From: Aromatoleum anaerobium
GTDB taxonomy: Bacteria > Pseudomonadota > Gammaproteobacteria > Burkholderiales > Rhodocyclaceae
Length of the DNA: 64,000 nt
Direction: 5' to 3'
NCBI RefSeq assembly: GCF_012910705.2
Contig: NZ_WTVG02000037.1
Span: 124,001-188,000 of the forward strand
Shown: piece after piece, positions 1-64,000 of the stretch
Layout of the letters: every line of letters begins with the position of its first letter
How positions within the stretch are numbered: the first letter of the stretch is position 1
Notes under the pieces: model-generated
What the model was told of the DNA's origin: nothing
Seen by the model: the letters and a program-made list of their open reading frames with translations, nothing else
The model's database searches: none
Position numbers and translations under genes: made by a program

Positions 1-517
1 AGGCGAGGTTGGCGCCAAAGAGCGCGGCCAGGATCGGCAGCAGCAGCAGGTAGAGCGGGTTCGCCGCGCGCCACAGTTGCGGCGCGAGCATGACGAACAG
101 CGCGGCGAAAAGCAGGCTGTCGGCGACGGTGACCGACAGCGGCGGCAGCCACGGCGTCGTCCAGCTCGCCAGCCGGCCGGCGAGCCACAGCGCGACCAGC
201 AGCGCGAGCCGGCCGCCGCGGATTTCCGGCGTGCCGGCCCAGCTCGGCAAGGCGGTCAGCACGATGCCGGTGATGATCGCGGCGGCGAAACCGAAGAGCA
301 TTTCGTGGCCGTGCCACAGCGCGAGCGGCGTCGCGGCCGAAACCGGCAGGCCCCACGCGCCGAGATACGCGCCCGCCCAGACTGCCATCAGCAGTGGCGC
401 ATAGAGTGCGCCGAGCAGGTAGAACGGCCGGAAGGCGCTCGCCCATACGGGGGCCGACAGGGACGGGAATGGCGGCGGGGGCATGGGCGGAGCGGGAAAT
501 TCGACGAGGGGCTTCAT
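1..517 (-). CDS. nnrS: NnrS family membrane protein (5' part only, C-terminus beyond window)
   Basis: Reading the minus strand from an ATG at 517 gives 172 codons open to the window edge. The protein begins with a Pro-rich tail, followed by the NnrS-type segment ASAFRPFYLLGALYAPLLMA and then WHGHEMLFGFAAAIITGIVLTALPSWAG. This is the Trp-His-x-His-Glu-Met-Leu-Phe-Gly motif and first membrane helices typical of the family, and several more hydrophobic helices follow. NnrS proteins are polytopic, haem/copper-containing inner-membrane proteins linked to nitric oxide stress and denitrification. The gene is co-oriented with iorAB but separated by 78 bp, so co-transcription is possible but not shown. 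The family call is fairly sure; the exact role is not. Confidence 0.8.
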   Translation of the reverse strand, partial: MKPLVEFPAPPMPPPPFPSLSAPVWASAFRPFYLLGALYAPLLMAVWAGAYLGAWGLPVSAATPLALWHGHEMLFGFAAAIITGIVLTALPSWAGTPEIRGGRLALLVALWLAGRLASWTTPWLPPLSVTVADSLLFAALFVMLAPQLWRAANPLYLLLLPILAALFGANLA

Positions 518-595
518 TCTATTCGGCCCCGGGCGGCGCGGCGTGCGCAACGAACATGACGGTGGCCGGGGGAAACGCGTCCGCTCCGCGACGCG

Positions 596-2197
596 TCAGG
601 CCGCGACATGACCCGGCCGGCGGGTTTCTTGCGGCGGCGTGAAAGGCCCGCGGAGAAGGGCTGCGAGCTGGGCGTCGAGCGCGTGGCCTGCCTCGTCGGC
701 GAGCGCCGCGTCGCGCAGCCGGTGCAGCGTTGCAGCGGCGTCGGCCCGGCCGAGCAGTTGCTCGGCGGCGTCCATCAGCCGGGCGAAGCGTTTGTCGCCG
801 CGGTCGTGCGTGCCGCTGTAGCCTTTGATGAGCCGGCGGCATTCGAGCACTTCAACGGCAAGCGCGTAGTCGGCGGCAGCGATGCGCGTCGTGCGCGCGA
901 GCCAGTCGTGCATGTGCGCGGTCTCGATCGCGTGGCGCAGCGTGCCGCGGCGGAACCGCCGCATGCCAGCCGCGCAGTACAGCGCGACGAACCCCGTCAG
1001 CGTGCCGGTTTTGACGCGCCGGCCATGCTCGACGCGGCGGCGGATGAAGCCGCCGAACGCTTTCGATTTCTCGAGTCGGCGCCCGAGCCGCGCCGGCAAC
1101 GTGCCGCAGATCTCCTCGAGCCGCGGGTGCATGAATTCAGTCGTGTAGACGAGCTGGTCAGATTTCGCCCCGACTTCGTTCCGGACGCGCGCAAAGCGGC
1201 TGCCGCGCGTCTTGAGGTCGGCGACGCGGATCACGTCGTCGTAGCTCATCGCGACTGCGACGTGCCGGGCCGCGGCGCGCGTCAGCGCCCAGTCGTGCGC
1301 GCTGCCGCCGCTGCGCTCGTCGAGCTCGCGCAGGGTGCCGAGCGTCTGCAGGTATTCGGCCGCGTAGGCGAGGTCCTGGAAGTCGATCAGGCGGCGCAGG
1401 CCGGCGACGAGCATCGGCTGTGCGGCCGCCGGGAAGTCGCGTTTCACGGCGTCGAGCAGCGCCTGCGCCTGCGGACTGGCCGCGCGCTCGGGGACGTCCG
1501 GCAGCGGCCGGGCGGTGTCGAGCGGGGCCGGCTCCGCGGGCGCCGCGGCGGCCGCATCGAAGCCGAGCGCGAACGCGCGCAGGCTCGCCTCGACGCCGAC
1601 GCCGACGCCGCCGTCGCGGATCGTGTCCTCGAACGCGGCGCGCGCGAACGGCAGCACTTTGGCGCCCGCGATCGCGCCGAACAGGCTCGCCGAGATCACG
1701 CTGCCGGCGCGCTCGGCCATCTGCTGCAGATCGAAGCACAGCAGCCGCTTCGCCGCCGCGCGCCCCGCGTCGACGACCTTGTTCGGGTCAGCGATGCCGT
1801 TGCCCGGCGCGGCTTTCTCGGCGACCGCGTAGCTGCGGTGCGTCGAGGTGATCAGCGTCGTGCGCTCCGGCGTCACGAGGCCGCGCTGCATCGCGCGCCC
1901 GGCCTCCATCAGCTCGGCGGCGACGACGAGATCAACGTCGCCGGGCGTCGGCATCATCGCGAGCACCGGCGCCCGGCCTGCCGCGTGCGCGGCCGACTCG
2001 GGCAGCAGCTCGAGGTAATAGACGGTTGCGCCGGTGCGCTGCGCGACGCCCGGCACCGAACTCGTCTGCGCCCACCAGCCGGCACGCTCGGCCATCTCGA
2101 CGATCCAGTCGGCGAGCACGCCGCCGCCCTGGCCGCCCATCGCAAGGATCGCGATCCTGATCGGCGTGCCGGGGTGGAGAGTGATGCGGTTCATCAT
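596..2197 (-). CDS. iorB: indolepyruvate:ferredoxin oxidoreductase beta subunit, long form
   Basis: This is the gamma-type/beta subunit of a 2-oxoacid:ferredoxin oxidoreductase that oxidatively decarboxylates arylpyruvates to arylacetyl-CoA. The N-terminus (residues about 13-60) has the family signature AILAMGGQGGGVLADWI and SVPGVAQRTGATVYYLELLPE. At 533 aa it is far longer than archaeal IorB (about 190-200 aa). The extra C-terminal portion (from about residue 230) corresponds to the DUF6537-like extension seen in long proteobacterial versions. The start lies 7 bp after the iorA stop, with a GAGG ribosome site inside that junction, so the two subunits are translationally linked. Substrate (indolepyruvate versus phenylpyruvate) is inferred from the family and from the iaa operon nearby. 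Confidence 0.88.
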   Translation of the reverse strand: MMNRITLHPGTPIRIAILAMGGQGGGVLADWIVEMAERAGWWAQTSSVPGVAQRTGATVYYLELLPESAAHAAGRAPVLAMMPTPGDVDLVVAAELMEAGRAMQRGLVTPERTTLITSTHRSYAVAEKAAPGNGIADPNKVVDAGRAAAKRLLCFDLQQMAERAGSVISASLFGAIAGAKVLPFARAAFEDTIRDGGVGVGVEASLRAFALGFDAAAAAPAEPAPLDTARPLPDVPERAASPQAQALLDAVKRDFPAAAQPMLVAGLRRLIDFQDLAYAAEYLQTLGTLRELDERSGGSAHDWALTRAAARHVAVAMSYDDVIRVADLKTRGSRFARVRNEVGAKSDQLVYTTEFMHPRLEEICGTLPARLGRRLEKSKAFGGFIRRRVEHGRRVKTGTLTGFVALYCAAGMRRFRRGTLRHAIETAHMHDWLARTTRIAAADYALAVEVLECRRLIKGYSGTHDRGDKRFARLMDAAEQLLGRADAAATLHRLRDAALADEAGHALDAQLAALLRGPFTPPQETRRPGHVAA

Positions 2198-2204
2198 GGT
2201 TTCC

Positions 2205-4385
2205 TCACAGCGCGGAGCCGGCGAGACGCGCGGCGCGACGGCGTTGCAGGAAGCCGATCACCGCGCCGCGCACGCGCGCGAGCAGGCGGTCGCGCCGCGT
2301 CGGGTTGTGGAGGATGTCGGCGCGGTAGAACGACGGGCACAGCACCGCCGCATCGGCGACTTCGCCGCAGTTGCCGCAGCCGACGCAACTCGCGTCCACG
2401 TACGCGACCGGATCTTCTTTCAGCGGGTCGCCGCTGTCCTTGAGCGTCAGCGACGGGCAGCCCGACAGGCGGATGCAGGCGTGGTCGCCGCTGCATACGT
2501 CGGCGTCGACGCCGAAGCGCTCCTTGACGACGCGCTCGCCGGCCTTCACTGCTTTGTTGAAGATCGGCTTCACCCGGCGCTGTTTGTTCAGCATGCATTC
2601 GGACTGGGCGATGATGACTTTCGGACCCGGCTCCGGTGTGGTTAGCGCCTCTTCGAGCGTGTCGCGCAGCCGCGCAACGTCGTAAGTGCGGTCGACGACC
2701 CGCAGCCACTTGACGCCGACGCCGCGCACCGCAGCCTCGATCGGGTTGTTCGTCGCGCGGTCGGGGTTGTCCGCGCGCGACGACAGGATGTCCTGGCCGC
2801 CGGTCGCCGAGGCGTAGAAATTGTCGACGATGACGATGACGCCGTCGTACTTGTTGAACACCGCGTTGCCGATCCCGGACGCCAGCCCGTTGTGCCAGAA
2901 GCCGCCGTCGCCCATCACCGAGATCGCGCGCCTGCCGCCCTTGACGTTGAACGCCGCGCTCGACGCCGCGCCCAGACCGTAGCCCATCGTCGTCGCGCCG
3001 AGGTTGAACGGCGGCAGGATCGAGAACAGGTGGCAGCCGATGTCGCACGAGATGTGGTGTTCGCCGAGGTCGGCCTCGACGAGCTTCATCGCGGCGAAGA
3101 TCGGCCGCTCCGGGCAGCCGGTGCAAAACCCCGCAGGGCGTGCCGGCACGACGGTCGCGAGCGCCGCGATCTTCGGGTGGAAGCGCAGCGGCACGGCGGC
3201 CGGCTGCGGCGGGGAGGCCACTGCGGTCGGCGCGGGGGCCAGGGCGTGCGGCGCGTGCGCGGCGAGGAACGCTGCGATGCCGTCGCGCATGACTTCGGTC
3301 GTGTATTCGCCGGCCATCGGCAGCACGTCCTTGCCGGCGAGCACGGTCGCACAGGCTGCGCGGCGCAGGATCGCGTGCAGGTTCTGCTCGATGAACTCCG
3401 GCTGGCCTTCCTCGAGCAGCAGCACGGCGCGCCTGGCCTTGCAGAACTCGAGCACTTCGTCGTCGATGACCGGGTACGTCACGTTCATCACGTACAGCGG
3501 GATGCGCGTGTTGCCGAACGAATCGGCCAATCCCAGGAGCTGCAGCGCGCGGATCACGCCGTTGTAGAGGCCGCCCTGCAGGATCAGGCCGACGTCGCTG
3601 GCGTAATCCTCGTCGCCATCGAAAAATTCGTTGAGCTTGCGTTCGCGGATGAACTTCACCGCGGCCGGCCAGCGCTCGCGGACTTTCTCGTGTTCGTGCG
3701 CGAAGGACGCCGGCGGCAGCACGATGCGGCCGACGTCGCGCTTCGGATTTTCCAGCGCCTCGGCGAGCGTGAAAGCGGGGCGGCGGTTCTCGCGCGTGAT
3801 GAAGCGACCATGCACGTGGCACGAGCGCACGCGCATCTCGAGCATCACCGGCGTGTGGCTCGCTTCCGACAGCTCGAAGCCGTCCTCGACTGCCTGCACG
3901 ATCGATTCGAGGTTCGGGCGAGGGTCGAGCAGCCACATCTGCGACTTCATCGCGAACGCGTGCGAGCGCTCCTGCATGATCGACGAGCCTTCGCCGTAGT
4001 CCTCGCCGATGATGATGAGCGTGCCGCCGGTGACGCCGCCCGACGCGAGGTTCGCCAGCGCGTCGGACGCGACGTTCGTGCCGACCGTGGACTTCCACGT
4101 CACCGCGCCGCGGATCGGGTACATCACCGACGCTGCGAGCGTCGCTGCCGCAGTCGCCTCGGACGCGCTCGCCTCGAAATGCACGCCGAGCTCGTCGAGG
4201 ATGTCCTTCGCGTCGGCGAGCACATCCATCAGGTGCGAGATCGGCGAGCCCTGGTAGCCGGCAACATAGCCGACGCCCGACTGCAGCAGCGCTTTCGTCA
4301 CCGCGAGGATGCCTTCGCCGCGGAACTCCTCGCCGGCAGGGATGCGCAGCTGCCCGACTTCCTTCTTGAACGAGCGCTCAGCCAT
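2205..4385 (-). CDS. iorA: indolepyruvate:ferredoxin oxidoreductase alpha subunit
   Basis: Large catalytic subunit (726 aa) of the arylpyruvate oxidoreductase: arylpyruvate + CoA + oxidised ferredoxin gives arylacetyl-CoA + CO2. The N-terminal pyrimidine-binding domain includes GYQGSPISHLMD and FEASASEATAAATLAAS. The thiamine-diphosphate site is GDGGFWHNG (about residue 490) followed by VDNFYASATGGQD. The C-terminal ferredoxin-like module has two cysteine groups, CSGDHACIRLSGC (about 628) and CVGCGNCGEV...LCP (about 666), for two [4Fe-4S] clusters. Length and order fit IorA. It is the first gene of the iorAB pair and sits just downstream of a co-oriented TRAP transporter that may import the arylpyruvate or arylacetate. 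The enzyme is cytoplasmic and oxygen-sensitive in known cases. Confidence 0.92.
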   Translation of the reverse strand: MAERSFKKEVGQLRIPAGEEFRGEGILAVTKALLQSGVGYVAGYQGSPISHLMDVLADAKDILDELGVHFEASASEATAAATLAASVMYPIRGAVTWKSTVGTNVASDALANLASGGVTGGTLIIIGEDYGEGSSIMQERSHAFAMKSQMWLLDPRPNLESIVQAVEDGFELSEASHTPVMLEMRVRSCHVHGRFITRENRRPAFTLAEALENPKRDVGRIVLPPASFAHEHEKVRERWPAAVKFIRERKLNEFFDGDEDYASDVGLILQGGLYNGVIRALQLLGLADSFGNTRIPLYVMNVTYPVIDDEVLEFCKARRAVLLLEEGQPEFIEQNLHAILRRAACATVLAGKDVLPMAGEYTTEVMRDGIAAFLAAHAPHALAPAPTAVASPPQPAAVPLRFHPKIAALATVVPARPAGFCTGCPERPIFAAMKLVEADLGEHHISCDIGCHLFSILPPFNLGATTMGYGLGAASSAAFNVKGGRRAISVMGDGGFWHNGLASGIGNAVFNKYDGVIVIVDNFYASATGGQDILSSRADNPDRATNNPIEAAVRGVGVKWLRVVDRTYDVARLRDTLEEALTTPEPGPKVIIAQSECMLNKQRRVKPIFNKAVKAGERVVKERFGVDADVCSGDHACIRLSGCPSLTLKDSGDPLKEDPVAYVDASCVGCGNCGEVADAAVLCPSFYRADILHNPTRRDRLLARVRGAVIGFLQRRRAARLAGSAL

Positions 4386-4408
4386 GGTTCGAAACCGGGC
4401 TCACCGGT

Positions 4409-5380
4409 TCAGCGGCCGCTGCCGAACAGCTCGCGAAGTTTCGCGACGTGCTGCGGGCTCGCCTGCTCGATGCCTTTCCAGCCGGCCTCGTACGCCCGGC
4501 TGCGGAACTGCGCGGCCTGCTCGGCCGGAATCGGGAGCGTCTCGATGTTTGCCGCGGTCTGGCGCGCCTTCTCCGCGTCGGCGGCAGCGAGATCGTCGAC
4601 GTTGTGGGACTCGACCCACGCCACCTGTTTTTCGAGGAAGGCGCGCTGCGCGTCGTCGAGCTTCTTCCAGGTGTTCTGGTTCATGTAGAAGCCGACTTCG
4701 ACGTTGTAGAAGCCGGGCTCGATGCGGTATTTCGTCTTTTCCTGCCAGCCCAGATCGAAGATCCCGACCGACGGCCAACCGTAGCCGTCGACAACGCCGC
4801 GCTCGAGCGCGGTGAACACTTCGCCTGGCGGCACCTGCAGCGGCGTAGCACCCAGCGACTGGAAGAACGCGCGATACACCGGCACGCTGCGCAGCTTCAA
4901 GCCGGAAAAATCCCCGCCGCTGACTTTCTTGTTCGCGTAGATGTGGTACTGCAGGCCGTCGGAGACGCGCGCGAGCCATACCATGTTGCCCTTTTCGCGG
5001 TGGATGCGGTCGAGCAGCGCATGCCCGCCGTTCGCGCGCAGCTCGGCGATCGGTTTTTCGGCGAGCGAACCGGCGATCGCTTCGGGCACGAGTGTCGCGT
5101 GGAACACCCCGGTGGTATTGGCGAAGTCGACGACGCCGGCGCGCACGGCGTTGCCGACTTCGAGCGGCGGGATGGATTCGGGCCCGCCGACGACCTGGAT
5201 CTTCACGATGCCCTTGCCTTCGCGGTTGACCTTCTCGACGAAAGTCTTGAAGCGCTGGTTGAAGAACGTGTCCTGGCCGAAGGCGCTGACCGCCTTGAGC
5301 GTGATTTCCGCGGCGTGCACACCGCTGCCAAGCAGTGCGATCAGGGCGCCGATGGCGAGTTTGCGGGTACTGGAACTCAT
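4409..5380 (-). CDS. TRAP transporter substrate-binding protein (DctP type)
   Basis: A 323-aa periplasmic solute receptor. Residues 1-23 form a signal peptide (basic start, hydrophobic stretch, VHAAE cleavage region). Typical DctP features follow: GLKLRSVPVYRAFFQSLGA, VPPGEVFTALERGVVDGYGWP, and the late FYMNQNTWKKL helix. The conserved Arg in the LRSVPV segment would pair with the substrate carboxylate. It is the third gene of the Q-M-P order, 51 bp after the permease gene. The ligand cannot be read from sequence; an aromatic carboxylate or arylpyruvate is the natural guess, given iorAB immediately downstream on the same strand (iorA starts 23 bp after this stop). Confidence 0.9.
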   Translation of the reverse strand: MSSSTRKLAIGALIALLGSGVHAAEITLKAVSAFGQDTFFNQRFKTFVEKVNREGKGIVKIQVVGGPESIPPLEVGNAVRAGVVDFANTTGVFHATLVPEAIAGSLAEKPIAELRANGGHALLDRIHREKGNMVWLARVSDGLQYHIYANKKVSGGDFSGLKLRSVPVYRAFFQSLGATPLQVPPGEVFTALERGVVDGYGWPSVGIFDLGWQEKTKYRIEPGFYNVEVGFYMNQNTWKKLDDAQRAFLEKQVAWVESHNVDDLAAADAEKARQTAANIETLPIPAEQAAQFRSRAYEAGWKGIEQASPQHVAKLRELFGSGR

Positions 5381-5431
5381 CTTGTCGTTCTCCGTAAGAG
5401 GTGGGCGGGACCGGAAAAAGAGGCTGCGGGG

Positions 5432-6748
5432 TCAGTGCATCAGCCGCGGCAGGCCGACCGCGAGCCAGGGCAGGGCGACGATCAGGCCGAGCACGGCGAT
5501 TTCGATCAGCACGAACGGCGCGGCCGCCGCGTAGATCTGGCGCAGCTGGATCGGCGGCGGGGCGACCGACTGCATCACCATCAGCAGCAGGCCGAACGGC
5601 GGCGTCAGCAGGCCGAGCTCCATCGACACCAGCATCATCACGCCGAGCCACACCGGGTCGATGCCGGCGGCGTTGGCAAGCGGCATGAAGAACGGCAGCG
5701 TGATCATCATCATGCTGATCTGGTCGATCACGCAGCCGAGCACGAGCAGGATCAGCAGCATGCCGAGCACGAGCATCAGCGGCGAGAGCTGCAGTTCGCT
5801 GACGACGCCGAGCAGGCCGCTGGTCGCGCCGGAAAAGCTCAGCAGCTGCGCGAAGGTTGTCGAGGCAACGAGCACGAACAGGATCACGACCGACACCCGC
5901 GCGGTTTCGACCAGCGATTTGTGCAGCGCACGCAGCGTCAGCGCGCGGTAGCAGACCGTCGCGGTCACCGACGCGACCGCGCCGATCGCCGCCGACTCGG
6001 TCGGCGACGCCCAGCCGGCGAGCATGCTGCCGACGACCGCGGCGAAGATCGAAAACAGCGGCAGCACGTCGCGCACGAACGGCTTCCAGCGCGCCCACGC
6101 GCCCGCCACCGGCGCCGCGTCGTCGATCGGTGCGAGCTGCGGATCGAGGCGGCAGCGGATGATGACATAGAGGAGAAAGCAGGCGGCCATCAGAAGCCCG
6201 GGCAGGATGCCGCCGATCAGCAACTGCGCGATCGAGATGCCCGCGAGGCTGCCGAGCATCACGGCGAGTGCCGACGGCGGGATCAGCATCGCGATGCCGC
6301 CGACGGCCATGATCGGCCCCATCGCCAGCGTCGGGTGATAGCCGCGCTTCAACATCTCGGGCAGCATCACGCCCCCCATCATCGCGGTGTTCGCGATCGT
6401 CGAACCGGACAGCGCGGCGAACGTCGTGCCGCCGAGCACCGATACCACCGACAAGCGCCCGGGCAGGCGCGCGATCAGGCGTTCGATCGCCTCGATCGCG
6501 CGGAACGCGAGGCCGGTGTGGAACAGCACTTCGCCCATCAGCACGAACAGCGGGATCGGCGTCAGCGAGAAGCTCGTGATCGAACCGACCGAGTTGCGCA
6601 CGAGCTGGCCGAGTCCCGCCTCGCCGCCGAGAAAGACCCACGCGCCGACCAGGTTCACGCCGAGGAACGTGAACGCGACCGGAACGCCGATCGCCATCAG
6701 CCCGAACATCAGGCCGAGCATCAGCAGCAGTGCCCAGTACCATTCCAT
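5432..6748 (-). CDS. TRAP transporter large permease (DctM type)
   Basis: A 438-aa protein composed almost entirely of hydrophobic helices, the right length for the 12-helix DctM subunit that couples Na+ entry to solute uptake. Family motifs include GVPVAFTFLGVNLVGAW near the start, LFVLMGEVLFHTGLAFRAIE, and GGTTFAALSGSTIANTAMMGGVMLPEM (given here in part), the usual conserved substrate and cation region. Its start lies directly after the small-permease stop, so the two are almost certainly co-translated. The final gene of this set is the binding protein. Together the three form one complete TRAP system. Confidence 0.92.
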   Translation of the reverse strand: MEWYWALLLMLGLMFGLMAIGVPVAFTFLGVNLVGAWVFLGGEAGLGQLVRNSVGSITSFSLTPIPLFVLMGEVLFHTGLAFRAIEAIERLIARLPGRLSVVSVLGGTTFAALSGSTIANTAMMGGVMLPEMLKRGYHPTLAMGPIMAVGGIAMLIPPSALAVMLGSLAGISIAQLLIGGILPGLLMAACFLLYVIIRCRLDPQLAPIDDAAPVAGAWARWKPFVRDVLPLFSIFAAVVGSMLAGWASPTESAAIGAVASVTATVCYRALTLRALHKSLVETARVSVVILFVLVASTTFAQLLSFSGATSGLLGVVSELQLSPLMLVLGMLLILLVLGCVIDQISMMMITLPFFMPLANAAGIDPVWLGVMMLVSMELGLLTPPFGLLLMVMQSVAPPPIQLRQIYAAAAPFVLIEIAVLGLIVALPWLAVGLPRLMH

Positions 6749-6749
6749 G

Positions 6750-7283
6750 TCAATTGCCTCCAGCGCCTGGCAGCGCGCGGGCGAAGCGGCGCGCGAACTC
6801 GATCGCGAGCAGCGTGCACGCGAAGATCATCGGGATGTTCAGCCACCACTCGGGAATCACCAGCACCTTGAACACGAGGCTGCCCTGCGCGGCGGCGTCG
6901 CGGGCGACGGCGAGGGCCTGCCACGCGAGCACCGCGCAGATGACGAAGCACAGCAGATCCGTGGCGAGTTCGAGGCGCCGGCGCATCGGCGCCGAAACCT
7001 CGCGGACGAGGACGTCCACGCGGATGTGGTCGCCGAGATAGAGCAGCCACGGCGCCGCGACGAAAGTCGCGACCATCAGGATGTACTCGGTCATCTCGGT
7101 GCTCCACGCGATCGAACTGCCGCCCACGTTGCGCAGCACGACGTCGGCGCACACCAGCAGCGCCATCGCGCCGAGCAGCAGCGCGGCGACGAGGCCGCAG
7201 GCGTTCATCAGGTGATGGTAATAGCGGTAGCGGAGCGAGCCGAACGAAACGGCCTGTGCGGCCGCTGCTTCCTGCAATGCCAT
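6750..7283 (-). CDS. TRAP transporter small permease (DctQ type)
   Basis: A 177-aa integral membrane protein with four predicted helices (about residues 28-48, 65-85, 100-125, 145-165). The segment VLRNVGGSSIAWSTEMTEY carries the DctQ-type W..E motif, and GDHIRVDV is the other hallmark. DctQ proteins pair with the large permease and are needed for TRAP function. It is the first gene of the TRAP set. The 217-bp gap upstream (7284-7500) is shared with the divergent PRC-barrel gene and should hold the promoters; a lower-GC patch near 7310-7330 is the likeliest place, but no clear -35/-10 pair could be picked. Confidence 0.88.
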   Translation of the reverse strand: MALQEAAAAQAVSFGSLRYRYYHHLMNACGLVAALLLGAMALLVCADVVLRNVGGSSIAWSTEMTEYILMVATFVAAPWLLYLGDHIRVDVLVREVSAPMRRRLELATDLLCFVICAVLAWQALAVARDAAAQGSLVFKVLVIPEWWLNIPMIFACTLLAIEFARRFARALPGAGGN

Positions 7284-7500
7284 GCTGAGCCCTCGCGGCG
7301 GTGCTGGATTGGAAACAAATTATTGGCGCATCCCGCAGTCTCCGTACTCCCCGGGAAGGGGGGGGCGGCGGCCGGTGATGGCCGGATTCGTGCCGGGCTT
7401 GCCCGACCGGCGCCTGGTGGCGAAATGCCGGACGCCCGCCCTGCGTGGAACGCCGTTTGCTGGTCACCGCCTACGACCACCAAAATCCAAGGAGGCAGCC

Positions 7501-8214
7501 ATGCTTCTCAGGGCGAAGGGCGAATTGTTCGATCGGCATCTTGTCGCCAGCGACGGCAGGATCGGCTCGGTGCGCGATGTGTATCTGGACGACGCGCGCT
7601 GGGTCGTGCGCTACCTCGAAGTCGAGGCGGGCGACGACGGCGTCGGCGGGCGCAAGGTGCTGATCTCGCCGACCTCGATCCGGCGTGACGCCGGCAACGA
7701 CCAGGAGGTCGAGGTCGCGCTGACCCGCGAGCAGGTGCGCAACAGTCCGGGGGCGGACCAGGACATGCCGGTGTCACGCCAGTTCGAGGAAGCGCACGCG
7801 AACTACTACGGCTACCCGTTCTACTGGGACGGGCCTTACCTGTGGGGCTCGTCGCCGCACCCGATCAGCGGCGAACCGTCGGTGACATTGACCCCGCGCG
7901 GCGAAGTCGCCGGCGAGCGCGTGCGCGAGCTGAAGGAAGCCGAGCAGCGCGCCCGCGAGTCGCATCTGCGCAGCAGCGAGGAGGTGATCGGCTACCGCCT
8001 CGTCGCAACCGACGGGCCGGCCGGGCACGTCGAGGACTTCGTCATCGACGACAGCGACTGGCGGATCACGGACATCGTCATCGACACGCGCACCTGGCTG
8101 CCGAGCGACCACCTGCGGCTGCCGACCAGCGCCGTCGCGAAAGTCGATTGGGCGACGCGCGAAATGCGCCTGAATATTGCGCGGGCAGAGGTCGAGAAGG
8201 CACCGAAGGCGTAG
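7501..8214 (+). CDS. double PRC-barrel domain protein
   Basis: A 237-aa soluble protein with two PRC-barrel modules. The first is at residues 1-60 (HLVASDGRIGSVRDVYLDD, then WVVRYLEVEAG). The second starts at about 160 (YRLVATDGPAGHVEDFVIDD, then WRITDIVIDT). The linker is rich in aromatic residues (NYYGYPFYWDGPYLWG). The ATG at 7501 is chosen because AAGGAGG lies 8 bp upstream; the longer open frame from 7282 has no start signal. PRC-barrel proteins of this kind are usually stress- or envelope-associated and of unknown molecular function. A paralogue lies at 8789 with the same domain order. No biochemical role can be assigned. Confidence 0.85.
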   Translation: MLLRAKGELFDRHLVASDGRIGSVRDVYLDDARWVVRYLEVEAGDDGVGGRKVLISPTSIRRDAGNDQEVEVALTREQVRNSPGADQDMPVSRQFEEAHANYYGYPFYWDGPYLWGSSPHPISGEPSVTLTPRGEVAGERVRELKEAEQRARESHLRSSEEVIGYRLVATDGPAGHVEDFVIDDSDWRITDIVIDTRTWLPSDHLRLPTSAVAKVDWATREMRLNIARAEVEKAPKA

Positions 8215-8275
8215 ACGGTCTGCATGGGTGGGAGGCCGGCCCGCCCGGCAAGAACTACAGCGCCTTGAAAGAACT

Positions 8276-8581
8276 TCACCGCCCACTGCCGGCCGTTCCC
8301 GCGCCCGCTGCGTCCCCCATCGCCGACACGCGCCAGATGACGTTGCCGACGTCGTCGGCAACGAGCAGCGCGCCGCGGTTGTCGATCGCAACGCCGACCG
8401 GCCGCCCCTGCGCCTCGCCGTCGCCATTCACGAAGCCGGTCAGCACGTCGATCGGCTCCCCGGACGGAGCGCCGCCGGAGAACGGGACGAAGACGACCTT
8501 GTAGCCACTCGGCGTCGCGCAACAGCGTGATGCGGTTCGCGCTCGGCACGCCACCGCCTGCGTGATGTCGAAATCTGTCAT
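8276..8581 (-). pseudogene. remnant of a PQQ-type sorbosone/glucose dehydrogenase with an internal deletion
   Basis: On the minus strand one frame reads [17 protein letters not shown], then [22 protein letters not shown] and GNVIWRVS. This is the C-terminal end of soluble sorbosone/aldose sugar dehydrogenases. A different frame just upstream (about 8515-8560) reads [13 protein letters not shown], the family's N-terminal blade. The roughly 250-300 residues normally between RDADGDG and the SGYKVV region are missing, and the two pieces are out of frame. The junction falls at GCCGAGTGGC around 8508-8517. Family members could carry similar sequence at both points, so deletion by short homology is a reasonable inference. 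No intact start or catalytic residues remain. It lies between two paralogous PRC-barrel genes. Confidence 0.72.
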
Positions 8582-8788
8582 GGCCTCGTCTCCTCGCCGG
8601 CTTGGGGCGAAGTGCAGGCAAGCCGCGTGCCGCCCGCTGTCGACGGGCATGGGGCTTGCCAATCGGACACCATGATGCGGGCCGGTGCGCGGCGAAGGGA
8701 TGCTGAAGGGCTGGCACGGCGAATGATGAGACCGTGACCGCCGGACGGAGCGGTTTTCGCTGCCACCGGCGGCATGAAGGAGGCCGCG

Positions 8789-9493
8789 ATGTTCTATCGA
8801 CTTACGAAGCTGCAGGGCTACTCGATCGATGCCACCGACGGCACGATCGGCTGTGTCGAGGATGTGTACTTCGACGCCGAGTGGTGGGGCGTGCGCTATT
8901 TTGTCGTCAGGGCCGGGAACTGGCTGCGCGGGCGCGAGGTGCTGATCTCGCCGCGGGCGATTCGCCCGGGCGCCTGGAGCGGCGAAGCGATTCCGACGAA
9001 CCTGAGCCGCGAGCAGATCGAGAAGAGCCCGCCCGTCGACACCGGGCACCCCGTCTCGCGACATTACGAAATGGCGCATGCCGCCCATTACCGCGCTGGC
9101 CATCACTGGAACGGCCCGCACAGCCGGGCCGGCGGCCCGTTCGGCATGCTGCTCGGAACGGCGCAACTGCGGCCGGGGAACGAGGGGCGCCAGTTGGAAG
9201 CCATTGCCGAACGCGAGATCGAGGCCGCTGAACGCTCTCATCTGCGCAGCGGCGCCGAAGTCGTCGGGTACGACATCGAGGCGACGGATGGCACGATCGG
9301 CACCGTCGAGGACTTCCTCATCGACGACGAGAACTGGCGCGTCGGCTACCTGCTCGTCGACAAGCGCAACTGGGTGGCGCGCGGGCACGTCCTGATCCCC
9401 GTCCAGGCGCTGGATTGCATCGACTGGGGAGCGGGTCTGGTGCGGCTGACGATGACGCGGGACGAGGTCACGCGCAGCGCCGGTTATCCATAA
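8789..9493 (+). CDS. double PRC-barrel domain protein (paralogue of the 7501 gene)
   Basis: A 234-aa protein, again with two PRC-barrel units: [19 protein letters not shown] near the N-terminus and [20 protein letters not shown] at about residue 170, followed by [17 protein letters not shown]. Overall layout, the ISP(R)AIRPG linker and the [17 protein letters not shown] hinge match the 7501 gene, so the two arose by duplication. The ATG at 8789 is preferred over 8774 because GAAGGAGG sits just upstream of it. Function unknown; a stress-response or envelope role is common for the family but is not shown here. It converges with the iaa operon end at 9599. Confidence 0.85.
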
Positions 9494-9598
9494 ACGGCGG
9501 CTCTGCGCCAGCACGCCCCCGGCGCAACACCTCGACCAGGCCCGCAACCGGCAGGAACGCGACGGGCGGGCGCCCGCAGCGCCCCGCCCCGATGACGC

Positions 9599-10747
9599 TT
9601 ATTTCGCCAGCGTCCAACCGCCGTCCTTGACCGCGATCAGCACGCGGCCGCGTTCGTCGAAGCCGCTGTGGTCGTCTTTCGTCATGTTGTAGACGCCCTG
9701 CGTGCCGACCAGCTCGGTGGTCTGCTCGAGGCTGTCGCGCAGCGCCGCACGGAACTCCTTCGTGCCGGGCTTCGCGGTCTTCGCGGCAAGCGGGATCGCC
9801 TGCTGCAGCAGCAGGCCAGCGTCATAGACGTTGGCGCCGAAAGTCGCCGGCCGCGAGCCGTACGCCTTTTCGTACGCGGCGATGTACTCGGTCGCGACTT
9901 TCTTCGACGGGTTGCTGTCGGCGATCTCGGGCAGCACCAGCATCAGGCTCGCGGCGAGGATCGTGCCTTCGACTTTCTTGCCGCCGAGCTTGAGGAAGTC
10001 CGGCAGCGCGGCGCCGTGGGTCTGATAGATCCGCCCGGTGTAGCCCTGGTCGCGCAGCGTCGTCTGCGGCAGCACTGCCGGCCCGCCGGCCGCGGCGACG
10101 AGCACCGCGTCCGGGTTCGCGCCGAGGATCTTCAGGCTCTGGCCGGTGACTGATGCATCCTGGCGCTGGAAGCGCTCGTTCGCGATGATCTGGATGCCGT
10201 TGGCGGCGGCGAGCGCGGAGAACACCTTGTGCCAGTTTTCGCCGTACGGATCGCCGACGCCGATGAAGCCGATCGTCTTCACGCCGCTTTTGACCATGTG
10301 CTCCATCAGCGCCCTGGCGATGATGTCGTCGTTCTGGGTGGTCTTGAACACCCATTTCTTCTTGTCGTCCATCGGCGTGACGACCGCCGCGGTGCCGACC
10401 GGCGCGAGCAGCGGCACGCCGGCCTCGGCGATGAACTGGATCACGCCCATCGCGTTCGGCGAGCCGGAGGGCCCGATGATCGCGTCGACGTTCTGTTCCG
10501 AGATCAGCTTCTTGACCGCGGTCACCGACGCGGTCGGGTCGCTCGCGTCGTCGAGCGCGATGTACTCGACCGTCAGGTCGCCGATCTTCGCCGGCAGCAG
10601 CGCCACCGTGTTCTTCTGCGGAATGCCGACCAGCGCCGTCGGGCCGGTCGCGGACGAAACCACGCCGATTCTGACCTGCGCGTGGGCCGGCAGGGAGGCT
10701 GTCAGGAAAAGGCCTGACAGGACCATCAGCATCGTTTTCATTTTCAT
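9599..10747 (-). CDS. ABC transporter substrate-binding protein, LIV/HAAT type (orphan)
   Basis: A 382-aa periplasmic binding protein with a clear signal peptide (residues 1-23, ending AHAQ). It is of the branched-chain amino-acid/amide type I fold: VRIGVVSSATGPTALVG, EYIALDDASDPTASVTAVKKLI, IIGPSGSPNAMGVI. It is the last gene of the long catabolic operon, 213 bp after the CoA transferase, and no permease or ATPase gene adjoins it. It therefore probably delivers its ligand to a LIV permease encoded elsewhere, for example the 29669-32938 system or one outside the window. By context the ligand may be indoleacetate or a related aromatic acid; this is inference. Confidence 0.87.
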   Translation of the reverse strand: MKMKTMLMVLSGLFLTASLPAHAQVRIGVVSSATGPTALVGIPQKNTVALLPAKIGDLTVEYIALDDASDPTASVTAVKKLISEQNVDAIIGPSGSPNAMGVIQFIAEAGVPLLAPVGTAAVVTPMDDKKKWVFKTTQNDDIIARALMEHMVKSGVKTIGFIGVGDPYGENWHKVFSALAAANGIQIIANERFQRQDASVTGQSLKILGANPDAVLVAAAGGPAVLPQTTLRDQGYTGRIYQTHGAALPDFLKLGGKKVEGTILAASLMLVLPEIADSNPSKKVATEYIAAYEKAYGSRPATFGANVYDAGLLLQQAIPLAAKTAKPGTKEFRAALRDSLEQTTELVGTQGVYNMTKDDHSGFDERGRVLIAVKDGGWTLAK

Positions 10748-10960
10748 GTTTTCTTGTCTCCTGCGGTGTGGACCAAAAAGACCGGATTGCTGCTGCGCGT
10801 GAAGAACTCAGGGTTCGGAAGACTTACCTCGCTGTCGCTGGAAAATGCTTTCCGGGAGGCATGGGAAATACGGCGCGGGCTGCCTCTCCCGGTGCAGCGC
10901 CCGCGCCGGCCCGACATGCTGCAGTCGAGCCGCTTTTCGCTTGGTGCCGTTGCGGCACGC

Positions 10961-12154
10961 TCAGCCGGCGACGATGCCCCGTTCGCGCAGCTGCGCGATC
11001 GCCTCGTCCGCGTAGCCCGCTTCGCGCAGCACCGCGCAGGTGTCCTGCCCGTACTTCGCCGGAAACGCCAGTTCGCCGCTCGCGCCGGCGACGTCGACGG
11101 CCATCGGCTGCATGTGCACGAGCCGGCCGCCGGGCGTGTGCGTCGTCGTCAGGCGGCGGCGCACCGCCTCCATGTCGCGCACTGCCGGGATGTCATGGAT
11201 CGGTGCGTGCGGAATGGTCGCGTCGCGAAAGTCCGCGGCGATCTCGGCGGTTGCAAAGCGCGTCGTCACCGCCGCCATGTCGTGGTGGATCGCGTCGCGC
11301 TCCTTGTGGCGCCCTTCGTTCGTCGCGCGGGCGCCTGCGGCGAGCGACGCGAACTTCGGGATCTCGGTGAGGCGGCGCCACTGCACGTCGCTGCCGATCG
11401 CCAGGTAGATGAAGCCGTCCGCGGTCGGGTAGACGTTGGTCGGGATGAACTTGCGGTGCGCGTTGCCGCAGCGCGTGATCTCCGCAGGCGCGCAGTCGAA
11501 GTCGAGCAGCGGCAGCGTCGTGATGAGCCACGACGCAGCGGCCTGCAGCATCGACACGTCGATGCGGCTGCCCTTGCCCGTTTCGGCACGTTCGAGCAGC
11601 GCCAGCATGACATTGGCGAAGACTTCGTCGCCCGCCTTGAGGTCGACGATCGGCACGCCGGCGAGCGTCGGCGGGCCGTCGGCGTCGCCGGTGAGCTCCA
11701 TGTAGCCCGCCATCGCCTGCAGCACCGGATCGTAGCCGGGCGCGTCCGGGTAGTCCGGGCCCATCGCCGAGATGCCGGCCCAGATCAGGTCGGGCTTCGT
11801 GCGGCTCAGCGTCTCGTAGTCGATGCCGAGCTGCGCGTAGCGGCGCGGCACGGTGTTGCAGCAGAACACGTCGACGTCGAGCTCGACGAGCAGGCGCCGC
11901 AGCAGCGCCTGGCCGTCGGGCTCCTTCAGGTTGATCGCGATCGCCTCCTTGCCGACGTTGGGCGCGATGAAATACGTGCGCCGGTCGTCATCGACGACGT
12001 TCGCGCCGATGTAGCGATTCGGGTCGCCGGGCAGGCCGCCACCGGAGGGCGTCGATTCGAGGCGGATCACGCGCCAGCCGAGCTGGGCGAAGCGCAGCGT
12101 CGCGTACGGCATCGACAGCGCCTGCTCCATCGAGAGGACGGTGCGCCTTTTCAT
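10961..12154 (-). CDS. iaaL: family III CoA transferase (phenylsuccinyl-CoA transferase type, IaaL-like)
   Basis: A 397-aa CaiB/BaiF-type (family III) CoA transferase. Typical stretches are [12 protein letters not shown] near the N-terminus, [27 protein letters not shown], and the TG..DGPP...VDLKAG region, where the Asp at about residue 168 is the expected nucleophile. In Aromatoleum aromaticum the corresponding IaaL transfers CoA to (2-aminophenyl)succinate-type dicarboxylates, giving the substrate of the mutase encoded further upstream in this operon. The start overlaps the stop of the molybdenum subunit gene (ATGA, 12151-12154), so translation is coupled. The general family is certain; the specific substrate follows from the operon context. 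Confidence 0.86.
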
Positions 12155-14568
12155 GTCGTCGTCACCTTCCACGCTTGCAGCTGCGGTTTTTCGGCCTTGC
12201 CGTGCAGCGCCCGATACACCGCCTCCGGCGTGAAAGGCAGCGCGAAAATGCGCACGCCGGTGGCGTTGTAGATCGCGTTTGCGGCGGCCGCGGCAATGCA
12301 GATCGACGGCGCTTCGCCGACGCCTTTCGCACCCTGCGGGCCTTCGCCGTCCATCGACTCGATGAACGAGATGTCCATCTCGGGGATTTCCGGCGCAGTG
12401 ACGAGCTTGTAGTCGCGGAAGTTCGGGTTGCGCGTGACGCCGTTGTCGACGATCAGGTTCTCGGTCAGCGCGTAACCCTGGCCCATGACGACGCCGCCTT
12501 CGATCTGGCCTTCGATGCCGAGGCGGTTCAGTACGCGGCCGACGTCGTGCGCGCCGGTGACTTTCGTCATTTTCACGATGCCGGTGTCGGTGTCGACTTC
12601 GACTTCGACGACCTGCGTCGCCCACGCGTACGCGGCCGACACGTCGCCCTTGAAGCCCTTGTCCTGATGCACGCTGGGCGGCTCGTAGTAGAAGGTCGTC
12701 ATGACGAGCTCGGCCTTGTCGGAAAAGTGCAGGTTGCGCATCAGCCGCGCGAGCTCGACGACCGGCTCGCCGGTGTCGGCCTTGATGACGAAGCCGCCGC
12801 GCAAATCCAGCGCGGTCTCGTCGCAGCCGTGCTTCTTTGCCGCCGCCGCGAGGATCTTCGCTTTCGCCTTCTTCGCCGCGCCGATCGCCGAGTTGCCGGC
12901 GATGAAAGTCGTGCGGCTCGCATGCACGCCGACGTCCCATGGCGTGATCGCGGTGTCGTTGTTGACGACCGTGACCGCCGAGATCGGCAGGCCGAGTTCC
13001 TCGCAGACGAGCTGCGACAGCACGGTCTCCGAGCCCTGGCCGATCTCGGACGCGCCGGTGATCAAGGTCACGTTGGCGAAGTCGTCGAGCTTCAGGATCG
13101 TGCCGCAGCCGTCCGACGGGTAGATCTTCGCCCCGCCGCCGACGTGCAGCATCGACGCGATGCCGATGCCGCGCTTGACCGGACCGGCGTCGCCGCGATG
13201 CACGATGTTGTCGCGGTGCTTCGCCTGGTAGTCGCTGCGTTCGGCCGCGGTCGTGAGGCATTCCTTGAAGCCGCAGCTCTTGAACTTCATGCCCTGGCCG
13301 GTGACTTCGCCGGCGTCCTGCGCGTTCTTCAGCCGGAACTCGAGCGGGTCCATCTGGATCGCCTCGGCCAGCATGTCCATGTGCTGTTCGATGGCGAACG
13401 TCGCCTGCAGGTTGCCGTAGCCGCGGAACGATCCGGCGTACGGGTTGTTCGTGTACACCGCGGTCGTGTGGTAGTCGCACGCCGGCACGCGATACAGCGA
13501 CGAGAAGGTCTGCATCATGACGAACGGCGTCGTCGCACCCCACGACGTGTAGGCGCCGTTGTCGTGCAGCGTGTGCACCTGGCGGAACGTCAGCGTGCCG
13601 TCCTTCTTGCAGCCGGAGCGCAGCGTCAAGAGCACCGGCTGGCGCGTCGGCGACGCGAGGAACTCCTCTTCGCGCGAGAACACCATCTTCACCGGCCGCT
13701 GCGCGGCGCGCGCGAGGAAGATGCAGATGACTTCGAACGGGTAGATGTCGAGCTTCGAGCCGAAGCCGCCGCCGATCGGCGGCTGGATGATGCGGATGCG
13801 GCTCGGGTCCATGTGCAGGTATTCGGCGAACTCGCGCTTGTGCAGGAACGGCACCTGCGTGTTCGAGTACATCAGGAGGTTCCCGGACGCGTCGAACTCG
13901 GCGATGATGCCCGACACGCCCATGCAGCAGTGCGTCACGTAATGCAGCTTGAACGTGTCCTCGAACACGACGTCGGACTCGGCTTCGGCCTGCGCGAGGT
14001 CGCCGTGCGTGTAGTCGAACTGCATCGCGATGTTGTCGGGCTTGCCGGCGAATGCGATCGGTGCATTCGGCTTCAGATGCAGGTGCTTGCCGTCGGCGCC
14101 GTGCGGTTCCGGATGGATCAGCGGCGCGCCGGGCTTCAGCGCGTCCTGCGGGTCGCTGATGATCGGCAGATCCTCGTATTCGACGCGGATCAGTTTCAGC
14201 GCCGCTTCGGCGATCTCCTCGGAGTCGGCGGCGACCGCGGCGATCTCGTCGCGCAGGCTCCTGACGCGCTCGCCTTTGAGCGGCAGGTGGTCGCGCGCGA
14301 CGCCGATCGGCTGCTGGTCCGGCACGTCCGCTGCGGTCAGCACGACATGCACGCCGGGCAGCGCTTTCGCCGCCGACGTGTCAATCGAGACGATGCGCGC
14401 ATGCACGCGCGACGAGCGCAGGATCTTCGCGTGCAGCTGCCCCGGCAGCACCATGTCCTGGATGTAGCGCGTCTTGCCGGCCGCCTTCTCGGGCGCGTCC
14501 TTTTTCTGGATGCGCTTGCCGATCAGTGTGTCGGCCTCGATGAAATGGGTCTTCTCTGCAACATTCAT
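12151..14568 (-). CDS. molybdenum hydroxylase, large (molybdopterin) subunit
   Basis: An 805-aa xanthine-dehydrogenase-family catalytic subunit. It has the aldehyde-oxidase a/b hammerhead at residues about 20-130, the molybdopterin loop GGGFGSK at about 264, [18 protein letters not shown], and [10 protein letters not shown] near residue 747, whose Glu is the conserved catalytic base. Known indoleacetate degraders use such an enzyme to hydroxylate the indole ring at C2 to the 2-oxo (oxindole) form, with oxygen from water; that is the likely job here. The ATG at 14568 is used because GAGGAG precedes it and the FeS-subunit stop is 12 bp upstream. The longer open frame to 14913 only overlaps that gene. 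It is nearest to the HcrA/XdhB-like group; assignment to the iaa pathway is by context. Confidence 0.9.
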
Positions 14569-14579
14569 CGCATCGCTCC

Positions 14580-15053
14580 TCATTTTCCGCCGCAGCACGC
14601 GGATTCGATCGCGTCGACGATCTTCTTGTAGCCGGTGCAGCGGCACAGGTTGCCTTCGATGCCGCGCTTGATCGTCTCGGCGTCCGCGTCGGGGTGCGTG
14701 GCGAGGAGGTGGGCGGCCTGCACCACCATGCCCGGCGTGCAGAAACCGCACTGCACCGCGCCGTGCTCGACGAAGGCTTCGCGCAGCGCGTCGGCGCGCG
14801 GGTCGGCGGCGAGGCCTTCGATCGTGACGAGGTCGCGGCCGTCGCAGTCCACTGCGAACATCAGGCACGAGTTCATCGACAGGCCGTCGACCTGGATCGT
14901 GCATGCGCCGCATTCGCCTTCGCCGCAGCCGTATTTCGTGCCGGTGAGCCCGACGACGTCGCGCAGCATGTCGAGCGCGGTCATGCCGACGTCGACGGTG
15001 ACGCGCTTCTTCACGCCGTTCAGGGTAAAGCCGATGTCATGCTTGAGCGACAT
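14580..15053 (-). CDS. molybdenum hydroxylase, [2Fe-2S] subunit
   Basis: A 157-aa small subunit carrying both iron-sulfur sites of the enzyme. The N-terminal plant-type ferredoxin cluster is CGEGECGACTIQVDG with a further Cys in the NSC segment. The C-terminal all-helical cluster is QCGFCTPG plus CRCTGY. The length is standard for XdhC/HcrC/CoxS subunits. Electrons from the molybdenum site pass through these clusters to the FAD subunit. Its start overlaps the 3' end of the FAD-subunit gene by 17 bp. The last residues (ACCGGK) contain an extra Cys pair of no known role. Confidence 0.93.
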   Translation of the reverse strand: MSLKHDIGFTLNGVKKRVTVDVGMTALDMLRDVVGLTGTKYGCGEGECGACTIQVDGLSMNSCLMFAVDCDGRDLVTIEGLAADPRADALREAFVEHGAVQCGFCTPGMVVQAAHLLATHPDADAETIKRGIEGNLCRCTGYKKIVDAIESACCGGK

Positions 15054-15903
15054 GGTCGAGAATCCTTTTCGTCATGTTGTGGATCAGTTCCTTGCGGTAC
15101 CACGCGGTCGCGCGCACGTCGTCGATCGGGTTGACCTCGTCGCGTGCGGCGCTCGCGACCGCTTCGATCGTCGCCTCGTCGAGGCGCCGGCCTTCGAGCG
15201 CCTCTTCGGTGCGCGCCGCGCGGATCGGGGTCGGCGCGACGGCGCCGAACGCGACGCGCGCGTTCGAGATCACGCCGTTGTCGATCACGCCGGCGATGCC
15301 GATCGAGATCGCCGAGATGTCGAGCGCGGGGCGCGTGCCGAACTTGAAGAAGCGCGCGACATGGCCGGCTTTCGGCAACGGGATGCGCACCGCGGTCAGG
15401 AGTTCGTTTGCGGCACGCTTCGTGCGGCCCGGGCCGGTGAAGAATTCGGCGAGCGGCAGGCGGCGCGTCGTCACCGAACCATTCGGCTTCGATGCGAGCT
15501 CGACCTCCGCATCGAGCACGATGAGCGGCACCAGCGTGTCGCCGGCGGGCGAGGCGTTGCCGATGTTGCCGCCGAGGGTGCCCGCGTTGCGGATCTGGTC
15601 GCTGGCGAAATGGTCACAGGCGTCGGCGAGCACCGGCAGGTATTCCTTGACGAGCGGGTCGTTGAGGATCTCGGTGATGGTCGTGAGCGCGCCGATGCGG
15701 ATCGCGTCATTGTCGAGCGCGATGCCTTTCAGTTCCGGGATGCGGCGGATGTTCATCAGCGTGCGCTTGATCGCGAGCCGTCCCGCCTTGCTCTGCGGCA
15801 TCAGGTCGGTGCCGCCGGCGAGGATCGTGACTTCGCCCTGCTGCAGGATGCCGACCGCCTCGTCGAGAGTGGCCGGTGCGAGATATTGTTCGATTGGGGT
15901 CAT
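15037..15903 (-). CDS. molybdenum hydroxylase, FAD subunit
   Basis: A 288-aa CoxM/XdhB-type flavoprotein subunit. FAD-contact motifs are LAGGTDLMPQSKAG (about residues 31-45) and IRNAGTLGGNIGNASPAGD (about 105-122). There is no cysteine-rich insertion, so it lacks the extra [4Fe-4S] cluster that marks 4-hydroxybenzoyl-CoA reductase beta subunits. This supports a hydroxylase rather than a low-potential reductase. MTPIEQYLAPATLDEAV at 15903 is the family's normal N-terminus, so the longer frame to 15945 was not used. It follows the mutase large subunit by 10 bp. Confidence 0.91.
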   Translation of the reverse strand: MTPIEQYLAPATLDEAVGILQQGEVTILAGGTDLMPQSKAGRLAIKRTLMNIRRIPELKGIALDNDAIRIGALTTITEILNDPLVKEYLPVLADACDHFASDQIRNAGTLGGNIGNASPAGDTLVPLIVLDAEVELASKPNGSVTTRRLPLAEFFTGPGRTKRAANELLTAVRIPLPKAGHVARFFKFGTRPALDISAISIGIAGVIDNGVISNARVAFGAVAPTPIRAARTEEALEGRRLDEATIEAVASAARDEVNPIDDVRATAWYRKELIHNMTKRILDHVAQA

Positions 15904-15913
15904 TCGCAATTCC

Positions 15914-17527
15914 TCAGAAGCGGATCGGTTCCTGGTAGCGGCCATAGACCTTCACCAGTTCCTTCGTGATTTCGCCGACGCTGGCATAGGCCTTGACCGC
16001 CTCGACGATCGCCGGCATGACGTTCGCACCGGCGCGGGCGGCTTCGCTGACGGCGGCGAGCGTGCGCGCGACGTGCTCGCTGTCGCGCTCGGCGCGAACC
16101 TTGTTCAGCCCGTCCACCTGCACGCGCGCGTCGTCCTCGTTGTACGGGTGGAACTCGACCGGGTGCTCGTCCTCGTGCTCGTTGCGGTAGCGGTTGACGC
16201 CGACTTTCGGGAACTTGCCGGACTCGATGTCGCGCTGCATCTGGTACGCCTGCGCCGAGACTTTCGCCTGGATGATCCCTTCGGACACGAGCTTGACGAT
16301 GCCGCCCTGCGCATCGGTCTCGGCGATGATCTCCTCCATCTTGTCGCGCATGCGGTTCGTCATCGTCTCGACGTAGTACGAGCCGCCGAGTGGATCGACC
16401 GTCTCGGTCATCCCCATCTCCTCGATGAGGATCTGCATCGTCCGCAGCGAGATGCGCGCTGAATACTCGGTCGGGATCGTGTAGGCCTCGTCGTACGAGC
16501 ACAGCGCCATCGTCTGCGTGCCGGACAAGGCGCTGATCAGCGCGTAGTACGCGCCGCGCACGATGTTCAGCTCCGGCTGCTCGAACGTGAGCCCGCCGCC
16601 GCCGCCGGCCGCGATCATGCGCAGCCACATCGAGCCGGGCTTTTCGGCCTTGTACTCCTCCTTCATGATCTTCGCCCACAGGCTGCGGCCGGCGCGGAAC
16701 TTGCACACCTGCTCGAACAGGTTGCCGAAGATGTTGAAGTTGTACGACAGCCGGCCGGCGAACTCGTCCACCGCCAGGCCGCGCGCGATGACTTCGTCGG
16801 CGTAGGCCTTCGCGATGCAGAACGCGTAGGCCATCTCCTGCGCCGGGGTCGCGCCCGATTCGCGGATGTGGTAGCCGCACACCGACACCGGGCTGTACTT
16901 CGGCGCGTGCTCGGCGCAGTACTCGATCGTGTCGCCGACGAGCTTGATCGACGGCTCGACCGGGAAGATCCACGTGCCGCGGCCGATGAACTCCTTGAGG
17001 ATGTCGTTCTGCGCGGTGCCGCGCAGCTTCTTCACGTCGTAGCCGCGCTTCTCGGCCATCGCGAGGTACATCGCGATCGCGATCGCCGCCGCGCCGTTGA
17101 TCGTCATCGACACGGTGATCTTGTCGAGATCGATGCCGTCGAACGCGACCTCGAAGTCGCGCAAGGTGTCGATCGACATGCCGACGCGGCCGATCTCGCC
17201 GGCGGCGAGCGGGTCGTCGGAGTCGAGGCCGATCTGCGTCGGCAGGTCGAACGCGACGTTCAGGCCGGTCTGGCCGTTCGCGATCAGGTACTTGAAGCGC
17301 TGGTTCGTGTCATGCGGATTGCCGAAGCCGGCGTACTGGCGCATCGTCCAGGGCTGCTTGCGGTACATCTCGCGGTGGATGCCGCGCGTGAAAGGGTATT
17401 CGCCCGGCTCGCCGAGCATCGTCGTGCCGCCGCTCTCCTCGACGTCCGCCGCGGTGTAGAGCGGCTTGACTTCGAGCCCCGATTCGTTCGTGATGATTTT
17501 CAGCGTCGATTGCGCGCGATCGTTCAT
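15914..17527 (-). CDS. B12-dependent acyl-CoA mutase, large (substrate-binding) subunit
   Basis: A 537-aa TIM-barrel subunit of the methylmalonyl-/isobutyryl-CoA mutase family. Visible family blocks are QPWTMRQYAGFGNPHDTN, LNVAFDLPTQIGLDSDDP, GTAQNDILKEFIGRGTW, SVCGYHIRESGATPAQE (with the active-site His) and GGGGGLTFEQPELNIVRG. It has no B12-binding domain of its own; that is the separate 139-aa protein encoded just upstream. In the indoleacetate pathway the mutase is expected to rearrange (2-aminophenyl)succinyl-CoA to (2-aminobenzyl)malonyl-CoA. An ordinary methylmalonyl-CoA mutase cannot be excluded on sequence alone, but its position between a decarboxylating dehydrogenase and the Mo enzyme argues for the aromatic role. 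Published names for this pair are, as far as I recall, iaaG/iaaH. Confidence 0.9.
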   Translation of the reverse strand: MNDRAQSTLKIITNESGLEVKPLYTAADVEESGGTTMLGEPGEYPFTRGIHREMYRKQPWTMRQYAGFGNPHDTNQRFKYLIANGQTGLNVAFDLPTQIGLDSDDPLAAGEIGRVGMSIDTLRDFEVAFDGIDLDKITVSMTINGAAAIAIAMYLAMAEKRGYDVKKLRGTAQNDILKEFIGRGTWIFPVEPSIKLVGDTIEYCAEHAPKYSPVSVCGYHIRESGATPAQEMAYAFCIAKAYADEVIARGLAVDEFAGRLSYNFNIFGNLFEQVCKFRAGRSLWAKIMKEEYKAEKPGSMWLRMIAAGGGGGLTFEQPELNIVRGAYYALISALSGTQTMALCSYDEAYTIPTEYSARISLRTMQILIEEMGMTETVDPLGGSYYVETMTNRMRDKMEEIIAETDAQGGIVKLVSEGIIQAKVSAQAYQMQRDIESGKFPKVGVNRYRNEHEDEHPVEFHPYNEDDARVQVDGLNKVRAERDSEHVARTLAAVSEAARAGANVMPAIVEAVKAYASVGEITKELVKVYGRYQEPIRF

Positions 17528-17943
17528 GCGACGTGCTCCCGGACGTTCTCACGGATATAAGCGACGATCGCGTCGAGCTTCGAGCCGGTCGGGAAAATGC
17601 CCCTGAAGCCGAGCTCGCGCAGCGCGTCGTGGTCCTGCGCCGGCAGGTTGCCGCCGATCAGCCACAGCTTGTCCTGCAGGCCGTCGGCTTCGAGCAGCGG
17701 CTTCAACTTGCGGCAGAACGGCAGGTGCGAGCCTGCCATGCTGGAGAGCGCGATGACGTCGACGTCTTCCTCGAGCGAGATTCGCCCGACCTGTTCGGGC
17801 GTCTGGCGCAGGCCCGTGTAGATCACTTCGAAGCCCGCGTCCATCATCGCGCGGGCGACGATCTTCGCGCCCTGGTCGTGGCCGTCGAGGCCGGGCTTCG
17901 CGAGCAGGACCTTGATCCTGCGTTGCTGTCCTGTGTCGTTCAT
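17524..17943 (-). CDS. B12-dependent acyl-CoA mutase, small (cobalamin-binding) subunit
   Basis: A 139-aa stand-alone cobalamin-binding domain. The D-x-H-x-x-G motif appears as KPGLDGHDQGAKIVARAM (His about residue 23 would ligate cobalt), followed by DVIALSSMAGSH and IGGNLPAQDHDALRELGFRGIFPTG (quoted in part), which line the nucleotide tail. The length matches split mutases. It overlaps the large-subunit gene (ATGA at 17524-17527) and its own start overlaps the acyl-CoA dehydrogenase stop (17940-17943), giving equal translation of both mutase chains. Confidence 0.94.
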   Translation of the reverse strand: MNDTGQQRRIKVLLAKPGLDGHDQGAKIVARAMMDAGFEVIYTGLRQTPEQVGRISLEEDVDVIALSSMAGSHLPFCRKLKPLLEADGLQDKLWLIGGNLPAQDHDALRELGFRGIFPTGSKLDAIVAYIRENVREHVA

Positions 17944-19073
17944 GAGCTCACTTCCTTCGCAATGACGAGTTTCAGGATTTCACTGGTGCCGCCGCCGATC
18001 AGCGTGAAGCGCACGTCGCGCAGGTAGCGCTGCACCGGGTATTCCATCGCGTAGCCGTACGACGCGAGCACGCGCGCCGCGTCGTCGCAGATGCTTGCGG
18101 CCGTCTCGGTCGCGAACAGCTTCGCCATCGCCGCTTCCTTGTGGTGTGGGCGCTTCATGTCGCACAGCCACGCGGCGCGGTGGACGAGGGCGGTCGCCGC
18201 TTCGAGCCCGGTCGCCATGTCGGCGAGTTTGAGCTGGATCGCCTGGAAGCGGTTGATCGGCTTGCCGAACTGTTTCCGTTCGCCGGCGTAGCGCACCGCA
18301 GCAAAGAGCGCCGCGCGCGCGACGCCGAGCGCCATCGCGCCGGTGATGATGCGGATCTCGGCGAGCGTCTTCTTCAGGTGCGCTTCGCCGTCGCCTTCCT
18401 CATTCGACAGGCGGTGGCTGTCCGGCACGAAACAGCCGTCGAACGCGACTTCCGACGTCGGCAGCGCCCACACGCCCATCTTGTGGATCTCGCGCCCGAC
18501 GGTGAGGCCGGGGAAGTCCTTCTCGACGAGGAAGATCGTCAGCTTCTTCTCGTCGCCGGCGCGCGCGAACACGGTGAAGAAGTCCGCGACCGGCGCCGAC
18601 GTGATCCACGTCTTCTGGCCGTTGATGACATAGCCGCCGTCGACCCGGGTCGCGGTCGTCGCGATCGATTCGAGGTCGGAGCCGGCGTTCGGTTCGGTCA
18701 TGCAGATCGCGCCGATCTTGTTGCCGGCGAGCGCCGGCTTGAAGAGGCGCTCGACGATGTCGGCGTTGCCCAGCGCGTGCAGGAACTTCGTCCCCATCAG
18801 CGACTGCATCGCGACCGCGCCGGCGAGCGACATCGAGCCGCGCGCGACTTCCGTCAGCGCGAGGCAGAACTCGGTCAGCGCGAGGCCCGAGCCGCCGACG
18901 GACTCGGGGTAGCGCATGCCGAAAAAGCCGAGTTCGGCGAGCTCGCGGAAAAGCGCCCGCGGGAACGCGTGCGCCTCGTCGAGCGCGGCCGCCTGCGGCG
19001 CGATGCGCTCGTCGCTGAAGCGCGCGAACGTGTCCTGGATCGCGCGTTGTTCGGGTGACAGATCGAAGTCCAT
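17940..19073 (-). CDS. iaaF: acyl-CoA dehydrogenase lacking the usual catalytic Glu (benzylmalonyl-CoA dehydrogenase, IaaF-like)
   Basis: A 377-aa flavoprotein with all three acyl-CoA dehydrogenase domains: ICMTEPNAGSDLESI, TWITSAPVADFFTVFARAG, ERKQFGKPINRFQAIQLKLADM. The C-terminal motif that normally reads Y-E-G-T-x-E/Q-I, with the catalytic Glu, reads LIGGGTSEIL here (about residues 356-365): the base is replaced by Gly. In A. aromaticum IaaF oxidises benzylmalonyl-CoA with simultaneous loss of CO2, so no C2 proton has to be removed, which suits the missing Glu. The product here would be 2-aminocinnamoyl-CoA. ATG at 19073 overlaps the preceding gene's stop (TGATG). Confidence 0.88.
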   Translation of the reverse strand: MDFDLSPEQRAIQDTFARFSDERIAPQAAALDEAHAFPRALFRELAELGFFGMRYPESVGGSGLALTEFCLALTEVARGSMSLAGAVAMQSLMGTKFLHALGNADIVERLFKPALAGNKIGAICMTEPNAGSDLESIATTATRVDGGYVINGQKTWITSAPVADFFTVFARAGDEKKLTIFLVEKDFPGLTVGREIHKMGVWALPTSEVAFDGCFVPDSHRLSNEEGDGEAHLKKTLAEIRIITGAMALGVARAALFAAVRYAGERKQFGKPINRFQAIQLKLADMATGLEAATALVHRAAWLCDMKRPHHKEAAMAKLFATETAASICDDAARVLASYGYAMEYPVQRYLRDVRFTLIGGGTSEILKLVIAKEVSS

Positions 19074-20767
19074 CACGCGCTCCCTTCGGCTTCGTAGCCG
19101 TACAGCTCGCGCGCCGCCTTTTCGGAAATCACACCGTTCCTCACCTCCTCGGCGAGCAGCTTGCGGCTGCGCCGCTGCGGGTCGCCGTAGCCGCCGCCGC
19201 CGCTCGCGACCTGGTGGTAGACGGTGCCGCGCGGCACGCCGGTGATGAGATCCTTGTTCTTCGGCACGACGGTCTGGCCGTCCGGGTAGTGCAGGCGGAT
19301 GAAGTTCAGCCCGCCGCTGCCGCCACCGAACAACCCGAATGCCGGCTCGAAATCGCCGTCGCCGAACGTCACGAGCTGCGTGTCGTCGGAGCCGATCTCG
19401 AAGATCGTCTCGACGCCGAGCCCGCCGCGCCATTCGCCGGCGCCGGCCGAATCGGTCAGGAGCTCGTGGCGGATCAGGCGGTGCGGCGTCTGCTGCTCGA
19501 ACATCTCGTAGTCCTGGTCGAGCACGCCGCCGGACGCGTCGATCATGCCGATGTGGTCGTAGCCGTCGGTGCCGAGCATCGCGCCCGAGCCGCCCTTCAG
19601 GCCCATGAACCCGATATCGACGTATTTTTCGTTGGTGCGCGGGTCGATGCCGGTCGTCAGCGATGCCAACAGGTTGTTCCAGCCGGCGGTCACGCGCTCC
19701 GGCATCACGGGTGCCAACGCGCGCTGGATCGCGTCGGCGTTCGGCGGGCACAGATGGTTGCCGAACGTCGTCGCTTTCGGATACGCGGCGTTCAGGATCG
19801 TGCCTTCCGGGATCACGATCTCGATCGGCTGCACCATGCCTTCGTTGTGCGGGATGTCCGGGTTCACCATCTGCAGCAAAGTGAGGATCGTCGCCGACGC
19901 GCTTGACGTGAACGTGCCGTTGACGAAGCCGTTGGTCTGCGGGTCGGTGCGCGAATAGTCGAAGCGGATCGACTTGTCCTTGACCTCGATGTCGACGCGG
20001 ATCGTGAATTTGGAGCCGACGTGGCGGCCGTCGTAGAACACCTTGCCTTCGCCCGAATAGCTGCCGTTCGGGATCTTCGCGATCTCGGCTTCCATCATCT
20101 TGCGCGTCGCGTCGAACAGCGCCTCTTTGTGTGCCTCGTAGCTCGGCACGCCGTACTTGGCGAGGAGTTCGAGCAGGCGCCGCTCGCCGACCGTGCACGC
20201 GCCCATCTCGGCTTTCATGTCGTGCTGCACGATGTCGAGCCGCACGTTGGCGAAGATCAGGTTCCACACGTCCTTCCTGAGCTTGCCCTTCTCGACGACC
20301 TTGACCGGCGGAATGCGCAGCGCCTCCTGCCACACTTCGACCGCGTTCGGGTTGTAGCCGCCGGCGACGTTGCCGCCGATGTCGGCCTGGTGGCCCTTGA
20401 CCGCGGTCCAGGCGACGAGCCGGCCTTCGAAGAACACCGGCTTGAACACCGCGACGTCGTTGTTCTGGTTGCCGAGGCTGAACACGTCGTTGTGGAAGAT
20501 CACGTCGCCGGGGTAGATCTCGTCGCCGAAAAATTCCTTGATGTACTTGCACACCGGCGCCAGCGAGAACGCGAGGATCGGCAGGTTCTCGGTCTGCTCG
20601 AGCATGTTGCCGTCGCCGTCGTACAGCCCGGTGACGTAGTCCTTCGCCTCGCACAGGATCGGCGAGCGGGTCGTCTGCTCCATCGAGATGCTCATCTCGT
20701 CGGTGATCGAGCGGAACGTCCGCGCATAGACGGAGAGCAGGATCGGATCGATAGTCACGGCGCTCAT
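19073..20767 (-). CDS. hydantoinase B/acetone-carboxylase-like subunit (oxindole-ring hydrolase)
   Basis: A 564-aa HyuB-family protein: VYARTFRSITDEMSISMEQT at the start, NDVFSLGNQNNDVAVFKPVF, WTAVKGHQADIGGNVAGGYN, GRHVGSKFTIRVDIEVKDKS, and a C-terminal GGGGYGDPQRR. HyuA/HyuB pairs use ATP to hydrolyse cyclic amides (hydantoin, 5-oxoproline) or to carboxylate ketones. In anaerobic indoleacetate breakdown such a pair (published as IaaC/IaaE, as far as I recall) opens the 2-oxoindole lactam to (2-aminophenyl)succinate. The start at 20767 overlaps the HyuA-like stop (ATGA, 20764-20767). Which subunit holds which letter was not certain, so no symbol is given. Confidence 0.88.
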   Translation of the reverse strand: MSAVTIDPILLSVYARTFRSITDEMSISMEQTTRSPILCEAKDYVTGLYDGDGNMLEQTENLPILAFSLAPVCKYIKEFFGDEIYPGDVIFHNDVFSLGNQNNDVAVFKPVFFEGRLVAWTAVKGHQADIGGNVAGGYNPNAVEVWQEALRIPPVKVVEKGKLRKDVWNLIFANVRLDIVQHDMKAEMGACTVGERRLLELLAKYGVPSYEAHKEALFDATRKMMEAEIAKIPNGSYSGEGKVFYDGRHVGSKFTIRVDIEVKDKSIRFDYSRTDPQTNGFVNGTFTSSASATILTLLQMVNPDIPHNEGMVQPIEIVIPEGTILNAAYPKATTFGNHLCPPNADAIQRALAPVMPERVTAGWNNLLASLTTGIDPRTNEKYVDIGFMGLKGGSGAMLGTDGYDHIGMIDASGGVLDQDYEMFEQQTPHRLIRHELLTDSAGAGEWRGGLGVETIFEIGSDDTQLVTFGDGDFEPAFGLFGGGSGGLNFIRLHYPDGQTVVPKNKDLITGVPRGTVYHQVASGGGGYGDPQRRSRKLLAEEVRNGVISEKAARELYGYEAEGSA

Positions 20768-22890
20768 GCCAGGGCCTCCTTCTTGTCCTTGATGCACGAT
20801 TTCACGAGGTCCTCGCGGCCTTTCCGGAACAGCGCGAACGAGCCGAGCGCGTCCACGACGCAGTCGTACGACGCGCTGACGAAGATCGCGGTGGTTTCCT
20901 GCTCGATCATCGCGGGGCCGTCGATGCGGTTGCCGTGGCCCATGCGGTGGCCGTCATAGACCGGCACGTCGCGGAACGTCTTCGTCTCGGGGATATAGAC
21001 GGCGCGCCGGCCCTTGAGCGCGTGCGCCGCGTCGTCGCCCGCCCACGGCTCCTCGCGCGCGACCGGCTTGTCGGTGACGCCGATCGCCTGCACGCGCACG
21101 TTGATGACTTCGACCGGCGTCCCCTCCTGCTCGAGCGAGTAGCCGTACAGCCGGTTGTGCTCGGCGTGGAACGCGGACGCGATGCCCGCGCTGTCGTGGG
21201 CGTCGATGAGATTCCCCGGCACGACGAACGACACCTCGTGGTACTGCTTGATGTAGCGGCAGTCGAGCTTGACGTCGAAGCGGCGGCGCGCGTCCGGGAT
21301 GCGCTCCTCGGTCAGCTGGCGGGCCCCTTCGGACGCCATCTCGCCGATGATCTGCGCGAGCTTCGGCCAGTCGAGCGCGTCGAGGCGCGACACGAAAGTG
21401 CGCACGAAGTCGTGCTTGAGTTCGCTCATCAGCATGCCGAACGCGCACAGCACGGAGGACTCGCGCGGCACGATCTGCAGCGGAATCTCGAGTTCGTCGC
21501 AGATCAGGCACGAGTGGATCGGGCCGGCGCCGCCGGCCGGGATGAACGGGAACTCGCGCGGGTCGAAGCCCCGCTTGATCGTCACTTCGCGCACGCCCTG
21601 CGCCATGTTGTTGCACGCGACGCGGTACATGCCGGCCGCAGCTTCCTCGACCGTGAGCCCCATCGGCGTCGCGATGTGCTCCTCGATCGCGGCGCGCGCG
21701 GCGGCGACGTCGAGCTTCATTTTTCCGCCGGCGAAGAACTCCGGGTCGAGGTAGCCGAGCACGACGTTCGCATCGGTCGTCGCCGGAAGTTTTCCGCCTT
21801 TGCCGTAGCACGCCGGTCCCGGATCGGCGCCGGCGCTCTGCGGGCCCATGCGCAACAGGCCCCCTTCGTCGAGCCAGCCGATCGAGCCGCCGCCGGCGCC
21901 GATGGTGTGGATGTCGAGCATTGGCAGCGCGATCTTGTGGCGCGCGATCTCGCCGTCGTTCTTGATCATCGGCGTGCCGACTGCGACCGACGCCTCGAAG
22001 CTCGTGCCGCCCATGTCGGTGATGATGCAGCGGTCCTGGCCGTGCGTGCGGACATAGAAAAGTCCCGCGCCGGGTCCGCCGGCCGGGCCCGACAGCAGCG
22101 TCAGCGCCGCTTTTTCGCGCGCGAGCTGCGGCGAGATCACGCCGCCGTTCGACTGCATGATCAGCAGCAGGCCATCGAAGCCGATGCCCTCGAGCCGGCC
22201 GACGAGCTGGTCGAGGTAGTGGTTGAGCTTCGGGCCGACGTAGGAATTGAGCGCCGTCGTGCTGACACGCTCGTAGAAGCGGATCGACGGCAGCAAGTCG
22301 GTCGACACCGACAGGTACGCGTCGGGCAGCTCGCGGCGCACGAGCTCGGCCGCGGCCTGTTCGTGCGCCGGGTTCGCGAACGAGTTCATGAAGCAGATCG
22401 ACACCGCCTCGACGCCTTCGCGGCGGAACAGTTCGAGCGCCCGTGCGACTTCCTCGACGTCGAGCGCTGCCACTTCGTTGCCGTCGCGGTCGAGCCGCCC
22501 CGGGATGCCGGCGCGCAGATAACGCGGCACGAGCGGCTTCACGTTCGTGTAGCGGTTGTTGTATTGCTCCTCGCGCACGCCGCGGCGCATCTCGAGCGCG
22601 TCGCGCACGCCTTCGGTCGTCAAGAGGCCGCATTTCGCGCCGTTGCCGGTGAGCGTCGCGTTCGTCGTCACCGTCGTGCCGTGGACGATCGTGTCGATCA
22701 GCGGCGCGAAGGCTTCGAGCGACAGCGGCGGGTCCATGCTCGCGGCGATGTCGGCGAGGCCATTCACGACCGCGATCGACGGGTCGGCCGGCGTCGACAG
22801 CGACTTGAATATCGCCGGCTCGGCGCCGTCGCGCGTGACGACGAAATCGGTGAAGGTGCCGCCGACGTCGATTCCGATCTTCAATGTCAT
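20764..22890 (-). CDS. hydantoinase A/N-methylhydantoinase-like ATP-binding subunit
   Basis: A 708-aa HyuA-family subunit with an actin-like ATP fold: GIDVGGTFTDFVV (residues 6-18), HGTTVTTNATLTG, LLSGPAGGPGAG, ITDMGGTSFEASVAVG and HTIGAGGGSIGWLDEGG. Conserved late segments are AGMYRVACNNMAQGVREVTI and PAGGAGPIHS. It supplies ATP-dependent activation for lactam-ring hydrolysis together with the HyuB-like partner. The start (22890) overlaps the ligase stop as TGATG, so translation is coupled. ATP-dependent opening of the oxindole ring is inferred from the operon and published pathway work in A. aromaticum. Confidence 0.9.
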   Translation of the reverse strand: MTLKIGIDVGGTFTDFVVTRDGAEPAIFKSLSTPADPSIAVVNGLADIAASMDPPLSLEAFAPLIDTIVHGTTVTTNATLTGNGAKCGLLTTEGVRDALEMRRGVREEQYNNRYTNVKPLVPRYLRAGIPGRLDRDGNEVAALDVEEVARALELFRREGVEAVSICFMNSFANPAHEQAAAELVRRELPDAYLSVSTDLLPSIRFYERVSTTALNSYVGPKLNHYLDQLVGRLEGIGFDGLLLIMQSNGGVISPQLAREKAALTLLSGPAGGPGAGLFYVRTHGQDRCIITDMGGTSFEASVAVGTPMIKNDGEIARHKIALPMLDIHTIGAGGGSIGWLDEGGLLRMGPQSAGADPGPACYGKGGKLPATTDANVVLGYLDPEFFAGGKMKLDVAAARAAIEEHIATPMGLTVEEAAAGMYRVACNNMAQGVREVTIKRGFDPREFPFIPAGGAGPIHSCLICDELEIPLQIVPRESSVLCAFGMLMSELKHDFVRTFVSRLDALDWPKLAQIIGEMASEGARQLTEERIPDARRRFDVKLDCRYIKQYHEVSFVVPGNLIDAHDSAGIASAFHAEHNRLYGYSLEQEGTPVEVINVRVQAIGVTDKPVAREEPWAGDDAAHALKGRRAVYIPETKTFRDVPVYDGHRMGHGNRIDGPAMIEQETTAIFVSASYDCVVDALGSFALFRKGREDLVKSCIKDKKEALA

Positions 22891-24422
22891 CAGGTCTGCT
22901 CCATGAACGTTTTCCGTGCGACCAGCCGGCGCACGTCATCCTTCCTGACCTTGCCGAGCGCGGTGCGCGGCAGTTCGTCGAGGAACACCACCTCTTTCGG
23001 CAGCTTGTAGCGGGCGATGCGGCCTTCCAGCAGCTGCAGCACGTGCCCCGTGTCGAGCGTGCGGCCTTCGAGCGGCACGACGACGGCGACGACGACTTCG
23101 CCCCAGCGCTCGTCGGGCCGGCCGACGACCGCCACTTCGGCGATATCGGGCGACTCGCCGAGCAGGTTCTCGATCTCGGCGGGATAGATATTCTCGCCGC
23201 CGGAGATGATCATTTCCTTCTTGCGCCCGTCGACCCAGAGATAGCCTTCGCTGTCCTGGTGGCCCATGTCGCCGGTGCGAAACCACCCGTCCTTGAGCAC
23301 CGCGGCGCTCGCCTGCGGGTCGTTCCAGTAAGCGCTCATGACGTTCGGGCCGCGCACGAGGATTTCGCCGGTCGCACCCGGCTTCACGTCGCGACCGTCA
23401 TCGCCGACGACGCGCAGGCTGCAGTGCGGCGCCGCGCGACCGGCCGAACCGGCCTTGCGTTGCGCGTCTGCGGCCTTGACGTACGCGGCGATCGGGCAGG
23501 TCTCGGTCGAGCCGTAGATCTGCACGAGCGGCACGCCGCGCCGGTGCACTTCGCGGATCAGTCGCTCGGGGACGATCGTCGAGCCGGTCGTGATCATGCG
23601 CAGGCTCGACAGGTCGGCGCTCTCCCAGCGCGGCCGGGCGATCATCATTTCGAGCTGCGCCGGCACGAGCACGGTCAGCGTGATGCGTTCCTGCTCGATC
23701 GCGTCGAAAGTCGCGTCGGCGTCGAACTTCGGATGCAGCACGACGGTGGCGCCGGCCGAGAGCGCTGGAGTCGTCTGGTTGTTGAGCCCGCCGACGTGGA
23801 ACAGCGGCAGCGTCGTCAGGATGCGGTCGTCGGCGGTCAGCTCGTGCAGGTCGATACTGTTCGCGGCGTTCCACGCCAGCGCGCCCTGCGACAGCAGCGC
23901 CCCCTTGGGCTTGCCGGTCGTGCCCGACGTGTAGCAGATCAGCAGCGGCGTCTGCGGCCCGACTTCCGGGTCGCGCGGCACCGCGTCACCGCTGCGCTCG
24001 AGCAGCGCCTCGTACGAGATCCAGCCGTGCGGCGGCGCGTCGAACGCGACCAGCGTCACGCCCGCCAGCGCGTCGCGGAACGCGTCGATCTGCGCGACGA
24101 AGCGCGGCTCGACGAGCAGCACCGACGGCGGACAATCCGCGAGCAGCTGCCGGTGCTCGGGCCCGGCCAGCCGCCAGTTCAGCGGCATGAACAGCGCGCC
24201 GAGCCGCGCACAGGCGAACAGCGTCGCGAGCATCTCGGGGCTGTTGTAGCCGAGATAGGCGACGCAGCGGCCGCGCACTACGCCGGACGCGTGAAGCGCC
24301 GACGTGAGCCGGTCGATCTCCGCGGCGAACGCTGCATACGTCAGGTCGCGCCCCGGGAACCGGATTGCCGTCTTGCCGGGCACGAGCCCGGCGTGACGGT
24401 CTATCCATTCGGACAGCTCCAT
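22890..24422 (-). CDS. iaaB: aryl-acetate CoA ligase (indoleacetate-CoA ligase, IaaB-like)
   Basis: A 510-aa acyl-adenylate-forming enzyme. The ATP loop is CYTSGTTGKPKGALLS (about residue 167). Further motifs are YGSTETCP, GWFRTGDMGHQDSEGYLWVDGR, and the C-terminal PRTALGKVRKDDV with the adenylation Lys. A. aromaticum IaaB is a ligase specific for indoleacetate, and the operon position agrees. The ATG at 24422 is preferred over the GTG at 24428, since GGAGGAGGAG lies about 5 bp before it. The 139-bp gap to the thiolase gene holds two near-identical hairpins (24452-24527), unusual in an operon whose other junctions mostly overlap. Confidence 0.85.
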   Translation of the reverse strand: MELSEWIDRHAGLVPGKTAIRFPGRDLTYAAFAAEIDRLTSALHASGVVRGRCVAYLGYNSPEMLATLFACARLGALFMPLNWRLAGPEHRQLLADCPPSVLLVEPRFVAQIDAFRDALAGVTLVAFDAPPHGWISYEALLERSGDAVPRDPEVGPQTPLLICYTSGTTGKPKGALLSQGALAWNAANSIDLHELTADDRILTTLPLFHVGGLNNQTTPALSAGATVVLHPKFDADATFDAIEQERITLTVLVPAQLEMMIARPRWESADLSSLRMITTGSTIVPERLIREVHRRGVPLVQIYGSTETCPIAAYVKAADAQRKAGSAGRAAPHCSLRVVGDDGRDVKPGATGEILVRGPNVMSAYWNDPQASAAVLKDGWFRTGDMGHQDSEGYLWVDGRKKEMIISGGENIYPAEIENLLGESPDIAEVAVVGRPDERWGEVVVAVVVPLEGRTLDTGHVLQLLEGRIARYKLPKEVVFLDELPRTALGKVRKDDVRRLVARKTFMEQT

Positions 24423-24451
24423 GCCCACTCCTCCTCCAGTTGTTTCGTCAC

Positions 24452-24527
24452 GGGCGCTTTTTGCGCCTCTATAAACACGTTTTCACTCTGGTCGGGGGTA
24501 CGTCTGTCCGGGCGCTTTTGCGCCTCT
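24452..24527 (-). repeat. pair of near-identical stem-loops between thiolase and ligase genes
   Basis: GGGCGCTTTTTGCGCCTCT (24452-24470) and GGGCGCTTTTGCGCCTCT (24510-24527) are direct repeats 39 bp apart. Each folds as GGCGC-loop-GCGCC with a 4-5 base loop. There is no U-run that would make them a strong terminator in the direction of transcription (minus). They could stabilise or process the mRNA, or cause partial termination. Confidence 0.55.
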
Positions 24528-24567
24528 CGTCGCTCCCCGTCAGGGGAGCTCGTGCAGCTTGCGTTGC

Positions 24568-25773
24568 CTACGCGTCACATACTTCGATCACCACCGCCAT
24601 CGCCGTGTCGCCGGCCGCGCAGCCGGTGAAGAGGCCGAAGCCGCCGCCGCGCAGCGCGAGCTCCTCGATCAGCTCGATGATCGCGCGCGTGCCCATCGGC
24701 GCCTGCGGATGGCCCCACACGAGCGAGCAGCCGTAGTTGTTCATCAAAGCGAGGTCGGCGCCGGTCTCGCGGGCGAAGACGATGTCGTTCACCGCGAACG
24801 GGTTGTGCGTCTTGATCGCGGCGAGGTCGGCGATGCCGCGTCCGGCCTGGTCAAGCGCGCGGCGCGCGGCCGGGATCATCGCTTCGGGCATGTACGCAAG
24901 TTCCGTCCGGGCGAGGCCGAAGCCGTGCAGGCGGACCGCGATCTTCGGGTTCGCCGACAGTTCGCGCGCCTTGTCCGGCGTCGTGACGACGATCGCGGCG
25001 TTGCCGTCGGCCGGGTGCGTCTGCGCGCCGAACGTCACGCTGCCGCCGTCGATGACGGGCCGCAGCTTCGCCAGCCCGTCGGCCGTCGACCGGGAAGTCC
25101 CTTCGTCGCCGTCGAGCGTCGCTGCCGTCTTGCGGAAGTCCGCGCTCGGCACCGCGAAAGGCAGCGTCATGAAGCGCCTGAGGAACGCCGAGTCGTCGCG
25201 CAGCGCGTCGCCGTACTGCTGCTCGCGCCGCAACACCAGTTCGTGCTGCTGCGCGGTCGTGACGTTGTGTTTCGACGCGACGTTCTCGGCGGTGGCGAGC
25301 ATCGAATGGCCGCCGAGCGGGTCGCAGCCGAAGTTGTCCATGACCCAGTCTTCGGCGCTGCCGGTGCCGCCGGGGCCGCGCGGATTCGGGTAGTAGAGGT
25401 GCGGCCCGTTCGAGGTGCGGTCGCAGTTGATCGCCAGCGCGACGCTCGCCATGTCCGACTCGATTTCCTGCGCCGCCGCGAGCAGCGTGCGTACGCCCGT
25501 CGCGCAGGCCTGCATCATCGTCGGGCCGCCGGCGCGGGTCGCGCCGATCATGCCGGTGAGCCACGGCAGGCCGTAGAACGCATGCTGTTGCGGCACCGAG
25601 AAGCCGAGCACGCCGTAGTCGAACAGCGCGGGGTCGATCGCGCGCCGGCCCAGTTCCTCGCGCGCGACGTGCGCCGCGAAGCGGACGCTGTGGAGATTGG
25701 CGAAGCTGCCCTGCCAGCGCGCGAACGGCGTGCTCCAGTACGCGCCGTACGGAATTTCGGCCTTGTAGCTCAC
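24568..25773 (-). CDS. thiolase-family acyl-CoA acyltransferase (5' end uncertain, possible frameshift)
   Basis: A roughly 401-aa thiolase-like protein. The nucleophile region is MMQACATGVRTLLAAAQEIE, the His motif is YGCSLVWGHPQAPMG, and the C-terminal Cys motif is LFTGCAAGDTAMA. It would cleave 3-(2-aminophenyl)-3-oxopropionyl-CoA to 2-aminobenzoyl-CoA and acetyl-CoA, closing the beta-oxidation part of the pathway. The body is open only from a GTG at 25773 (VSYKAEIPYGAYW). A 15-codon frame starting at an ATG with GGAG upstream (25817) reads MNSIRIIGTATAVLS and stops exactly at this GTG. That peptide looks like the missing thiolase N-terminus, so a small frameshift near 25775 is likely, unless the GTG start is real and coupled (GTGA). 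Confidence 0.8.
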   Translation of the reverse strand: MSYKAEIPYGAYWSTPFARWQGSFANLHSVRFAAHVAREELGRRAIDPALFDYGVLGFSVPQQHAFYGLPWLTGMIGATRAGGPTMMQACATGVRTLLAAAQEIESDMASVALAINCDRTSNGPHLYYPNPRGPGGTGSAEDWVMDNFGCDPLGGHSMLATAENVASKHNVTTAQQHELVLRREQQYGDALRDDSAFLRRFMTLPFAVPSADFRKTAATLDGDEGTSRSTADGLAKLRPVIDGGSVTFGAQTHPADGNAAIVVTTPDKARELSANPKIAVRLHGFGLARTELAYMPEAMIPAARRALDQAGRGIADLAAIKTHNPFAVNDIVFARETGADLALMNNYGCSLVWGHPQAPMGTRAIIELIEELALRGGGFGLFTGCAAGDTAMAVVIEVCDA

Positions 25774-25889
25774 GACAGGACCGCCGTTGCGGTGCCGATG
25801 ATGCGGATGCTGTTCATTCGTTCCGGTCTCCGGTGGTTGTTGGCGGGGAGGTGCAGGGTGGCGGGTGTCCGGGTCGTGGCGCGAGGCGT

Positions 25890-26573
25890 CTACCCGGCGG
25901 CGCTGTCGTCGAGGCCGACCGCGACGATGAACGCGTGCTTGGCTTCGGACAGGTGCTCGTGCATCGCGGCGGCCGCGGCATCGCCGTCGCCGGCGGCGAG
26001 CGCTGCGGCGATGCGGCCGAGCCCGCGCAGCACGATCGTGCGTATCTGCGCGTCGCCGAGCGTCAGCGTGCGGATGCGCTGCATGTGGTCGGCGTACTGT
26101 TCGACGATCCTCACGAGGCGCGGATTGGGCACCAGCGCGAGCCACGCGGCGCGAAAGCTGATGTTGGCTTCGCGGAAGGCATCGGCGTCGTTCGCCTCGT
26201 GCGCGCGCACTGCTGCGGCGAGCGCGTCGTCGATCGAGCGGCGCATCGCCGGCGATTGCGTGAAGGCGGCGATGCGGCGGATCGCCGCCGTTTCGACGAG
26301 AAAGCGGATCTCGTAGATGTCGTTGACGTCGTCGAGCGTCAGCGCCGGGACGACGAAACTGCGCCCGTCGGACACCAGCAGGCCTTCGCTCGACAGGCGC
26401 CGCAACGCTTCGCGCACCGGCGTGCGCGACACGCCGAGCTGCTCGGCGAGCTGGACTTCCTGCAGCGGCTGGCCGGCGACGATCATGCCGTTGCGCAGAT
26501 GCGAACGCAGTTTGTGATACACCTGCTCGCCGAGGGCGAGCGGACGTTCGACAGGTTTGAGTGACGGAACCAT
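25890..26573 (-). CDS. GntR-family (FadR/FCD subgroup) transcriptional regulator of the iaa operon
   Basis: A 227-aa regulator. The winged helix-turn-helix is at residues about 10-75 (EVQLAEQLGVSRTPVREALRRLSSEGLL), and the all-helical FCD ligand domain follows from about residue 95 (AIRRIAAFTQ...; RIVEQYADHMQRIRTL). ATG 26573 (MVPSLKPVERPLALGEQV) is taken as start; the longer frame to 26666 would run through the operator. It is first in the long minus-strand operon, 72 bp ahead of the thiolase. A perfect 16-bp palindrome lies 48 bp upstream, the expected site for autoregulation. The effector is likely an acyl-CoA or aryl acid of the pathway; this is inference. Confidence 0.88.
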   Translation of the reverse strand: MVPSLKPVERPLALGEQVYHKLRSHLRNGMIVAGQPLQEVQLAEQLGVSRTPVREALRRLSSEGLLVSDGRSFVVPALTLDDVNDIYEIRFLVETAAIRRIAAFTQSPAMRRSIDDALAAAVRAHEANDADAFREANISFRAAWLALVPNPRLVRIVEQYADHMQRIRTLTLGDAQIRTIVLRGLGRIAAALAAGDGDAAAAAMHEHLSEAKHAFIVAVGLDDSAAG

Positions 26574-26620
26574 GGGCAGAACCTTGTAGTGCCAGTGCGG
26601 GGCCGAAGGCCGATGAATGA

Positions 26621-26636
26621 ATACTGTATACAGTAT
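26621..26636. promoter_or_regulatory. candidate GntR operator, perfect palindrome ATACTGTATACAGTAT
   Basis: A 16-bp perfect dyad in an AT-rich patch inside otherwise GC-rich DNA, 48 bp upstream of the GntR start. GntR/FCD regulators typically bind short dyads of this sort (TGTATACA core). A near-copy (ATACTGTATACAT) stands upstream of the fused dehydrogenase/hydratase gene at 48816. Confidence 0.75.
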
Positions 26637-26807
26637 TTTTTTGCATGTAAAGCCGAGCATGCGCAATGGCGGAGGAGGCGGAAACGGGCGGCGGTTTGGC
26701 AGGGCTCCCGGCAGGCCTTATATCGGGATTGTGGCGCGATTTGCTGCGCCGGGGCGCCGCGCTCGCTATGATCCTGTCCCCATCCGACCTCCCGTGCCCA
26801 GGCTTCG

Positions 26808-27731
26808 ATGAATCAGCCCCCGACCATTTCCGAACACAGCGCCGCGCAGCCTTCCCCGGTCGAGGCCGAGATCCTGCGGCTGTCGCGCGAGCAGCCGGCG
26901 CTCGGCCAGGCGGCGGTGGCCGAGCGGCTGCGCCAGGCCGGGCTGCCGATCTCGCCGTCCGGCGTGCGCTACATCTGGCAGAAGCACGGCCTCGAGACCG
27001 CGGTCAAGCGCCTGCGGGCGCTCGCCGGCAGTTCGGACGAAGGGCTGGCGGCGCTGACCGACACGCAGCGCGGGCTGCTCGAGCGCGGCGCGCTCACCGC
27101 ACGGCTCGTCCGCGGCGCCTCATTCGGAGATGCCGCAGATGCTGGCGAAGAGCCGGTCGACCGCCGCCAGGTGATCCTCAACGCGGCCGCCGAGCTGTTC
27201 GCGGAGCAGGGCTACGACCGCAGCTCGATCCGCGACATCGCGCGCAAGGTCGGGCTCCTGCCCGGCTCGGTGTATCACTATTTCGCGTCGAAGGACGAGC
27301 TCTATCTGGCGGTGCACGGCGAAGGCTTCCGCCGCCTGACGGCTGCGGTGACGGCGGCGATCGGCGAAACCCGCGATCCGTGGGAACGCCTCATGCGGGC
27401 CTGCGAAGTCCATGTCGGCGGCATCGCGACCGGCTCTCCGGTCGACCGCGTCACCGGCCACAACCTCGCGATGATCCGCCACCACGGGCTGTTCGCGAAA
27501 ATCCGCCCGGTGCGCGAAGCCTACGAAAACATCTACCGCGAACTCATCGACGCGCTGCCGCTCGCGCCCGGCACCGACCGCACGCTGCTGCGCCTGCTGC
27601 TGCTCAGCGGCATGAACTGGGTGTACATCTGGTATCGCGAAGGCCGGCGCTCGCCGAAGGAGATCGCCGACGCGATGGTCGATATGCTGCGCCGCGGGGT
27701 CCAGCGGGTCCCTGGGCCGGACGGCGCCTAG
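26808..27731 (+). CDS. TetR-family regulator with an extra N-terminal helix-turn-helix domain
   Basis: A 307-aa protein. Residues about 115-165 are a normal TetR DNA-binding domain (RQVILNAAAELFAEQGYDRS, SIRDIARKVGLLPGSVYHYF, ASKDELY), and the ligand domain follows to the end. The first 90 residues are unusual for TetR: EAEILRLSREQPALGQAAVAERL, then ISPSGVRYIWQKHGLET, resembling the helix-turn-helix of transposase/integrase-type or homeodomain-like proteins. It is divergent from the GntR gene; the 234 bp between them contain the GntR palindrome. It ends 204 bp before the converging AraC gene. The target is not evident. Confidence 0.85.
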   Translation: MNQPPTISEHSAAQPSPVEAEILRLSREQPALGQAAVAERLRQAGLPISPSGVRYIWQKHGLETAVKRLRALAGSSDEGLAALTDTQRGLLERGALTARLVRGASFGDAADAGEEPVDRRQVILNAAAELFAEQGYDRSSIRDIARKVGLLPGSVYHYFASKDELYLAVHGEGFRRLTAAVTAAIGETRDPWERLMRACEVHVGGIATGSPVDRVTGHNLAMIRHHGLFAKIRPVREAYENIYRELIDALPLAPGTDRTLLRLLLLSGMNWVYIWYREGRRSPKEIADAMVDMLRRGVQRVPGPDGA

Positions 27732-27934
27732 AGCTTGTCGCCGCGCCGTCCGCTGGGCCACGAGCCACGGCTTAAGGGTACTCGATCGGTCCGGAATCCC
27801 CTGTATTTGGCCGGGCTGCTCATCGAGCAAAATTAACCAGCATGCTCTGTACGCAGCGAAGCCGATGCGCGGTGGAATCGCGTGAACGGCGTTGCCGGCG
27901 ACAAGGGCGAGGTGCACGGGTGCCGCAGCGGCGA

Positions 27935-28858
27935 TCAGCGATTCGGCACCCCGATCGCCGCGGAGGACTCGGCGAGGCGCGCGCGGGCGTCCTCTCGGAA
28001 CTGCTTCGGCCCGACCCCAGTGTGCTTGCGGAAAAAGCGCCCGAAATAGGCCTCGTCGGCGAAGCCGAGCGCGGCGGCGATCTGCTTGATGCCCGTGCCG
28101 CCATAGACGAGTTCGCGCTGCGCCTCATGCACGATGCGCGCGTTGATGACGTCGAGCGCTGACACGCCGAGCACGTCGCGGCATAGCCGCGACAACTGGC
28201 CCGCGGTCACGCCGAGCTCGCCGGCATAGGCGTCAATCGCGAGCCGTTTGCGGAAGTGCTTGTCGACGAGCGCGCGGAACTTCTCGACCTGGCCCGTCTT
28301 GCGCGAGTTCACGACTGCGGGTGCAGGCCCTATCGCGTTGCCGATGCGCGCAATCTGCACGAGCACTGCGATCAGCAGCGACATGCCGGCCGCCGCCTGG
28401 CCGAGCGCGTGGAGCCGCCATTCGCGCTCTACCTCGCGGAACAGCATCATCAGCGTCGCCGAGTGCGAGTTTTCCTCCGGCATCGCGATGACGGCCGGCG
28501 TCCGGATGATCTGCACCAGCTCAGGCATCACGAGGCTTGCCATCGACTCGAGTGGCTTCTGCGCCGCGGTGACCGCTGGGCCGTCGGTGTCGGGGGTGAA
28601 GTGGAAGCCGTGCACGGTTTGTGCCGGGATCACGACGAGACAGGGTGAGTGCGCGGTCCATTTCGCGTCGTTCACCAGCGCCTCCACCGCACCACTCTGC
28701 AGATACAGGATCTGGATGAACGCGTCGTGGATGTGCGGCCGGATTTTCCAGTTGTAAGGCCGAGATCGCTGCGGAATCCATTCGATATTGAACGAATCGA
28801 CCCAGCCCGGCTGCGCCTGATCGCCGTACAGCGCGTAGTTCGGAATTGACCGCTTCAT
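27935..28858 (-). CDS. AraC-family transcriptional regulator (PobR/HpaA-like)
   Basis: A 307-aa regulator. The N-terminal cupin-like sensor domain includes RPHIHDAFIQILYLQSGAVEA. The C-terminal pair of helix-turn-helices runs from about residue 200 (FRKRLAIDAYAGELGVTAGQLSRL; IKQIAAALGFADEAYFGRFFRKHTG, quoted in parts). The family often activates catabolism of hydroxylated or other aromatic acids. The ATG at 28858 is preferred over 28882, because the longer version would overlap a 20-bp conserved element (28874-28893). It is divergent from the alicyclic operon, so it probably activates that operon and, through a second copy of the element, the porin gene at 46040. Confidence 0.86.
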   Translation of the reverse strand: MKRSIPNYALYGDQAQPGWVDSFNIEWIPQRSRPYNWKIRPHIHDAFIQILYLQSGAVEALVNDAKWTAHSPCLVVIPAQTVHGFHFTPDTDGPAVTAAQKPLESMASLVMPELVQIIRTPAVIAMPEENSHSATLMMLFREVEREWRLHALGQAAAGMSLLIAVLVQIARIGNAIGPAPAVVNSRKTGQVEKFRALVDKHFRKRLAIDAYAGELGVTAGQLSRLCRDVLGVSALDVINARIVHEAQRELVYGGTGIKQIAAALGFADEAYFGRFFRKHTGVGPKQFREDARARLAESSAAIGVPNR

Positions 28859-28873
28859 TCGTGCGCTCCGCAA

Positions 28874-28893
28874 AGGATGCACGAATTGTCCTA
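28874..28893. promoter_or_regulatory. conserved upstream activator element AGGATGCACGAATTGTCCTA
   Basis: A 20-bp element with AGGA/TCCT ends, 15 bp upstream of the AraC start and in front of the alicyclic operon. It recurs with one mismatch at 45770-45789 before the porin gene, and downstream conserved blocks follow at identical spacing in both places. Best reading: AraC-type activator site. Confidence 0.65.
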
Positions 28894-28934
28894 CTTCTCG
28901 CTCGATTCCGCACCATTTCGCTGCGCCGCGCCGC

Positions 28935-28971
28935 GCAGAATCGCCTCCACTGAATGAACGTCCACTTCAGT
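28935..28971 (+). promoter_or_regulatory. probable -10 block and TetR-type dyad of the alicyclic operon promoter
   Basis: GCAGAATC (28935) and CTGAATGAACGT (28950) recur at exactly the same distances behind the activator element in the porin promoter. GCAGAATC may contain the -10. ACTGAA (28949-28954) and TTCAGT (28966-28971) form a dyad overlapping the expected transcription start, suiting repression by the TetR protein encoded at 29010. Confidence 0.5.
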
Positions 28972-29009
28972 CAGCGCAGAACAAATCCGGCATGGAGGAG
29001 GAGACCGAA

Positions 29010-29672
29010 ATGCAGCCGTGTGTAGTCAGCAACGTTGACGATCCGGCCCTGGTGGAGATGCGGCGTAGCCAGTTCGTGAAAGCGGCGAGCGAGCTGTTCG
29101 CTCGCAAGGGTTACCACCGGACCACCATCAGGGACATCACCCAGAGTGCGGGCCTGAGCACCGGCCTGATCTATTCGTACGTGCGGGCCAAGGAGGACGT
29201 GCTGTTCCTCGTGCTCGAGAACGTCCTGAAGTCCTACCTCGCCGAGATCCCGCGGGCGCTCGAAGCCGGCGGCGGGCCGGTCGAGCGGTTCTGCGCGACG
29301 GTGCGCGCCTATTGCGAAGTGATCGGCGACAAGCCCGACGCGACGCAGCTCGCCTATCGCGAGACCAAGTCGCTCGGCGCCGATTACCAGACGGTGATCA
29401 AGAACATGGAGCTGGAGACGAACCAACTGATCATCGATCGGATCGAGGAGTGCATCGACGCCGGCTATTTCCGCCCGGTCAACGTCGAACTCTTGACCTA
29501 CCGCATCGTGCTGCTCGCGCACGGCTGGGCGCTGAAGGCGTGGCGGCTGCAGCAATTCACGACGCTCGACGAGTACATCGACGAGGGGCTGGACCTTTTT
29601 CTCAACGCGCTGCTGACGCCCGAAGGCTGGGCGCACTACCGCGAAGTTCGCGAGGGGAGGGGGGTCCAATGA
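29010..29672 (+). CDS. TetR-family transcriptional regulator
   Basis: A 220-aa protein, first gene of the alicyclic operon. The N-terminal helix-turn-helix is FVKAASELFARKGYHRTT, IRDITQSAGLSTGLIYSYV, RAKEDVLF. The remainder is the helical ligand domain typical of acyl-CoA-sensing TetR proteins. The ATG at 29010 has GGAGGAG 8 bp upstream, so it is preferred over 28992. The stop overlaps the livH start (ATGA, 29669-29672), so the repressor is produced with the transporter. This is consistent with negative autoregulation that is relieved by a CoA-thioester intermediate, but the ligand is not known. Confidence 0.87.
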   Translation: MQPCVVSNVDDPALVEMRRSQFVKAASELFARKGYHRTTIRDITQSAGLSTGLIYSYVRAKEDVLFLVLENVLKSYLAEIPRALEAGGGPVERFCATVRAYCEVIGDKPDATQLAYRETKSLGADYQTVIKNMELETNQLIIDRIEECIDAGYFRPVNVELLTYRIVLLAHGWALKAWRLQQFTTLDEYIDEGLDLFLNALLTPEGWAHYREVREGRGVQ

Positions 29673-30520
29673 TCGGCCTGCAGATACTCAACGGCCTCGT
29701 CTACGGCTCGCTGCTGATGATCGTCGCGTCGGGCCTCGTGCTGATCTACGGCCTGCGCCGCGTCGTGAATTTCGCGCACGGGTCGCTGTTCATGCTCGGC
29801 GCGTACATCGCGTACGCCGCGGCGCAGCAGTTCGGTTTCTGGGTCGGGCTCGTCGCCGCGGTCTCGGTGCTCGCCGCGGTGGGGTTCTGCCTCGACCGTT
29901 TCGGCTTCCGCCTGCTGCAGGACCGCGATCCGCTGACGGTGATGCTCGTGACCTTCGGGCTGCTGCTGGTGTTCGAGGACGTCGTGCAGTCGGTGTGGGG
30001 CAAGCAGAGCTATTCGCTCGCCGCGCCCGAGTCGCTCGCGGGCACCGTGGAGCTCTTCGGCTCGCCGTTCCCGGTCTATCGACTCGTCATCGTCGCGGCG
30101 GGTCTCGCGGTGGCCGCCGCGCTCGTCGGCTGGCTGCGCCACAGCCGTGTTGGCCTCTTCATCCGCGGCGCGAGCACCGATCCGGTGACGACCGCGATGC
30201 AGGGCGTCAATACCGACCGGCTCTCCGGCGGCGTCGTCGCGGTCGGCGCGGCGCTCGCAGGCCTCGCCGGCGTGGTCTCGGGCCCGTTCCTGTCGCTTTC
30301 GCCGACGATGGGCAGCGACATCCTGATCGATTCCTTCGTCGTCGTCGTCATCGGCGGGCTCGGGAGCTTCGCCGGCGCGTTCGTCGCCGCGATGATCCTC
30401 GGTCAGGTCCAGGCGCTCGGCGCCGTCTATCTCCCCGACCTCGCGGCGCTGCTGCCGTTCGCGCTGATGACCGCCGTGCTGGTCTGGCGTCCGTCGGGCC
30501 TTTCCGGGAGCCGCACATGA
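29669..30520 (+). CDS. livH: LIV-type ABC transporter permease (LivH)
   Basis: A 283-aa inner-membrane permease of the branched-chain amino-acid/amide family with about eight helices. Signature stretches are LNGLVYGSLLMIVASGLVLIYG, RRVVNFAHGSLFMLGAY and VIGGLGSFAGAFVAAMILGQ. It pairs with LivM to form the channel. Adjacent genes overlap by four bases on both sides, giving the order TetR-livH-livM-livG-livF-binding protein. By operon context the cargo is likely an alicyclic or aromatic carboxylate rather than leucine. Confidence 0.92.
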   Translation: MIGLQILNGLVYGSLLMIVASGLVLIYGLRRVVNFAHGSLFMLGAYIAYAAAQQFGFWVGLVAAVSVLAAVGFCLDRFGFRLLQDRDPLTVMLVTFGLLLVFEDVVQSVWGKQSYSLAAPESLAGTVELFGSPFPVYRLVIVAAGLAVAAALVGWLRHSRVGLFIRGASTDPVTTAMQGVNTDRLSGGVVAVGAALAGLAGVVSGPFLSLSPTMGSDILIDSFVVVVIGGLGSFAGAFVAAMILGQVQALGAVYLPDLAALLPFALMTAVLVWRPSGLSGSRT

Positions 30521-31536
30521 GCGCCACCCTCACTGCCCCTGCGCTGGACGGTGCGCAGGTCAAGCGCGCGTCGCGTCTGCCGCGCCTCTTGAGCCTGACC
30601 TCGGTCGCGGTCGCCGTCGGGCTCGCGGTCAGCATGCTCGTCGAATCGAACACGGTGATGTCGCTGTTGACGCAGGCCGTCATCTACGCGGTGTTCGCGC
30701 TCGGCCTCGGCTTCCTGCTGAAGCAGAACGGCATGGTCAGCTTCGGCCACGCGCTGTTCTTCGGCCTGTCCGGCTACCTCGTCGGCGTCGGGGCGAGCCT
30801 CACCGGGTCGGTCGGCACGGTCGTCGTGCTGACGATCGCGGGAATCGGGTTCTTCGCGTTCGCCCTGGCGCTCGTCATCGTGCGGGTGCCGGGCATCGCG
30901 TTCGGCATGCTGACGCTGGCGATCGGGCAGAGCTTCTACGTGCTCGTATCGAAGTCGCGCGGCGTCACCGGCGGCGCCGACGGCATGAGCATCGAGTTTC
31001 CGCCGCGCGTGTTCGGACTCGAGATCGGCGCGTTCCAGGACCCGGCCAGCATGTTCCTGATCTCATGGCTCGCGTTGGTCGCGCTGGTGCTCGCGCTGAG
31101 TCTGCTGCTGGGCACGCGCTTCGGCCCGCTGACCGAGGCGATCCGCGAGAACGAGGAGCGCGTGCGCTTCATCGGCTTCCGCACGCTGCTGCCGCGCGCG
31201 GTGGTGTTCGCGATCTCGGCGATGGTTACCGCGGTCGGCGGCGCGCTGTCGGCGCTCTACACCGGCTTCGTGTCGCCCGAGTCGCTGCACTGGTCGGTGT
31301 CCGGCACCGTGCTGATCATGGTCGTGCTCGGCGGCAGCCGCACGCTGTGGGGCCCGGCGGTCGGGGCGGTCGTCTATTACCTCTTCCGCGACTACGTCGG
31401 CGAGCACACGACGCACTGGATGGGAATTTTCGGCGTGAGTCTGATCGCGGTCATCGTGTTGTGGCCGGCCGGCATCGCCGGCGGCGTGATGCACGCCGTC
31501 GAACGGATCAAGCGCGGTTCGGGGAGGCACGCATGA
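30517..31536 (+). CDS. livM: LIV-type ABC transporter permease (LivM)
   Basis: A 339-aa permease with a short polar N-terminal tail and about nine or ten helices. Conserved sequences are LLTQAVIYAVFALGLGFLLKQ, NGMVSFGHALFFGLSGYLVG, SRGVTGGADGM and the cytoplasmic EAA-like loop AIRENEERVRFIGF. ATG 30517 overlaps the livH stop. Only in-frame start consistent with the overlap pattern of this operon. It forms the heterodimeric pore with LivH. Confidence 0.92.
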   Translation: MSATLTAPALDGAQVKRASRLPRLLSLTSVAVAVGLAVSMLVESNTVMSLLTQAVIYAVFALGLGFLLKQNGMVSFGHALFFGLSGYLVGVGASLTGSVGTVVVLTIAGIGFFAFALALVIVRVPGIAFGMLTLAIGQSFYVLVSKSRGVTGGADGMSIEFPPRVFGLEIGAFQDPASMFLISWLALVALVLALSLLLGTRFGPLTEAIRENEERVRFIGFRTLLPRAVVFAISAMVTAVGGALSALYTGFVSPESLHWSVSGTVLIMVVLGGSRTLWGPAVGAVVYYLFRDYVGEHTTHWMGIFGVSLIAVIVLWPAGIAGGVMHAVERIKRGSGRHA

Positions 31537-32243
31537 CCATGACCTACGCACTCGAAGCGAAGGGGCTGTCCGTGCGCTACGGCGGCGTGACCGCGAACGA
31601 CGGCGTGTCGATGCGCATCGCGCCGGGCGAGATCCGCGGCCTGATCGGCCCGAACGGCGCCGGCAAGTCGACGTTCATCGACGCGCTGTCGGGCCGGCGC
31701 GCGACCGCGGCAGGCAGCGTGCATCTGGCGGGCCGCGACATCACCGCGCTCGGCGTCGTCGAGCGACGCTTGCTGGGCCTGTCGCGCTCTTTCCAGCGCA
31801 CGAGCATCTTCCCCGGCATGCGCATCGGCGCGCAGATGGAACTCGCCGCATCGAAGATCCCGGACGCCGATGCCGACGAGGTGATGCGCGAACTCGGCCT
31901 CGACCGCTTCGCCGATCGCCACGCGAACGAGATCGGCTACGGCGACCAGCGCCGGCTCGACATCGCGCTCGCGCTCGTCGGCCGTCCGAGCGTGCTGCTG
32001 CTCGACGAGCCGATGGCGGGACTGTCGATCGAGGAGTCGATGAAGCTCGCCCGGCACCTGCGCGAGCTCGCGCGCCACTGGGGCGTGTCGGTGCTGCTCG
32101 TCGAGCACGACATGGAAGTCGTCTTCGGCATCTCGGACAGCATCACCGTGCTCGAGACCGGCAAATTGCTCGCGGAAGGCGCGCCGGCGGAGATCCGCGC
32201 GCATCCGAAGGTCCGCGAGGCTTACCTGGGGAGCGCAGCATGA
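31533..32243 (+). CDS. livG: LIV-type ABC transporter ATPase (LivG)
   Basis: A 236-aa ATP-binding subunit. Walker A is GPNGAGKST (about residues 40-48), the Q-loop region is SRSFQRTSIFPGM, the signature is the LivG-style EIGYGDQRRLDIALAL instead of LSGGQ, Walker B is VLLLDEPMAGL, and the H-loop is LLVEHDMEVVF. The start overlaps livM and the stop overlaps livF. It acts with LivF at the cytoplasmic side of the membrane. Confidence 0.93.
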   Translation: MTMTYALEAKGLSVRYGGVTANDGVSMRIAPGEIRGLIGPNGAGKSTFIDALSGRRATAAGSVHLAGRDITALGVVERRLLGLSRSFQRTSIFPGMRIGAQMELAASKIPDADADEVMRELGLDRFADRHANEIGYGDQRRLDIALALVGRPSVLLLDEPMAGLSIEESMKLARHLRELARHWGVSVLLVEHDMEVVFGISDSITVLETGKLLAEGAPAEIRAHPKVREAYLGSAA

Positions 32244-32938
32244 TCCCGCTGCTGAATCTCGATGCGGTGAACGCCTACTACGGCGCCGCGCACGTGCTGC
32301 ACGACGTGACGCTGTCGGTCTGCCCGGGCGAGCGCGTCGCGCTCGTCGGGCGCAACGGCGTCGGCAAGACGACCGTCGTCAATTCGATCCTGAACCTCGC
32401 GTCGCTGCGCGGCGGCACGCTGAAGTTCAACGGCGTCGTGCAACACGGCCTGCGCACCTACGGCGCGGCGCGCGCGGGGATCTCGGTCGTGCCGCAGGGC
32501 CGGCGGATCATCCCGAACCTGACGATCGAGGAGAACCTGCTGCTCGGCGGCGCGGTGAAGCGGCCCGGTCCGTGGAATCTCGCGAGCATCTACGAGCTGT
32601 TCCCGATCCTGCAGGAGCGACGCAATACGCCGGGCACGGCGCTGTCGGGCGGCCAGCAGCAGATGCTCGCGATCGGCCGCGCGCTGATGGCCAACCCACA
32701 GCTCCTAGTGCTCGACGAGCCGAGCGAGGGCCTCGCGCCGGTCATCGTCGACCAGCTCGCCGACATCTTCAACCGGCTCGCCAACGCCGGCACGGCGCTG
32801 CTGCTGATCGAGCAGAACCTGAGCCTCATTACGCGCGTCGCCAGGCGGTTCTACGTCATGGCGAAGGGCTCGATCATCGAAGAAGGCGCACTCGAAGGCC
32901 TCGACATCGCGCAGTTGCACAAACACATCGTCGTTTGA
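32240..32938 (+). CDS. livF: LIV-type ABC transporter ATPase (LivF)
   Basis: A 232-aa second ATPase. Walker A GRNGVGKTT, the family block VPQGRRIIPNLTIEENL, the signature LSGGQQQMLAIGRAL, Walker B LLVLDEPSEGLAP and the H-loop equivalent LLIEQNLSL are all present; as in other LivF proteins the His of the H-loop is replaced (EQN). It overlaps livG by four bases and is followed after 21 bp by the binding-protein gene. Confidence 0.93.
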   Translation: MIPLLNLDAVNAYYGAAHVLHDVTLSVCPGERVALVGRNGVGKTTVVNSILNLASLRGGTLKFNGVVQHGLRTYGAARAGISVVPQGRRIIPNLTIEENLLLGGAVKRPGPWNLASIYELFPILQERRNTPGTALSGGQQQMLAIGRALMANPQLLVLDEPSEGLAPVIVDQLADIFNRLANAGTALLLIEQNLSLITRVARRFYVMAKGSIIEEGALEGLDIAQLHKHIVV

Positions 32939-32959
32939 AGAGCGTTCAAAGGAGACATC

Positions 32960-34147
32960 ATGAAAACACGCAGAATCACGAACCTCCTCGCCGCCGCGGT
33001 GCTCGCGGTCGCATCCGGCGCGAGCCTCGCCCAGGCGAAGGAGCCGATCCGCATCGGCATGGTCACCTCGCAGTCGGGCGGCTTCACCGCGCAGGGCGAG
33101 GATTCGCTGCGCGGCATGCAGTTCGCGGTCGACGAGGCGAACGCCTCGGGGGGCGTCGCCGGCCGTCGTATCGAAGTGCAGATCGGCGACGACGAGAGCA
33201 CGCCGGAAGGGGGGCGCCGCGTCGCCGAGAAGTTCGCCCGCAGCGGCTACAACCTGCTTGTCGGCCCGATCGCGTCGTCGATCAGCCTCGCGCTCGGGCA
33301 GAACCTGCAACGCTGGGACGCGCTGTACGTGAGCACCTTGAGCAAGTCAGACCGCATCACCGGGGATTCCTGCAACATGCGTATGTTCCAGGCGAACCAT
33401 TCAGATGCGATGGATCTCGCGATCGTGCAGCCGTGGTTGAAGGACAACGCGAAGGAAAAGCGCTTCGCGATCCTCGCCAACGACTACATCTGGGGCCGCG
33501 ACTCGGCCGAATCCTTCACGAAGGCCGCGCAGAAGCTCGGCAAAGAGGTCGAGCTGTCGGTGTTCGCGCCGATTGGCACGAAGGACTTCGCGCCCTACAT
33601 CGCGCAGCTGAAGAATTCCGGCGCCGAGGCCGTGTGGGTCGCGCTCGTCGGTCGCGATCTCATCGCGTTCGCGAAGCAGGCTGCGGAGTTCGGGCTGACG
33701 ACGTCGAAACGCATCATCGGCCATGCCTACATCATGAGCTTCGTCGTCAAGGCGACCGACTCGGCCACCGACGGCGTCTGGGGTGTCCTGAACTACGCGC
33801 CGGAGATCGACACGCCGCGCAACAAGGCGCTCGTTGCTGCGTGGCGCAAGAAGTTCGGTCGCGATCCGAGCGAGAACGAGGTCGCCGGCTACAGCGGCAT
33901 CCAGGTGATCGTGCAGGGCGTCGAGAAGGCAGACAGCGTCAAGCCGACTGCGGTGGCCTCCGCGCTCAGCGGCGCGACGCTCGATACCGTCTGGGGCCCG
34001 GCCGTGATGCGCGCCGAAGACCACCAGCTCGTGAAGCCGAACTACGTCGGCCGCGTCAAACGCGTCGGCGGTGAGCTGCGACCGGTTATCGAGACGGCGT
34101 TCGAAGCATCGATCGCGACGCCCGCACCGACGACCTGCAAACTCTGA
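32960..34147 (+). CDS. LIV-type ABC transporter substrate-binding protein
   Basis: A 395-aa periplasmic binding protein. Residues 1-26 are a signal peptide (basic MKTRR, hydrophobic core, SLAQAK cleavage region). The mature part has the type I fold: IRIGMVTSQSGGFTAQGEDSLRGM (quoted in two parts), VDEANASGGVAGRRIEVQI, DDESTPEGGRRVAEK. It is the dedicated receptor of the complete LIV system encoded directly upstream. The ligand is probably the cyclic carboxylic acid degraded by the downstream enzymes. Confidence 0.9.
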   Translation: MKTRRITNLLAAAVLAVASGASLAQAKEPIRIGMVTSQSGGFTAQGEDSLRGMQFAVDEANASGGVAGRRIEVQIGDDESTPEGGRRVAEKFARSGYNLLVGPIASSISLALGQNLQRWDALYVSTLSKSDRITGDSCNMRMFQANHSDAMDLAIVQPWLKDNAKEKRFAILANDYIWGRDSAESFTKAAQKLGKEVELSVFAPIGTKDFAPYIAQLKNSGAEAVWVALVGRDLIAFAKQAAEFGLTTSKRIIGHAYIMSFVVKATDSATDGVWGVLNYAPEIDTPRNKALVAAWRKKFGRDPSENEVAGYSGIQVIVQGVEKADSVKPTAVASALSGATLDTVWGPAVMRAEDHQLVKPNYVGRVKRVGGELRPVIETAFEASIATPAPTTCKL

Positions 34148-34159
34148 GCGGAGACCGTC

Positions 34160-34942
34160 ATGTCGAAGCGTGTGTTGCTCACCGGCGCGAGCCGGGGAAT
34201 CGGCCGGGCGACCTGCCTGCGCCTCGCCCGTGAGGGCGCCGTGATCGCCGCGTGCGCCTCGGCGCACGGCGACGAGCTCGCGGCAGTCGTCGAAGAGGCC
34301 GCGCGGGCGGGCGGGCGCGTCGTGCCGCTGCTCGGCGACCTCGCCGATCCGGCGATGCCGGCGCGGCTCGTCGGAGAGGCGGTCGCCGCGCTCGGCGGGC
34401 TCGATGCCGTCGTCAGCAACGCCGGCGTGTCGCGCCCGTCGGCGCTGGCCGCGACGGCGCTCGAGGACTGGGAATTCCTGTTCGGCGTCAATGCGCGCGC
34501 GCCGTGGCTGCTCGCGAAGGCGGCCCATCCGGCGCTGCGCGCGAGCCGCGGCGCGTTCGTCGCCGTCGCGTCGATGTCCGGCGTGCAGCCTTACCCGGGC
34601 ATGGGCGCGTACAGCCCGAGCAAGGCGGCGCTGCTGATGACGATGCGCGTGCTCGCTCAGGAATGGGCCGCCGACGGCATCCGGGTGAATGCCGTGTCGC
34701 CCGGCCTGATCCACACGCCACTGACCGCGCGCGTCTATGCCGACGCCGAGGTCCGCACGGGGCGCGAAGAGTTGATCCCGCTGCACCGCATCGGTGACCC
34801 GGCCGAGCACATCGCCGGCATCGTCGCCTTCCTGCTCGGACCCGATGCCGCCTACATGACCGGCCAGAACCTGCTGGCCGACGGCGGTCTGCTCGACACC
34901 GTCCAGGGCCTGATCCCAGGCCGTCCCGCTACGGAGCGCTAA
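34160..34942 (+). CDS. short-chain dehydrogenase/reductase (SDR) no. 1 of the alicyclic operon
   Basis: A 260-aa classical SDR. The NAD(P) motif is LTGASRGIGRATC (residues 6-18), followed by SNAGVS, the catalytic Ser in VASMSG and the YSPSK motif (Tyr-x-x-x-Lys); the C-terminus has MTGQNLLADGG. Nearest types are 3-oxoacyl reductase/2-deoxy-D-gluconate-dehydrogenase-like enzymes with mixed substrates. In the operon it would oxidise a hydroxyl on the ring or a side chain. It is not the BadH-like enzyme, which is encoded at 37371, so its presence suggests a hydroxylated substrate or an extra oxidation step. Confidence 0.85.
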   Translation: MSKRVLLTGASRGIGRATCLRLAREGAVIAACASAHGDELAAVVEEAARAGGRVVPLLGDLADPAMPARLVGEAVAALGGLDAVVSNAGVSRPSALAATALEDWEFLFGVNARAPWLLAKAAHPALRASRGAFVAVASMSGVQPYPGMGAYSPSKAALLMTMRVLAQEWAADGIRVNAVSPGLIHTPLTARVYADAEVRTGREELIPLHRIGDPAEHIAGIVAFLLGPDAAYMTGQNLLADGGLLDTVQGLIPGRPATER

Positions 34943-34946
34943 ACCC

Positions 34947-36563
34947 ATGACGATCCGCATGAATCCCTCGCGGGAGGCCGTTGCACGCCACTATGAGACC
35001 GGCCACTGGCAGTCGCGCTCGCTCGGCATGCTGATCGCCGCGAGCTGCGAACGCCACGCTGACAAGACCGTCGTCGCGGACGCGGCTGGCCGTTCGATCA
35101 CGTACCGCGAGCTCGAGGACCTCGCCTCGCGCCTTGCGGCGCACCTCGCGGCGAGCGGCGTCGGCGCGGGCGACGTCGTGACGATGCACCTTCCGAACTG
35201 GTGGCAGACGGTGGTCGTGACCTATACGACCTTCAAGCTCGGCGCGGTCGTCAATCCGCTGCCGCCGACCTACGGCTGGAAGGACCTCGCGTTCGTCATG
35301 AACAAGTGCGGTGCGAAGGCGATCGTCGTGCCGGGGCGCTTCCGCAGCACGGACTACACCGAGCACCTCGATCGCATCCGCGACGCGCTCGCGGTGAGGC
35401 CGGCGATCGTCGTCATCGGCGAGGGCAACGTCGCGCTGGGCACATCGTTCGACGACGCGGTGGCCGGGCCGCCGCTCGCCGAGGCCCGCTACGCCGCCGC
35501 CGACGAGCCGTCGCTCGTGCTCTTTACGTCGGGCTCGGAATCGAAGCCGAAGGGCGTCGTGCATACGCACAACACCGCGATCTATGGCGAGCGGGCGCTG
35601 GCCGAGACGCTGCGGCTCACCGACCGCGACCTCTGCTTCATGGCCTCGCCCGTGTCGCATACCAGCGGCTTCATGCACGGCATCCTGATGACGCTGATGC
35701 TCGGCTCGTCGGTGTCGCTGCTCGACGTGTTCCACGGCGACGTCGCCGCGGCGCAGATGGCCGCGAGCCGCGCGACCTGGACGATGGGCGCGACGCCGTT
35801 CCTCGGCGACGTCGTCGAGGCGATGGAGAAGAGCGGCCGGCGTCTGCCGGATCTGCGCTACTTCCTGTGCGGCGGCGCGCCGATCCCGGAAGTCGTCGTG
35901 CGCCGCGCGCTCGACGCCGGCGTGCGCGTGCTCAGCATCTACGGCTCGACCGAGAGCCCGCCGCATACCGTGACGTGGCCCGACGACCCGGTCGAGGCCG
36001 CGTGGCAGGCCGACGGCCGCGCGCTGCCGGGCATCGAGGTGCGCGCGGTCGACGAGGCCGGCAACGCCGTCGCGCCGGGCGAGGAGGGCGAGCAGTGCTC
36101 CCGCGGGCCGAACACCTTCATCGGCTATCTCGGCGAGCCCGAGCTCACCGCGGCCGCGCTCGACATGGAGGGCTGGTACCGCTCGGGCGACCTCGCGCGC
36201 GTCGGCCCCGACGGCTCGGTGCGGATCGTCGGCCGCATCAAGGACATGATCATCCGCGGTGGCCAGAACATCTCGGCCCGCGAGGTCGAGGACATCCTGC
36301 TCGAGCACCCGGCCTGCCAGTCGGTGTCGGTCGTCGGCATCCCCCACCCGCGCCTCGGCGAGACCTGCGCTGCGGTCGTCGTCTGCCACCCCGGCCAGCG
36401 GCTCGGGTTCGACGAGATGAAGGCCTTCCTCATCGAACGCGGCGTCGCCCGTTTCAAGCTCCCCGAGAAGCTCGTGCTGCGCGACGCGGTGCCGGTGACG
36501 CCGAGCGGGAAGATCCAGAAATTCAAGCTGCGTCAGGAACTTAAAGACCTCATGGAGTCGTGA
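34947..36563 (+). CDS. acyl-CoA synthetase (cyclohexanecarboxylate-CoA ligase type, AliA-like)
   Basis: A 538-aa acyl-adenylate enzyme. The ATP loop is the variant FTSGSESKPKGVVHTHN (about residue 195). Further motifs: YGSTESPPHT, MEGWYRSGDLARVGPDGSV, the hinge GRIKDMIIRGGQNIS, and the C-terminal Lys in TPSGKIQKF. The region LPNWWQTVVVTYTTFKLGAV resembles AliA/BadA-like ligases for cyclic acids. It would form the CoA thioester that enters beta-oxidation by the following genes. It starts 4 bp after the SDR stop. Substrate is inferred from its BadH- and BadI-like neighbours; other medium-chain or aromatic acids are possible. Confidence 0.83.
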   Translation: MTIRMNPSREAVARHYETGHWQSRSLGMLIAASCERHADKTVVADAAGRSITYRELEDLASRLAAHLAASGVGAGDVVTMHLPNWWQTVVVTYTTFKLGAVVNPLPPTYGWKDLAFVMNKCGAKAIVVPGRFRSTDYTEHLDRIRDALAVRPAIVVIGEGNVALGTSFDDAVAGPPLAEARYAAADEPSLVLFTSGSESKPKGVVHTHNTAIYGERALAETLRLTDRDLCFMASPVSHTSGFMHGILMTLMLGSSVSLLDVFHGDVAAAQMAASRATWTMGATPFLGDVVEAMEKSGRRLPDLRYFLCGGAPIPEVVVRRALDAGVRVLSIYGSTESPPHTVTWPDDPVEAAWQADGRALPGIEVRAVDEAGNAVAPGEEGEQCSRGPNTFIGYLGEPELTAAALDMEGWYRSGDLARVGPDGSVRIVGRIKDMIIRGGQNISAREVEDILLEHPACQSVSVVGIPHPRLGETCAAVVVCHPGQRLGFDEMKAFLIERGVARFKLPEKLVLRDAVPVTPSGKIQKFKLRQELKDLMES

Positions 36564-36564
36564 C

Positions 36565-37323
36565 ATGTTCAAAGTCGAAACCTTCGGCCGCGTCGTGCGC
36601 ATCACGATGCAACGCGCGCCGGTCAATGCCCTCAACAACGAATTCATCGCCGGCCTCGACCGTGTGCTCGACGATGTCGAAGGCCGCAAGGACGTCACGG
36701 TCGTGCATCTTCGCAGCTCTCAGCGCGTGTTCTGCGCCGGCGCCGACCTCGCGCAGGTCGAAACCCGCTTCGCGCTGGACGACGGCGCGAACATCATGGT
36801 GCGCGACATCCGCGAGTTCCACCGGCTGTTCGACCGCATCGAGCACTTGCCCTGCGTGACGCTAGCCGAGATCGGTGGCACCGCGTTCGGCGGCGGCTTC
36901 GAGCTGGCGCTCGCGTGCGACCTGCGGGTCGCCGCCGACGAGGCGAAGCTCGGCCTGCCGGAAGCGCGCCTCGGGCTGATCCCCGGCGCTGGCGGCACGC
37001 AGCGATTGACGCGCTTGTGCGGCCCCGGTACCGCCGGGCGAATCATCCTCGCGTGCGACATCGTCGATGGCGCGGAAGCCTGCCGGCTCGGCATGGTGCA
37101 GTGGTCCGTGCCCGCGGCACGTCTTGTCGCCGAGGCCGAAGCGCTTGCCGAGCGCATCGGCAGCCTGTCGGCGGCCTCCCTTCTCGTCTCGAAGCGCTGC
37201 ATCGCGCGCGTCGCCCCGCTTTCGCGCACCGGCTACGAAGGCGAGCTCCAGGGCACGCACGGCCTGATGGCCCTCGAAGACACCCGTTCGCGCGTAAAGG
37301 CCTTTTTCGCTCAGCGGCGCTGA
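36565..37323 (+). CDS. enoyl-CoA hydratase (crotonase family)
   Basis: A 252-aa crotonase. The oxyanion-hole segments are SSQRVFCAGADLAQ and EIGGTAFGGGFELALACD. Both Glu residues used by hydratases are in place, in GGGFE (about residue 112) and in LPEARLGLIPGAGGTQRL (about 132). It can therefore hydrate an enoyl-CoA such as cyclohex-1-ene-1-carboxyl-CoA (BadK role). It starts one base after the ligase stop and is followed by the BadH-like SDR, the next enzyme in the pathway order. Confidence 0.87.
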   Translation: MFKVETFGRVVRITMQRAPVNALNNEFIAGLDRVLDDVEGRKDVTVVHLRSSQRVFCAGADLAQVETRFALDDGANIMVRDIREFHRLFDRIEHLPCVTLAEIGGTAFGGGFELALACDLRVAADEAKLGLPEARLGLIPGAGGTQRLTRLCGPGTAGRIILACDIVDGAEACRLGMVQWSVPAARLVAEAEALAERIGSLSAASLLVSKRCIARVAPLSRTGYEGELQGTHGLMALEDTRSRVKAFFAQRR

Positions 37324-37370
37324 CGCGACCGCTTTTCCCTTGCAGCAACCTCAACCACGGAGATCGAATC

Positions 37371-38117
37371 ATGAAGCTCACCAATAAGGTCGCAGTCGTC
37401 ACCGGCGGCGGTTCGGGCATCGGCCGCGCTACCTGCATCGAGCTCGCGAAGGCGGGCGCCCGCGTGTTCATCGGCGACATCGACACGGCCAAGGGCGAGG
37501 CCGTCGCCGCCGAGATCCGCGCCGTCGGCGGCGCGGCCGAATACGTGTTCCTCGACATCACGAAGGACGGCGCGATCAAGGAATACGCCGACGTCGTGCA
37601 TCAGCGCGCGGGCAAAGCGGACATCGTCGTCAACGGCGCCGGCTGGGACATCATCGAGCCGTTCGTGAAGAACACGCCCGAGTACTGGGACCGGATCATG
37701 GCGATCAACTTCATGGGCCCGGTGAAGTTTACGCGCGCGTTCCTCGACAAGATGATCGAGGCGGGTGGCGGCAAGATCGTCAATATCGCGAGCGACGCCG
37801 GTCGCGTCGGCAGCGGCGGCGAGACGGTGTATGCGGGCGCCAAGGGTGGCGTCATCGCCTTCACGAAGTCGCTGGCGCGCGAGATGGCGCGCTACGCGAT
37901 CAACGTGAACTGCGTCTGCCCGGGGCCCACCGACACGCCGCTCTTCCGCACGCACACGGAGAAGGCGCAGCAGGCGCTGATCAACGCGATCCCGTTCCGC
38001 CGGCTCGCGAAACCCGAGGAAGTCGCCGATTCCGTCGTGTTCTTCTCGAGCGACCGCTGCAGCTACGTCACCGGCCAGGTCGTCAGCATCAGCGGCGGCC
38101 TGACGATGGCCGGCTGA
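37371..38117 (+). CDS. badH: 2-hydroxycyclohexanecarboxyl-CoA dehydrogenase-like SDR (BadH-like)
   Basis: A 248-aa SDR. The cofactor motif is VTGGGSGIGRATC, the catalytic set is IASDAGR (Ser) plus YAGAK (Tyr/Lys). Stretches that recall Rhodopseudomonas palustris BadH are NGAGWDIIEPFVKNTPEYW, VNCVCPGPTDTPL and the ending VVSISGGLTMAG. BadH oxidises 2-hydroxycyclohexanecarboxyl-CoA to the 2-oxo compound with NAD+. ATG 37371 follows GGAG 8-10 bp upstream. Its position after an enoyl-CoA hydratase and before a BadI-like hydrolase supports the call. Confidence 0.82.
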   Translation: MKLTNKVAVVTGGGSGIGRATCIELAKAGARVFIGDIDTAKGEAVAAEIRAVGGAAEYVFLDITKDGAIKEYADVVHQRAGKADIVVNGAGWDIIEPFVKNTPEYWDRIMAINFMGPVKFTRAFLDKMIEAGGGKIVNIASDAGRVGSGGETVYAGAKGGVIAFTKSLAREMARYAINVNCVCPGPTDTPLFRTHTEKAQQALINAIPFRRLAKPEEVADSVVFFSSDRCSYVTGQVVSISGGLTMAG

Positions 38118-38139
38118 TCGAGCGTCGGAGACCGCGGCC

Positions 38140-39816
38140 ATGACCATGCACGGCAAACAGCGCAGCCTCGCGGACGCCATCCGCGAGCACGTGCGCGCAG
38201 GCGACACGATCCACTTCGTGTTCTCGCACAACCGCTCGCACGCGGCGGTGTGGGAGGTCGCGCGGCAGTTCCGCGACCAGGGCAATCTACGCCTCGTCGC
38301 GACCGGGCTGCTCGAATACGCGTCGGTGCTCGTCGCGGCCGGCGTGGTCTCATCGCTCGAGAGCGCCTTCGCCGGCAACACCTATCCGTCGCCAGCGCCG
38401 TCGAGAGTGCTCGTCCGTCATTTCGAGGCGCAGCCCGACTGCGACCCGAACTGGACGAACCTGACGATGACGCTGCGCCTGATGGCGGGCGCGCTCGGCT
38501 GGCCGTTCGTGCCGACCGCGAGCCTCGCCGGCAGCGACCTCGAACGCGGCCCTGGGCGCGCGTGGGTGAATAACCCGTTCGGCGACGGTACGGCGATGCT
38601 GCTCGCGCCGCTGAACCCGGACGTCGCATTCGTGCACGCGGCGATCGCCGACACCGACGGCAACGCGGTGATCTACGGGCCCGACGCCGAGGAGCTGTGG
38701 GGCGCGTATGCGGCCCGCCGCGTCGTCGTGACTGCCGAGCGTGTCGTCACGCCCGAGGCGTTCCGCGCGCTCGGGCCGCGGCCCGGGCTCCCCGGGCACT
38801 GCGTCGCGGCCGTCGTCGAGGCGCCGTACGGCGCGCATCCACAGGCGCAGTTCGTCTGGAACGACGCCGACGGCATCCGCCCGTACGCCGAGGATTATTC
38901 GTTCCGGCAGCGGCTGCGCACCGTGTCGCGCGACGCCGTTGCGATGCGCGAGTGGCTCGACGAGTGGGTGTTCGGGCTCGACCACGCGGGCTACCTCGAG
39001 CGCATCGGCCGCGAGCGGCTCGCCGAATTGCACGACATGACGCCGCCAGCCGCGTCGCAAGCCGCGTACGACGACGTGACTGTCGAGGAGCGCGCCGCGG
39101 TCGTCGCGATGCGCGAGGCGGTCGTCGCCGCGAAGTCGGGCTCGTACGACGCATTCTTCGCCGGCATCGGGCTGTCTCATCTCGCTGCGTGGGCCGCCGA
39201 GTCCGGCTGCCGCGACGCGGGGGTGCGAGTCGAGCTCGTCGCCGAGATCGGCATGTACGGGTTCCGTCCGTTCCAGGGCGATCCGTACCTCTTCAACTAT
39301 CCGAACGCGCGCTCGAGCCTGATGCATTCGAGCTTCATCCGGATGCTCGGCGCGCTCGCGGGGCCGCATGCCGAGCGCGTGCTGGTGTTTCTCGCGGCGG
39401 CGCAGCTCGACCGGCGCGGCAGCATCAATTCGTCGCGCGCGGCGAACGGCCAGCTGATCGTTGGCTCCGGCGGCGCGAACGACCTCGTCAACGGCGCGGG
39501 CGATCTCGTCGTCGTGATGCCGCTGCGCGCGGGGCGCCTCGTCGACCGCCTGCCGTTCGTGACGAGTCCGGCCCGGCGGCTGCGCGGCGTCGCGACCGAC
39601 CGTGGCTGGTTCGCGCCGGGCGGGCCCGGTGGCGATTTGCAGATCGCGGCAGTGATGGCCGAGCCCGGTGGCGAGGCGCAGGCCGTACGCGAGATCCGCG
39701 AGCTGTGCGACTGGCCCATCGAAGCTGCGGCCGACCTGTGCCGCATCGACTCGCCGTCCGGGGCCGAGCTTGCCGCGGTGCGCGCGTTCGATCCGGGCCG
39801 AATCCTTCTTTCCTGA
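38140..39816 (+). CDS. fused two-domain CoA-transferase family I / IpdAB-like protein
   Basis: A 558-aa protein equivalent to both subunits of a glutaconate-CoA-transferase-type enzyme in one chain. The first half (to about residue 300) reads like subunit A (LAPLNPDVAFVHAAIADTDG, RRVVVTAERVVTPEAF, VAAVVEAPYGAHP). The second half reads like subunit B (YDAFFAGIGLSHLAAWAAES, VELVAEIGMYGFRPF, SGGANDLVNGAG). The Glu in VAEIG is a candidate CoA-accepting residue. The same fold also includes IpdAB, which hydrolytically opens a steroid-derived cyclohexanone ring rather than transferring CoA. Here it sits between BadH-like and BadI-like genes, so either CoA transfer or ring opening is possible. The function is not settled. 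Confidence 0.75.
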   Translation: MTMHGKQRSLADAIREHVRAGDTIHFVFSHNRSHAAVWEVARQFRDQGNLRLVATGLLEYASVLVAAGVVSSLESAFAGNTYPSPAPSRVLVRHFEAQPDCDPNWTNLTMTLRLMAGALGWPFVPTASLAGSDLERGPGRAWVNNPFGDGTAMLLAPLNPDVAFVHAAIADTDGNAVIYGPDAEELWGAYAARRVVVTAERVVTPEAFRALGPRPGLPGHCVAAVVEAPYGAHPQAQFVWNDADGIRPYAEDYSFRQRLRTVSRDAVAMREWLDEWVFGLDHAGYLERIGRERLAELHDMTPPAASQAAYDDVTVEERAAVVAMREAVVAAKSGSYDAFFAGIGLSHLAAWAAESGCRDAGVRVELVAEIGMYGFRPFQGDPYLFNYPNARSSLMHSSFIRMLGALAGPHAERVLVFLAAAQLDRRGSINSSRAANGQLIVGSGGANDLVNGAGDLVVVMPLRAGRLVDRLPFVTSPARRLRGVATDRGWFAPGGPGGDLQIAAVMAEPGGEAQAVREIRELCDWPIEAAADLCRIDSPSGAELAAVRAFDPGRILLS

Positions 39817-39845
39817 AGTACCACACCTTTTTCAAGGAGACTTGC

Positions 39846-40631
39846 ATGCAATACGAAGACGTCCTTTTCGAGATCAGCGATGCCGCAGCGATCATCACGA
39901 TCAACCGCCCCGACCGCCTCAATTCCTTCCGCGCCCGCACGATCGAGGAGCTGATCCACGCGTTCAAGCGCGCTTGGGCGTCGCGCGACGTCGCCGCGGT
40001 GATCCTGACCGCTGCCGGAAACCGCGCCTTCTGCGTCGGTGGCGACCAGAAGATCTTCAACGAAACTGGCAGCTATGGCACCAGCGAGAACGGTCTGTGG
40101 GAGATCGACGAGCTGCACACGGTGATCCGCAACATCCCGAAGCCGGTCATCGCCGCGATCAACGGCCACGCGATCGGCGGCGGCCACGTGATCCACGTGC
40201 TGTGCGACGTCACGATCGCGGCCGAACACGCGAAGTTCGGCCAAGCGGGGCCCCGCGTTGCGTCGTTCGATGCCGGCTGGGGCGCCGCCTACCTAGCGCG
40301 CACGATCGGCGAGAAGCGTGCGCGCGAAATCTGGTTCTTCTGCCGCCAATACACCGCGCAGCAGGCGCTCGACTGGGGCCTCGTCAATAAGGTCGTGCCG
40401 GGCGAGCAGCTCCTCATTGAAGCGAAGGCGTGGGCGAAGGATGCGGCGGCGATGAGCCCGACCGCGCTGAAGGCGCTGAAGTACGGCTTCAACGCCGACA
40501 GCGCGCAGATCTTCGGCGGCGTGAAGATGGCCGCCGTGTCGCTGGAGCTCTTGGGCGGCACCGAGGAGAGCGCCGAAGGCAAGCAGGCTTTCGTCGACAA
40601 GCGTCCGCCGAACTTCGCGCAGTTCCGCTGA
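39846..40631 (+). CDS. badI: 2-ketocyclohexanecarboxyl-CoA hydrolase-like crotonase (BadI-like)
   Basis: A 261-aa MenB/BadI-type crotonase. The segment KFGQAGPRVASFDAGWGAAY, then IGEKRAREIWFFCRQYTAQQ and DWGLVNKVVP, is characteristic of this subgroup and not of simple hydratases. FCVGGDQ and NGHAIGGGHVIHVLCD form the oxyanion hole. BadI opens 2-ketocyclohexanecarboxyl-CoA hydrolytically to pimeloyl-CoA. ATG 39846 follows AAGGAGA. A 9-bp hairpin lies just after the stop. Together with the ligase, dehydrogenase, hydratase and BadH-like SDR it completes a ring-opening route. Confidence 0.85.
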   Translation: MQYEDVLFEISDAAAIITINRPDRLNSFRARTIEELIHAFKRAWASRDVAAVILTAAGNRAFCVGGDQKIFNETGSYGTSENGLWEIDELHTVIRNIPKPVIAAINGHAIGGGHVIHVLCDVTIAAEHAKFGQAGPRVASFDAGWGAAYLARTIGEKRAREIWFFCRQYTAQQALDWGLVNKVVPGEQLLIEAKAWAKDAAAMSPTALKALKYGFNADSAQIFGGVKMAAVSLELLGGTEESAEGKQAFVDKRPPNFAQFR

Positions 40632-40640
40632 CGGGACGCA

Positions 40641-40665
40641 CGCCGCCGGCTCTCCGCCGGCGGCG
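40641..40665 (+). other. perfect 9-bp hairpin after the BadI-like gene
   Basis: CGCCGCCGG and CCGGCGGCG flank a 7-base loop. No U-run follows, so it is not a typical Rho-independent terminator. Inside the operon it could protect the upstream mRNA or lower downstream expression. Confidence 0.5.
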
Positions 40666-40710
40666 AGGGGTGACGGAATGCCGAAGACAACGACTGCTGA
40701 CAGGAGACTC

Positions 40711-41526
40711 ATGATGAAGATCGAAGGCATGGCTGCGGTCGTGACCGGCGCCGGTTCCGGCCTCGGCGCGGCGACCGCCGGCGCGCTCGCGCGGGCAGGG
40801 GCCCGCGTCGCGCTGTTCGACCTCGACGACGCGGCGGCGGTGGGGGTTGCCGAGCGAACGGGCGGCTTCGCGGTGCGCTGCGACGTTGCCGACGCCGCGA
40901 GCGTCGCCGACGCGCTCGCGGCAGCTGCGGTTCGTCATGGCCCCGCTCGGATCGTCGTGCATTGCGCGGCGATCTCGATCGGCCGCGTGCCGCTCGTCGG
41001 CGGCGATCCGGCCGAACGATTGACGAAATTCGCGCGACAGCTGCGCATCAACCTCGATGGCGCGCTCAACGTACTGAGTCTCGCCGCCGACGCGATGCGC
41101 GCGCTCGCGCCGCTCGACGACGGCGAGCGCGGCGTCGTCGTCAATACCGCGTCGGTCGCCGCGTTCGAGGGGCAGGCGGGCAGCGCTGCGTACTCCGCAT
41201 CGAAAGGCGGCATCGCCGCGCTGACGCTGCCGGCCGCGCGCGAGCTCGCGCCGCTGGGCATCCGCGTCAATGCGATCGCGCCCGGCATCTTCGACACCGC
41301 GATGATCGCCGGCCTGCCGGACTACGTGCGCGACCTCTATCTCGCCGACTGCGTGTTCCCGAAACGCTTCGGCGCGCCCGACGAGTTCGCCGAGTTGGCG
41401 CTCGCGATCGTCGCCAATCGGATGCTCAACGGCGAGGTGATCCGCCTCGACGGCGCGATGCGGCTGCCGGCCGCCGCCGATTTTTTGCACCGCGCGGGCG
41501 TCGTCGCCGCGCCCGACGCGAACTGA
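40711..41526 (+). CDS. SDR of the type II 3-hydroxyacyl-CoA dehydrogenase (HSD10) kind
   Basis: A 271-aa SDR. VTGAGSGLGAATAGALARAG is the cofactor site. NTASVAAFEGQAGSAAYSAS followed by KGGIAALTLPAARELAP, then GIRVNAIAPGIFDTAMI and LNGEVIRLDGAMR, match the 17-beta-HSD10/3-hydroxy-2-methylbutyryl-CoA dehydrogenase group closely. These enzymes oxidise 3-hydroxyacyl-CoA with NAD+. ATG 40711 has AGGAG 6 bp upstream. In the operon it may serve the linear dicarboxyl-CoA formed after ring opening, or a ring-hydroxyl step. Confidence 0.87.
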   Translation: MMKIEGMAAVVTGAGSGLGAATAGALARAGARVALFDLDDAAAVGVAERTGGFAVRCDVADAASVADALAAAAVRHGPARIVVHCAAISIGRVPLVGGDPAERLTKFARQLRINLDGALNVLSLAADAMRALAPLDDGERGVVVNTASVAAFEGQAGSAAYSASKGGIAALTLPAARELAPLGIRVNAIAPGIFDTAMIAGLPDYVRDLYLADCVFPKRFGAPDEFAELALAIVANRMLNGEVIRLDGAMRLPAAADFLHRAGVVAAPDAN

Positions 41527-41564
41527 CCGGCGGCTCGCCGCCTTCAATACACAAGGATTCCGCC

Positions 41565-42704
41565 ATGAACAAGTACCTTCTGACCGACGAGCAGCTCGCG
41601 ACCTGGGATGCCGTCCGCAAATTCGCCCAGGAGCGCATCGCGCCGTTCGCGAAAGAGATCGAGGACAGCAACGAATTCCCGCGCGAGATCTTTCGGGAGA
41701 TCGCCGAGCAGGGCTACCTCGGTGCGGCGCAGTCGCCGGACTACGGCGGCGCCGGCTGCGACGCGGTGACGCTGTGCCTGATCCTCGAAGAACTATCGAA
41801 AGCGTCCGGCGCCGTCGGCAACTCGTTCAACACGCACGTGAGCCTCGTCACCGAGCTGATCGGCACGCACGGCACGCCGGCGCAGAAAGACAAGTACCTC
41901 GGTGCGCTGATCGCCGGCCGCAAGTTCGGCGCATTTGGCTTGACCGAGCCGTCAGGCGGCTCGAACGCCGGCGCCCCCCTCACGCGCGCGGTCCCCGACG
42001 GCGGCGACTGGGTGCTCTCCGGGTCGAAAGCCTTCATCACCAACGGACCCATCGCAGACATCTTCGTCGTCACCGCGAAGACGCCCAACGGCGTGTCCGC
42101 GTTCATCGTCGAGCGCGGCATGCCGGGCTCCGAGGTCGGTCCGCCGGACCGGAAGATGGGCATGCACGGTTCGCCGACATCGTCGCTGTACTTCGACGAG
42201 GTGCGCGTGCCGCACGCGAACATGCTCGGCGCCGAAGGCACCGGCTTCAAGAAGTTCGCGCAGGCGCTCGACCGCGGCCGCATCAACGTCGCGTCGCTGA
42301 TCGTCGGCCTCGCGCAGGCCTCCTTTGATGCGGCCGTCGCCTATGCCCGCGAGCGCGAGCAGTTCGGCAGGCCGATCGCCGCATTCCAGGGCGTGCAGTT
42401 CCCGCTCGCGGAGATGGCGACCGACATCGAGGCGTCGCGCCTGCTGGTGCTCAACGGCGCGCGGATGTACGACGCCGGCCTGCCGATCAAGCTCGAATCG
42501 TCGATGGCGAAGTACTTCGCCGCGGAAGCCGCGCTGAAGATCTGCGACACCTCGATCGCGATCCACGGCGGCTACGGCTACTACTGCGACTTCCCGGTCG
42601 AGCGCTACTTCCGCGACGTCAAGTGCTACCACATCGCCGAAGGCACGAGCCAGATCCAGCGGCTCGTGATCGCGCGCGAGACGGTCGGGAGGTATCCGCT
42701 GTGA
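41565..42704 (+). CDS. acyl-CoA dehydrogenase (ring or acyl desaturation)
   Basis: A 379-aa acyl-CoA dehydrogenase: FGLTEPSGGSNAGAP, WVLSGSKAFITNGPIADIFV, REREQFGRPIAAFQGVQFPL, and the C-terminal HIAEGTSQIQRLVIARE, in which the catalytic Glu is present, in contrast to the IaaF-like gene. It likely introduces the first double bond into cyclohexanecarboxyl-CoA, passing electrons to the ETF encoded at 43663-45380. It is preceded by a short GC hairpin (41529-41542). Confidence 0.88.
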   Translation: MNKYLLTDEQLATWDAVRKFAQERIAPFAKEIEDSNEFPREIFREIAEQGYLGAAQSPDYGGAGCDAVTLCLILEELSKASGAVGNSFNTHVSLVTELIGTHGTPAQKDKYLGALIAGRKFGAFGLTEPSGGSNAGAPLTRAVPDGGDWVLSGSKAFITNGPIADIFVVTAKTPNGVSAFIVERGMPGSEVGPPDRKMGMHGSPTSSLYFDEVRVPHANMLGAEGTGFKKFAQALDRGRINVASLIVGLAQASFDAAVAYAREREQFGRPIAAFQGVQFPLAEMATDIEASRLLVLNGARMYDAGLPIKLESSMAKYFAAEAALKICDTSIAIHGGYGYYCDFPVERYFRDVKCYHIAEGTSQIQRLVIARETVGRYPL

Positions 42705-42807
42705 ATTTCGTCGTCCGACACTGCCGCGGGTCCGGCTCGCACCGAGGTATGCGCTGCATGCATCCGCCGTTGCCGGCCGCAACCCATCGCACGGAGGAGG
42801 GCAGCGT

Positions 42808-43629
42808 ATGCCGTCGCGACCGCTGAAACGGCTGATGGTCCATCTGGACCAGGGCGAGCGCTCCGCCGTCCGACTCGCGCTCGCGGCCTCGCTCGCGTAC
42901 TCGCACGCCGCGCGCCTCATCGGCGTGTTCGGCCAGCGCGCCCAGCCGCAAAGGATCGGCGTCGTCGCGAACTGGCCGAGCCCGGAATACGAGGAAGCTG
43001 CGGCCGACAATCGCCGCGCGTTTGCGGAGGCGACCGAAGGGCTGCCCGACGTCGAGTGGCACGACGTCAACCGGGGCAGCGACGCCGAGCTGCTGCGCCG
43101 TATCACGGATTTCGCGCGCTACGCGGATCTCGCGATCCTTGGCCAGCACGACGAGTCGGCGCGGCCGCTGACGCCGCCGGATCTCGCCGAGGAGGTCGTG
43201 CTCGGCTCCGGACGTCCGGTACTGATCGTGCCCTACGCCGGCAGCTTCGCCGAGGTCGGGCGCCGGCCGCTGATCGCGTGGAATGCGTCGCGCGAATCCG
43301 CACATGCGGTGGGTGACGCGCTGCCGCTGATCGCCGGCTGCGTCGAGGCCTCGGTCGTCTCGCTCGACATGCGCCACGAGCATGCGGACGCCGGCTGCGA
43401 ACGGCTCGCCGAGCACCTCGCGTGCCATGGCATCCGCGCGAACACCGAGGCGCTCGTCGTCGAGGACGTCGGCGTCATGGACGTGCTGCTGAGTCGCGTA
43501 TCCGACGTCGGGGCCGATCTGCTCGTCATGGGCGCGCATGCGCCGACCGCGGTGCCGTTCGTCAGCGCGGGTGCGGGGACCCGGCACATCCTGCGCCACA
43601 TGATCGTGCCGGTGCTGATGTCAAACTGA
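42808..43629 (+). CDS. tandem universal stress protein (UspA family)
   Basis: A 273-aa protein with two Usp folds. The first half starts [20 protein letters not shown] and ends [15 protein letters not shown]; the second starts [17 protein letters not shown] and ends with [20 protein letters not shown], then [15 protein letters not shown]. The G-x-H/G-A-H type nucleotide loop is visible in the second unit. Usp genes are often found within catabolic or anaerobic operons, where they may modulate transporters or stress resistance. The gene lies between the acyl-CoA dehydrogenase and etfB; its specific role is unknown. Confidence 0.85.
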
Positions 43630-43662
43630 ACATTCATTTATTCGAACTGTGGAGACAACGCG

Positions 43663-44412
43663 ATGAAAGTGCTGGTACCGGTGAAACGCGTGGTCGATTA
43701 CAACGTCAAGGTGCGTGTCAAGAGCGACGGCACCGGCGTGGATATCGCGAACGTGAAGATGTCGATGAACCCGTTCGACGAGATCGCCATCGAAGAGGCG
43801 GTCCGTCTGAAGGAAGCAGGGATCGCCACCGAAGTGGTGGCAGTCAGTTGTGGTGTTGCGGCCTGCCAGGAGACGCTGCGCGCGGCGATGGCGATCGGCG
43901 CGGACCGCGGCATCCTCGTCGAGACCGACGTCGAACTGCAGCCGCTGGCCGTCGCGAAGCTCTTGAAGGCGCTGTGCGACAAAGAAGCCCCGCAGCTGGT
44001 GATCTGCGGCAAGCAGGCGATCGACGACGACTCGAACCAGACCGGCCAGATGCTGGCTGCGTTGATGAACTGGCCGCAGGCGACCTTCGCGTCGAAGCTC
44101 GTCGTTGCCGGCGGTGCTGCGAGCGTCACGCGCGAGATCGACGGCGGCCTCGAAACCCTCGAAATCAAGCTGCCGGCGGTCGTCACGACCGACCTGCGCC
44201 TGAACGAGCCCCGCTACGCGACGCTGCCGAACATCATGAAGGCGAAGAAAAAGCCGCTCGACACGGTCAAGCCCGCCGAGCTCGGCGTCGATGTCGCACC
44301 GCGCCTGGCGACGCTGAAAGTCGTCGAACCGGCGAAGAGGAGCGCCGGTGTGCGCGTCGCCGACGTCGCGCAGCTCGTCGACAAGCTCAAGAACGAAGCG
44401 AAGGTGATCTGA
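43663..44412 (+). CDS. etfB: electron transfer flavoprotein beta subunit
   Basis: A 249-aa Etf[39 protein letters not shown] (signature), [31 protein letters not shown]. It has the AMP-binding and EtfA-contact regions of the family, and the ending KLKNEAKVI is typical. With EtfA it shuttles electrons from the acyl-CoA dehydrogenase to the quinone pool through ETF:quinone oxidoreductase (not encoded here). It is followed by etfA after 2 bp. Confidence 0.96.
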
Positions 44413-44414
44413 CC

Positions 44415-45380
44415 ATGGCGATTCTGGTTATTGCTGAACACGACAACGCGAGCCTGAAGGCCGCGACCCTGAACGCCGTGGCCGCGGCCATCGAGCTCGG
44501 CAAGGCGGCCGGAGGCGAAGTGCATGTCCTCGTCGCGGGCACGAACTGCGCCGCGGCCGCGGCAGAAGCCGCGAAGCTCGCCGGCGTGGCCAAGGTGCGC
44601 GTCGCCGATGCCGCGCACTACGAGGCGCAGACCGCCGAGAACGTCGCGGCGCTCGTCGTCGCATCAGTTGCAGATGAGGCCGGCGACTACTCGCACCTCG
44701 TCGCCCCCGGCACTTCGTACGGCAAGAACGTGACGCCGCGCGTGGCAGCGCTTCTCGACGTCGCGCAAATCTCCGACGTCGTCGCGATCGAAGCGGCCGA
44801 CACTTTCCAGCGCCCGATCTACGCGGGCAACGCACTGGCGACCGTCAAGAGCGCCGATCGCGTGAAAGTGCTGACGGTACGCACGACCGCGTTCGAAGCG
44901 GCCGCAGTGGCCAACGAAGGCACGGCCGCGGTCGAAGCGCTCGCCGCGGGGCCCGACCTGGGGGTGGCGAAGCTCGTCGGGCGCGAGCTGACGAAGAGCG
45001 CGCGGCCCGAACTGGGTGCGGCGAAGATCATCGTCTCCGGCGGCCGGGGCTTGGGCAGCGGCGAGAACTACCACAAGCTGCTGGAACCCTTGGCCGACAA
45101 GCTCGGCGCCGCGCTCGGCGCCTCGCGCGCCGCGGTCGACGCCGGCTTCGCCCCGAACGACTACCAGGTCGGCCAGACCGGCAAGATCGTCGCGCCGCAG
45201 CTCTACATCGCGGTCGGCGTCTCCGGCGCGATCCAGCACCTGGCGGGCATGAAGGACTCGAAGGTCATCGTCGCGATCAACAAGGATCCCGAGGCGCCGA
45301 TCTTCCAGGTCGCCGACTACGGGCTGGTCGGCGATCTGTTCGAGGTCGTGCCGGAGCTGACCGGCGAGCTCTCTGCGTAA
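44415..45380 (+). CDS. etfA: electron transfer flavoprotein alpha subunit
   Basis: A 321-aa EtfA. The C-terminal FAD domain shows [60 protein letters not shown] and [20 protein letters not shown]. The N-terminal part (residues 1-190) is the usual Ala-rich Rossmann-like region. It is the last gene of the alicyclic operon; a possible terminator hairpin with a T-run lies at 45465-45493. Confidence 0.96.
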
Positions 45381-45464
45381 CTGCCCCCGCTACTCGGGCG
45401 TCCTCCGACTTCAGCGGCATTCGTTCCCTCTCCCTTCGTGCCGCCGGAGCTTGTCCGGCTCGAC

Positions 45465-45493
45465 GGCCCACCGCCGCGAGCCGGGCCCTTTTT
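45465..45493 (+). terminator. possible Rho-independent terminator after etfA
   Basis: GGCCC (45465) pairs with GGGCC (45483) across a GC-rich loop and is followed by CTTTTTG. The stem is short and the loop long, so termination strength is doubtful. Confidence 0.35.
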
Positions 45494-45769
45494 GCTTGAG
45501 TTCCCGTCCCGCATAGAGCGGGAGCGCTCGAGTCCGGCCTCCGTTCGCCGGCGTGCGGCAGACGAAGTCGATGCCCGAATTGTTCCATTCCTATCCTTCG
45601 CGCGGCATCCGAGCGTCGCCGTCTCTGTGCACCGCGGAGACAATCAGACGCTCACCGCTCATCGACAAGTTACCTGCAATTCCGGGAGTTGACGCGTCAC
45701 GTCGGCTCCACGTCGGCACGTCCGTCAGATTGTCGGCGACGCTTCCCGACCCCCGCCCCCGAACGTAGC

Positions 45770-45789
45770 AGGATGCACGAACTGTCCTA
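45770..45789. promoter_or_regulatory. second copy of the activator element, AGGATGCACGAACTGTCCTA
   Basis: Matches 19 of 20 bases of the element at 28874-28893. GCAGAATC follows at +61 and CTGAATGAACGT at +76, exactly as in the alicyclic-operon promoter, while the DNA between is not conserved. This indicates shared regulation of the porin gene and the operon. Confidence 0.65.
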
Positions 45790-45830
45790 GTGATGGCCCG
45801 ATTCTGGCCGGCTTTGCGTCCTTCCCCGTC

Positions 45831-45860
45831 GCAGAATCAGTCTCGCTGAATGAACGTGCA
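45831..45860 (+). promoter_or_regulatory. porin promoter core with TetR-like half-site
   Basis: GCAGAATC (45831) and CTGAATGAACGTGCA (45846) match the blocks in front of the 29010 operon. Only the left half of the ACTGAA/TTCAGT dyad is kept, so TetR control may be weaker here. Confidence 0.45.
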
Positions 45861-46039
45861 GTTTGCGCCCGACGCAACCCAAGCACGAGGAGGAGACATC
45901 GCCCGCTGAGCGGCCCGGCCAGGCCAGACATGCGAGCGGCCCGCCCCGGCCGGCTCCGCGCGGACGGCTGCCCGCGGTGCCGCCGCCGAATCCAAAGCAT
46001 TCACCCAAAAAGCCTCACCACACCACCAGGAAGGACACC

Positions 46040-47431
46040 ATGAAGACAGCTCACCGGTTCGCCCGCCGCTCCGCGGGCCTGTTTGCCGCCGTGCTGGCGG
46101 CCTCAGCCGCCCCGGCGTTTGCCGACGAGACCGACAAGGCGCAAATCCGCGAACTCGCAGCGAAGATCGAGGCGTTGCAGGCGCAGCTGAAGGCGATCGT
46201 TGATCAGCAGAACGCTGCCCCGGCCGCGCAGGCTCCATCCGCCGCCGCGGTCGTGACCGAAGGCGCGCTGCCCGGCTCGTTCAAGATGCCGGGGACCGAG
46301 ACGTCGGTGAAGATTGGCGGCTTCGCGGCGCTCGACATTGTCAAGGATTTCACCGGCGGCGGCATGGGCGGCGCGGTTGCGCAGCCGCAGTCGATCGCGT
46401 TCGACGGCTCGCCGAAGTCGGAACGCGACGGGCAGCTGTCGATGACCGCTCGGCGCAGCCGGCTGTACCTGCGCACGCTGACGCCGACGCCGCTCGGCGA
46501 CGTGCTGACGCACATCGAGGGCGACTTCATCGGTAGCGGCGGCAACGAGCTCGTGACGAACTCGTCGTCGCCGCGGCTGCGCCACGCGTACGTCGAGCTC
46601 GGCCCGTGGCTTGCCGGCCAATTCTGGACGAACTTCGCCGACCTCGCGACGTTCCCGGAGACGGTCGATTTCCAGGGCGGCCACGGCATGGCGCAGGCGA
46701 TCCGCCAGCCGCAGCTGCGCTACACGAAGAAGTGGGGCGCGCACGAATTCGCCGCGGCGATCGAGAACCCCGAGGCCGACATCGTCGGCATGTCGGTGTC
46801 GAGCTTCAACCCCGGCGTCGGCCCGGTGCCGACGACGCACGTCGACGAGCTGCCGGACCTGACCGCGCGTTACGCGTTTTCCGGCCACTGGGGCCGCGTC
46901 GCGCTCGGCGGCGTCGCGCGCAAGCTGTCGATCGACAACCGCGGCGCGGGCGCGATCGGCGGCTTCGTCGGCGACGACAGCGTGACTGCGGGCGGGCTGA
47001 TGCTCGCCGGGCGGATCAAGACCGGCGGCAAGGACTCGATCCAGTTCGGCATCGAAGGCGGGCGCGGCCTCGGCCGCTACATCACCGGCGCGCCGATCCC
47101 GACCGCCGCGGTGATGTCGGACGGCAGCCTGAATGCGGTGAAGTCTTGGGGCGCGATGCTCGGCTATCAGCATCACTGGAGCCCGACGTTGCGCTCGAAC
47201 GTCACCTACGGCCAGGTCCGCCTCGACAACCCGCATCCGGCGATGCCGAAGACCGCGGTGAGCCGCGTCGACGCGCTGTTCGTGAACTTGATCTGGCAAC
47301 CGATTCCGCGCGCGCTCGTCGGCATCGAATACGTTCGCGGCGAAGTCGAAAACGACGAGCCGAAGACCGCGACGCTATCCAACAAGGGGCGCGCCGACCG
47401 GTTGGGGGCGACGGTTCAATATCACTTCTAG
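46040..47431 (+). CDS. DcaP-like trimeric outer-membrane porin
   Basis: A 463-aa exported protein. Residues 1-31 are a signal peptide (AAPAFAD cleavage region). Next comes a short coiled coil (IRELAAKIEALQAQLKAIVD), a feature of DcaP porins, then SFKMPGTETSVKIGGFAALD and a beta-barrel ending in ATVQYHF with the terminal Phe needed for outer-membrane insertion. DcaP-type porins admit dicarboxylic and aromatic acids. GGAAGGA lies before the ATG at 46040; the open frame extending to 45863 is not needed. Its promoter shares elements with the alicyclic operon, so it probably brings that substrate across the outer membrane. Confidence 0.87.
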   Translation: MKTAHRFARRSAGLFAAVLAASAAPAFADETDKAQIRELAAKIEALQAQLKAIVDQQNAAPAAQAPSAAAVVTEGALPGSFKMPGTETSVKIGGFAALDIVKDFTGGGMGGAVAQPQSIAFDGSPKSERDGQLSMTARRSRLYLRTLTPTPLGDVLTHIEGDFIGSGGNELVTNSSSPRLRHAYVELGPWLAGQFWTNFADLATFPETVDFQGGHGMAQAIRQPQLRYTKKWGAHEFAAAIENPEADIVGMSVSSFNPGVGPVPTTHVDELPDLTARYAFSGHWGRVALGGVARKLSIDNRGAGAIGGFVGDDSVTAGGLMLAGRIKTGGKDSIQFGIEGGRGLGRYITGAPIPTAAVMSDGSLNAVKSWGAMLGYQHHWSPTLRSNVTYGQVRLDNPHPAMPKTAVSRVDALFVNLIWQPIPRALVGIEYVRGEVENDEPKTATLSNKGRADRLGATVQYHF

Positions 47432-47540
47432 CCAAGCCAGGCGCGATCGATCGGCGTGCGCGCGCAGGAACGCGGCGGGTCCGGGATGGCTGTCCTGGGC
47501 CCGCCCGAACGGATCGGCACCAAGACCCGACCAAGCGGAT

Positions 47541-48521
47541 ATGCTGCCGCTGACGCACCCATCCCGGCCGGAAGACCTCCCGGCTGTGCACCCACCGTCG
47601 TCGGCCGAGGGCCGCGCGACCGGCCGAGGATCCGAATCCGTGAATGCTTCCGCCGCCCATCATCCCGTCCGGGGCATCCTCTACATGATGGGCGCGCTCG
47701 CGCTGTTCGCGCTGCTCGACACGATCTCGAAGAGCCTCGCGTCGCGCCACCCGGTCGCGGTCGTCGTCTGGGGGCGCTACTTCGCGCATTTCCTCATCAC
47801 TCTCGTCGTGTTCCTGCCGCGCCACGGCACGGCGCTCTTCAAGACGCGCCGGCCCGGCCTGCAGGTGGTGCGCGGCATGACGCTCCTCGGCACGACCGGC
47901 GCCATCGTCATGGCGTTCCAGCACATGCCGCTCGCCGAGGTCACCGCGCTCGTCTTCGTCGCTCCCTTCCTCGTGATGATGCTCGCGGTCGTCTTCCTCG
48001 GCGAGAAGGTCGCGCCGTGGCGCTGGCTGCCCGTCGTCGTCGGCTTCTCGGGCGTGCTGCTGATCGCGCGCCCGTCGGGCTCGGCCTTCAACGTCGGCGT
48101 CGTGTCCGTGCTCGCCGGCGCGTGCTGCTACGCTGTCTATCAGATCCTCACCCGCAAGTTGAGTGCGGTCGACCGCTCGGTCACGCAGCTCTTCTACGCC
48201 GCGCTCGTCGGCGCAGCGACAATGTGCGTGCTGGTGCCGTGGTTCTGGGTGCCGGGTGCGCTCGACCTGCGCGACTGGCTGATGATCGGCTCACTCGGCG
48301 TGCTCGGAGCGAGCTCGCATCTTTTGATGATCATGGCGCTGCGCGCCGCACCGGCGACGACGCTGAGCCCCTTTACCTATGCGCAACTGGTTTGGGCAAC
48401 GCTGCTCGGATGGTTGGTGTTCGGGGATTTTCCCGGCAGCATGTCGCTTGCCGGGATGCTGATCATCGTTGCGTCGGGCGTCGTCGTCGCGTACTCGGAG
48501 CGGTTCAATCGGAAGGCATGA
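47541..48521 (+). CDS. DMT-superfamily (EamA) transporter
   Basis: An integral membrane protein of ten helices with two EamA repeats: ILYMMGALALFALLDTISKS at the start of the first, and LSVLAGACCYAVYQIL-type sequence (NVGVVSVLAGACCYAVYQIL) opening the second. Such proteins are usually metabolite or amino-acid exporters. The start is uncertain: ATG 47541 gives 326 aa with a Pro-rich hydrophilic tail, whereas GTG 47640 (VNASAAHHPVRGIL) gives 293 aa and fits the family better. It shows no clear link to the neighbouring catabolic operons. Confidence 0.85.
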   Translation: MLPLTHPSRPEDLPAVHPPSSAEGRATGRGSESVNASAAHHPVRGILYMMGALALFALLDTISKSLASRHPVAVVVWGRYFAHFLITLVVFLPRHGTALFKTRRPGLQVVRGMTLLGTTGAIVMAFQHMPLAEVTALVFVAPFLVMMLAVVFLGEKVAPWRWLPVVVGFSGVLLIARPSGSAFNVGVVSVLAGACCYAVYQILTRKLSAVDRSVTQLFYAALVGAATMCVLVPWFWVPGALDLRDWLMIGSLGVLGASSHLLMIMALRAAPATTLSPFTYAQLVWATLLGWLVFGDFPGSMSLAGMLIIVASGVVVAYSERFNRKA

Positions 48522-48911
48522 GTCCGCGGTGCATCGGCTGCGAAAAGGACGTGAGCAGGTTCTCGGTTTTCGACTGGGCCTCACGGCCTGCAAACCGTCC
48601 CCCGCGAGGGGGCCATCGACCCGACATGGACGCGCCTGGTGGCGTCAATTCTGATCGCCCCTGCCGCCGCGCCCCCTGTGGCGCTGGCGGACCTCTTGCC
48701 CGACGACCGCGTCGGCGCTGCGTCGCGCGGCACACTCAACCCCTTTTTCGGTTTGCCGCTACCGCGCCGTTCGCATGGATCGCGTTGGCGTTGCGTTTGT
48801 GTCGAAGAGTACGGGATACTGTATACATAAATATTGGAATCGCTGCGATGCCGTCGGGACTCGCGGCGTGACTCCGGACAACGCCAATCATCTACCAAAG
48901 GAAACTCGTTC
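48522..48911. other. 390-bp intergenic region with the second GntR-type site
   Basis: No convincing gene was found; open frames here are short and read as shadows. The region becomes AT-rich at 48810-48840, where the GntR-type palindrome lies, and ends in CAAAGGAAAC before the ATG at 48912. Confidence 0.6.
48816..48828. promoter_or_regulatory. candidate GntR operator, ATACTGTATACAT
   Basis: It matches 12 of the first 13 bases of the perfect palindrome at 26621-26636, including the complete central TGTATACA core, and lies 84 bp upstream of the fused dehydrogenase/hydratase gene. The outer right arm is not conserved (ATAAAT instead of AGTAT). Confidence 0.62.
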
Positions 48912-50927
48912 ATGGCCACTTCCTTCGCCAATCCTTTGCTCGCGGCGCCTTCGCGTCCGCTGCCCCGGTCGGTCGCCGTCATCGGGGCCGGCACGATCGG
49001 GCCGGACATCGGCTACTACCTCAAGAGCGCGCTGCCGGACCTGAAGCTCACCCTTGTCGATGTCTCGCAAGCCGCGCTCGACCGCGCGCTGCAGCGCTTC
49101 CACGACTACGCGGCCAAGGCGGTTGCGAAGGGAAAGATGAGCGAAGCCGAGGCCACCGCGGTGACCGCGAATCTCGCCGGCACGCTCGATTACGGCGACA
49201 TCGCCGACGCCGACTGGGTGCTCGAGGCGGCGACCGAGAACATCGCGCTGAAGCGCCGAATTTTCGCCGACGTCGAAGCGGTCGTGCGACCCGATGCGCT
49301 GATCACGTCGAATACCAGTTCGCTGCCGGCCGCGCAGATTTTCGCCGAGCTGCGCCACCCCGAACGCGCCACCGTGACGCACTTCTTCGCCCCGGCATGG
49401 CGCAACCCCGTCGTCGAAGTCGTGCGCTGGGAGAAAACCGACCCGGCAGTCGTCGAATACCTGCGCTGGCTGTTCTGCAGCACCGGCAAAGTGCCGCTCG
49501 TGACCGACGACGTCGCGTGCTTCATGCTCGACCGGATTTTCGACAACTGGTGCAACGAGTCCGCGCTGCTGCTCGAGCGTGCGACCGCAGCCGAGATCGA
49601 CACCGTCGCCGCCGAGTTCGTCCATGCCGGCCCGTTCTTCGTGCTGAACCTCGCGAACGGCAACCCGATCATCACCGAAACGAACACGCTGCAGGCCGAG
49701 ATCGAAGGCCCGCACTACACGCCCGCGCCGGTCTTCCGCTCGGTCGATCGCTGGCTCACGGTCGCCCCCGGCAAGTCGGTGACGGTGTCGCCCGAAACGG
49801 CCGACGCCGTGCGCGAGCGCCTGCTCGGAGTGCTGTTCTCGCAGAGCGCGGATATCCTCGACCGCGGCATCGGCGAACCGGCGGATCTGGATTTCGGCTG
49901 CCGCCAGGCGCTCGGATTCCGCAAGGGACCGCTCGACCTGATGCGGGACCTCGGAGACGACGCGAGCGGGCGCATCGTCGAACGCTTCTGCGCGGAGCGG
50001 CCGGGAATGCCGGAGCCGCGGCGCGCGTTTGCCGCGTACCAGGACTTCCTGCGCCACGTGCTCGTCGATGACGTCGACGGCGTCAAGGTCATCACGCTGC
50101 GCCGGCCCGAGGCGATGAACGCGCTGCACGACGAGATGACGGACGAGATCCTGTCGGTGATCCGCCGGCACGAACACAACCCGGAGGTGACCGGTTTCGT
50201 CATCACCGGCTACGGCAACCGGGCGTTCTGCGCCGGTGCCGACATCGGCCGCTTCCCGCGCCTGCTCGGCGACGCGGCAGGCGCGGCGCAGTACGCGCGC
50301 GACTGCTCGCGCCTCCTGGTATATCTGGACAGCATGAAGAAGCCGGTTGTCGCCGCATTGAACGGCATGGTGCTCGGCGGTGGCTTCGAGCTCGCGATTC
50401 GCTGCCACGGCATCGTCGCGTTGCAGGACGCGTGGATGCAGCTGCCCGAAGTGACGCTGGGCATCGTGCACGGCATCGGCGCGATGGTCGTGCCTTACCG
50501 GCGCTGGCCGCAGGCGTCGAGCGAGTTCAACGGCATGCTGCGCCGCGCCGAGCGCCTCAAGGCCGTCCGCGCGCTCGAACTCGGCGTCATCGACGAACTC
50601 GCCGACGACTACCCGGGGCTGGTGCGCGCGGCGGTCGCGCGGGTCAGGGCGCTGTCCGGCAAGGTGGCGGGGATTCCGAACGGCGCGATCGACATCGCCC
50701 CGCTCGACCGCATCGAGCCGAAAGCCGCGAACGGCCAGGTGCTGAGCGCCGAAGTCATCCGCCTGATGGAGTCCGCGATCCACGAAGCGGCCTCTGCCGG
50801 CACGCTCGACGAGGCGCTGGAAGTCGGCTATCGCGCGTTCGGCGAGAGCGCCTGCACCCCCGCCGCGCGCGAAGGCATCACCGCGTTCCAGGAAAAGCGC
50901 AAGCCGGACTTCACGAAGACGCCGTAA
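48912..50927 (+). CDS. fused 3-hydroxyacyl-CoA dehydrogenase / enoyl-CoA hydratase (dehydrogenase first)
   Basis: A 671-aa bifunctional protein. Residues about 17-385 are the NAD-dependent 3-hydroxyacyl-CoA dehydrogenase (SVAVIGAGTIGPDIGYYL, LEAATENIALKRRIFADVEA, SNTSSLPAAQI, THFFAPAWRNPVVEVV). Residues about 395-640 are a crotonase (NRAFCAGADIGRFPRL, LNGMVLGGGFELAIRCHGI, LPEVTLGIVHGIGAMVVPYR). This order is the reverse of FadB and FadJ. Both crotonase Glu positions are kept. It can hydrate 2-aminocinnamoyl-CoA and oxidise the product, the two steps missing from the iaa operon; alternatively it serves ring-opened 2-aminobenzoyl-CoA products, as beta-oxidation genes in A. evansii abm clusters do. 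RBS AAAGGA precedes ATG 48912. Confidence 0.88.
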   Translation: MATSFANPLLAAPSRPLPRSVAVIGAGTIGPDIGYYLKSALPDLKLTLVDVSQAALDRALQRFHDYAAKAVAKGKMSEAEATAVTANLAGTLDYGDIADADWVLEAATENIALKRRIFADVEAVVRPDALITSNTSSLPAAQIFAELRHPERATVTHFFAPAWRNPVVEVVRWEKTDPAVVEYLRWLFCSTGKVPLVTDDVACFMLDRIFDNWCNESALLLERATAAEIDTVAAEFVHAGPFFVLNLANGNPIITETNTLQAEIEGPHYTPAPVFRSVDRWLTVAPGKSVTVSPETADAVRERLLGVLFSQSADILDRGIGEPADLDFGCRQALGFRKGPLDLMRDLGDDASGRIVERFCAERPGMPEPRRAFAAYQDFLRHVLVDDVDGVKVITLRRPEAMNALHDEMTDEILSVIRRHEHNPEVTGFVITGYGNRAFCAGADIGRFPRLLGDAAGAAQYARDCSRLLVYLDSMKKPVVAALNGMVLGGGFELAIRCHGIVALQDAWMQLPEVTLGIVHGIGAMVVPYRRWPQASSEFNGMLRRAERLKAVRALELGVIDELADDYPGLVRAAVARVRALSGKVAGIPNGAIDIAPLDRIEPKAANGQVLSAEVIRLMESAIHEAASAGTLDEALEVGYRAFGESACTPAAREGITAFQEKRKPDFTKTP

Positions 50928-50953
50928 GACCAGGCCCGGATGTTTCGCCCGCC

Positions 50954-50972
50954 CCGCTCCTTTCGCGAGCGG
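50954..50972 (+). other. hairpin between the fused enzyme and the CoA ligase genes
   Basis: CCGCTC-N7-GAGCGG, extendable on both sides by imperfect GC pairs. No T-run follows, so it is probably not a terminator; it may influence mRNA stability. Confidence 0.35.
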
Positions 50973-51050
50973 AGGCGGGGGGTACACGCCCACGTTTTGT
51001 GCCTTGTCCGACGGCTTCGGTCACCCGTCCGACTGATGCGAGGAAATGAT

Positions 51051-52679
51051 ATGACGGCTCACGTTGATACGTTCGCGCGCGACAATCTGCCCCCGGTCGC
51101 GCAGCAGCCCGAATTCCTGTTCGACCTTCCATCGCTGCAGTTCCCGCCGCTTCTGAACTGCGCGACCGAGTTGCTGGACCGCTGGATCGAGCGGGGTCAA
51201 GGGGATCGGACCTGCCTGCGCGCGCCCGGCCGCAGCGACTGGACTTACGCCGATCTGCAACGGCACGCGAACCGCATCGCGCATGTGCTGGTCAGCGATC
51301 TCGGCGTCGTCCCCGGCAACCGTGTGCTGCTGCGCGGGCCGAACAACCCGATGATGGTCGCGTGCTGGTTCGCGGTCATGAAAGTCGGCGGCATTGCGGT
51401 GACGACGATGCCGCTGCTGCGGGCGAAGGAGCTGGGCCAGGTCATCGACAAGGGCCGCGTCACGCATGCGCTGTGCGAGCACGCGCTGCGCGCCGAACTC
51501 GAGGAGGCCGCGCGCGCGCATCCGACGCTTGCGCAGGTGCGTTTTTTCAACGACCCGTCCGGCACCGGCCTTGAAGCGCACATGGCGCACCATTCCGGGC
51601 ATTTCGACAACGTTGCGACCGCGGCCGACGACACCTGTCTCTTTGCCTTCACGTCGGGCACGACCGGTCAGCCGAAAGCGACGATGCATTTTCATCGTGA
51701 CCTGCTCGCCAGCTGCGCGTGCTGGCCCGAACACGTGCTGAAAGCGCGCGCCGACGACGTGTTCATGGGCAGTCCGCCGCTGGCGTTCACCTTTGCGCTG
51801 GGCGGCCTGGTGTTGTTCCCGATGAGTGTCGGCGCCTCGACCGTCCTGCTCGAGCAGGCGTCGCCGCCGCAGCTGCTCGACGCGATCGGCGAGTTCGGCG
51901 CGACGGTCCTCTTCACCGCACCGACGTCGTATCGCGCGATGGCCGAAGGCGCCCGCGAGCGGCGGCTCGGCGCACCGCAGGGCGGGCCGCTGAAGAAATG
52001 CGTGTCCGCCGGTGAAGTGCTGCCCGCGGCGACACGCGCGCTGTGGAAGGACGCCACCGGCATCGAGCTGATCGACGGTATTGGCGCGACCGAGATGTTC
52101 CACATCTTCATCTCGGCCGACGAAGCCCATGCGCGACCCGGCGCCACCGGCACCGTGGTGCCCGGCTACCGTGCCCGCATTGTCGATGAGGCCGGGCGGG
52201 AAGTGTCGCCCGGCACGCTGGGCCGTCTCGCGGTGAAGGGGCCGACCGGCTGCCGCTACCTCGACGATCCGCGGCAGGCCGACTACGTCAGGCACGGCTG
52301 GAACTACACCAGTGATGCCTACATCATGGATGCCGACGGGTACTTCCATTTCCAGTCGCGCGTCGACGACATGATCGTGTCGGCCGGCTACAACATCGGG
52401 TCCCCGGAGGTGGAAGACGCGCTGCTGCAGCATCCGGCCGTGGCCGAGTGCGCGGTGATCGGCGTGCCGGATGCCGAGCGCGGGCAGATCGTCAAAGCCT
52501 ACGTGGTCGTGAAACCCGGCCACGAAGCAGGCGCTGTGCTCGTCCGGGAACTGCAGGACTACGTCAAGCGCACGATCGCGCCGTACAAGTACCCGCGCGC
52601 GGTCGAGTTCCTCGACCAGCTGCCGCGCACCGAAACCGGTAAGCTGCAGCGGTTCCGGCTGCGCAATCCCGCCCCCTGA
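51051..52679 (+). CDS. abmG: 2-aminobenzoate-CoA ligase (benzoate-CoA ligase family)
   Basis: A 542-aa aryl-CoA ligase. The ATP loop is FTSGTTGQPKATMHFHRD (about residue 200); the PKATMHFHRD ending is typical of the 2-aminobenzoate/benzoate-CoA ligase group. Further motifs: DGIGATEMFHIFISA, GWNYTSDAYIMDADGYFHFQ, SRVDDMIVSAGYNIGSPEVE and the Lys in PRTETGKLQRF. It forms 2-aminobenzoyl-CoA, the end product of the indoleacetate pathway, from free anthranilate. ATG 51051 follows GAGGAAATGAT. It is preceded by the fused beta-oxidation gene and followed by an orphan binding protein. Confidence 0.83.
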   Translation: MTAHVDTFARDNLPPVAQQPEFLFDLPSLQFPPLLNCATELLDRWIERGQGDRTCLRAPGRSDWTYADLQRHANRIAHVLVSDLGVVPGNRVLLRGPNNPMMVACWFAVMKVGGIAVTTMPLLRAKELGQVIDKGRVTHALCEHALRAELEEAARAHPTLAQVRFFNDPSGTGLEAHMAHHSGHFDNVATAADDTCLFAFTSGTTGQPKATMHFHRDLLASCACWPEHVLKARADDVFMGSPPLAFTFALGGLVLFPMSVGASTVLLEQASPPQLLDAIGEFGATVLFTAPTSYRAMAEGARERRLGAPQGGPLKKCVSAGEVLPAATRALWKDATGIELIDGIGATEMFHIFISADEAHARPGATGTVVPGYRARIVDEAGREVSPGTLGRLAVKGPTGCRYLDDPRQADYVRHGWNYTSDAYIMDADGYFHFQSRVDDMIVSAGYNIGSPEVEDALLQHPAVAECAVIGVPDAERGQIVKAYVVVKPGHEAGAVLVRELQDYVKRTIAPYKYPRAVEFLDQLPRTETGKLQRFRLRNPAP

Positions 52680-52766
52680 ACGGAACAGCGACAGCAGGGT
52701 CGCATGACGGCGCCGAGCGGCCGCCGCAATTGCCGCCAATCCATGGAACGACGGGAGGAGATGAGG

Positions 52767-53945
52767 ATGCGCAAGAAACAACAAGAGAAAGCGTGTCGTG
52801 CGGTGCTGGCAGTGGTGATCGGCGTCCTGGTTCCGCTAGGCGCCGCGCAGGCCGCAGAGAAGGTCAAAGTGGGCCTGATGCTGCCTTACACCGGCACCTA
52901 TGCGGCGCTGGGCAACGCGATCACGAACGGCTTCAAGCAGCACGTTGCCGAGCAGGGCGGCACGCTGGGCGGGCGTGAAGTCGAGTACTTCGTCGTCGAT
53001 GACGAGTCGGATCCGTCGAAAGCGACCGAGAACGCGAGCAAGCTGGTCAAGCGCGACCAGGTCGACGTCCTCGTCGGCACGGTGCATTCGGGCGTCGCGC
53101 TGGCGATGGCGAAGGTCGCGCGCGACACCAAGACCTTGCTGATCATCCCGAACGCCGGCGCCGACGAGCTGACCGGCCCGCTGTGCGCACCGAACATCTT
53201 CCGCTCCTCGTTCACGAACTGGCAGCCGGCCTATGCAATGGGCAATGTTGCAGCCGAACGCGGCCACAAGAACGCGGTGACGCTGACGTGGAAATACGCC
53301 GCCGGCGAGCAGGCCGTCGCCGGTTTCAAGGAAGCGTTCGAGAAGGCCGGCGGCAAGGTCGCGAAGGAACTCTACCTGCCGTTCCCGAACGTCGAGTTCC
53401 AGCCTTTCCTGACCGAGATCGCGAATCTCAAGCCGGATGCGGTGTTCGTGTTCTTCGCCGGCGGCGGCGCGGCGAAGTTCGTCAAGGACTACGACGCCGC
53501 CGGGCTGAAGAAGAGCATCCCGCTGTACGGTTCGGGCTTCCTCACCGACGGCACGCTGGACGCGATGGGCGGCTCCGGCGAGAGTCTGTTGACGACGCTG
53601 CATTACGCCGACGGGCTCTCCCACGCGAAGGACGCGAGCTTTCGCACCGGCTACGCGACGAGCTACAAGATGCAGCCCGACGTCTACGCGGTGCAGGGCT
53701 ACGATGCGGCGCAACTGCTGCGTTCCGGCCTTGAGGGGGTAAAGGGCGGCAAGCTCGACCAGGCGGCGATGATCAAGGCGATGGAAGCGGCGAAAATCGA
53801 CAGCCCGCGCGGCGCGTTCACGATGTCGAAGGCGCACAACCCGGTGCAGGACATCTATCTGCGCAAGGTGGAAGGGCGCGACAACAAGCTCGTCGGCATC
53901 GCCGAGAAAGCGCTCGCAGACCCGGCCCGCGGCTGCAAGATGTAA
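52767..53945 (+). CDS. ABC transporter substrate-binding protein, LIV type (orphan, aromatic acid candidate)
   Basis: A 392-aa periplasmic receptor. Residues 1-27 are a signal peptide ending AAQAAEK. The mature protein begins VKVGLMLPYTGTYAALGNAI and contains VDDESDPSKATENASKLVKR and GTVHSGVALAMAKVAR; this group is frequently linked to aromatic-acid uptake. ATG 52767 is chosen because GGGAGGAG is about 7 bp upstream. There are no permease or ATPase genes beside it. A. evansii abm clusters also include a lone binding protein, which agrees with 2-aminobenzoate as ligand; this is inference. Confidence 0.86.
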   Translation: MRKKQQEKACRAVLAVVIGVLVPLGAAQAAEKVKVGLMLPYTGTYAALGNAITNGFKQHVAEQGGTLGGREVEYFVVDDESDPSKATENASKLVKRDQVDVLVGTVHSGVALAMAKVARDTKTLLIIPNAGADELTGPLCAPNIFRSSFTNWQPAYAMGNVAAERGHKNAVTLTWKYAAGEQAVAGFKEAFEKAGGKVAKELYLPFPNVEFQPFLTEIANLKPDAVFVFFAGGGAAKFVKDYDAAGLKKSIPLYGSGFLTDGTLDAMGGSGESLLTTLHYADGLSHAKDASFRTGYATSYKMQPDVYAVQGYDAAQLLRSGLEGVKGGKLDQAAMIKAMEAAKIDSPRGAFTMSKAHNPVQDIYLRKVEGRDNKLVGIAEKALADPARGCKM

Positions 53946-54107
53946 GCGATGCGGGGGCCGCCGGTTCGCCTGCCGCGACCCCGCCACGAAGGGGTGCCCC
54001 CTTCCTTCACCCCTCCCGGGTGGGGGTGGCGGCGACGGGCGTCGTTATATTCACTCCATGTTCAGCAGCCCCGGGTCGTCCCGGTGGCTCGTGCCAGGAG
54101 GAAGACC

Positions 54108-54785
54108 ATGACAGCTTTGGGCAACGCGATCGCGACGGGAGTCGTGCCCGAAGGGGCGGCGCGCAACGCGCGGGGCGGAGAGCGTTTTGCGGACGCCGGC
54201 GCCAAACCGGCAGCGGCAGTGATGACGTCGGTGTGGAAGACGCTGCTCGGCTTTCTGCCGTTCGGGCCGGCGGCCAGACCCGCTGCAGCGGCGAAGGGGG
54301 ACGCGCCGCAGGGGGACGTGCGGCCGGGCGTCGAACCGTGCGCCGCGTCGGCGATGTTCGAGCGCGAGGAGCTGATCCGGTTCGCGCACTGCGACCCGGC
54401 CGGGATCGTGTTCTACCCGCAGTATTTCGTCCTCCTGAACGGCCTTGTCGAGGACTGGTTCACCGAGGGGCTGGGGGCGGATTTCGCGGAACTCGTGACG
54501 GTGCACAAAATGGGCATCCCGACAGCGAGGATGGACTGCACGTTTTCCCGCCCGAGCCGTCTCGGCGACCGGCTGGTGCTCGGGCTGACGGTGACGAAGA
54601 TCGGCAACAGCGCGATCGACCTCGAAGTGCAGGGGCGCGTCGGCGACGAAATACGCCTGCAGGCCCGGCAGACGCTCGTGATGTGCTGCCTGGAAACGAT
54701 GAAATCAGTCCCGATTCCGCCGCAGATCCGCGCCGGCCTCGCGCGCTACTGCCGCAACGGATGTTCGAGCGAGGAGAAAGTGTGA
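54108..54785 (+). CDS. 4-hydroxybenzoyl-CoA-thioesterase-type protein with an N-terminal extension
   Basis: A 225-aa protein. From residue 83 it is a hot-dog thioesterase: MFEREELIRFAHCDPAGIVF, YPQYFVLLNGLVEDWF, with the Asp of HCDPAG as the expected catalytic residue. The first 82 residues are not part of the fold: they are rich in Ala, Gly and Pro and contain one amphipathic or hydrophobic stretch (VWKTLLGFLPFGPAARP). The ATG at 54108 has a strong AGGAGG site; an internal start at 54356 would give the usual 143-aa length. It probably hydrolyses aryl-CoA to release trapped CoA or clear dead-end thioesters. Confidence 0.82.
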   Translation: MTALGNAIATGVVPEGAARNARGGERFADAGAKPAAAVMTSVWKTLLGFLPFGPAARPAAAAKGDAPQGDVRPGVEPCAASAMFEREELIRFAHCDPAGIVFYPQYFVLLNGLVEDWFTEGLGADFAELVTVHKMGIPTARMDCTFSRPSRLGDRLVLGLTVTKIGNSAIDLEVQGRVGDEIRLQARQTLVMCCLETMKSVPIPPQIRAGLARYCRNGCSSEEKV

Positions 54786-54821
54786 TGAAGGGAATTCTCC
54801 CGATGAGGCATGGAGGTTCAG

Positions 54822-55310
54822 ATGCAGATTGAACTGGATGCGCCGCCGGCGACCGCGTCGTGCGTGTTTGCCGATCCGCCCGTGTGGCAGGCGATGCTCG
54901 ACCGGCATTGCGAACTTTTCACCGAGATGATCCCGGGCTCGGCGGTCGGCTTCGTGCCGCGTTCGGGCTCCGGCATCCAGCCGGGCAAGCACGTCGCCGG
55001 GCTCGTCGATAGCGGCAGCGACGTCGAGATGATGCGCTGGATGGCTGACGGCAGCGGCATGGTCGCGAGCGTGCAGCCTTATCCGGGCTTCCAGGACGCG
55101 CGCGTCGACCTGCTGTTCGTCGCCGACGACGTCGCGCTCACGGTGATGCACGCCTCGCTCGACGGCGACACGCTGTCGTCGATCAAGCGCCTGATCCGCC
55201 AGGGCAACATCATGTTCTTCGTGCTGCGCACGAAGTTCGAACTGCAGGACGCGGGCTACGAGGAGTTCCTCGACACGCTCGGCCTGGCCTTCCTGGGAGC
55301 GTGCCGATGA
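54822..55310 (+). CDS. unknown conserved-looking protein (162 aa)
   Basis: I do not recognise a family. The 162-aa protein is soluble with no signal peptide or membrane segment. It has mixed alpha/beta character (MLDRHCELFTEMIPGSAVGF, DVALTVMHASLDGDTLSSIK, KFELQDAGYEEFLDTLGLAF). Start at 54822 is selected over 54810 because GGAGG lies 6 bp before it. Its stop overlaps the start of the zinc-ribbon gene (ATGA, 55307-55310), so the two are likely partners. Placement after ligase, binding protein and thioesterase genes suggests an accessory role in aryl-CoA metabolism, which cannot be proved from sequence. Confidence 0.72.
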   Translation: MQIELDAPPATASCVFADPPVWQAMLDRHCELFTEMIPGSAVGFVPRSGSGIQPGKHVAGLVDSGSDVEMMRWMADGSGMVASVQPYPGFQDARVDLLFVADDVALTVMHASLDGDTLSSIKRLIRQGNIMFFVLRTKFELQDAGYEEFLDTLGLAFLGACR

Positions 55311-55528
55311 TCTTCCACAACCCGTCCGGCGCCCCGGAACTCGCGTGCGAACAGTGCGGCTGCCGCTGGTTCGATCGCATGCACGGCACGTGCTACGAAT
55401 GCGGCAGCCAGGTTCCCGCGGAAGAGATTGCCGAGTTCGACCGGGCGCTGCAGGCGTTCTGGGCGAAAAGTGCCGGCAAGGAAGGGTCGGCTGCCGTGCC
55501 GGGAGCGAATCCGCCCGCTGACGCGTGA
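55307..55528 (+). CDS. small zinc-ribbon-like protein (73 aa)
   Basis: A 73-aa protein with one CxxC-x13-CxxC arrangement (CEQCGCRWFDRMHGTCYECG), expected to bind a single Zn. The C-terminal part is a short helix and a disordered Ala/Gly/Pro tail. It is coupled to the unknown protein upstream, and its own stop overlaps a GTG (55525) that could start the regulator frame. Role unknown; a partner or metal-dependent adaptor of the 162-aa protein is plausible. Confidence 0.72.
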   Translation: MIFHNPSGAPELACEQCGCRWFDRMHGTCYECGSQVPAEEIAEFDRALQAFWAKSAGKEGSAAVPGANPPADA

Positions 55529-55593
55529 GGCTTCGGCGCGGATGGAAGCGCTGGTATCGTGGCGTTCCCGCATCACCAACGCACGGACGCTGC

Positions 55594-58281
55594 ATGAGGA
55601 ACAAGACCACCGAGGCAATCCCGTATCGTTTTGCCCTCAAGACGATGCCGCCGCATTCGGCGAAGCAGGCGCTCGCGCCGGCGCGCCTGCTCGAGCGCCT
55701 GCGCGAGACGGCCGAGCAGCCGCTGGTCGTCGTCACGTCGCTGGCGGGCTTCGGCAAGACCTCCTTGCTCGTGCAGTGGCGGCGCGAGCTGCTCGCGACC
55801 GGCGCGGCCGTCGCGTGGCTGACGGTCGACGCGAGCGACGACAGCGCGACGTTCATCCCGGCGCTGGTGGCGTCGATCCGCGTCGCGGTCGGGCTCGACG
55901 TGCCGGCGCGCGCGTTCGACCAGCTCGGCCAGTCGGGCGCCGACCTGTGGATCGCGAGCGAAGTCCTCGTGCAGATCCACGAACTCGCGCGCCCGACCTA
56001 CGTCCTCATCGATGACCTGCACCAGCTGTCCGACGCGCACGCCGTCGAGTTCGTCTATTACCTGATCCGCAACGCGCCGCCGAATTTCCATGTCGTCGCC
56101 ACTTCGCGCGCCGACCCGCCGTTCCCGGTCGAGGAACTGAACGCGCACGGGCTGTACACCCAGTTCGTCACCGAGGATCTGCGCCTGCGCCTCGACGACA
56201 CGATCGGTTTCCTGCGCCGGCGCCTCGGCGAAGACATCGACATCGAGACCTGCGCGCGGCTGCACGAGCGCACCGAAGGGTGGCCGATGGCGTTGCAGAT
56301 CGCCACCGCCGCGATGGCGCGGAAAAGCGACGTCGCGGGCACGGTGGCGGGGTTGTCGGGCGCGACCGGCGACATCGCGCGCTATTTCTCGCAGTTCGTG
56401 CTCGAAAGCCTGGAGCCGGACGCCGTCGCGATGCTCGTGCGTGCGTCGATCCTGAAGACGCAGCACCCCGAGCTGTGCACGGCCCTGAGCGGCGTCGCCG
56501 ACAGCGGCGAAATCCTGTCGCGGCTCGAGCAGAACACCGGGCTCGTGACGTCGGTCGGCGGCGACGGCGACAACTACCGCATGCACCCGCTGTTCATCGA
56601 GTACCTGCACAGCCTCCTCGACGCGCTGCCGGCCGACGAGCTGCGCGTGCTGCACGCGACCGCGGCCGAGTGGTTCGCCGCGCACAACATGCTCGAGCAG
56701 GCGGCCGACCACGCTTTCGTCGCCGGCATGCGCACCCAGGCGATGGACTGGATCGAGAAGCGCCTGCGCCACCTCGGCGTGCAGGGCCGGATCGTCGAAG
56801 TCCTGGCGTGGCTTGACCGCCTGCCGCCGGAGGAAATCACGCGGCGCGAAGGCATCCAGCTGACGGCCGCGTGGGCGTGCGCGCTGTGCTACCGCCCGCA
56901 GGATGCGGAGCGTCTGACCGACGTGATCCTCGCGCGCCCCGGGGTCACGCCCGAGATCGCGCTGCAGGCGAACATCGTGCGCTCGGCGGTCGCGATCCAC
57001 TGCGACGACTACACCCGCGCGCGCGGCTGCATCGAGAGCTACGACCCGGAGCTCGGGCCGCTGTACTGCAATACCCTGTCGTTCGTCGCGATCCATACCG
57101 GCTTCCCCGACCGCGCGCGCTATTACCAGCAGATTTCCGACGGCCGCGGACGCGGCGTGCGCAACTTCTACGACGCAATGTACGGCGCGTTCGCGGTCGG
57201 CCTCAGTTACCTGATCGAAGGCCAGGCGAGCGAGGCGGCGGGCGTTTTCCGCGCCGCGCTCGAACGCGCCGAGGCGAGCACCGGCTGGCGCTCGCTGCCG
57301 GCGGCGATGCAGGCGGCCGGCCTCGCGGCGGCGTGCTGGGAGCTCGGCGCCGAGGACGAAGCGCGCGCGCTGCTCGCGAACCGGCTCGATCTCATCGAGC
57401 AGGCGGCGCTGCCGGACGCGGTGATGCTCGCCTACCTGACGCTCGCGCGCTACGAGAACCAGAAGGGACGCGAAGGGAAGGCGTTCGACGCGCTGAACAG
57501 CCTCGCCGCGATCGGCGAGCTGCGCGGCCAGCCGCGCCTCGTCGTCGCGAGCCTCGGCGAGCAGCTGCGCCAGCACGCGATCCGCAACCGCGTCGTGTCG
57601 TGCCGCATGCTGCTGGGCGCGATCGACGAGATCGTCGCCGGCGCGGATCGCCCGGACCGCGGGCTGGAGGCGGAACTGCGCCTGGTCCGCGAGATCGCCG
57701 CCGCGCGCGTCGCGCTGCTCGATTTCAACGACGAGGTGGCCGCGCTCGCGCTCGAGCGCGCAGGCGGAATCGCCGCCCGGCTGCGACGCGGGCGCGACCA
57801 GCTCACCGTCAAGCTGCTTGCCGCGTGCTGCGAGGGGTCGGGCGACGAGGGTGCGGCGCGGCTTTTCGCCGAGGCGCTGAGCCTCGCCGAATCCTTCCGG
57901 CTCGTGCGCGTCATCGCCGACGACTGGCCGGCGGCGCTCGAATGCCTGCCGGAGCTCGACCGCTCCGGCCTCGCGCGGGGCGCGGGCATCACGCCGGGGT
58001 TCATCGAGCGTGCGACCGAACGCTGCCGCTTCGGCTGGGTGCCGGAAGCGAGCGGGCACAAAACGGCGGACTCGAAAAACCGCCCGGCGCAGCTCTCCGC
58101 GCGCGAGATGGAAATCCTCGGCGCGCTGTCGCTCGGCCGCTCGAACAAGGAAATCGCGAAGATGCTCGATGTCGGCGCCGAGACGATCAAGTGGCACATG
58201 AAGAACCTCCTCGCCAAGCTCAACGCCGCGAACCGCCGGCACGCGGTGGATCGGGCGCGGCTGCTCGGGATCATCGAGTAG
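55594..58281 (+). CDS. MalT-type LuxR-family ATP-dependent transcriptional regulator
   Basis: A large regulator (895 aa from ATG 55594, or 918 aa from a GTG at 55525 that overlaps the preceding stop). The STAND/NTPase domain has Walker A SLAGFGKTSLLVQW and Walker B-like TYVLIDDLHQL. A long TPR-like helical region follows. The C-terminal LuxR helix-turn-helix is LSAREMEILGALSLGRSNKE, IAKMLDVGAETIKWHMKNLL (about residues 830-885). MalT-like proteins bind an inducer and ATP, oligomerise and activate transcription. As the last gene behind the aminobenzoate genes it may be their activator. The family's N-terminus fits the later ATG better, but the start is uncertain. Confidence 0.87.
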   Translation: MRNKTTEAIPYRFALKTMPPHSAKQALAPARLLERLRETAEQPLVVVTSLAGFGKTSLLVQWRRELLATGAAVAWLTVDASDDSATFIPALVASIRVAVGLDVPARAFDQLGQSGADLWIASEVLVQIHELARPTYVLIDDLHQLSDAHAVEFVYYLIRNAPPNFHVVATSRADPPFPVEELNAHGLYTQFVTEDLRLRLDDTIGFLRRRLGEDIDIETCARLHERTEGWPMALQIATAAMARKSDVAGTVAGLSGATGDIARYFSQFVLESLEPDAVAMLVRASILKTQHPELCTALSGVADSGEILSRLEQNTGLVTSVGGDGDNYRMHPLFIEYLHSLLDALPADELRVLHATAAEWFAAHNMLEQAADHAFVAGMRTQAMDWIEKRLRHLGVQGRIVEVLAWLDRLPPEEITRREGIQLTAAWACALCYRPQDAERLTDVILARPGVTPEIALQANIVRSAVAIHCDDYTRARGCIESYDPELGPLYCNTLSFVAIHTGFPDRARYYQQISDGRGRGVRNFYDAMYGAFAVGLSYLIEGQASEAAGVFRAALERAEASTGWRSLPAAMQAAGLAAACWELGAEDEARALLANRLDLIEQAALPDAVMLAYLTLARYENQKGREGKAFDALNSLAAIGELRGQPRLVVASLGEQLRQHAIRNRVVSCRMLLGAIDEIVAGADRPDRGLEAELRLVREIAAARVALLDFNDEVAALALERAGGIAARLRRGRDQLTVKLLAACCEGSGDEGAARLFAEALSLAESFRLVRVIADDWPAALECLPELDRSGLARGAGITPGFIERATERCRFGWVPEASGHKTADSKNRPAQLSAREMEILGALSLGRSNKEIAKMLDVGAETIKWHMKNLLAKLNAANRRHAVDRARLLGIIE

Positions 58282-58385
58282 CGCGTGAGCGTTTTCTTTT
58301 CGGCATCGTCGGTTTCCGTCGGGTGCCGGCTGCGCCCCGACGGCACGCTGCCGTGCCTCGCCGGACGACTCGAGGCTGACGCGCC

Positions 58386-58403
58386 GATTACATCTTTGTA
58401 ATC
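58386..58403. promoter_or_regulatory. metal-response box GATTACA-N4-TGTAATC
   Basis: A perfect 7-bp dyad 65 bp upstream of the response-regulator start, of the kind bound by CopR/CusR/CzcR-type regulators. It probably mediates autoregulation of the two-component operon. Confidence 0.65.
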
Positions 58404-58467
58404 TCTGCTCATGTTGAGGCATGCCGGGGCAGAATGCGCTCGCGGATAGCCGCGGGGGACACGAGCA

Positions 58468-59148
58468 ATGAAAATCCTGATCGTCGAGGACGAGCCGAAA
58501 ACCGGTGATTACCTGCGCCAGGGGCTGGCCGAAGCGGGCTTCGTCGTCGATCTCGCGCGCGACGGGCTCGACGGCCTGCATCTGGCGCTCGACGGCGATT
58601 ACGACCTGATCGTGCTCGACGTGATGCTGCCGTCGCTCGACGGCTGGGGCGTGCTGCAGACGGTGCGGCGCAGCGGGCGGGACATGCCGGTGCTGTTCCT
58701 GACCGCGCGCGACCAGGTCGAGGACCGCGTGCGGGGGCTGGAGCTTGGCGCCGACGACTACCTCGTCAAGCCGTTCGCGTTTTCCGAGCTGCTGGCGCGC
58801 GTGCGCACGCTGCTGCGCCGCGGCAAGGCGAAGGAGCCGGAGATCTACAGCGCGGGCGACCTCGAACTCGACCTGCTGCGTCGGCGGGTGACGCGCGCCG
58901 GCGTGAAGGTCGACCTGACGTCGAAGGAGTTCGCGCTGCTCGAACTGCTGCTGCGCCGCCAGGGCGAAGTGCTGCCGCGTTCGCTGATCGCGTCGCAGGT
59001 GTGGGACATGAATTTCGACAGCGACACCAACGTCATCGAAGTCGCGGTGCGGCGGTTGCGCGCGAAAGTCGACGACCCGTTCGAGCCGAAGCTGATCCGC
59101 ACCGTGCGCGGCATGGGCTACGTGCTCGAAGCGCCGCAGACGCCGTGA
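58468..59148 (+). CDS. OmpR-family response regulator (CusR/CopR-like)
   Basis: A 226-aa regulator. The receiver domain has the acidic pocket VEDEP, phospho-acceptor Asp in [17 protein letters not shown] (about residue 51), and Lys in [15 protein letters not shown]. The C-terminal winged helix contains [40 protein letters not shown] and [12 protein letters not shown]. It resembles heavy-metal regulators of the CusR/CopR/IrlR group. Its stop overlaps the kinase start (GTGA). No metal efflux genes are in the window, so the target genes must lie elsewhere. Confidence 0.92.
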
Positions 59149-60542
59149 AGCGCCCGTTGTCGCTGACGGCGCGGCTGGCGCTGCTGTTCGCAGCGCTGGC
59201 GGCGAGCCTGCTGATCGTCGTCGGCGTGGTGCTCGGGCGCGCAGTCGAGGCGCATTTCGTCGAACTCGACAGCCATGAGCTGCTCGGCAAGCTCGCGTTG
59301 ATCGAGAACCACCTGCTGACCTCCGTGACGTCCGAGGCGCGCGACACGCTTGCGCAGCGCCTCGATGACGCGCTCGTCGGCCACGACATGGTCGGCGTGC
59401 TGCTGCGCGACGCCGAAGGCAGCATCATCTACGTCGTCCATCCGGGCCACTTCGGCGCGCCGCAGCTCGCGGGGCAGCGCCTGCCGGCGGGCGTCGCGAG
59501 CTGGGAAAAGGACGGGCGCCATTACGTCGGCAGGGAAAGGACGTTCGCGCTGCCGTCCGCGGCGGGCGAGGGCAGCCGCGTCACCGCGCTGGTCGGGCTC
59601 GACATCACGCACCACGCGCAATTCCTCGACACGATGCGCCGCGGGCTGTGGCTCGGCATCTCGGTCGCGGCGGCGGTTGCGGCGATGCTCGGCTGGTGGG
59701 CGGCGCATCACGGCCTGGCGCCATTGCGCCGGGTCACCGCGACCGCTGGCGGCCTGTCGGCCGAGCGGCTCGGCGAGCGCCTGGCCGAGGCCGATGCGCC
59801 GACCGAAGTGCATGAGCTCGTCGAAGCGCTCAACGGCATGCTCGACCGCCTCGAGTCCGCGTTCCAGCGTCTTTCCGACTTCTCCGCCGACATCGCGCAC
59901 GAGCTGCGCACGCCGGTCTCGAACCTGATGACGCAGACCGCGGTGTGCCTGTCGCGCCCGCGCAGCGCCGACGAATACCGCGACGTGCTGGCGTCGAACC
60001 TCGAGGAATACGAGCGCATCGCGCGCATGGTCGGCGACATGCTGTTCATCGCGAAAGCGGAGAACGGCCGCCTGCCGCATCCCGACGAAACGGTCGCGCT
60101 CGCCACCGAGGCCCGCGCCCTCGTCGAGTTCTACGAAGCGCTCGCGGAGGAGCGCGGCGTGAAGATGGACGTGCGCGGTGACGCGCGCGTGCGCGGCGAC
60201 GGGCTGATGCTGCGCCGCGCGATTTCGAATCTGCTGTCGAACGCGATCCGTCATGCGCATGCGGGCGGGACGATCGAGATCACGATCGCGGACGAAGGCC
60301 CCCAGGTCGCGCTGCGCGTGCGAAACCACGGCGACACGATCGCTGCCGACCAGCTGTCGCGGGTCTTCGAGCGCTTCCATCGCGCCAGCGCCGACCGGCA
60401 GCGCCACGGCGAAGGGGCGGGGCTCGGGCTCGCGATCACTAGCGCGATCGTCGAGGCGCACGGCGGAACGATGAGCGCCGAGTCGGCCGATGGCGTCACG
60501 ACGTTCGGCATGCTTCTGCCGCGCGAGCGTGCGCCGTCCTGA
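59145..60542 (+). CDS. heavy-metal-type sensor histidine kinase (CusS-like)
   Basis: A 465-aa membrane kinase starting at GTG 59145. It has two transmembrane helices (about residues 10-32 and 160-180), a periplasmic sensor region between them, and HAMP with [20 protein letters not shown]. The phospho-acceptor H-box is [20 protein letters not shown], the N-box is [18 protein letters not shown], and the G-box is [11 protein letters not shown]. The architecture is that of CusS/CopS. It is coupled to the regulator gene. Ligand unknown, copper or silver by family analogy. Confidence 0.91.
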
Positions 60543-60596
60543 AGATGCGCCGGCACTTCCGGCCGCCGCGCAAAGCGTGGAGACTGTCGCCCAGCG

Positions 60597-61460
60597 ATGA
60601 TGAACAGCGGGAATCAACCAATGCGCATGGACACTTTTGTGCCGGGAATCACCGAACCTCCGCAGGCGAGCGACAGCGACCTGTGGTTCGTGTTCAACGC
60701 GGGCCGTCTGCTCGTGATCAGCGAAGGCGAGTCAGCGCGCGTCCCGAGCCGCGGCGAACTGGAGGAACTGGGTGTCGCCGCCGCGCGCTGCCGCCACTAT
60801 CTCGGCCGGCTCGGCGAGCGGGACTGCTTCACGGCTGCGGCTGAAGCGCCGCCCGAGCTGGCCGAACACGTCGAATGGCAGGGCCTGCGAAGGCTTTTCG
60901 GGCGGATCGACGAAACGGTGCTGACGATCGCCGGGCGCGCGGTCCAGATCATCGAGTGGGACGACACGCACCGGTATTGCGGCCGCTGCGGTTCGGCGAC
61001 GGCGCTGAAGCAGGGGGAGCGGGCGCGTGTGTGCCCGGATTGCGGGCTTGCGGGCTATCCGCGCCTGTCGCCGGCGGTGATGGGGCTGGTGCGGCGCGGA
61101 CGCGAACTGCTGCTCGCACGCTCGCCGCATTTCCCCGAAGGCATGTACAGCGCGCTCGCCGGTTTCGTCGAGCCCGGCGAAACGCTCGAACAGACGCTGG
61201 AGCGCGAAGTGCGCGAAGAGGTCGGCGTCGAGATCACGAACCTGCGCTATTTCGGCAGCCAGCCGTGGCCTTTTCCGCACTCGCTGATGATCGCCTTCGT
61301 CGCCGACTACGTCAGCGGCGAGATCGTCCCGCAGCCCGGCGAGATCGAGGCCGCCGACTGGTTCGGCATCGACCGCCTGCCGCGCCTGCCCCATCCGGTC
61401 AGCATCGCCCGCCGGCTCATCGACGAGACCGTGGCGTCGATCGCGCAGACCATCGCGTAG
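60597..61460 (+). CDS. nudC: NAD+/NADH diphosphatase (NudC)
   Basis: A 287-aa Nudix hydrolase. The zinc ribbon is CGRCGSATALKQGERARVCP plus DCG (about residues 126-150). The Nudix box is GFVEPGETLEQTLEREVREE followed by VGVEI (about 185-210), and the NudC-specific SQPWPFPHSLM follows it. It cleaves NADH or NAD+ to NMN(H) and AMP and can remove NAD caps from RNA. It is slightly longer than E. coli NudC (257 aa) at the N-terminus. Starts at 60597, 60600 or 60624 cannot be separated with certainty. Confidence 0.93.
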   Translation: MMNSGNQPMRMDTFVPGITEPPQASDSDLWFVFNAGRLLVISEGESARVPSRGELEELGVAAARCRHYLGRLGERDCFTAAAEAPPELAEHVEWQGLRRLFGRIDETVLTIAGRAVQIIEWDDTHRYCGRCGSATALKQGERARVCPDCGLAGYPRLSPAVMGLVRRGRELLLARSPHFPEGMYSALAGFVEPGETLEQTLEREVREEVGVEITNLRYFGSQPWPFPHSLMIAFVADYVSGEIVPQPGEIEAADWFGIDRLPRLPHPVSIARRLIDETVASIAQTIA

Positions 61461-61563
61461 CGATCGCGGGCCTGTAACAGAAGGTAAGCAGAATGCACCG
61501 GCACGCCCGGCAGTCTGCACGCGCAGGCGGCACGGGCAGGTCTTCATCCGCTGCGAGGAAGCA

Positions 61564-63390
61564 ATGCCGTCGACGTCCGACCCTCTTGCCCTGTTCAACG
61601 CCTTGCTCGATACGCAGGCGCTCCAATACGAATTTCAACCGATCGCCGACATCGGCCGCGCTTCGGTGCTCGGCTATGAGGCCCTGATGCGCGGGCCGCA
61701 AGGCTCGGCGTTGCGTTCGCCCGAGGAACTGCTGCGCGCCGCGCGCAGCGCCGGGCGCCTGGCGGAACTCGAGCGTGCGGCGTGCCTCGGCGCGATCGCC
61801 GCGTTTCCGCGGCTGGGCCTGCCCGGAAAGCTCTTCGTGAACCTGTCCGCGCCCCTGATCGAACATTTTGCGCTCGATCACGGGCGCGAGCTGCTGCAGC
61901 ATGCGCACGAGGCCGGGCTTTCCCCCGACCGGCTCGTGCTCGAACTGACGGAACACGAACGCGTCGAGGATGCCGATGGGCTCCAGGTGGCGATGAAGGT
62001 CCTCGCCGCGCGCGGCATCACGCTCGCGATCGACGATTTCGGCGATGGCCGTTCGAGCCTGCGCCTGTGGGTGCAACTGAGGCCCCAGATCGTCAAGCTC
62101 GACAAGTATTTCGTGCATGGCCTGCAGCGCGACAGCCGCAAGCTCGAGGTCGTCCGGACCGTGCTGCGGCTGGCCGAAGTCCTCGGCACGCCGCTGGTCG
62201 CCGAAGGCATCGAGGACGCCGCCGAACTCGCGGTGCTGCGCGACCTCGGGTGCGACTATGCGCAGGGCTACTACATCGGCCGCCCGGCCGCGGTGCCGGC
62301 GTCCTCGCTGTCGTCCGCTGTCCTGAAAGTGCTCGGTTCGGCAAAGATCTCGGTGCTGCCGACACTGTCGCGGCGGCAGCGCGTCGGCCACTCGGTGGAC
62401 AGGCTGAAGATGGCCGCGCCCGCGGTCGCTCCCGATCTTGCGAGCGAGGAGCTGTTCCGCATGTTCGGCGCGAATCCGGACCTGCACGCGGTTGCGGTGG
62501 TGACGGGCGGCCTGCCGCTGGGCCTCGTCAACCGCCGCGACTTTGTCGAGAGCTATGCGCAGCCGTTTTACCGCGAGCTCAACAGCAGGCGGCCGGTGAG
62601 GCAGTTCATGAATGCGGATCCGATCTGCGCCGAGCGCAGCGCGCCGCTCGATTCGCTGATCAACGTGCTGGCCGGCGAGGATCAGCGCTACCTGCACGAC
62701 GGATTCATCGTCACCGAAGAGGGGCGCTACGTGGGCGTCGCGACGGGCGAGAGTCTCGTGCGCGCGGTCACCGAGCTGCGCATCGAGGCGGCTCGGCATG
62801 CGAATCCGCTGACGCTGCTGCCGGGCAACATCCCCGTCACCGAGCATATCGCGCGCCTGCTCGACGCGCGGACCTCGTTCGCCGCCTGCTATTTCGACCT
62901 CAACAACTTCAAGCCGTACAACGATCTCTACGGCTACTGGCGGGGCGATGAGATGATCAAGCTGGCGGCGGAAATCGTCGCCCGGCACTGCGACCGGATG
63001 CAGGATTTCGTCGGGCACGTCGGCGGCGACGACTTCGTCGTGCTGTTCCAGAGCGACGACTGGGCCGAGCGCTGCGAGCGGATCGTCGCACAGTTCAATC
63101 GCGAAGCGCGCCGCCTCTTCGATGTCCGGGAACTGCAACAGGGCGGCTTCCACAGCGAGGACCGGCGCGGGTTCCGGGCTTTTTTCCCGCTGACGACGAT
63201 CGCCGTCGGCGAAGTCGCCGTGTCGCCCGGGCAGTTCCGCGATCCCGAGGAGGTGGCTTCGGCGGCTGCCGCGGCAAAGAAAATCGCCAAGCTCTCCCCC
63301 GACGGCGTCCACCTTGCGGGCATCGCGATGGGCGTTCCGCGACTCGCCACGACGAGCCCGCCGAACGCGTCGCGTCTTTCGCCGCACTGA
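61564..63390 (+). CDS. EAL-CBS-GGDEF cyclic-di-GMP signalling protein
   Basis: A 608-aa cytoplasmic protein. EAL phosphodiesterase domain, residues about 10-260: YEALMRGPQ, FVNLSAP, LELTEHE, IDDFGDGRSSLRLW, KLDKYF, AEGIED, so most metal- and substrate-binding residues are present. A CBS-pair region lies at about 285-420 (GLPLGLVNRRDF, MNADPICAERSAPLDSLINV). The GGDEF domain at about 430-590 has GHVGGDDFVVLF (about 484), i.e. GGDDF instead of GG(D/E)EF, so its cyclase activity is doubtful. It probably degrades c-di-GMP under control of the CBS and GGDEF parts. It has no membrane segment. Confidence 0.9.
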   Translation: MPSTSDPLALFNALLDTQALQYEFQPIADIGRASVLGYEALMRGPQGSALRSPEELLRAARSAGRLAELERAACLGAIAAFPRLGLPGKLFVNLSAPLIEHFALDHGRELLQHAHEAGLSPDRLVLELTEHERVEDADGLQVAMKVLAARGITLAIDDFGDGRSSLRLWVQLRPQIVKLDKYFVHGLQRDSRKLEVVRTVLRLAEVLGTPLVAEGIEDAAELAVLRDLGCDYAQGYYIGRPAAVPASSLSSAVLKVLGSAKISVLPTLSRRQRVGHSVDRLKMAAPAVAPDLASEELFRMFGANPDLHAVAVVTGGLPLGLVNRRDFVESYAQPFYRELNSRRPVRQFMNADPICAERSAPLDSLINVLAGEDQRYLHDGFIVTEEGRYVGVATGESLVRAVTELRIEAARHANPLTLLPGNIPVTEHIARLLDARTSFAACYFDLNNFKPYNDLYGYWRGDEMIKLAAEIVARHCDRMQDFVGHVGGDDFVVLFQSDDWAERCERIVAQFNREARRLFDVRELQQGGFHSEDRRGFRAFFPLTTIAVGEVAVSPGQFRDPEEVASAAAAAKKIAKLSPDGVHLAGIAMGVPRLATTSPPNASRLSPH

Positions 63391-63501
63391 GCGCCGCCGT
63401 CATGGGCGCGTTCGTAGTCGTCAGTCAGTTTTCGGCATCTGCTTCACCTTGATTCAGATAGTCCCTCGCTGCCTGGGGTATTTCGCCTGATTCGGGGGCT
63501 T

Positions 63502-64000
63502 TCACGTTAACAAAGCCTTCAAATCCTTGAGCATCAGGAATAAATGATAAGAGTCGGTCTGGCTCGGCTCGAACTCCCAGGACTCGTACCATTGCCGCGC
63601 CGCATCGTCCTTCGCGTGCACCAGCAAGCATCGAATGCCCGCGATGTCGGCCGCTTGGGCTGTGCGCTGCAAGGCATCCTTGAGCAGCGCTTTGCCCAGC
63701 CCTTTGCCCTGATGGTCTTTGTCCACCGCCAGCCTGGCCAGAATCATCACTGGGACAGGGCGGCGAGCGAGACCTTTCATCACCCGCGCAGGTGCCGACT
63801 CGGGATCAACACTGCCTACCGCGAGGCTGTAGAAACCGACGACCTCACCGGCACTGCGGCAGACGTAGGTTTGCGCGCTGTTGGCCTTCTGGTTGACCAG
63901 CGCGTACTGATGCAGAAACTGATTCAGTGCCGGCTGACCACAGTCGAAACCTTCGACGGCGTCTGCGGCACTGAGTTTGCCTATCGGTTCATACGCTGCA
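63502..64000 (-). CDS. GNAT acetyltransferase toxin, TacT/AtaT-like (N-terminus beyond window)
   Basis: The minus-strand frame is open from the window edge to a TGA at 63502 (165 codons seen). The sequence FDCGQPALNQFLHQYALVNQ, then TYVCRSAGEVVGFYSLAVGS, ILARLAVDKDHQGKGLGKAL (acetyl-CoA loop) and the C-terminal SYHLFLMLKDL is the pattern of type II toxin GNATs that acetylate aminoacyl-tRNA. A DUF1778/ribbon-helix-helix antitoxin gene would be expected just beyond position 64000. Base composition is clearly less GC-rich than the rest of the window, suggesting acquisition. Confidence 0.85.
   Translation of the reverse strand, partial: AAYEPIGKLSAADAVEGFDCGQPALNQFLHQYALVNQKANSAQTYVCRSAGEVVGFYSLAVGSVDPESAPARVMKGLARRPVPVMILARLAVDKDHQGKGLGKALLKDALQRTAQAADIAGIRCLLVHAKDDAARQWYESWEFEPSQTDSYHLFLMLKDLKALLT

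Follow-up and report, generated by a model that had tools for sequence, protein, structure and literature searches.

A putative third type of ring-opening operon in Aromatoleum anaerobium encodes a one-chain CoA-transferase-family protein

In this study we describe an operon of Aromatoleum anaerobium, a member of the Azoarcus group. It probably serves the degradation of a carboxylic acid with a ring, either substituted or functionalised, and not of plain cyclohexanecarboxylate. The bad-ali genes and the monoterpene mrc genes are known, and our best reading is that the operon represents a third ring-cleavage module beside them. The putative ring hydrolase encoded here belongs to a third clade and is paired with a one-chain CoA-transferase-family protein, and therefore the ring acid is probably a different one. 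We estimate the probability that the operon is a ring-opening module of a third type, with a CoA-transferase that is functional and a main substrate that is not cyclohexanecarboxylate, at roughly 0.6; the figure includes the case that the transferase activates the incoming acid.

The window (the whole 64,000-nucleotide stretch of DNA that was analysed) carries 17 co-oriented + strand genes from TetR to EtfA, spanning 28992-45380 with intergenic distances of -4 to 103 bp. The gene for a DcaP-type porin follows 659 bp (about 0.66 kb) past EtfA, assuming that the porin starts at the ATG at 46040. A promoter scan of 28800-47700 returned 0 sigma-70-type sites, with 1.0 expected in shuffles. The genes are as follows:

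27935..28882, - strand: AraC-family regulator, divergent from TetR and the operon (Pfam HTH_18, HTH_AraC)
28992..29672, + strand: TetR-family regulator (Pfam TetR_N, TetR_C_24)
29669..30520, + strand: LivH-type permease (Pfam BPD_transp_2; start set by analogy with KH32C)
30517..31536, + strand: LivM-type permease (Pfam BPD_transp_2)
31533..32243, + strand: LivG-type ATPase (best NCBIfam matches LivG/UrtD, below cut-offs)
32240..32938, + strand: LivF-type ATPase (best NCBIfam matches UrtE/LivF, below cut-offs)
32960..34147, + strand: periplasmic binding protein of the importer (closest solved chain 4ey3_A, E 8e-28)
34160..34942, + strand: SDR 1, FabG-like
34947..36563, + strand: AMP-forming acyl-CoA ligase (PRK06087 545 bits, cut-off 736; AliA TIGR03208 428, cut-off 792)
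36565..37323, + strand: enoyl-CoA hydratase (PF00378, 152.6 bits)
37371..38117, + strand: SDR 2, BadH-like dehydrogenase (TIGR03206 271 bits, cut-off 431)
38140..39816, + strand: one-chain protein of the class I CoA-transferase family, a fusion of alpha and beta halves (PF01144; putative catalytic Glu369)
39846..40631, + strand: third-clade BadI/MenB-type crotonase, putative ring-opening hydrolase
40711..41526, + strand: SDR 3, HSD10-like type II 3-hydroxyacyl-CoA dehydrogenase (4o5o_A, E 2e-64; 1u7t_A, a type II 3-hydroxyacyl-CoA dehydrogenase, E 1e-60)
41565..42704, + strand: acyl-CoA dehydrogenase (AcrC 373 bits, cut-off 640; AliB TIGR03207 242, cut-off 575; 5lnx_A, E 3e-98)
42808..43629, + strand: universal stress protein family (PF00582)
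43663..44412, + strand: EtfB, so annotated in KH32C
44415..45380, + strand: EtfA
46040..47431, + strand: DcaP-family outer-membrane porin (PF19577, E 5e-24; annotated DcaP family in KH32C)

The co-oriented genes named in the original prediction, those for the porin, the LIV importer, the ligase, the dehydrogenase, the hydratase, the BadH-like and BadI-like proteins and EtfBA, are real and lie on the + strand. The LIV-type ABC importer is complete (LivH, LivM, LivG, LivF and the binding protein), and the genes together are consistent with a route of uptake, activation to the CoA thioester, dehydrogenation, hydration, oxidation and BadI-type hydrolytic ring opening, with ETF as electron carrier. 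The list was incomplete in that it overlooked the 558-residue CoA-transferase-family protein, two more SDRs (34160-34942 and 40711-41526) and the universal stress protein gene (42808-43629). With the transferase missed, and with a thiolase and a second acyl-CoA dehydrogenase absent among the 18 + strand genes, the description of the unit as self-contained was too strong. Both regulators attributed to it are present by Pfam, but the AraC gene runs divergently to TetR on the - strand; its product scored 151 bits with the HpaA model, below the cut-off of 275.

The operon had been proposed to convert cyclohexanecarboxylate to pimeloyl-CoA, and this part of the prediction was not supported. A canonical bad-ali cluster lies about 80 kb from the operon in the same genome and scores above all four NCBIfam equivalog cut-offs (AliA, TIGR03208, 986 bits against 792; AliB, TIGR03207, 747 against 575; BadH, TIGR03206, 483 against 431; BadI, TIGR03210, 520 against 468), whereas the counterparts in the operon fail all of them (428, 242, 271 and 289 bits, respectively). 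The logic of ligase, acyl-CoA dehydrogenase, hydratase, BadH-type SDR and BadI-type hydrolase is shared with the bad-ali genes of Rhodopseudomonas palustris and Aromatoleum sp. CIB. The organisation is unlike theirs, as had been predicted: besides the four key proteins below cut-off and a BadI relative outside the BadI clade, the operon has its own importer, ETF, porin, two extra SDRs and the CoA-transferase, and TetR and AraC genes stand in place of a MarR-type BadR, which is absent from the operon. The BadR operator motif of Gram-negatives, CAATNNATTG, occurred 0 times in the window and once in the bad-ali locus, a weak comparison since 0.28 occurrences were expected by chance in the window and 15 of 200 shuffles matched the count in the bad-ali locus.

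A second, redundant pathway for cyclohexanecarboxylate or cyclopentanecarboxylate, with relaxed specificity, would use the same reaction set as bad-ali. Moreover, eight Actinobacterial loci (L074, L075, L076, L078, L080, L082, L084 and L085) combine a BadI relative with a dehydrogenase, a BadH-like SDR and a ligase, and thus resemble in gene content the chcpca cluster of Rhodococcus BCP1, which is induced by both acids according to an excerpt of PMC5906575. We nevertheless consider this explanation unlikely, given the canonical bad-ali set in the same genome, the four missed cut-offs, the loss of a tyrosine that is kept in all BadI rows, and the presence of a CoA-transferase that plain pimelyl-CoA does not need.

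The BadI-like protein is roughly 46-52% identical to BadI or MenB, and in two trees it fell into a third clade outside both, weakly nearer MenB than BadI. Support for this clade was 93/99 in the tree with outgroups and 100/99 (37 rows) without the long outgroup rows, and its members come from Pseudomonadota, Myxococcota and Actinomycetota. The outgroup tree used 30 of the 37 BadI-scan loci, leaving out three that were partial and four from Amycolatopsis that closely resembled other rows; of its 15 BadI rows, 7 score below the BadI cut-off, and of its 9 MenB rows, 4 (L138, L143, L145 and L146) carry the MenB label without a TIGR01929 score. Two BadI-scan loci, L086 and L087, lay outside the third clade. 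In the outgroup tree L087 fell inside MenB, which was thus not a clean group; in the second tree MenB counted as one group only because neither L086 nor L087 remained in a counted group.

The name 'BadI-like' calls for a caveat: the protein, a BadI/MenB-type crotonase, misses the BadI cut-off and scores higher on the MenB model (315 against 289 bits). It passes neither MenB model (TIGR01929, 298 bits against 343; PRK07396, 315 against 380). A grouping with MenB would have spoken against the original prediction, and the outcome was mixed: the protein is not inside MenB, but the clade is weakly nearer to it than to BadI. A MenB function was rejected on account of the scores below the MenB cut-offs, the separate clade and a genome without MenD over the cut-off (best 73 bits, cut-off 244). 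We take Ser161, Asp163, Tyr97, Tyr258 and the oxyanion glycines of MenB to be its functional residues. With MenB the protein shares 45-50% identity, the Ser161/Asp163 pair and the oxyanion glycines, whereas the tyrosines at positions 97 and 258 are missing. Gly133, Ser161 and Asp163 (E. coli MenB numbering) were invariant in 62/62 labelled rows, and Tyr258 was found in 9/9 MenB and 18/18 BadI/mrc rows but in 0/8 and 0/27 rows of the clade of the window.

The SCAD/acryloyl-CoA reductase-like dehydrogenase and the HSD10-like SDR 3 could also suit a pathway without a ring, in which a branched linear acid undergoes beta-oxidation and the crotonase serves as hydratase. This appears improbable: the crotonase retains the Ser/Asp pair and falls into the BadI/MenB group, and the operon already has another hydratase.

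Between the BadH-like and BadI-like genes, directly upstream of the latter, lies the gene for the 558-residue CoA-transferase-family protein. Its nearest solved relative by sequence is the glutaconate CoA-transferase GctA (1poi_A, E 1.3e-24), and its C-terminal half matches 1poi_B and other beta chains. Glu369 aligns with the Glu of the SENG motif of AtoA and is kept in 6/6 full-length transferase sequences aligned; in class I CoA-transferases this Glu of the beta half is catalytic, a role described in excerpts of PMC12400318. By its alpha and beta halves and this residue, the one-chain protein is a member of the class I CoA-transferase family, with a putative transferase activity. The fold is assigned from sequence, since the predicted structure was poor (pLDDT 55.6, pTM 0.45, from 6 sequences).

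The retained Glu and the kinship with glutaconate CoA-transferase are also compatible with an activation enzyme, which would transfer CoA from succinyl-CoA or the ring-opened product to the incoming acid, beside the ATP-dependent ligase. We regard this as possible but doubtful, since the operon also contains a ligase in each of the five transferase loci that allow it to be seen (window, KH32C, L053, L055 and L057), and the transferase gene adjoins that of the ring hydrolase, not the ligase. In the short or interrupted transferase loci L052, L054, L062 and L072 no ligase was found.

The degradation of the last steroid rings likewise combines a BadI/MenB-like ring hydrolase (EchA20) with a protein related to class I CoA-transferases (IpdAB). 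In the excerpts of PMC5380842, IpdAB acts after EchA20, which alone among the M. tuberculosis EchAs clusters with MenB. The transferase query also matches IpdA-type chains (6co6_A, E 2e-8), and the one-chain protein could be an IpdAB-like second ring hydrolase, in which case the substrate would be bicyclic. We consider this very improbable: according to the same excerpts IpdAB has Gly instead of the catalytic Glu (Gly57 of the beta chain in RHA1), whereas Glu369 is conserved here; GctA is by far the better match (1e-24); the operon protein is one chain; and no IpdC-like product is among the 18 assigned.

In the anaerobic naphthalene-degrading culture N47, the ThnP/ThnO pair places a CoA-transferase and an acyl-CoA dehydrogenase in one ring-degradation operon. 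ThnP provides a precedent for shifting CoA from one carboxyl of a ring diacid to the other, but is placed in the Cat1 subgroup without the Glu (both from an excerpt of PMC11659651), whereas the operon transferase is Gct-like. This difference in subgroup, together with an operon lacking a thiolase and a second dehydrogenase, was counted against the main reading. On pRHL3 of Rhodococcus jostii RHA1 (L121), genes for a one-chain CoA-transferase (36%), an SDR and a BadI-like crotonase (40%) are adjacent, but no Liv-type importer is annotated in the stretch compared, and the outgroup tree places the crotonase outside the BadI/MenB/window group.

Plasmid pAZKH of Azoarcus sp. KH32C carries counterparts of all 18 + strand genes in unchanged order, with 74-96% identity (some queries being over-long ORFs), and the AraC gene is likewise in the same place (81%). 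Nine loci have the transferase gene immediately before badI (window, KH32C, L053, L054, L055, L057, L062, L072 and L052), of which L054 is partial at an assembly gap and L052 at a contig end; they belong to Betaproteobacteria, other Pseudomonadota and one Myxococcota MAG. A BadH-like SDR with at least 43% identity to SDR 2 was present within 3 kb of BadI in 23/37 BadI-scan loci, and a close SDR 2 was absent in L057 (38%), L062 (36%) and L052 (34%). The fused transferase was not found in 31/37 BadI-scan loci, some cut by contig ends, which implies that the ring hydrolase does not require the transferase in order to function. The BadI relative of Sphingomonas JE1 (L161) falls into the transferase-linked clade, and within 9 kb of it there is no fused transferase, only proteins annotated 'CoA transferase' and of CaiB/BaiF type.

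A pattern scan of genome contigs for the transferase gave 28 stretches, none confirmed; this reflects the limits of the patterns, since the BadI-based scan did return transferase-bearing loci. Among 300 genomes of the order, 98 had any transferase match at E 1e-3, full-length only in the window's own genome. At E 1e-20, 24 of 297 genomes of the family matched, full-length at 80% or more only in the own genome and G504, and at E 1e-25 the transferase was detected among 398 genomes of the phylum in the own genome and G772, whose copy is cut by a contig end.

The mrc genes of Castellaniella defragrans and KH32C are also specialised BadK/BadH/BadI paralogues for a substituted ring, but the mrc-type hydrolase groups with BadI, unlike the clade of the window. 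KH32C holds both clusters in different places, the mrc-type one at 390-395 kb of pAZKH, and its true BadI on its other contig. The KH32C 'BadI' of the monoterpene paper was dropped as an orthologue of the window protein, because its neighbour order, judged without an accession match, fits the mrc cluster. The 3-oxoadipyl-CoA thiolase and 3-hydroxyacyl-CoA dehydrogenase downstream in KH32C were dropped as pathway markers, as the window has other genes there; an orthologue (85%) of this thiolase lies about 130 kb from the operon in the own genome.

The following scheme is inferred, including each reaction, the nature of the ring acid and the direction in which CoA is transferred. The ring acid would be taken up via the porin and the ABC importer and converted to its CoA thioester by the ligase. 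The acyl-CoA dehydrogenase (passing electrons to EtfBA), the hydratase and an SDR would then yield a 2-oxo-cycloalkane-carboxyl-CoA, the ring of which may be hydrolysed by the third-clade crotonase, giving the mono-CoA ester of a dicarboxylic acid. The CoA-transferase would be an integral step: where the opened chain is unsymmetrical through alkyl, hydroxy or oxo substituents, it would carry CoA from one end to the other and thereby let beta-oxidation begin at the unblocked end. Such a shift would be most useful on an unsymmetrical chain because on the symmetrical pimelyl-CoA it would change nothing. By analogy with ThnP, intramolecular transfer is a tentative assignment, and we propose with slightly greater reserve the complete scheme, a third hydrolytic pathway in which substituted alicyclic acids would be opened by a hydrolase without the tyrosine of BadI and MenB, acting with a transferase that flips CoA between the chain ends.

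Ring acids occur in oil and in plant terpenes, and BadI-type hydrolysis is a central route for opening them independently of oxygen. No title or abstract found in the open-licence PMC literature describes the operon. Homologues in the BadI/MenB group are variously annotated as BadI, MenB, naphthoate synthase or 'enoyl-CoA hydratase-related', and the third clade is easily mis-assigned. The sequenced strain KH32C carries the window-type set, mrc-type genes and a true BadI, and therefore lends itself to a comparison of the modules within a single strain. The CoA-transferase is a concrete clue to an unsymmetrical substrate, and the operon may represent a third kind of hydrolytic ring-opening pathway, not assigned so far, beside the known bad-ali and mrc modules.

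Within its genome (4.56 Mb in 40 contigs), the window lies at G000:C35:124001-188000, and the operon at 28992-45380 runs on one strand with intergenic gaps of -4 to 103 bp from TetR through EtfA:

28992-45380 (+), first part: TetR, LivH, LivM, LivG, LivF, binding protein, SDR 1, CoA ligase
28992-45380 (+), middle: enoyl-CoA hydratase, SDR 2 (BadH-like), 558-aa CoA-transferase (38140-39816), BadI-like protein (39846-40631), SDR 3
28992-45380 (+), end: acyl-CoA dehydrogenase, Usp, EtfB, EtfA
46040-47431 (+): DcaP-family porin, 659 bp past EtfA
Opposite orientation to the operon: AraC-family gene

The genes listed in the original prediction were as described, but the CoA-transferase, two of the SDRs and Usp had been overlooked. 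On plasmid pAZKH of Azoarcus sp. KH32C, a strain of the same genus, 18 of 18 + strand genes are collinear at 74-96% identity (BadI-like protein 96%, dehydrogenase 94%, EtfB 91%), as is the AraC gene (81%), and in Aromatoleum toluolicum the order from LivM to BadI is identical as far as the contig end. Other gene sets were seen in the window. That at 12151-24428 (-) could serve ketone or tertiary-acid degradation; its adjacent genes encode, among others, a hydantoinase A/B pair resembling acetone/acetophenone carboxylase, a MoCoBD protein of the xanthine dehydrogenase type, an AMP-ligase and a 537-aa methylmalonyl-CoA-mutase-type subunit. At 596-6748 (-), adjoining POR/DUF6537 and TPP-domain genes resemble indolepyruvate ferredoxin oxidoreductase, with a DctM TRAP transporter gene nearby, and 48834-50927 (+) encodes a 3-hydroxyacyl-CoA dehydrogenase whose enoyl-CoA hydratase domain is C-terminal, opposite to the domain order of FadB/FadJ.

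The operon had been read as a cyclohexanecarboxylate (CHC) pathway, which found no support. BadI exceeds the TIGR03210 cut-off in 16 of 17 genomes of the genus, and the true BadI gene of this genome (C35:244097-244861) is some 80 kb away from the window BadI-like gene. Its locus scores above the cut-offs for AliA (986/792 bits), AliB (747/575), BadH (483/431) and BadI (520/468), whereas the window counterparts reach only 428, 242, 271 and 289 bits. Its genes are those reported for Aromatoleum sp. CIB (PMC9795900). The available portion of that paper counts KH32C and A. toluclasticus among the canonical bad-ali strains and reports an extra badKHI cluster thought to serve monoterpenes, but makes no mention of a cluster with a CoA-transferase like the window's. 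A single copy of the published BadR operator form CAATNNATTG was found in the bad-ali locus and none in the window. This is weak evidence, because 0.28 occurrences are expected by chance in the window and one copy also turns up in 15 of 200 shuffled versions of the locus. The window operon is distinct from the bad-ali cluster.

The BadI-like protein shares 49% identity with the genome's own BadI; the range is 47-52% against other true BadI rows and 45-50% against MenB rows. In a first tree of 70 rows, 31 labelled rows together with L114 and L115 made up the window clade, which was separate, with BadI apart (88/89). L114 (G340:C1:2800622-2801392) and L115 (G524:C29:146987-147757) represent a further BadI/MenB-like paralogue in this genus, which has 57% identity to the window protein and lies near the base of its clade. 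Since long outgroup branches were flagged, the tree was rebuilt without outgroup rows except that of Rhodococcus jostii RHA1 pRHL3 and with four plasmid homologues added; the window clade now held 37 rows, the clade holding MenB was supported at 100/99 and BadI plus mrc-type (monoterpene ring-cleavage) rows at 93/80. A grouping with MenB, proposed earlier as a refuting outcome, was seen only in that MenB was a weak sister in the first tree (89/80); the protein lies not inside MenB but in its own clade (93/99 and 100/99). A KH32C mrc-type row, L108, groups with BadI, and its cluster (MaoC, MaoC, hydratase, hydrolase, SDR) follows the order described for Castellaniella monoterpene genes in the available part of PMC4109377. 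This mrc-type cluster lies within 384000-402000 of pAZKH, the plasmid that bears the window-type operon.

All 62 labelled rows of the second tree have Gly133, Ser161 and Asp163 (E. coli MenB numbering), and 61 have Gly86. Tyr258 occurs in 9/9 MenB and 18/18 BadI/mrc rows and in no row of the window clade (0/8 + 0/27); Tyr97 of MenB is absent from BadI too. For the Ser/Asp pair and the tyrosine we assume the catalytic roles of the MenB literature. No MenD above the cut-off was found in the genome, which makes a part in classical menaquinone synthesis unlikely.

The CoA-transferase gene immediately precedes badI in nine loci: the window, KH32C, A. toluolicum, Noviherbaspirillum (partial, assembly gap), a beta MAG, a Myxococcota MAG, a Rhodospirillales MAG, a Marinosulfonomonas MAG and G772 (partial, contig end). 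It was present in 6 of the 37 loci of the BadI scan; in 23 of the 37, a BadH-like SDR is no more than 3 kb away from the BadI-like gene. Eight transferase-bearing rows formed one clade in the first tree (99/97). With the four plasmid rows included, this clade also took in the long-branched Sphingomonas JE1 (99/95); the 18.8 kb surrounding its BadI-like gene showed no window-type transferase, the only such genes there being annotated 'CoA transferase' and CaiB/BaiF-type. The link is therefore strong but not exclusive. In RHA1 pRHL3, a one-chain transferase of 36% identity stands beside an SDR and a BadI-like crotonase of 40% identity; this distant cousin cluster also has a ligase, a thiolase and a second CoA transferase. 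In M. paragordonae an annotated two-chain 3-oxoacid CoA-transferase lies about 1.4 kb from the window-clade BadI on the other strand, without detectable similarity to the window protein.

The N-terminal half of the CoA-transferase matches PF01144 and GctA (1poi_A; residues 7-298, E 1.3e-24), and profile searches of the C-terminal half gave GctB and other beta chains. Glu369, within an AE[IT]G motif, aligns with the SENG glutamate of E. coli AtoA and is kept in 6/6 full-length sequences; CtfB of Thermosipho forms an acyl-glutamyl anhydride with the catalytic Glu of this signature (PMC12400318, available text). The ring-hydrolysing steroid relative IpdAB has Gly at this position, as the accessible part of PMC5380842 describes, in contrast to the conserved Glu369, and the one-chain protein is therefore more likely a working CoA-transferase than a hydrolase.

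SDR 3 is most like type II 3-hydroxyacyl-CoA dehydrogenase (HSD10). HSD10 substrates are alpha-branched 3-hydroxyacyl-CoAs, a branching shared by 2-hydroxycycloalkane-carboxyl-CoA. The closest solved structure to the binding protein of the importer, 4ey3, which we take to belong to a set holding aromatic acids as ligands, matches only at E 8e-28, so the importer gives no firm pointer to the substrate.

Given the enzyme families present, an acid would be activated with CoA, undergo 1,2-dehydrogenation with electrons leaving via ETF, be hydrated and then oxidised, and its ring would be opened hydrolytically. The CoA-transferase may then shift CoA on the ring-opened product, which would be unsymmetrical because such a shift on unsubstituted pimelyl-CoA is pointless. 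A CoA shift on a ring diacid is published for ThnP of anaerobic naphthalene degradation (PMC11659651, in the part available), although ThnP belongs to another CoA-transferase subgroup and lacks the Glu that the window protein has. It is nearly as likely that the transferase acts in activation by intermolecular transfer. The later steps (thiolase etc.) must be supplied from elsewhere in the genome, which has several thiolases. Among open-licence PMC articles we found no paper describing this module. Judged by its sequence, the operon is a putative novel form of BadI-type ring cleavage.
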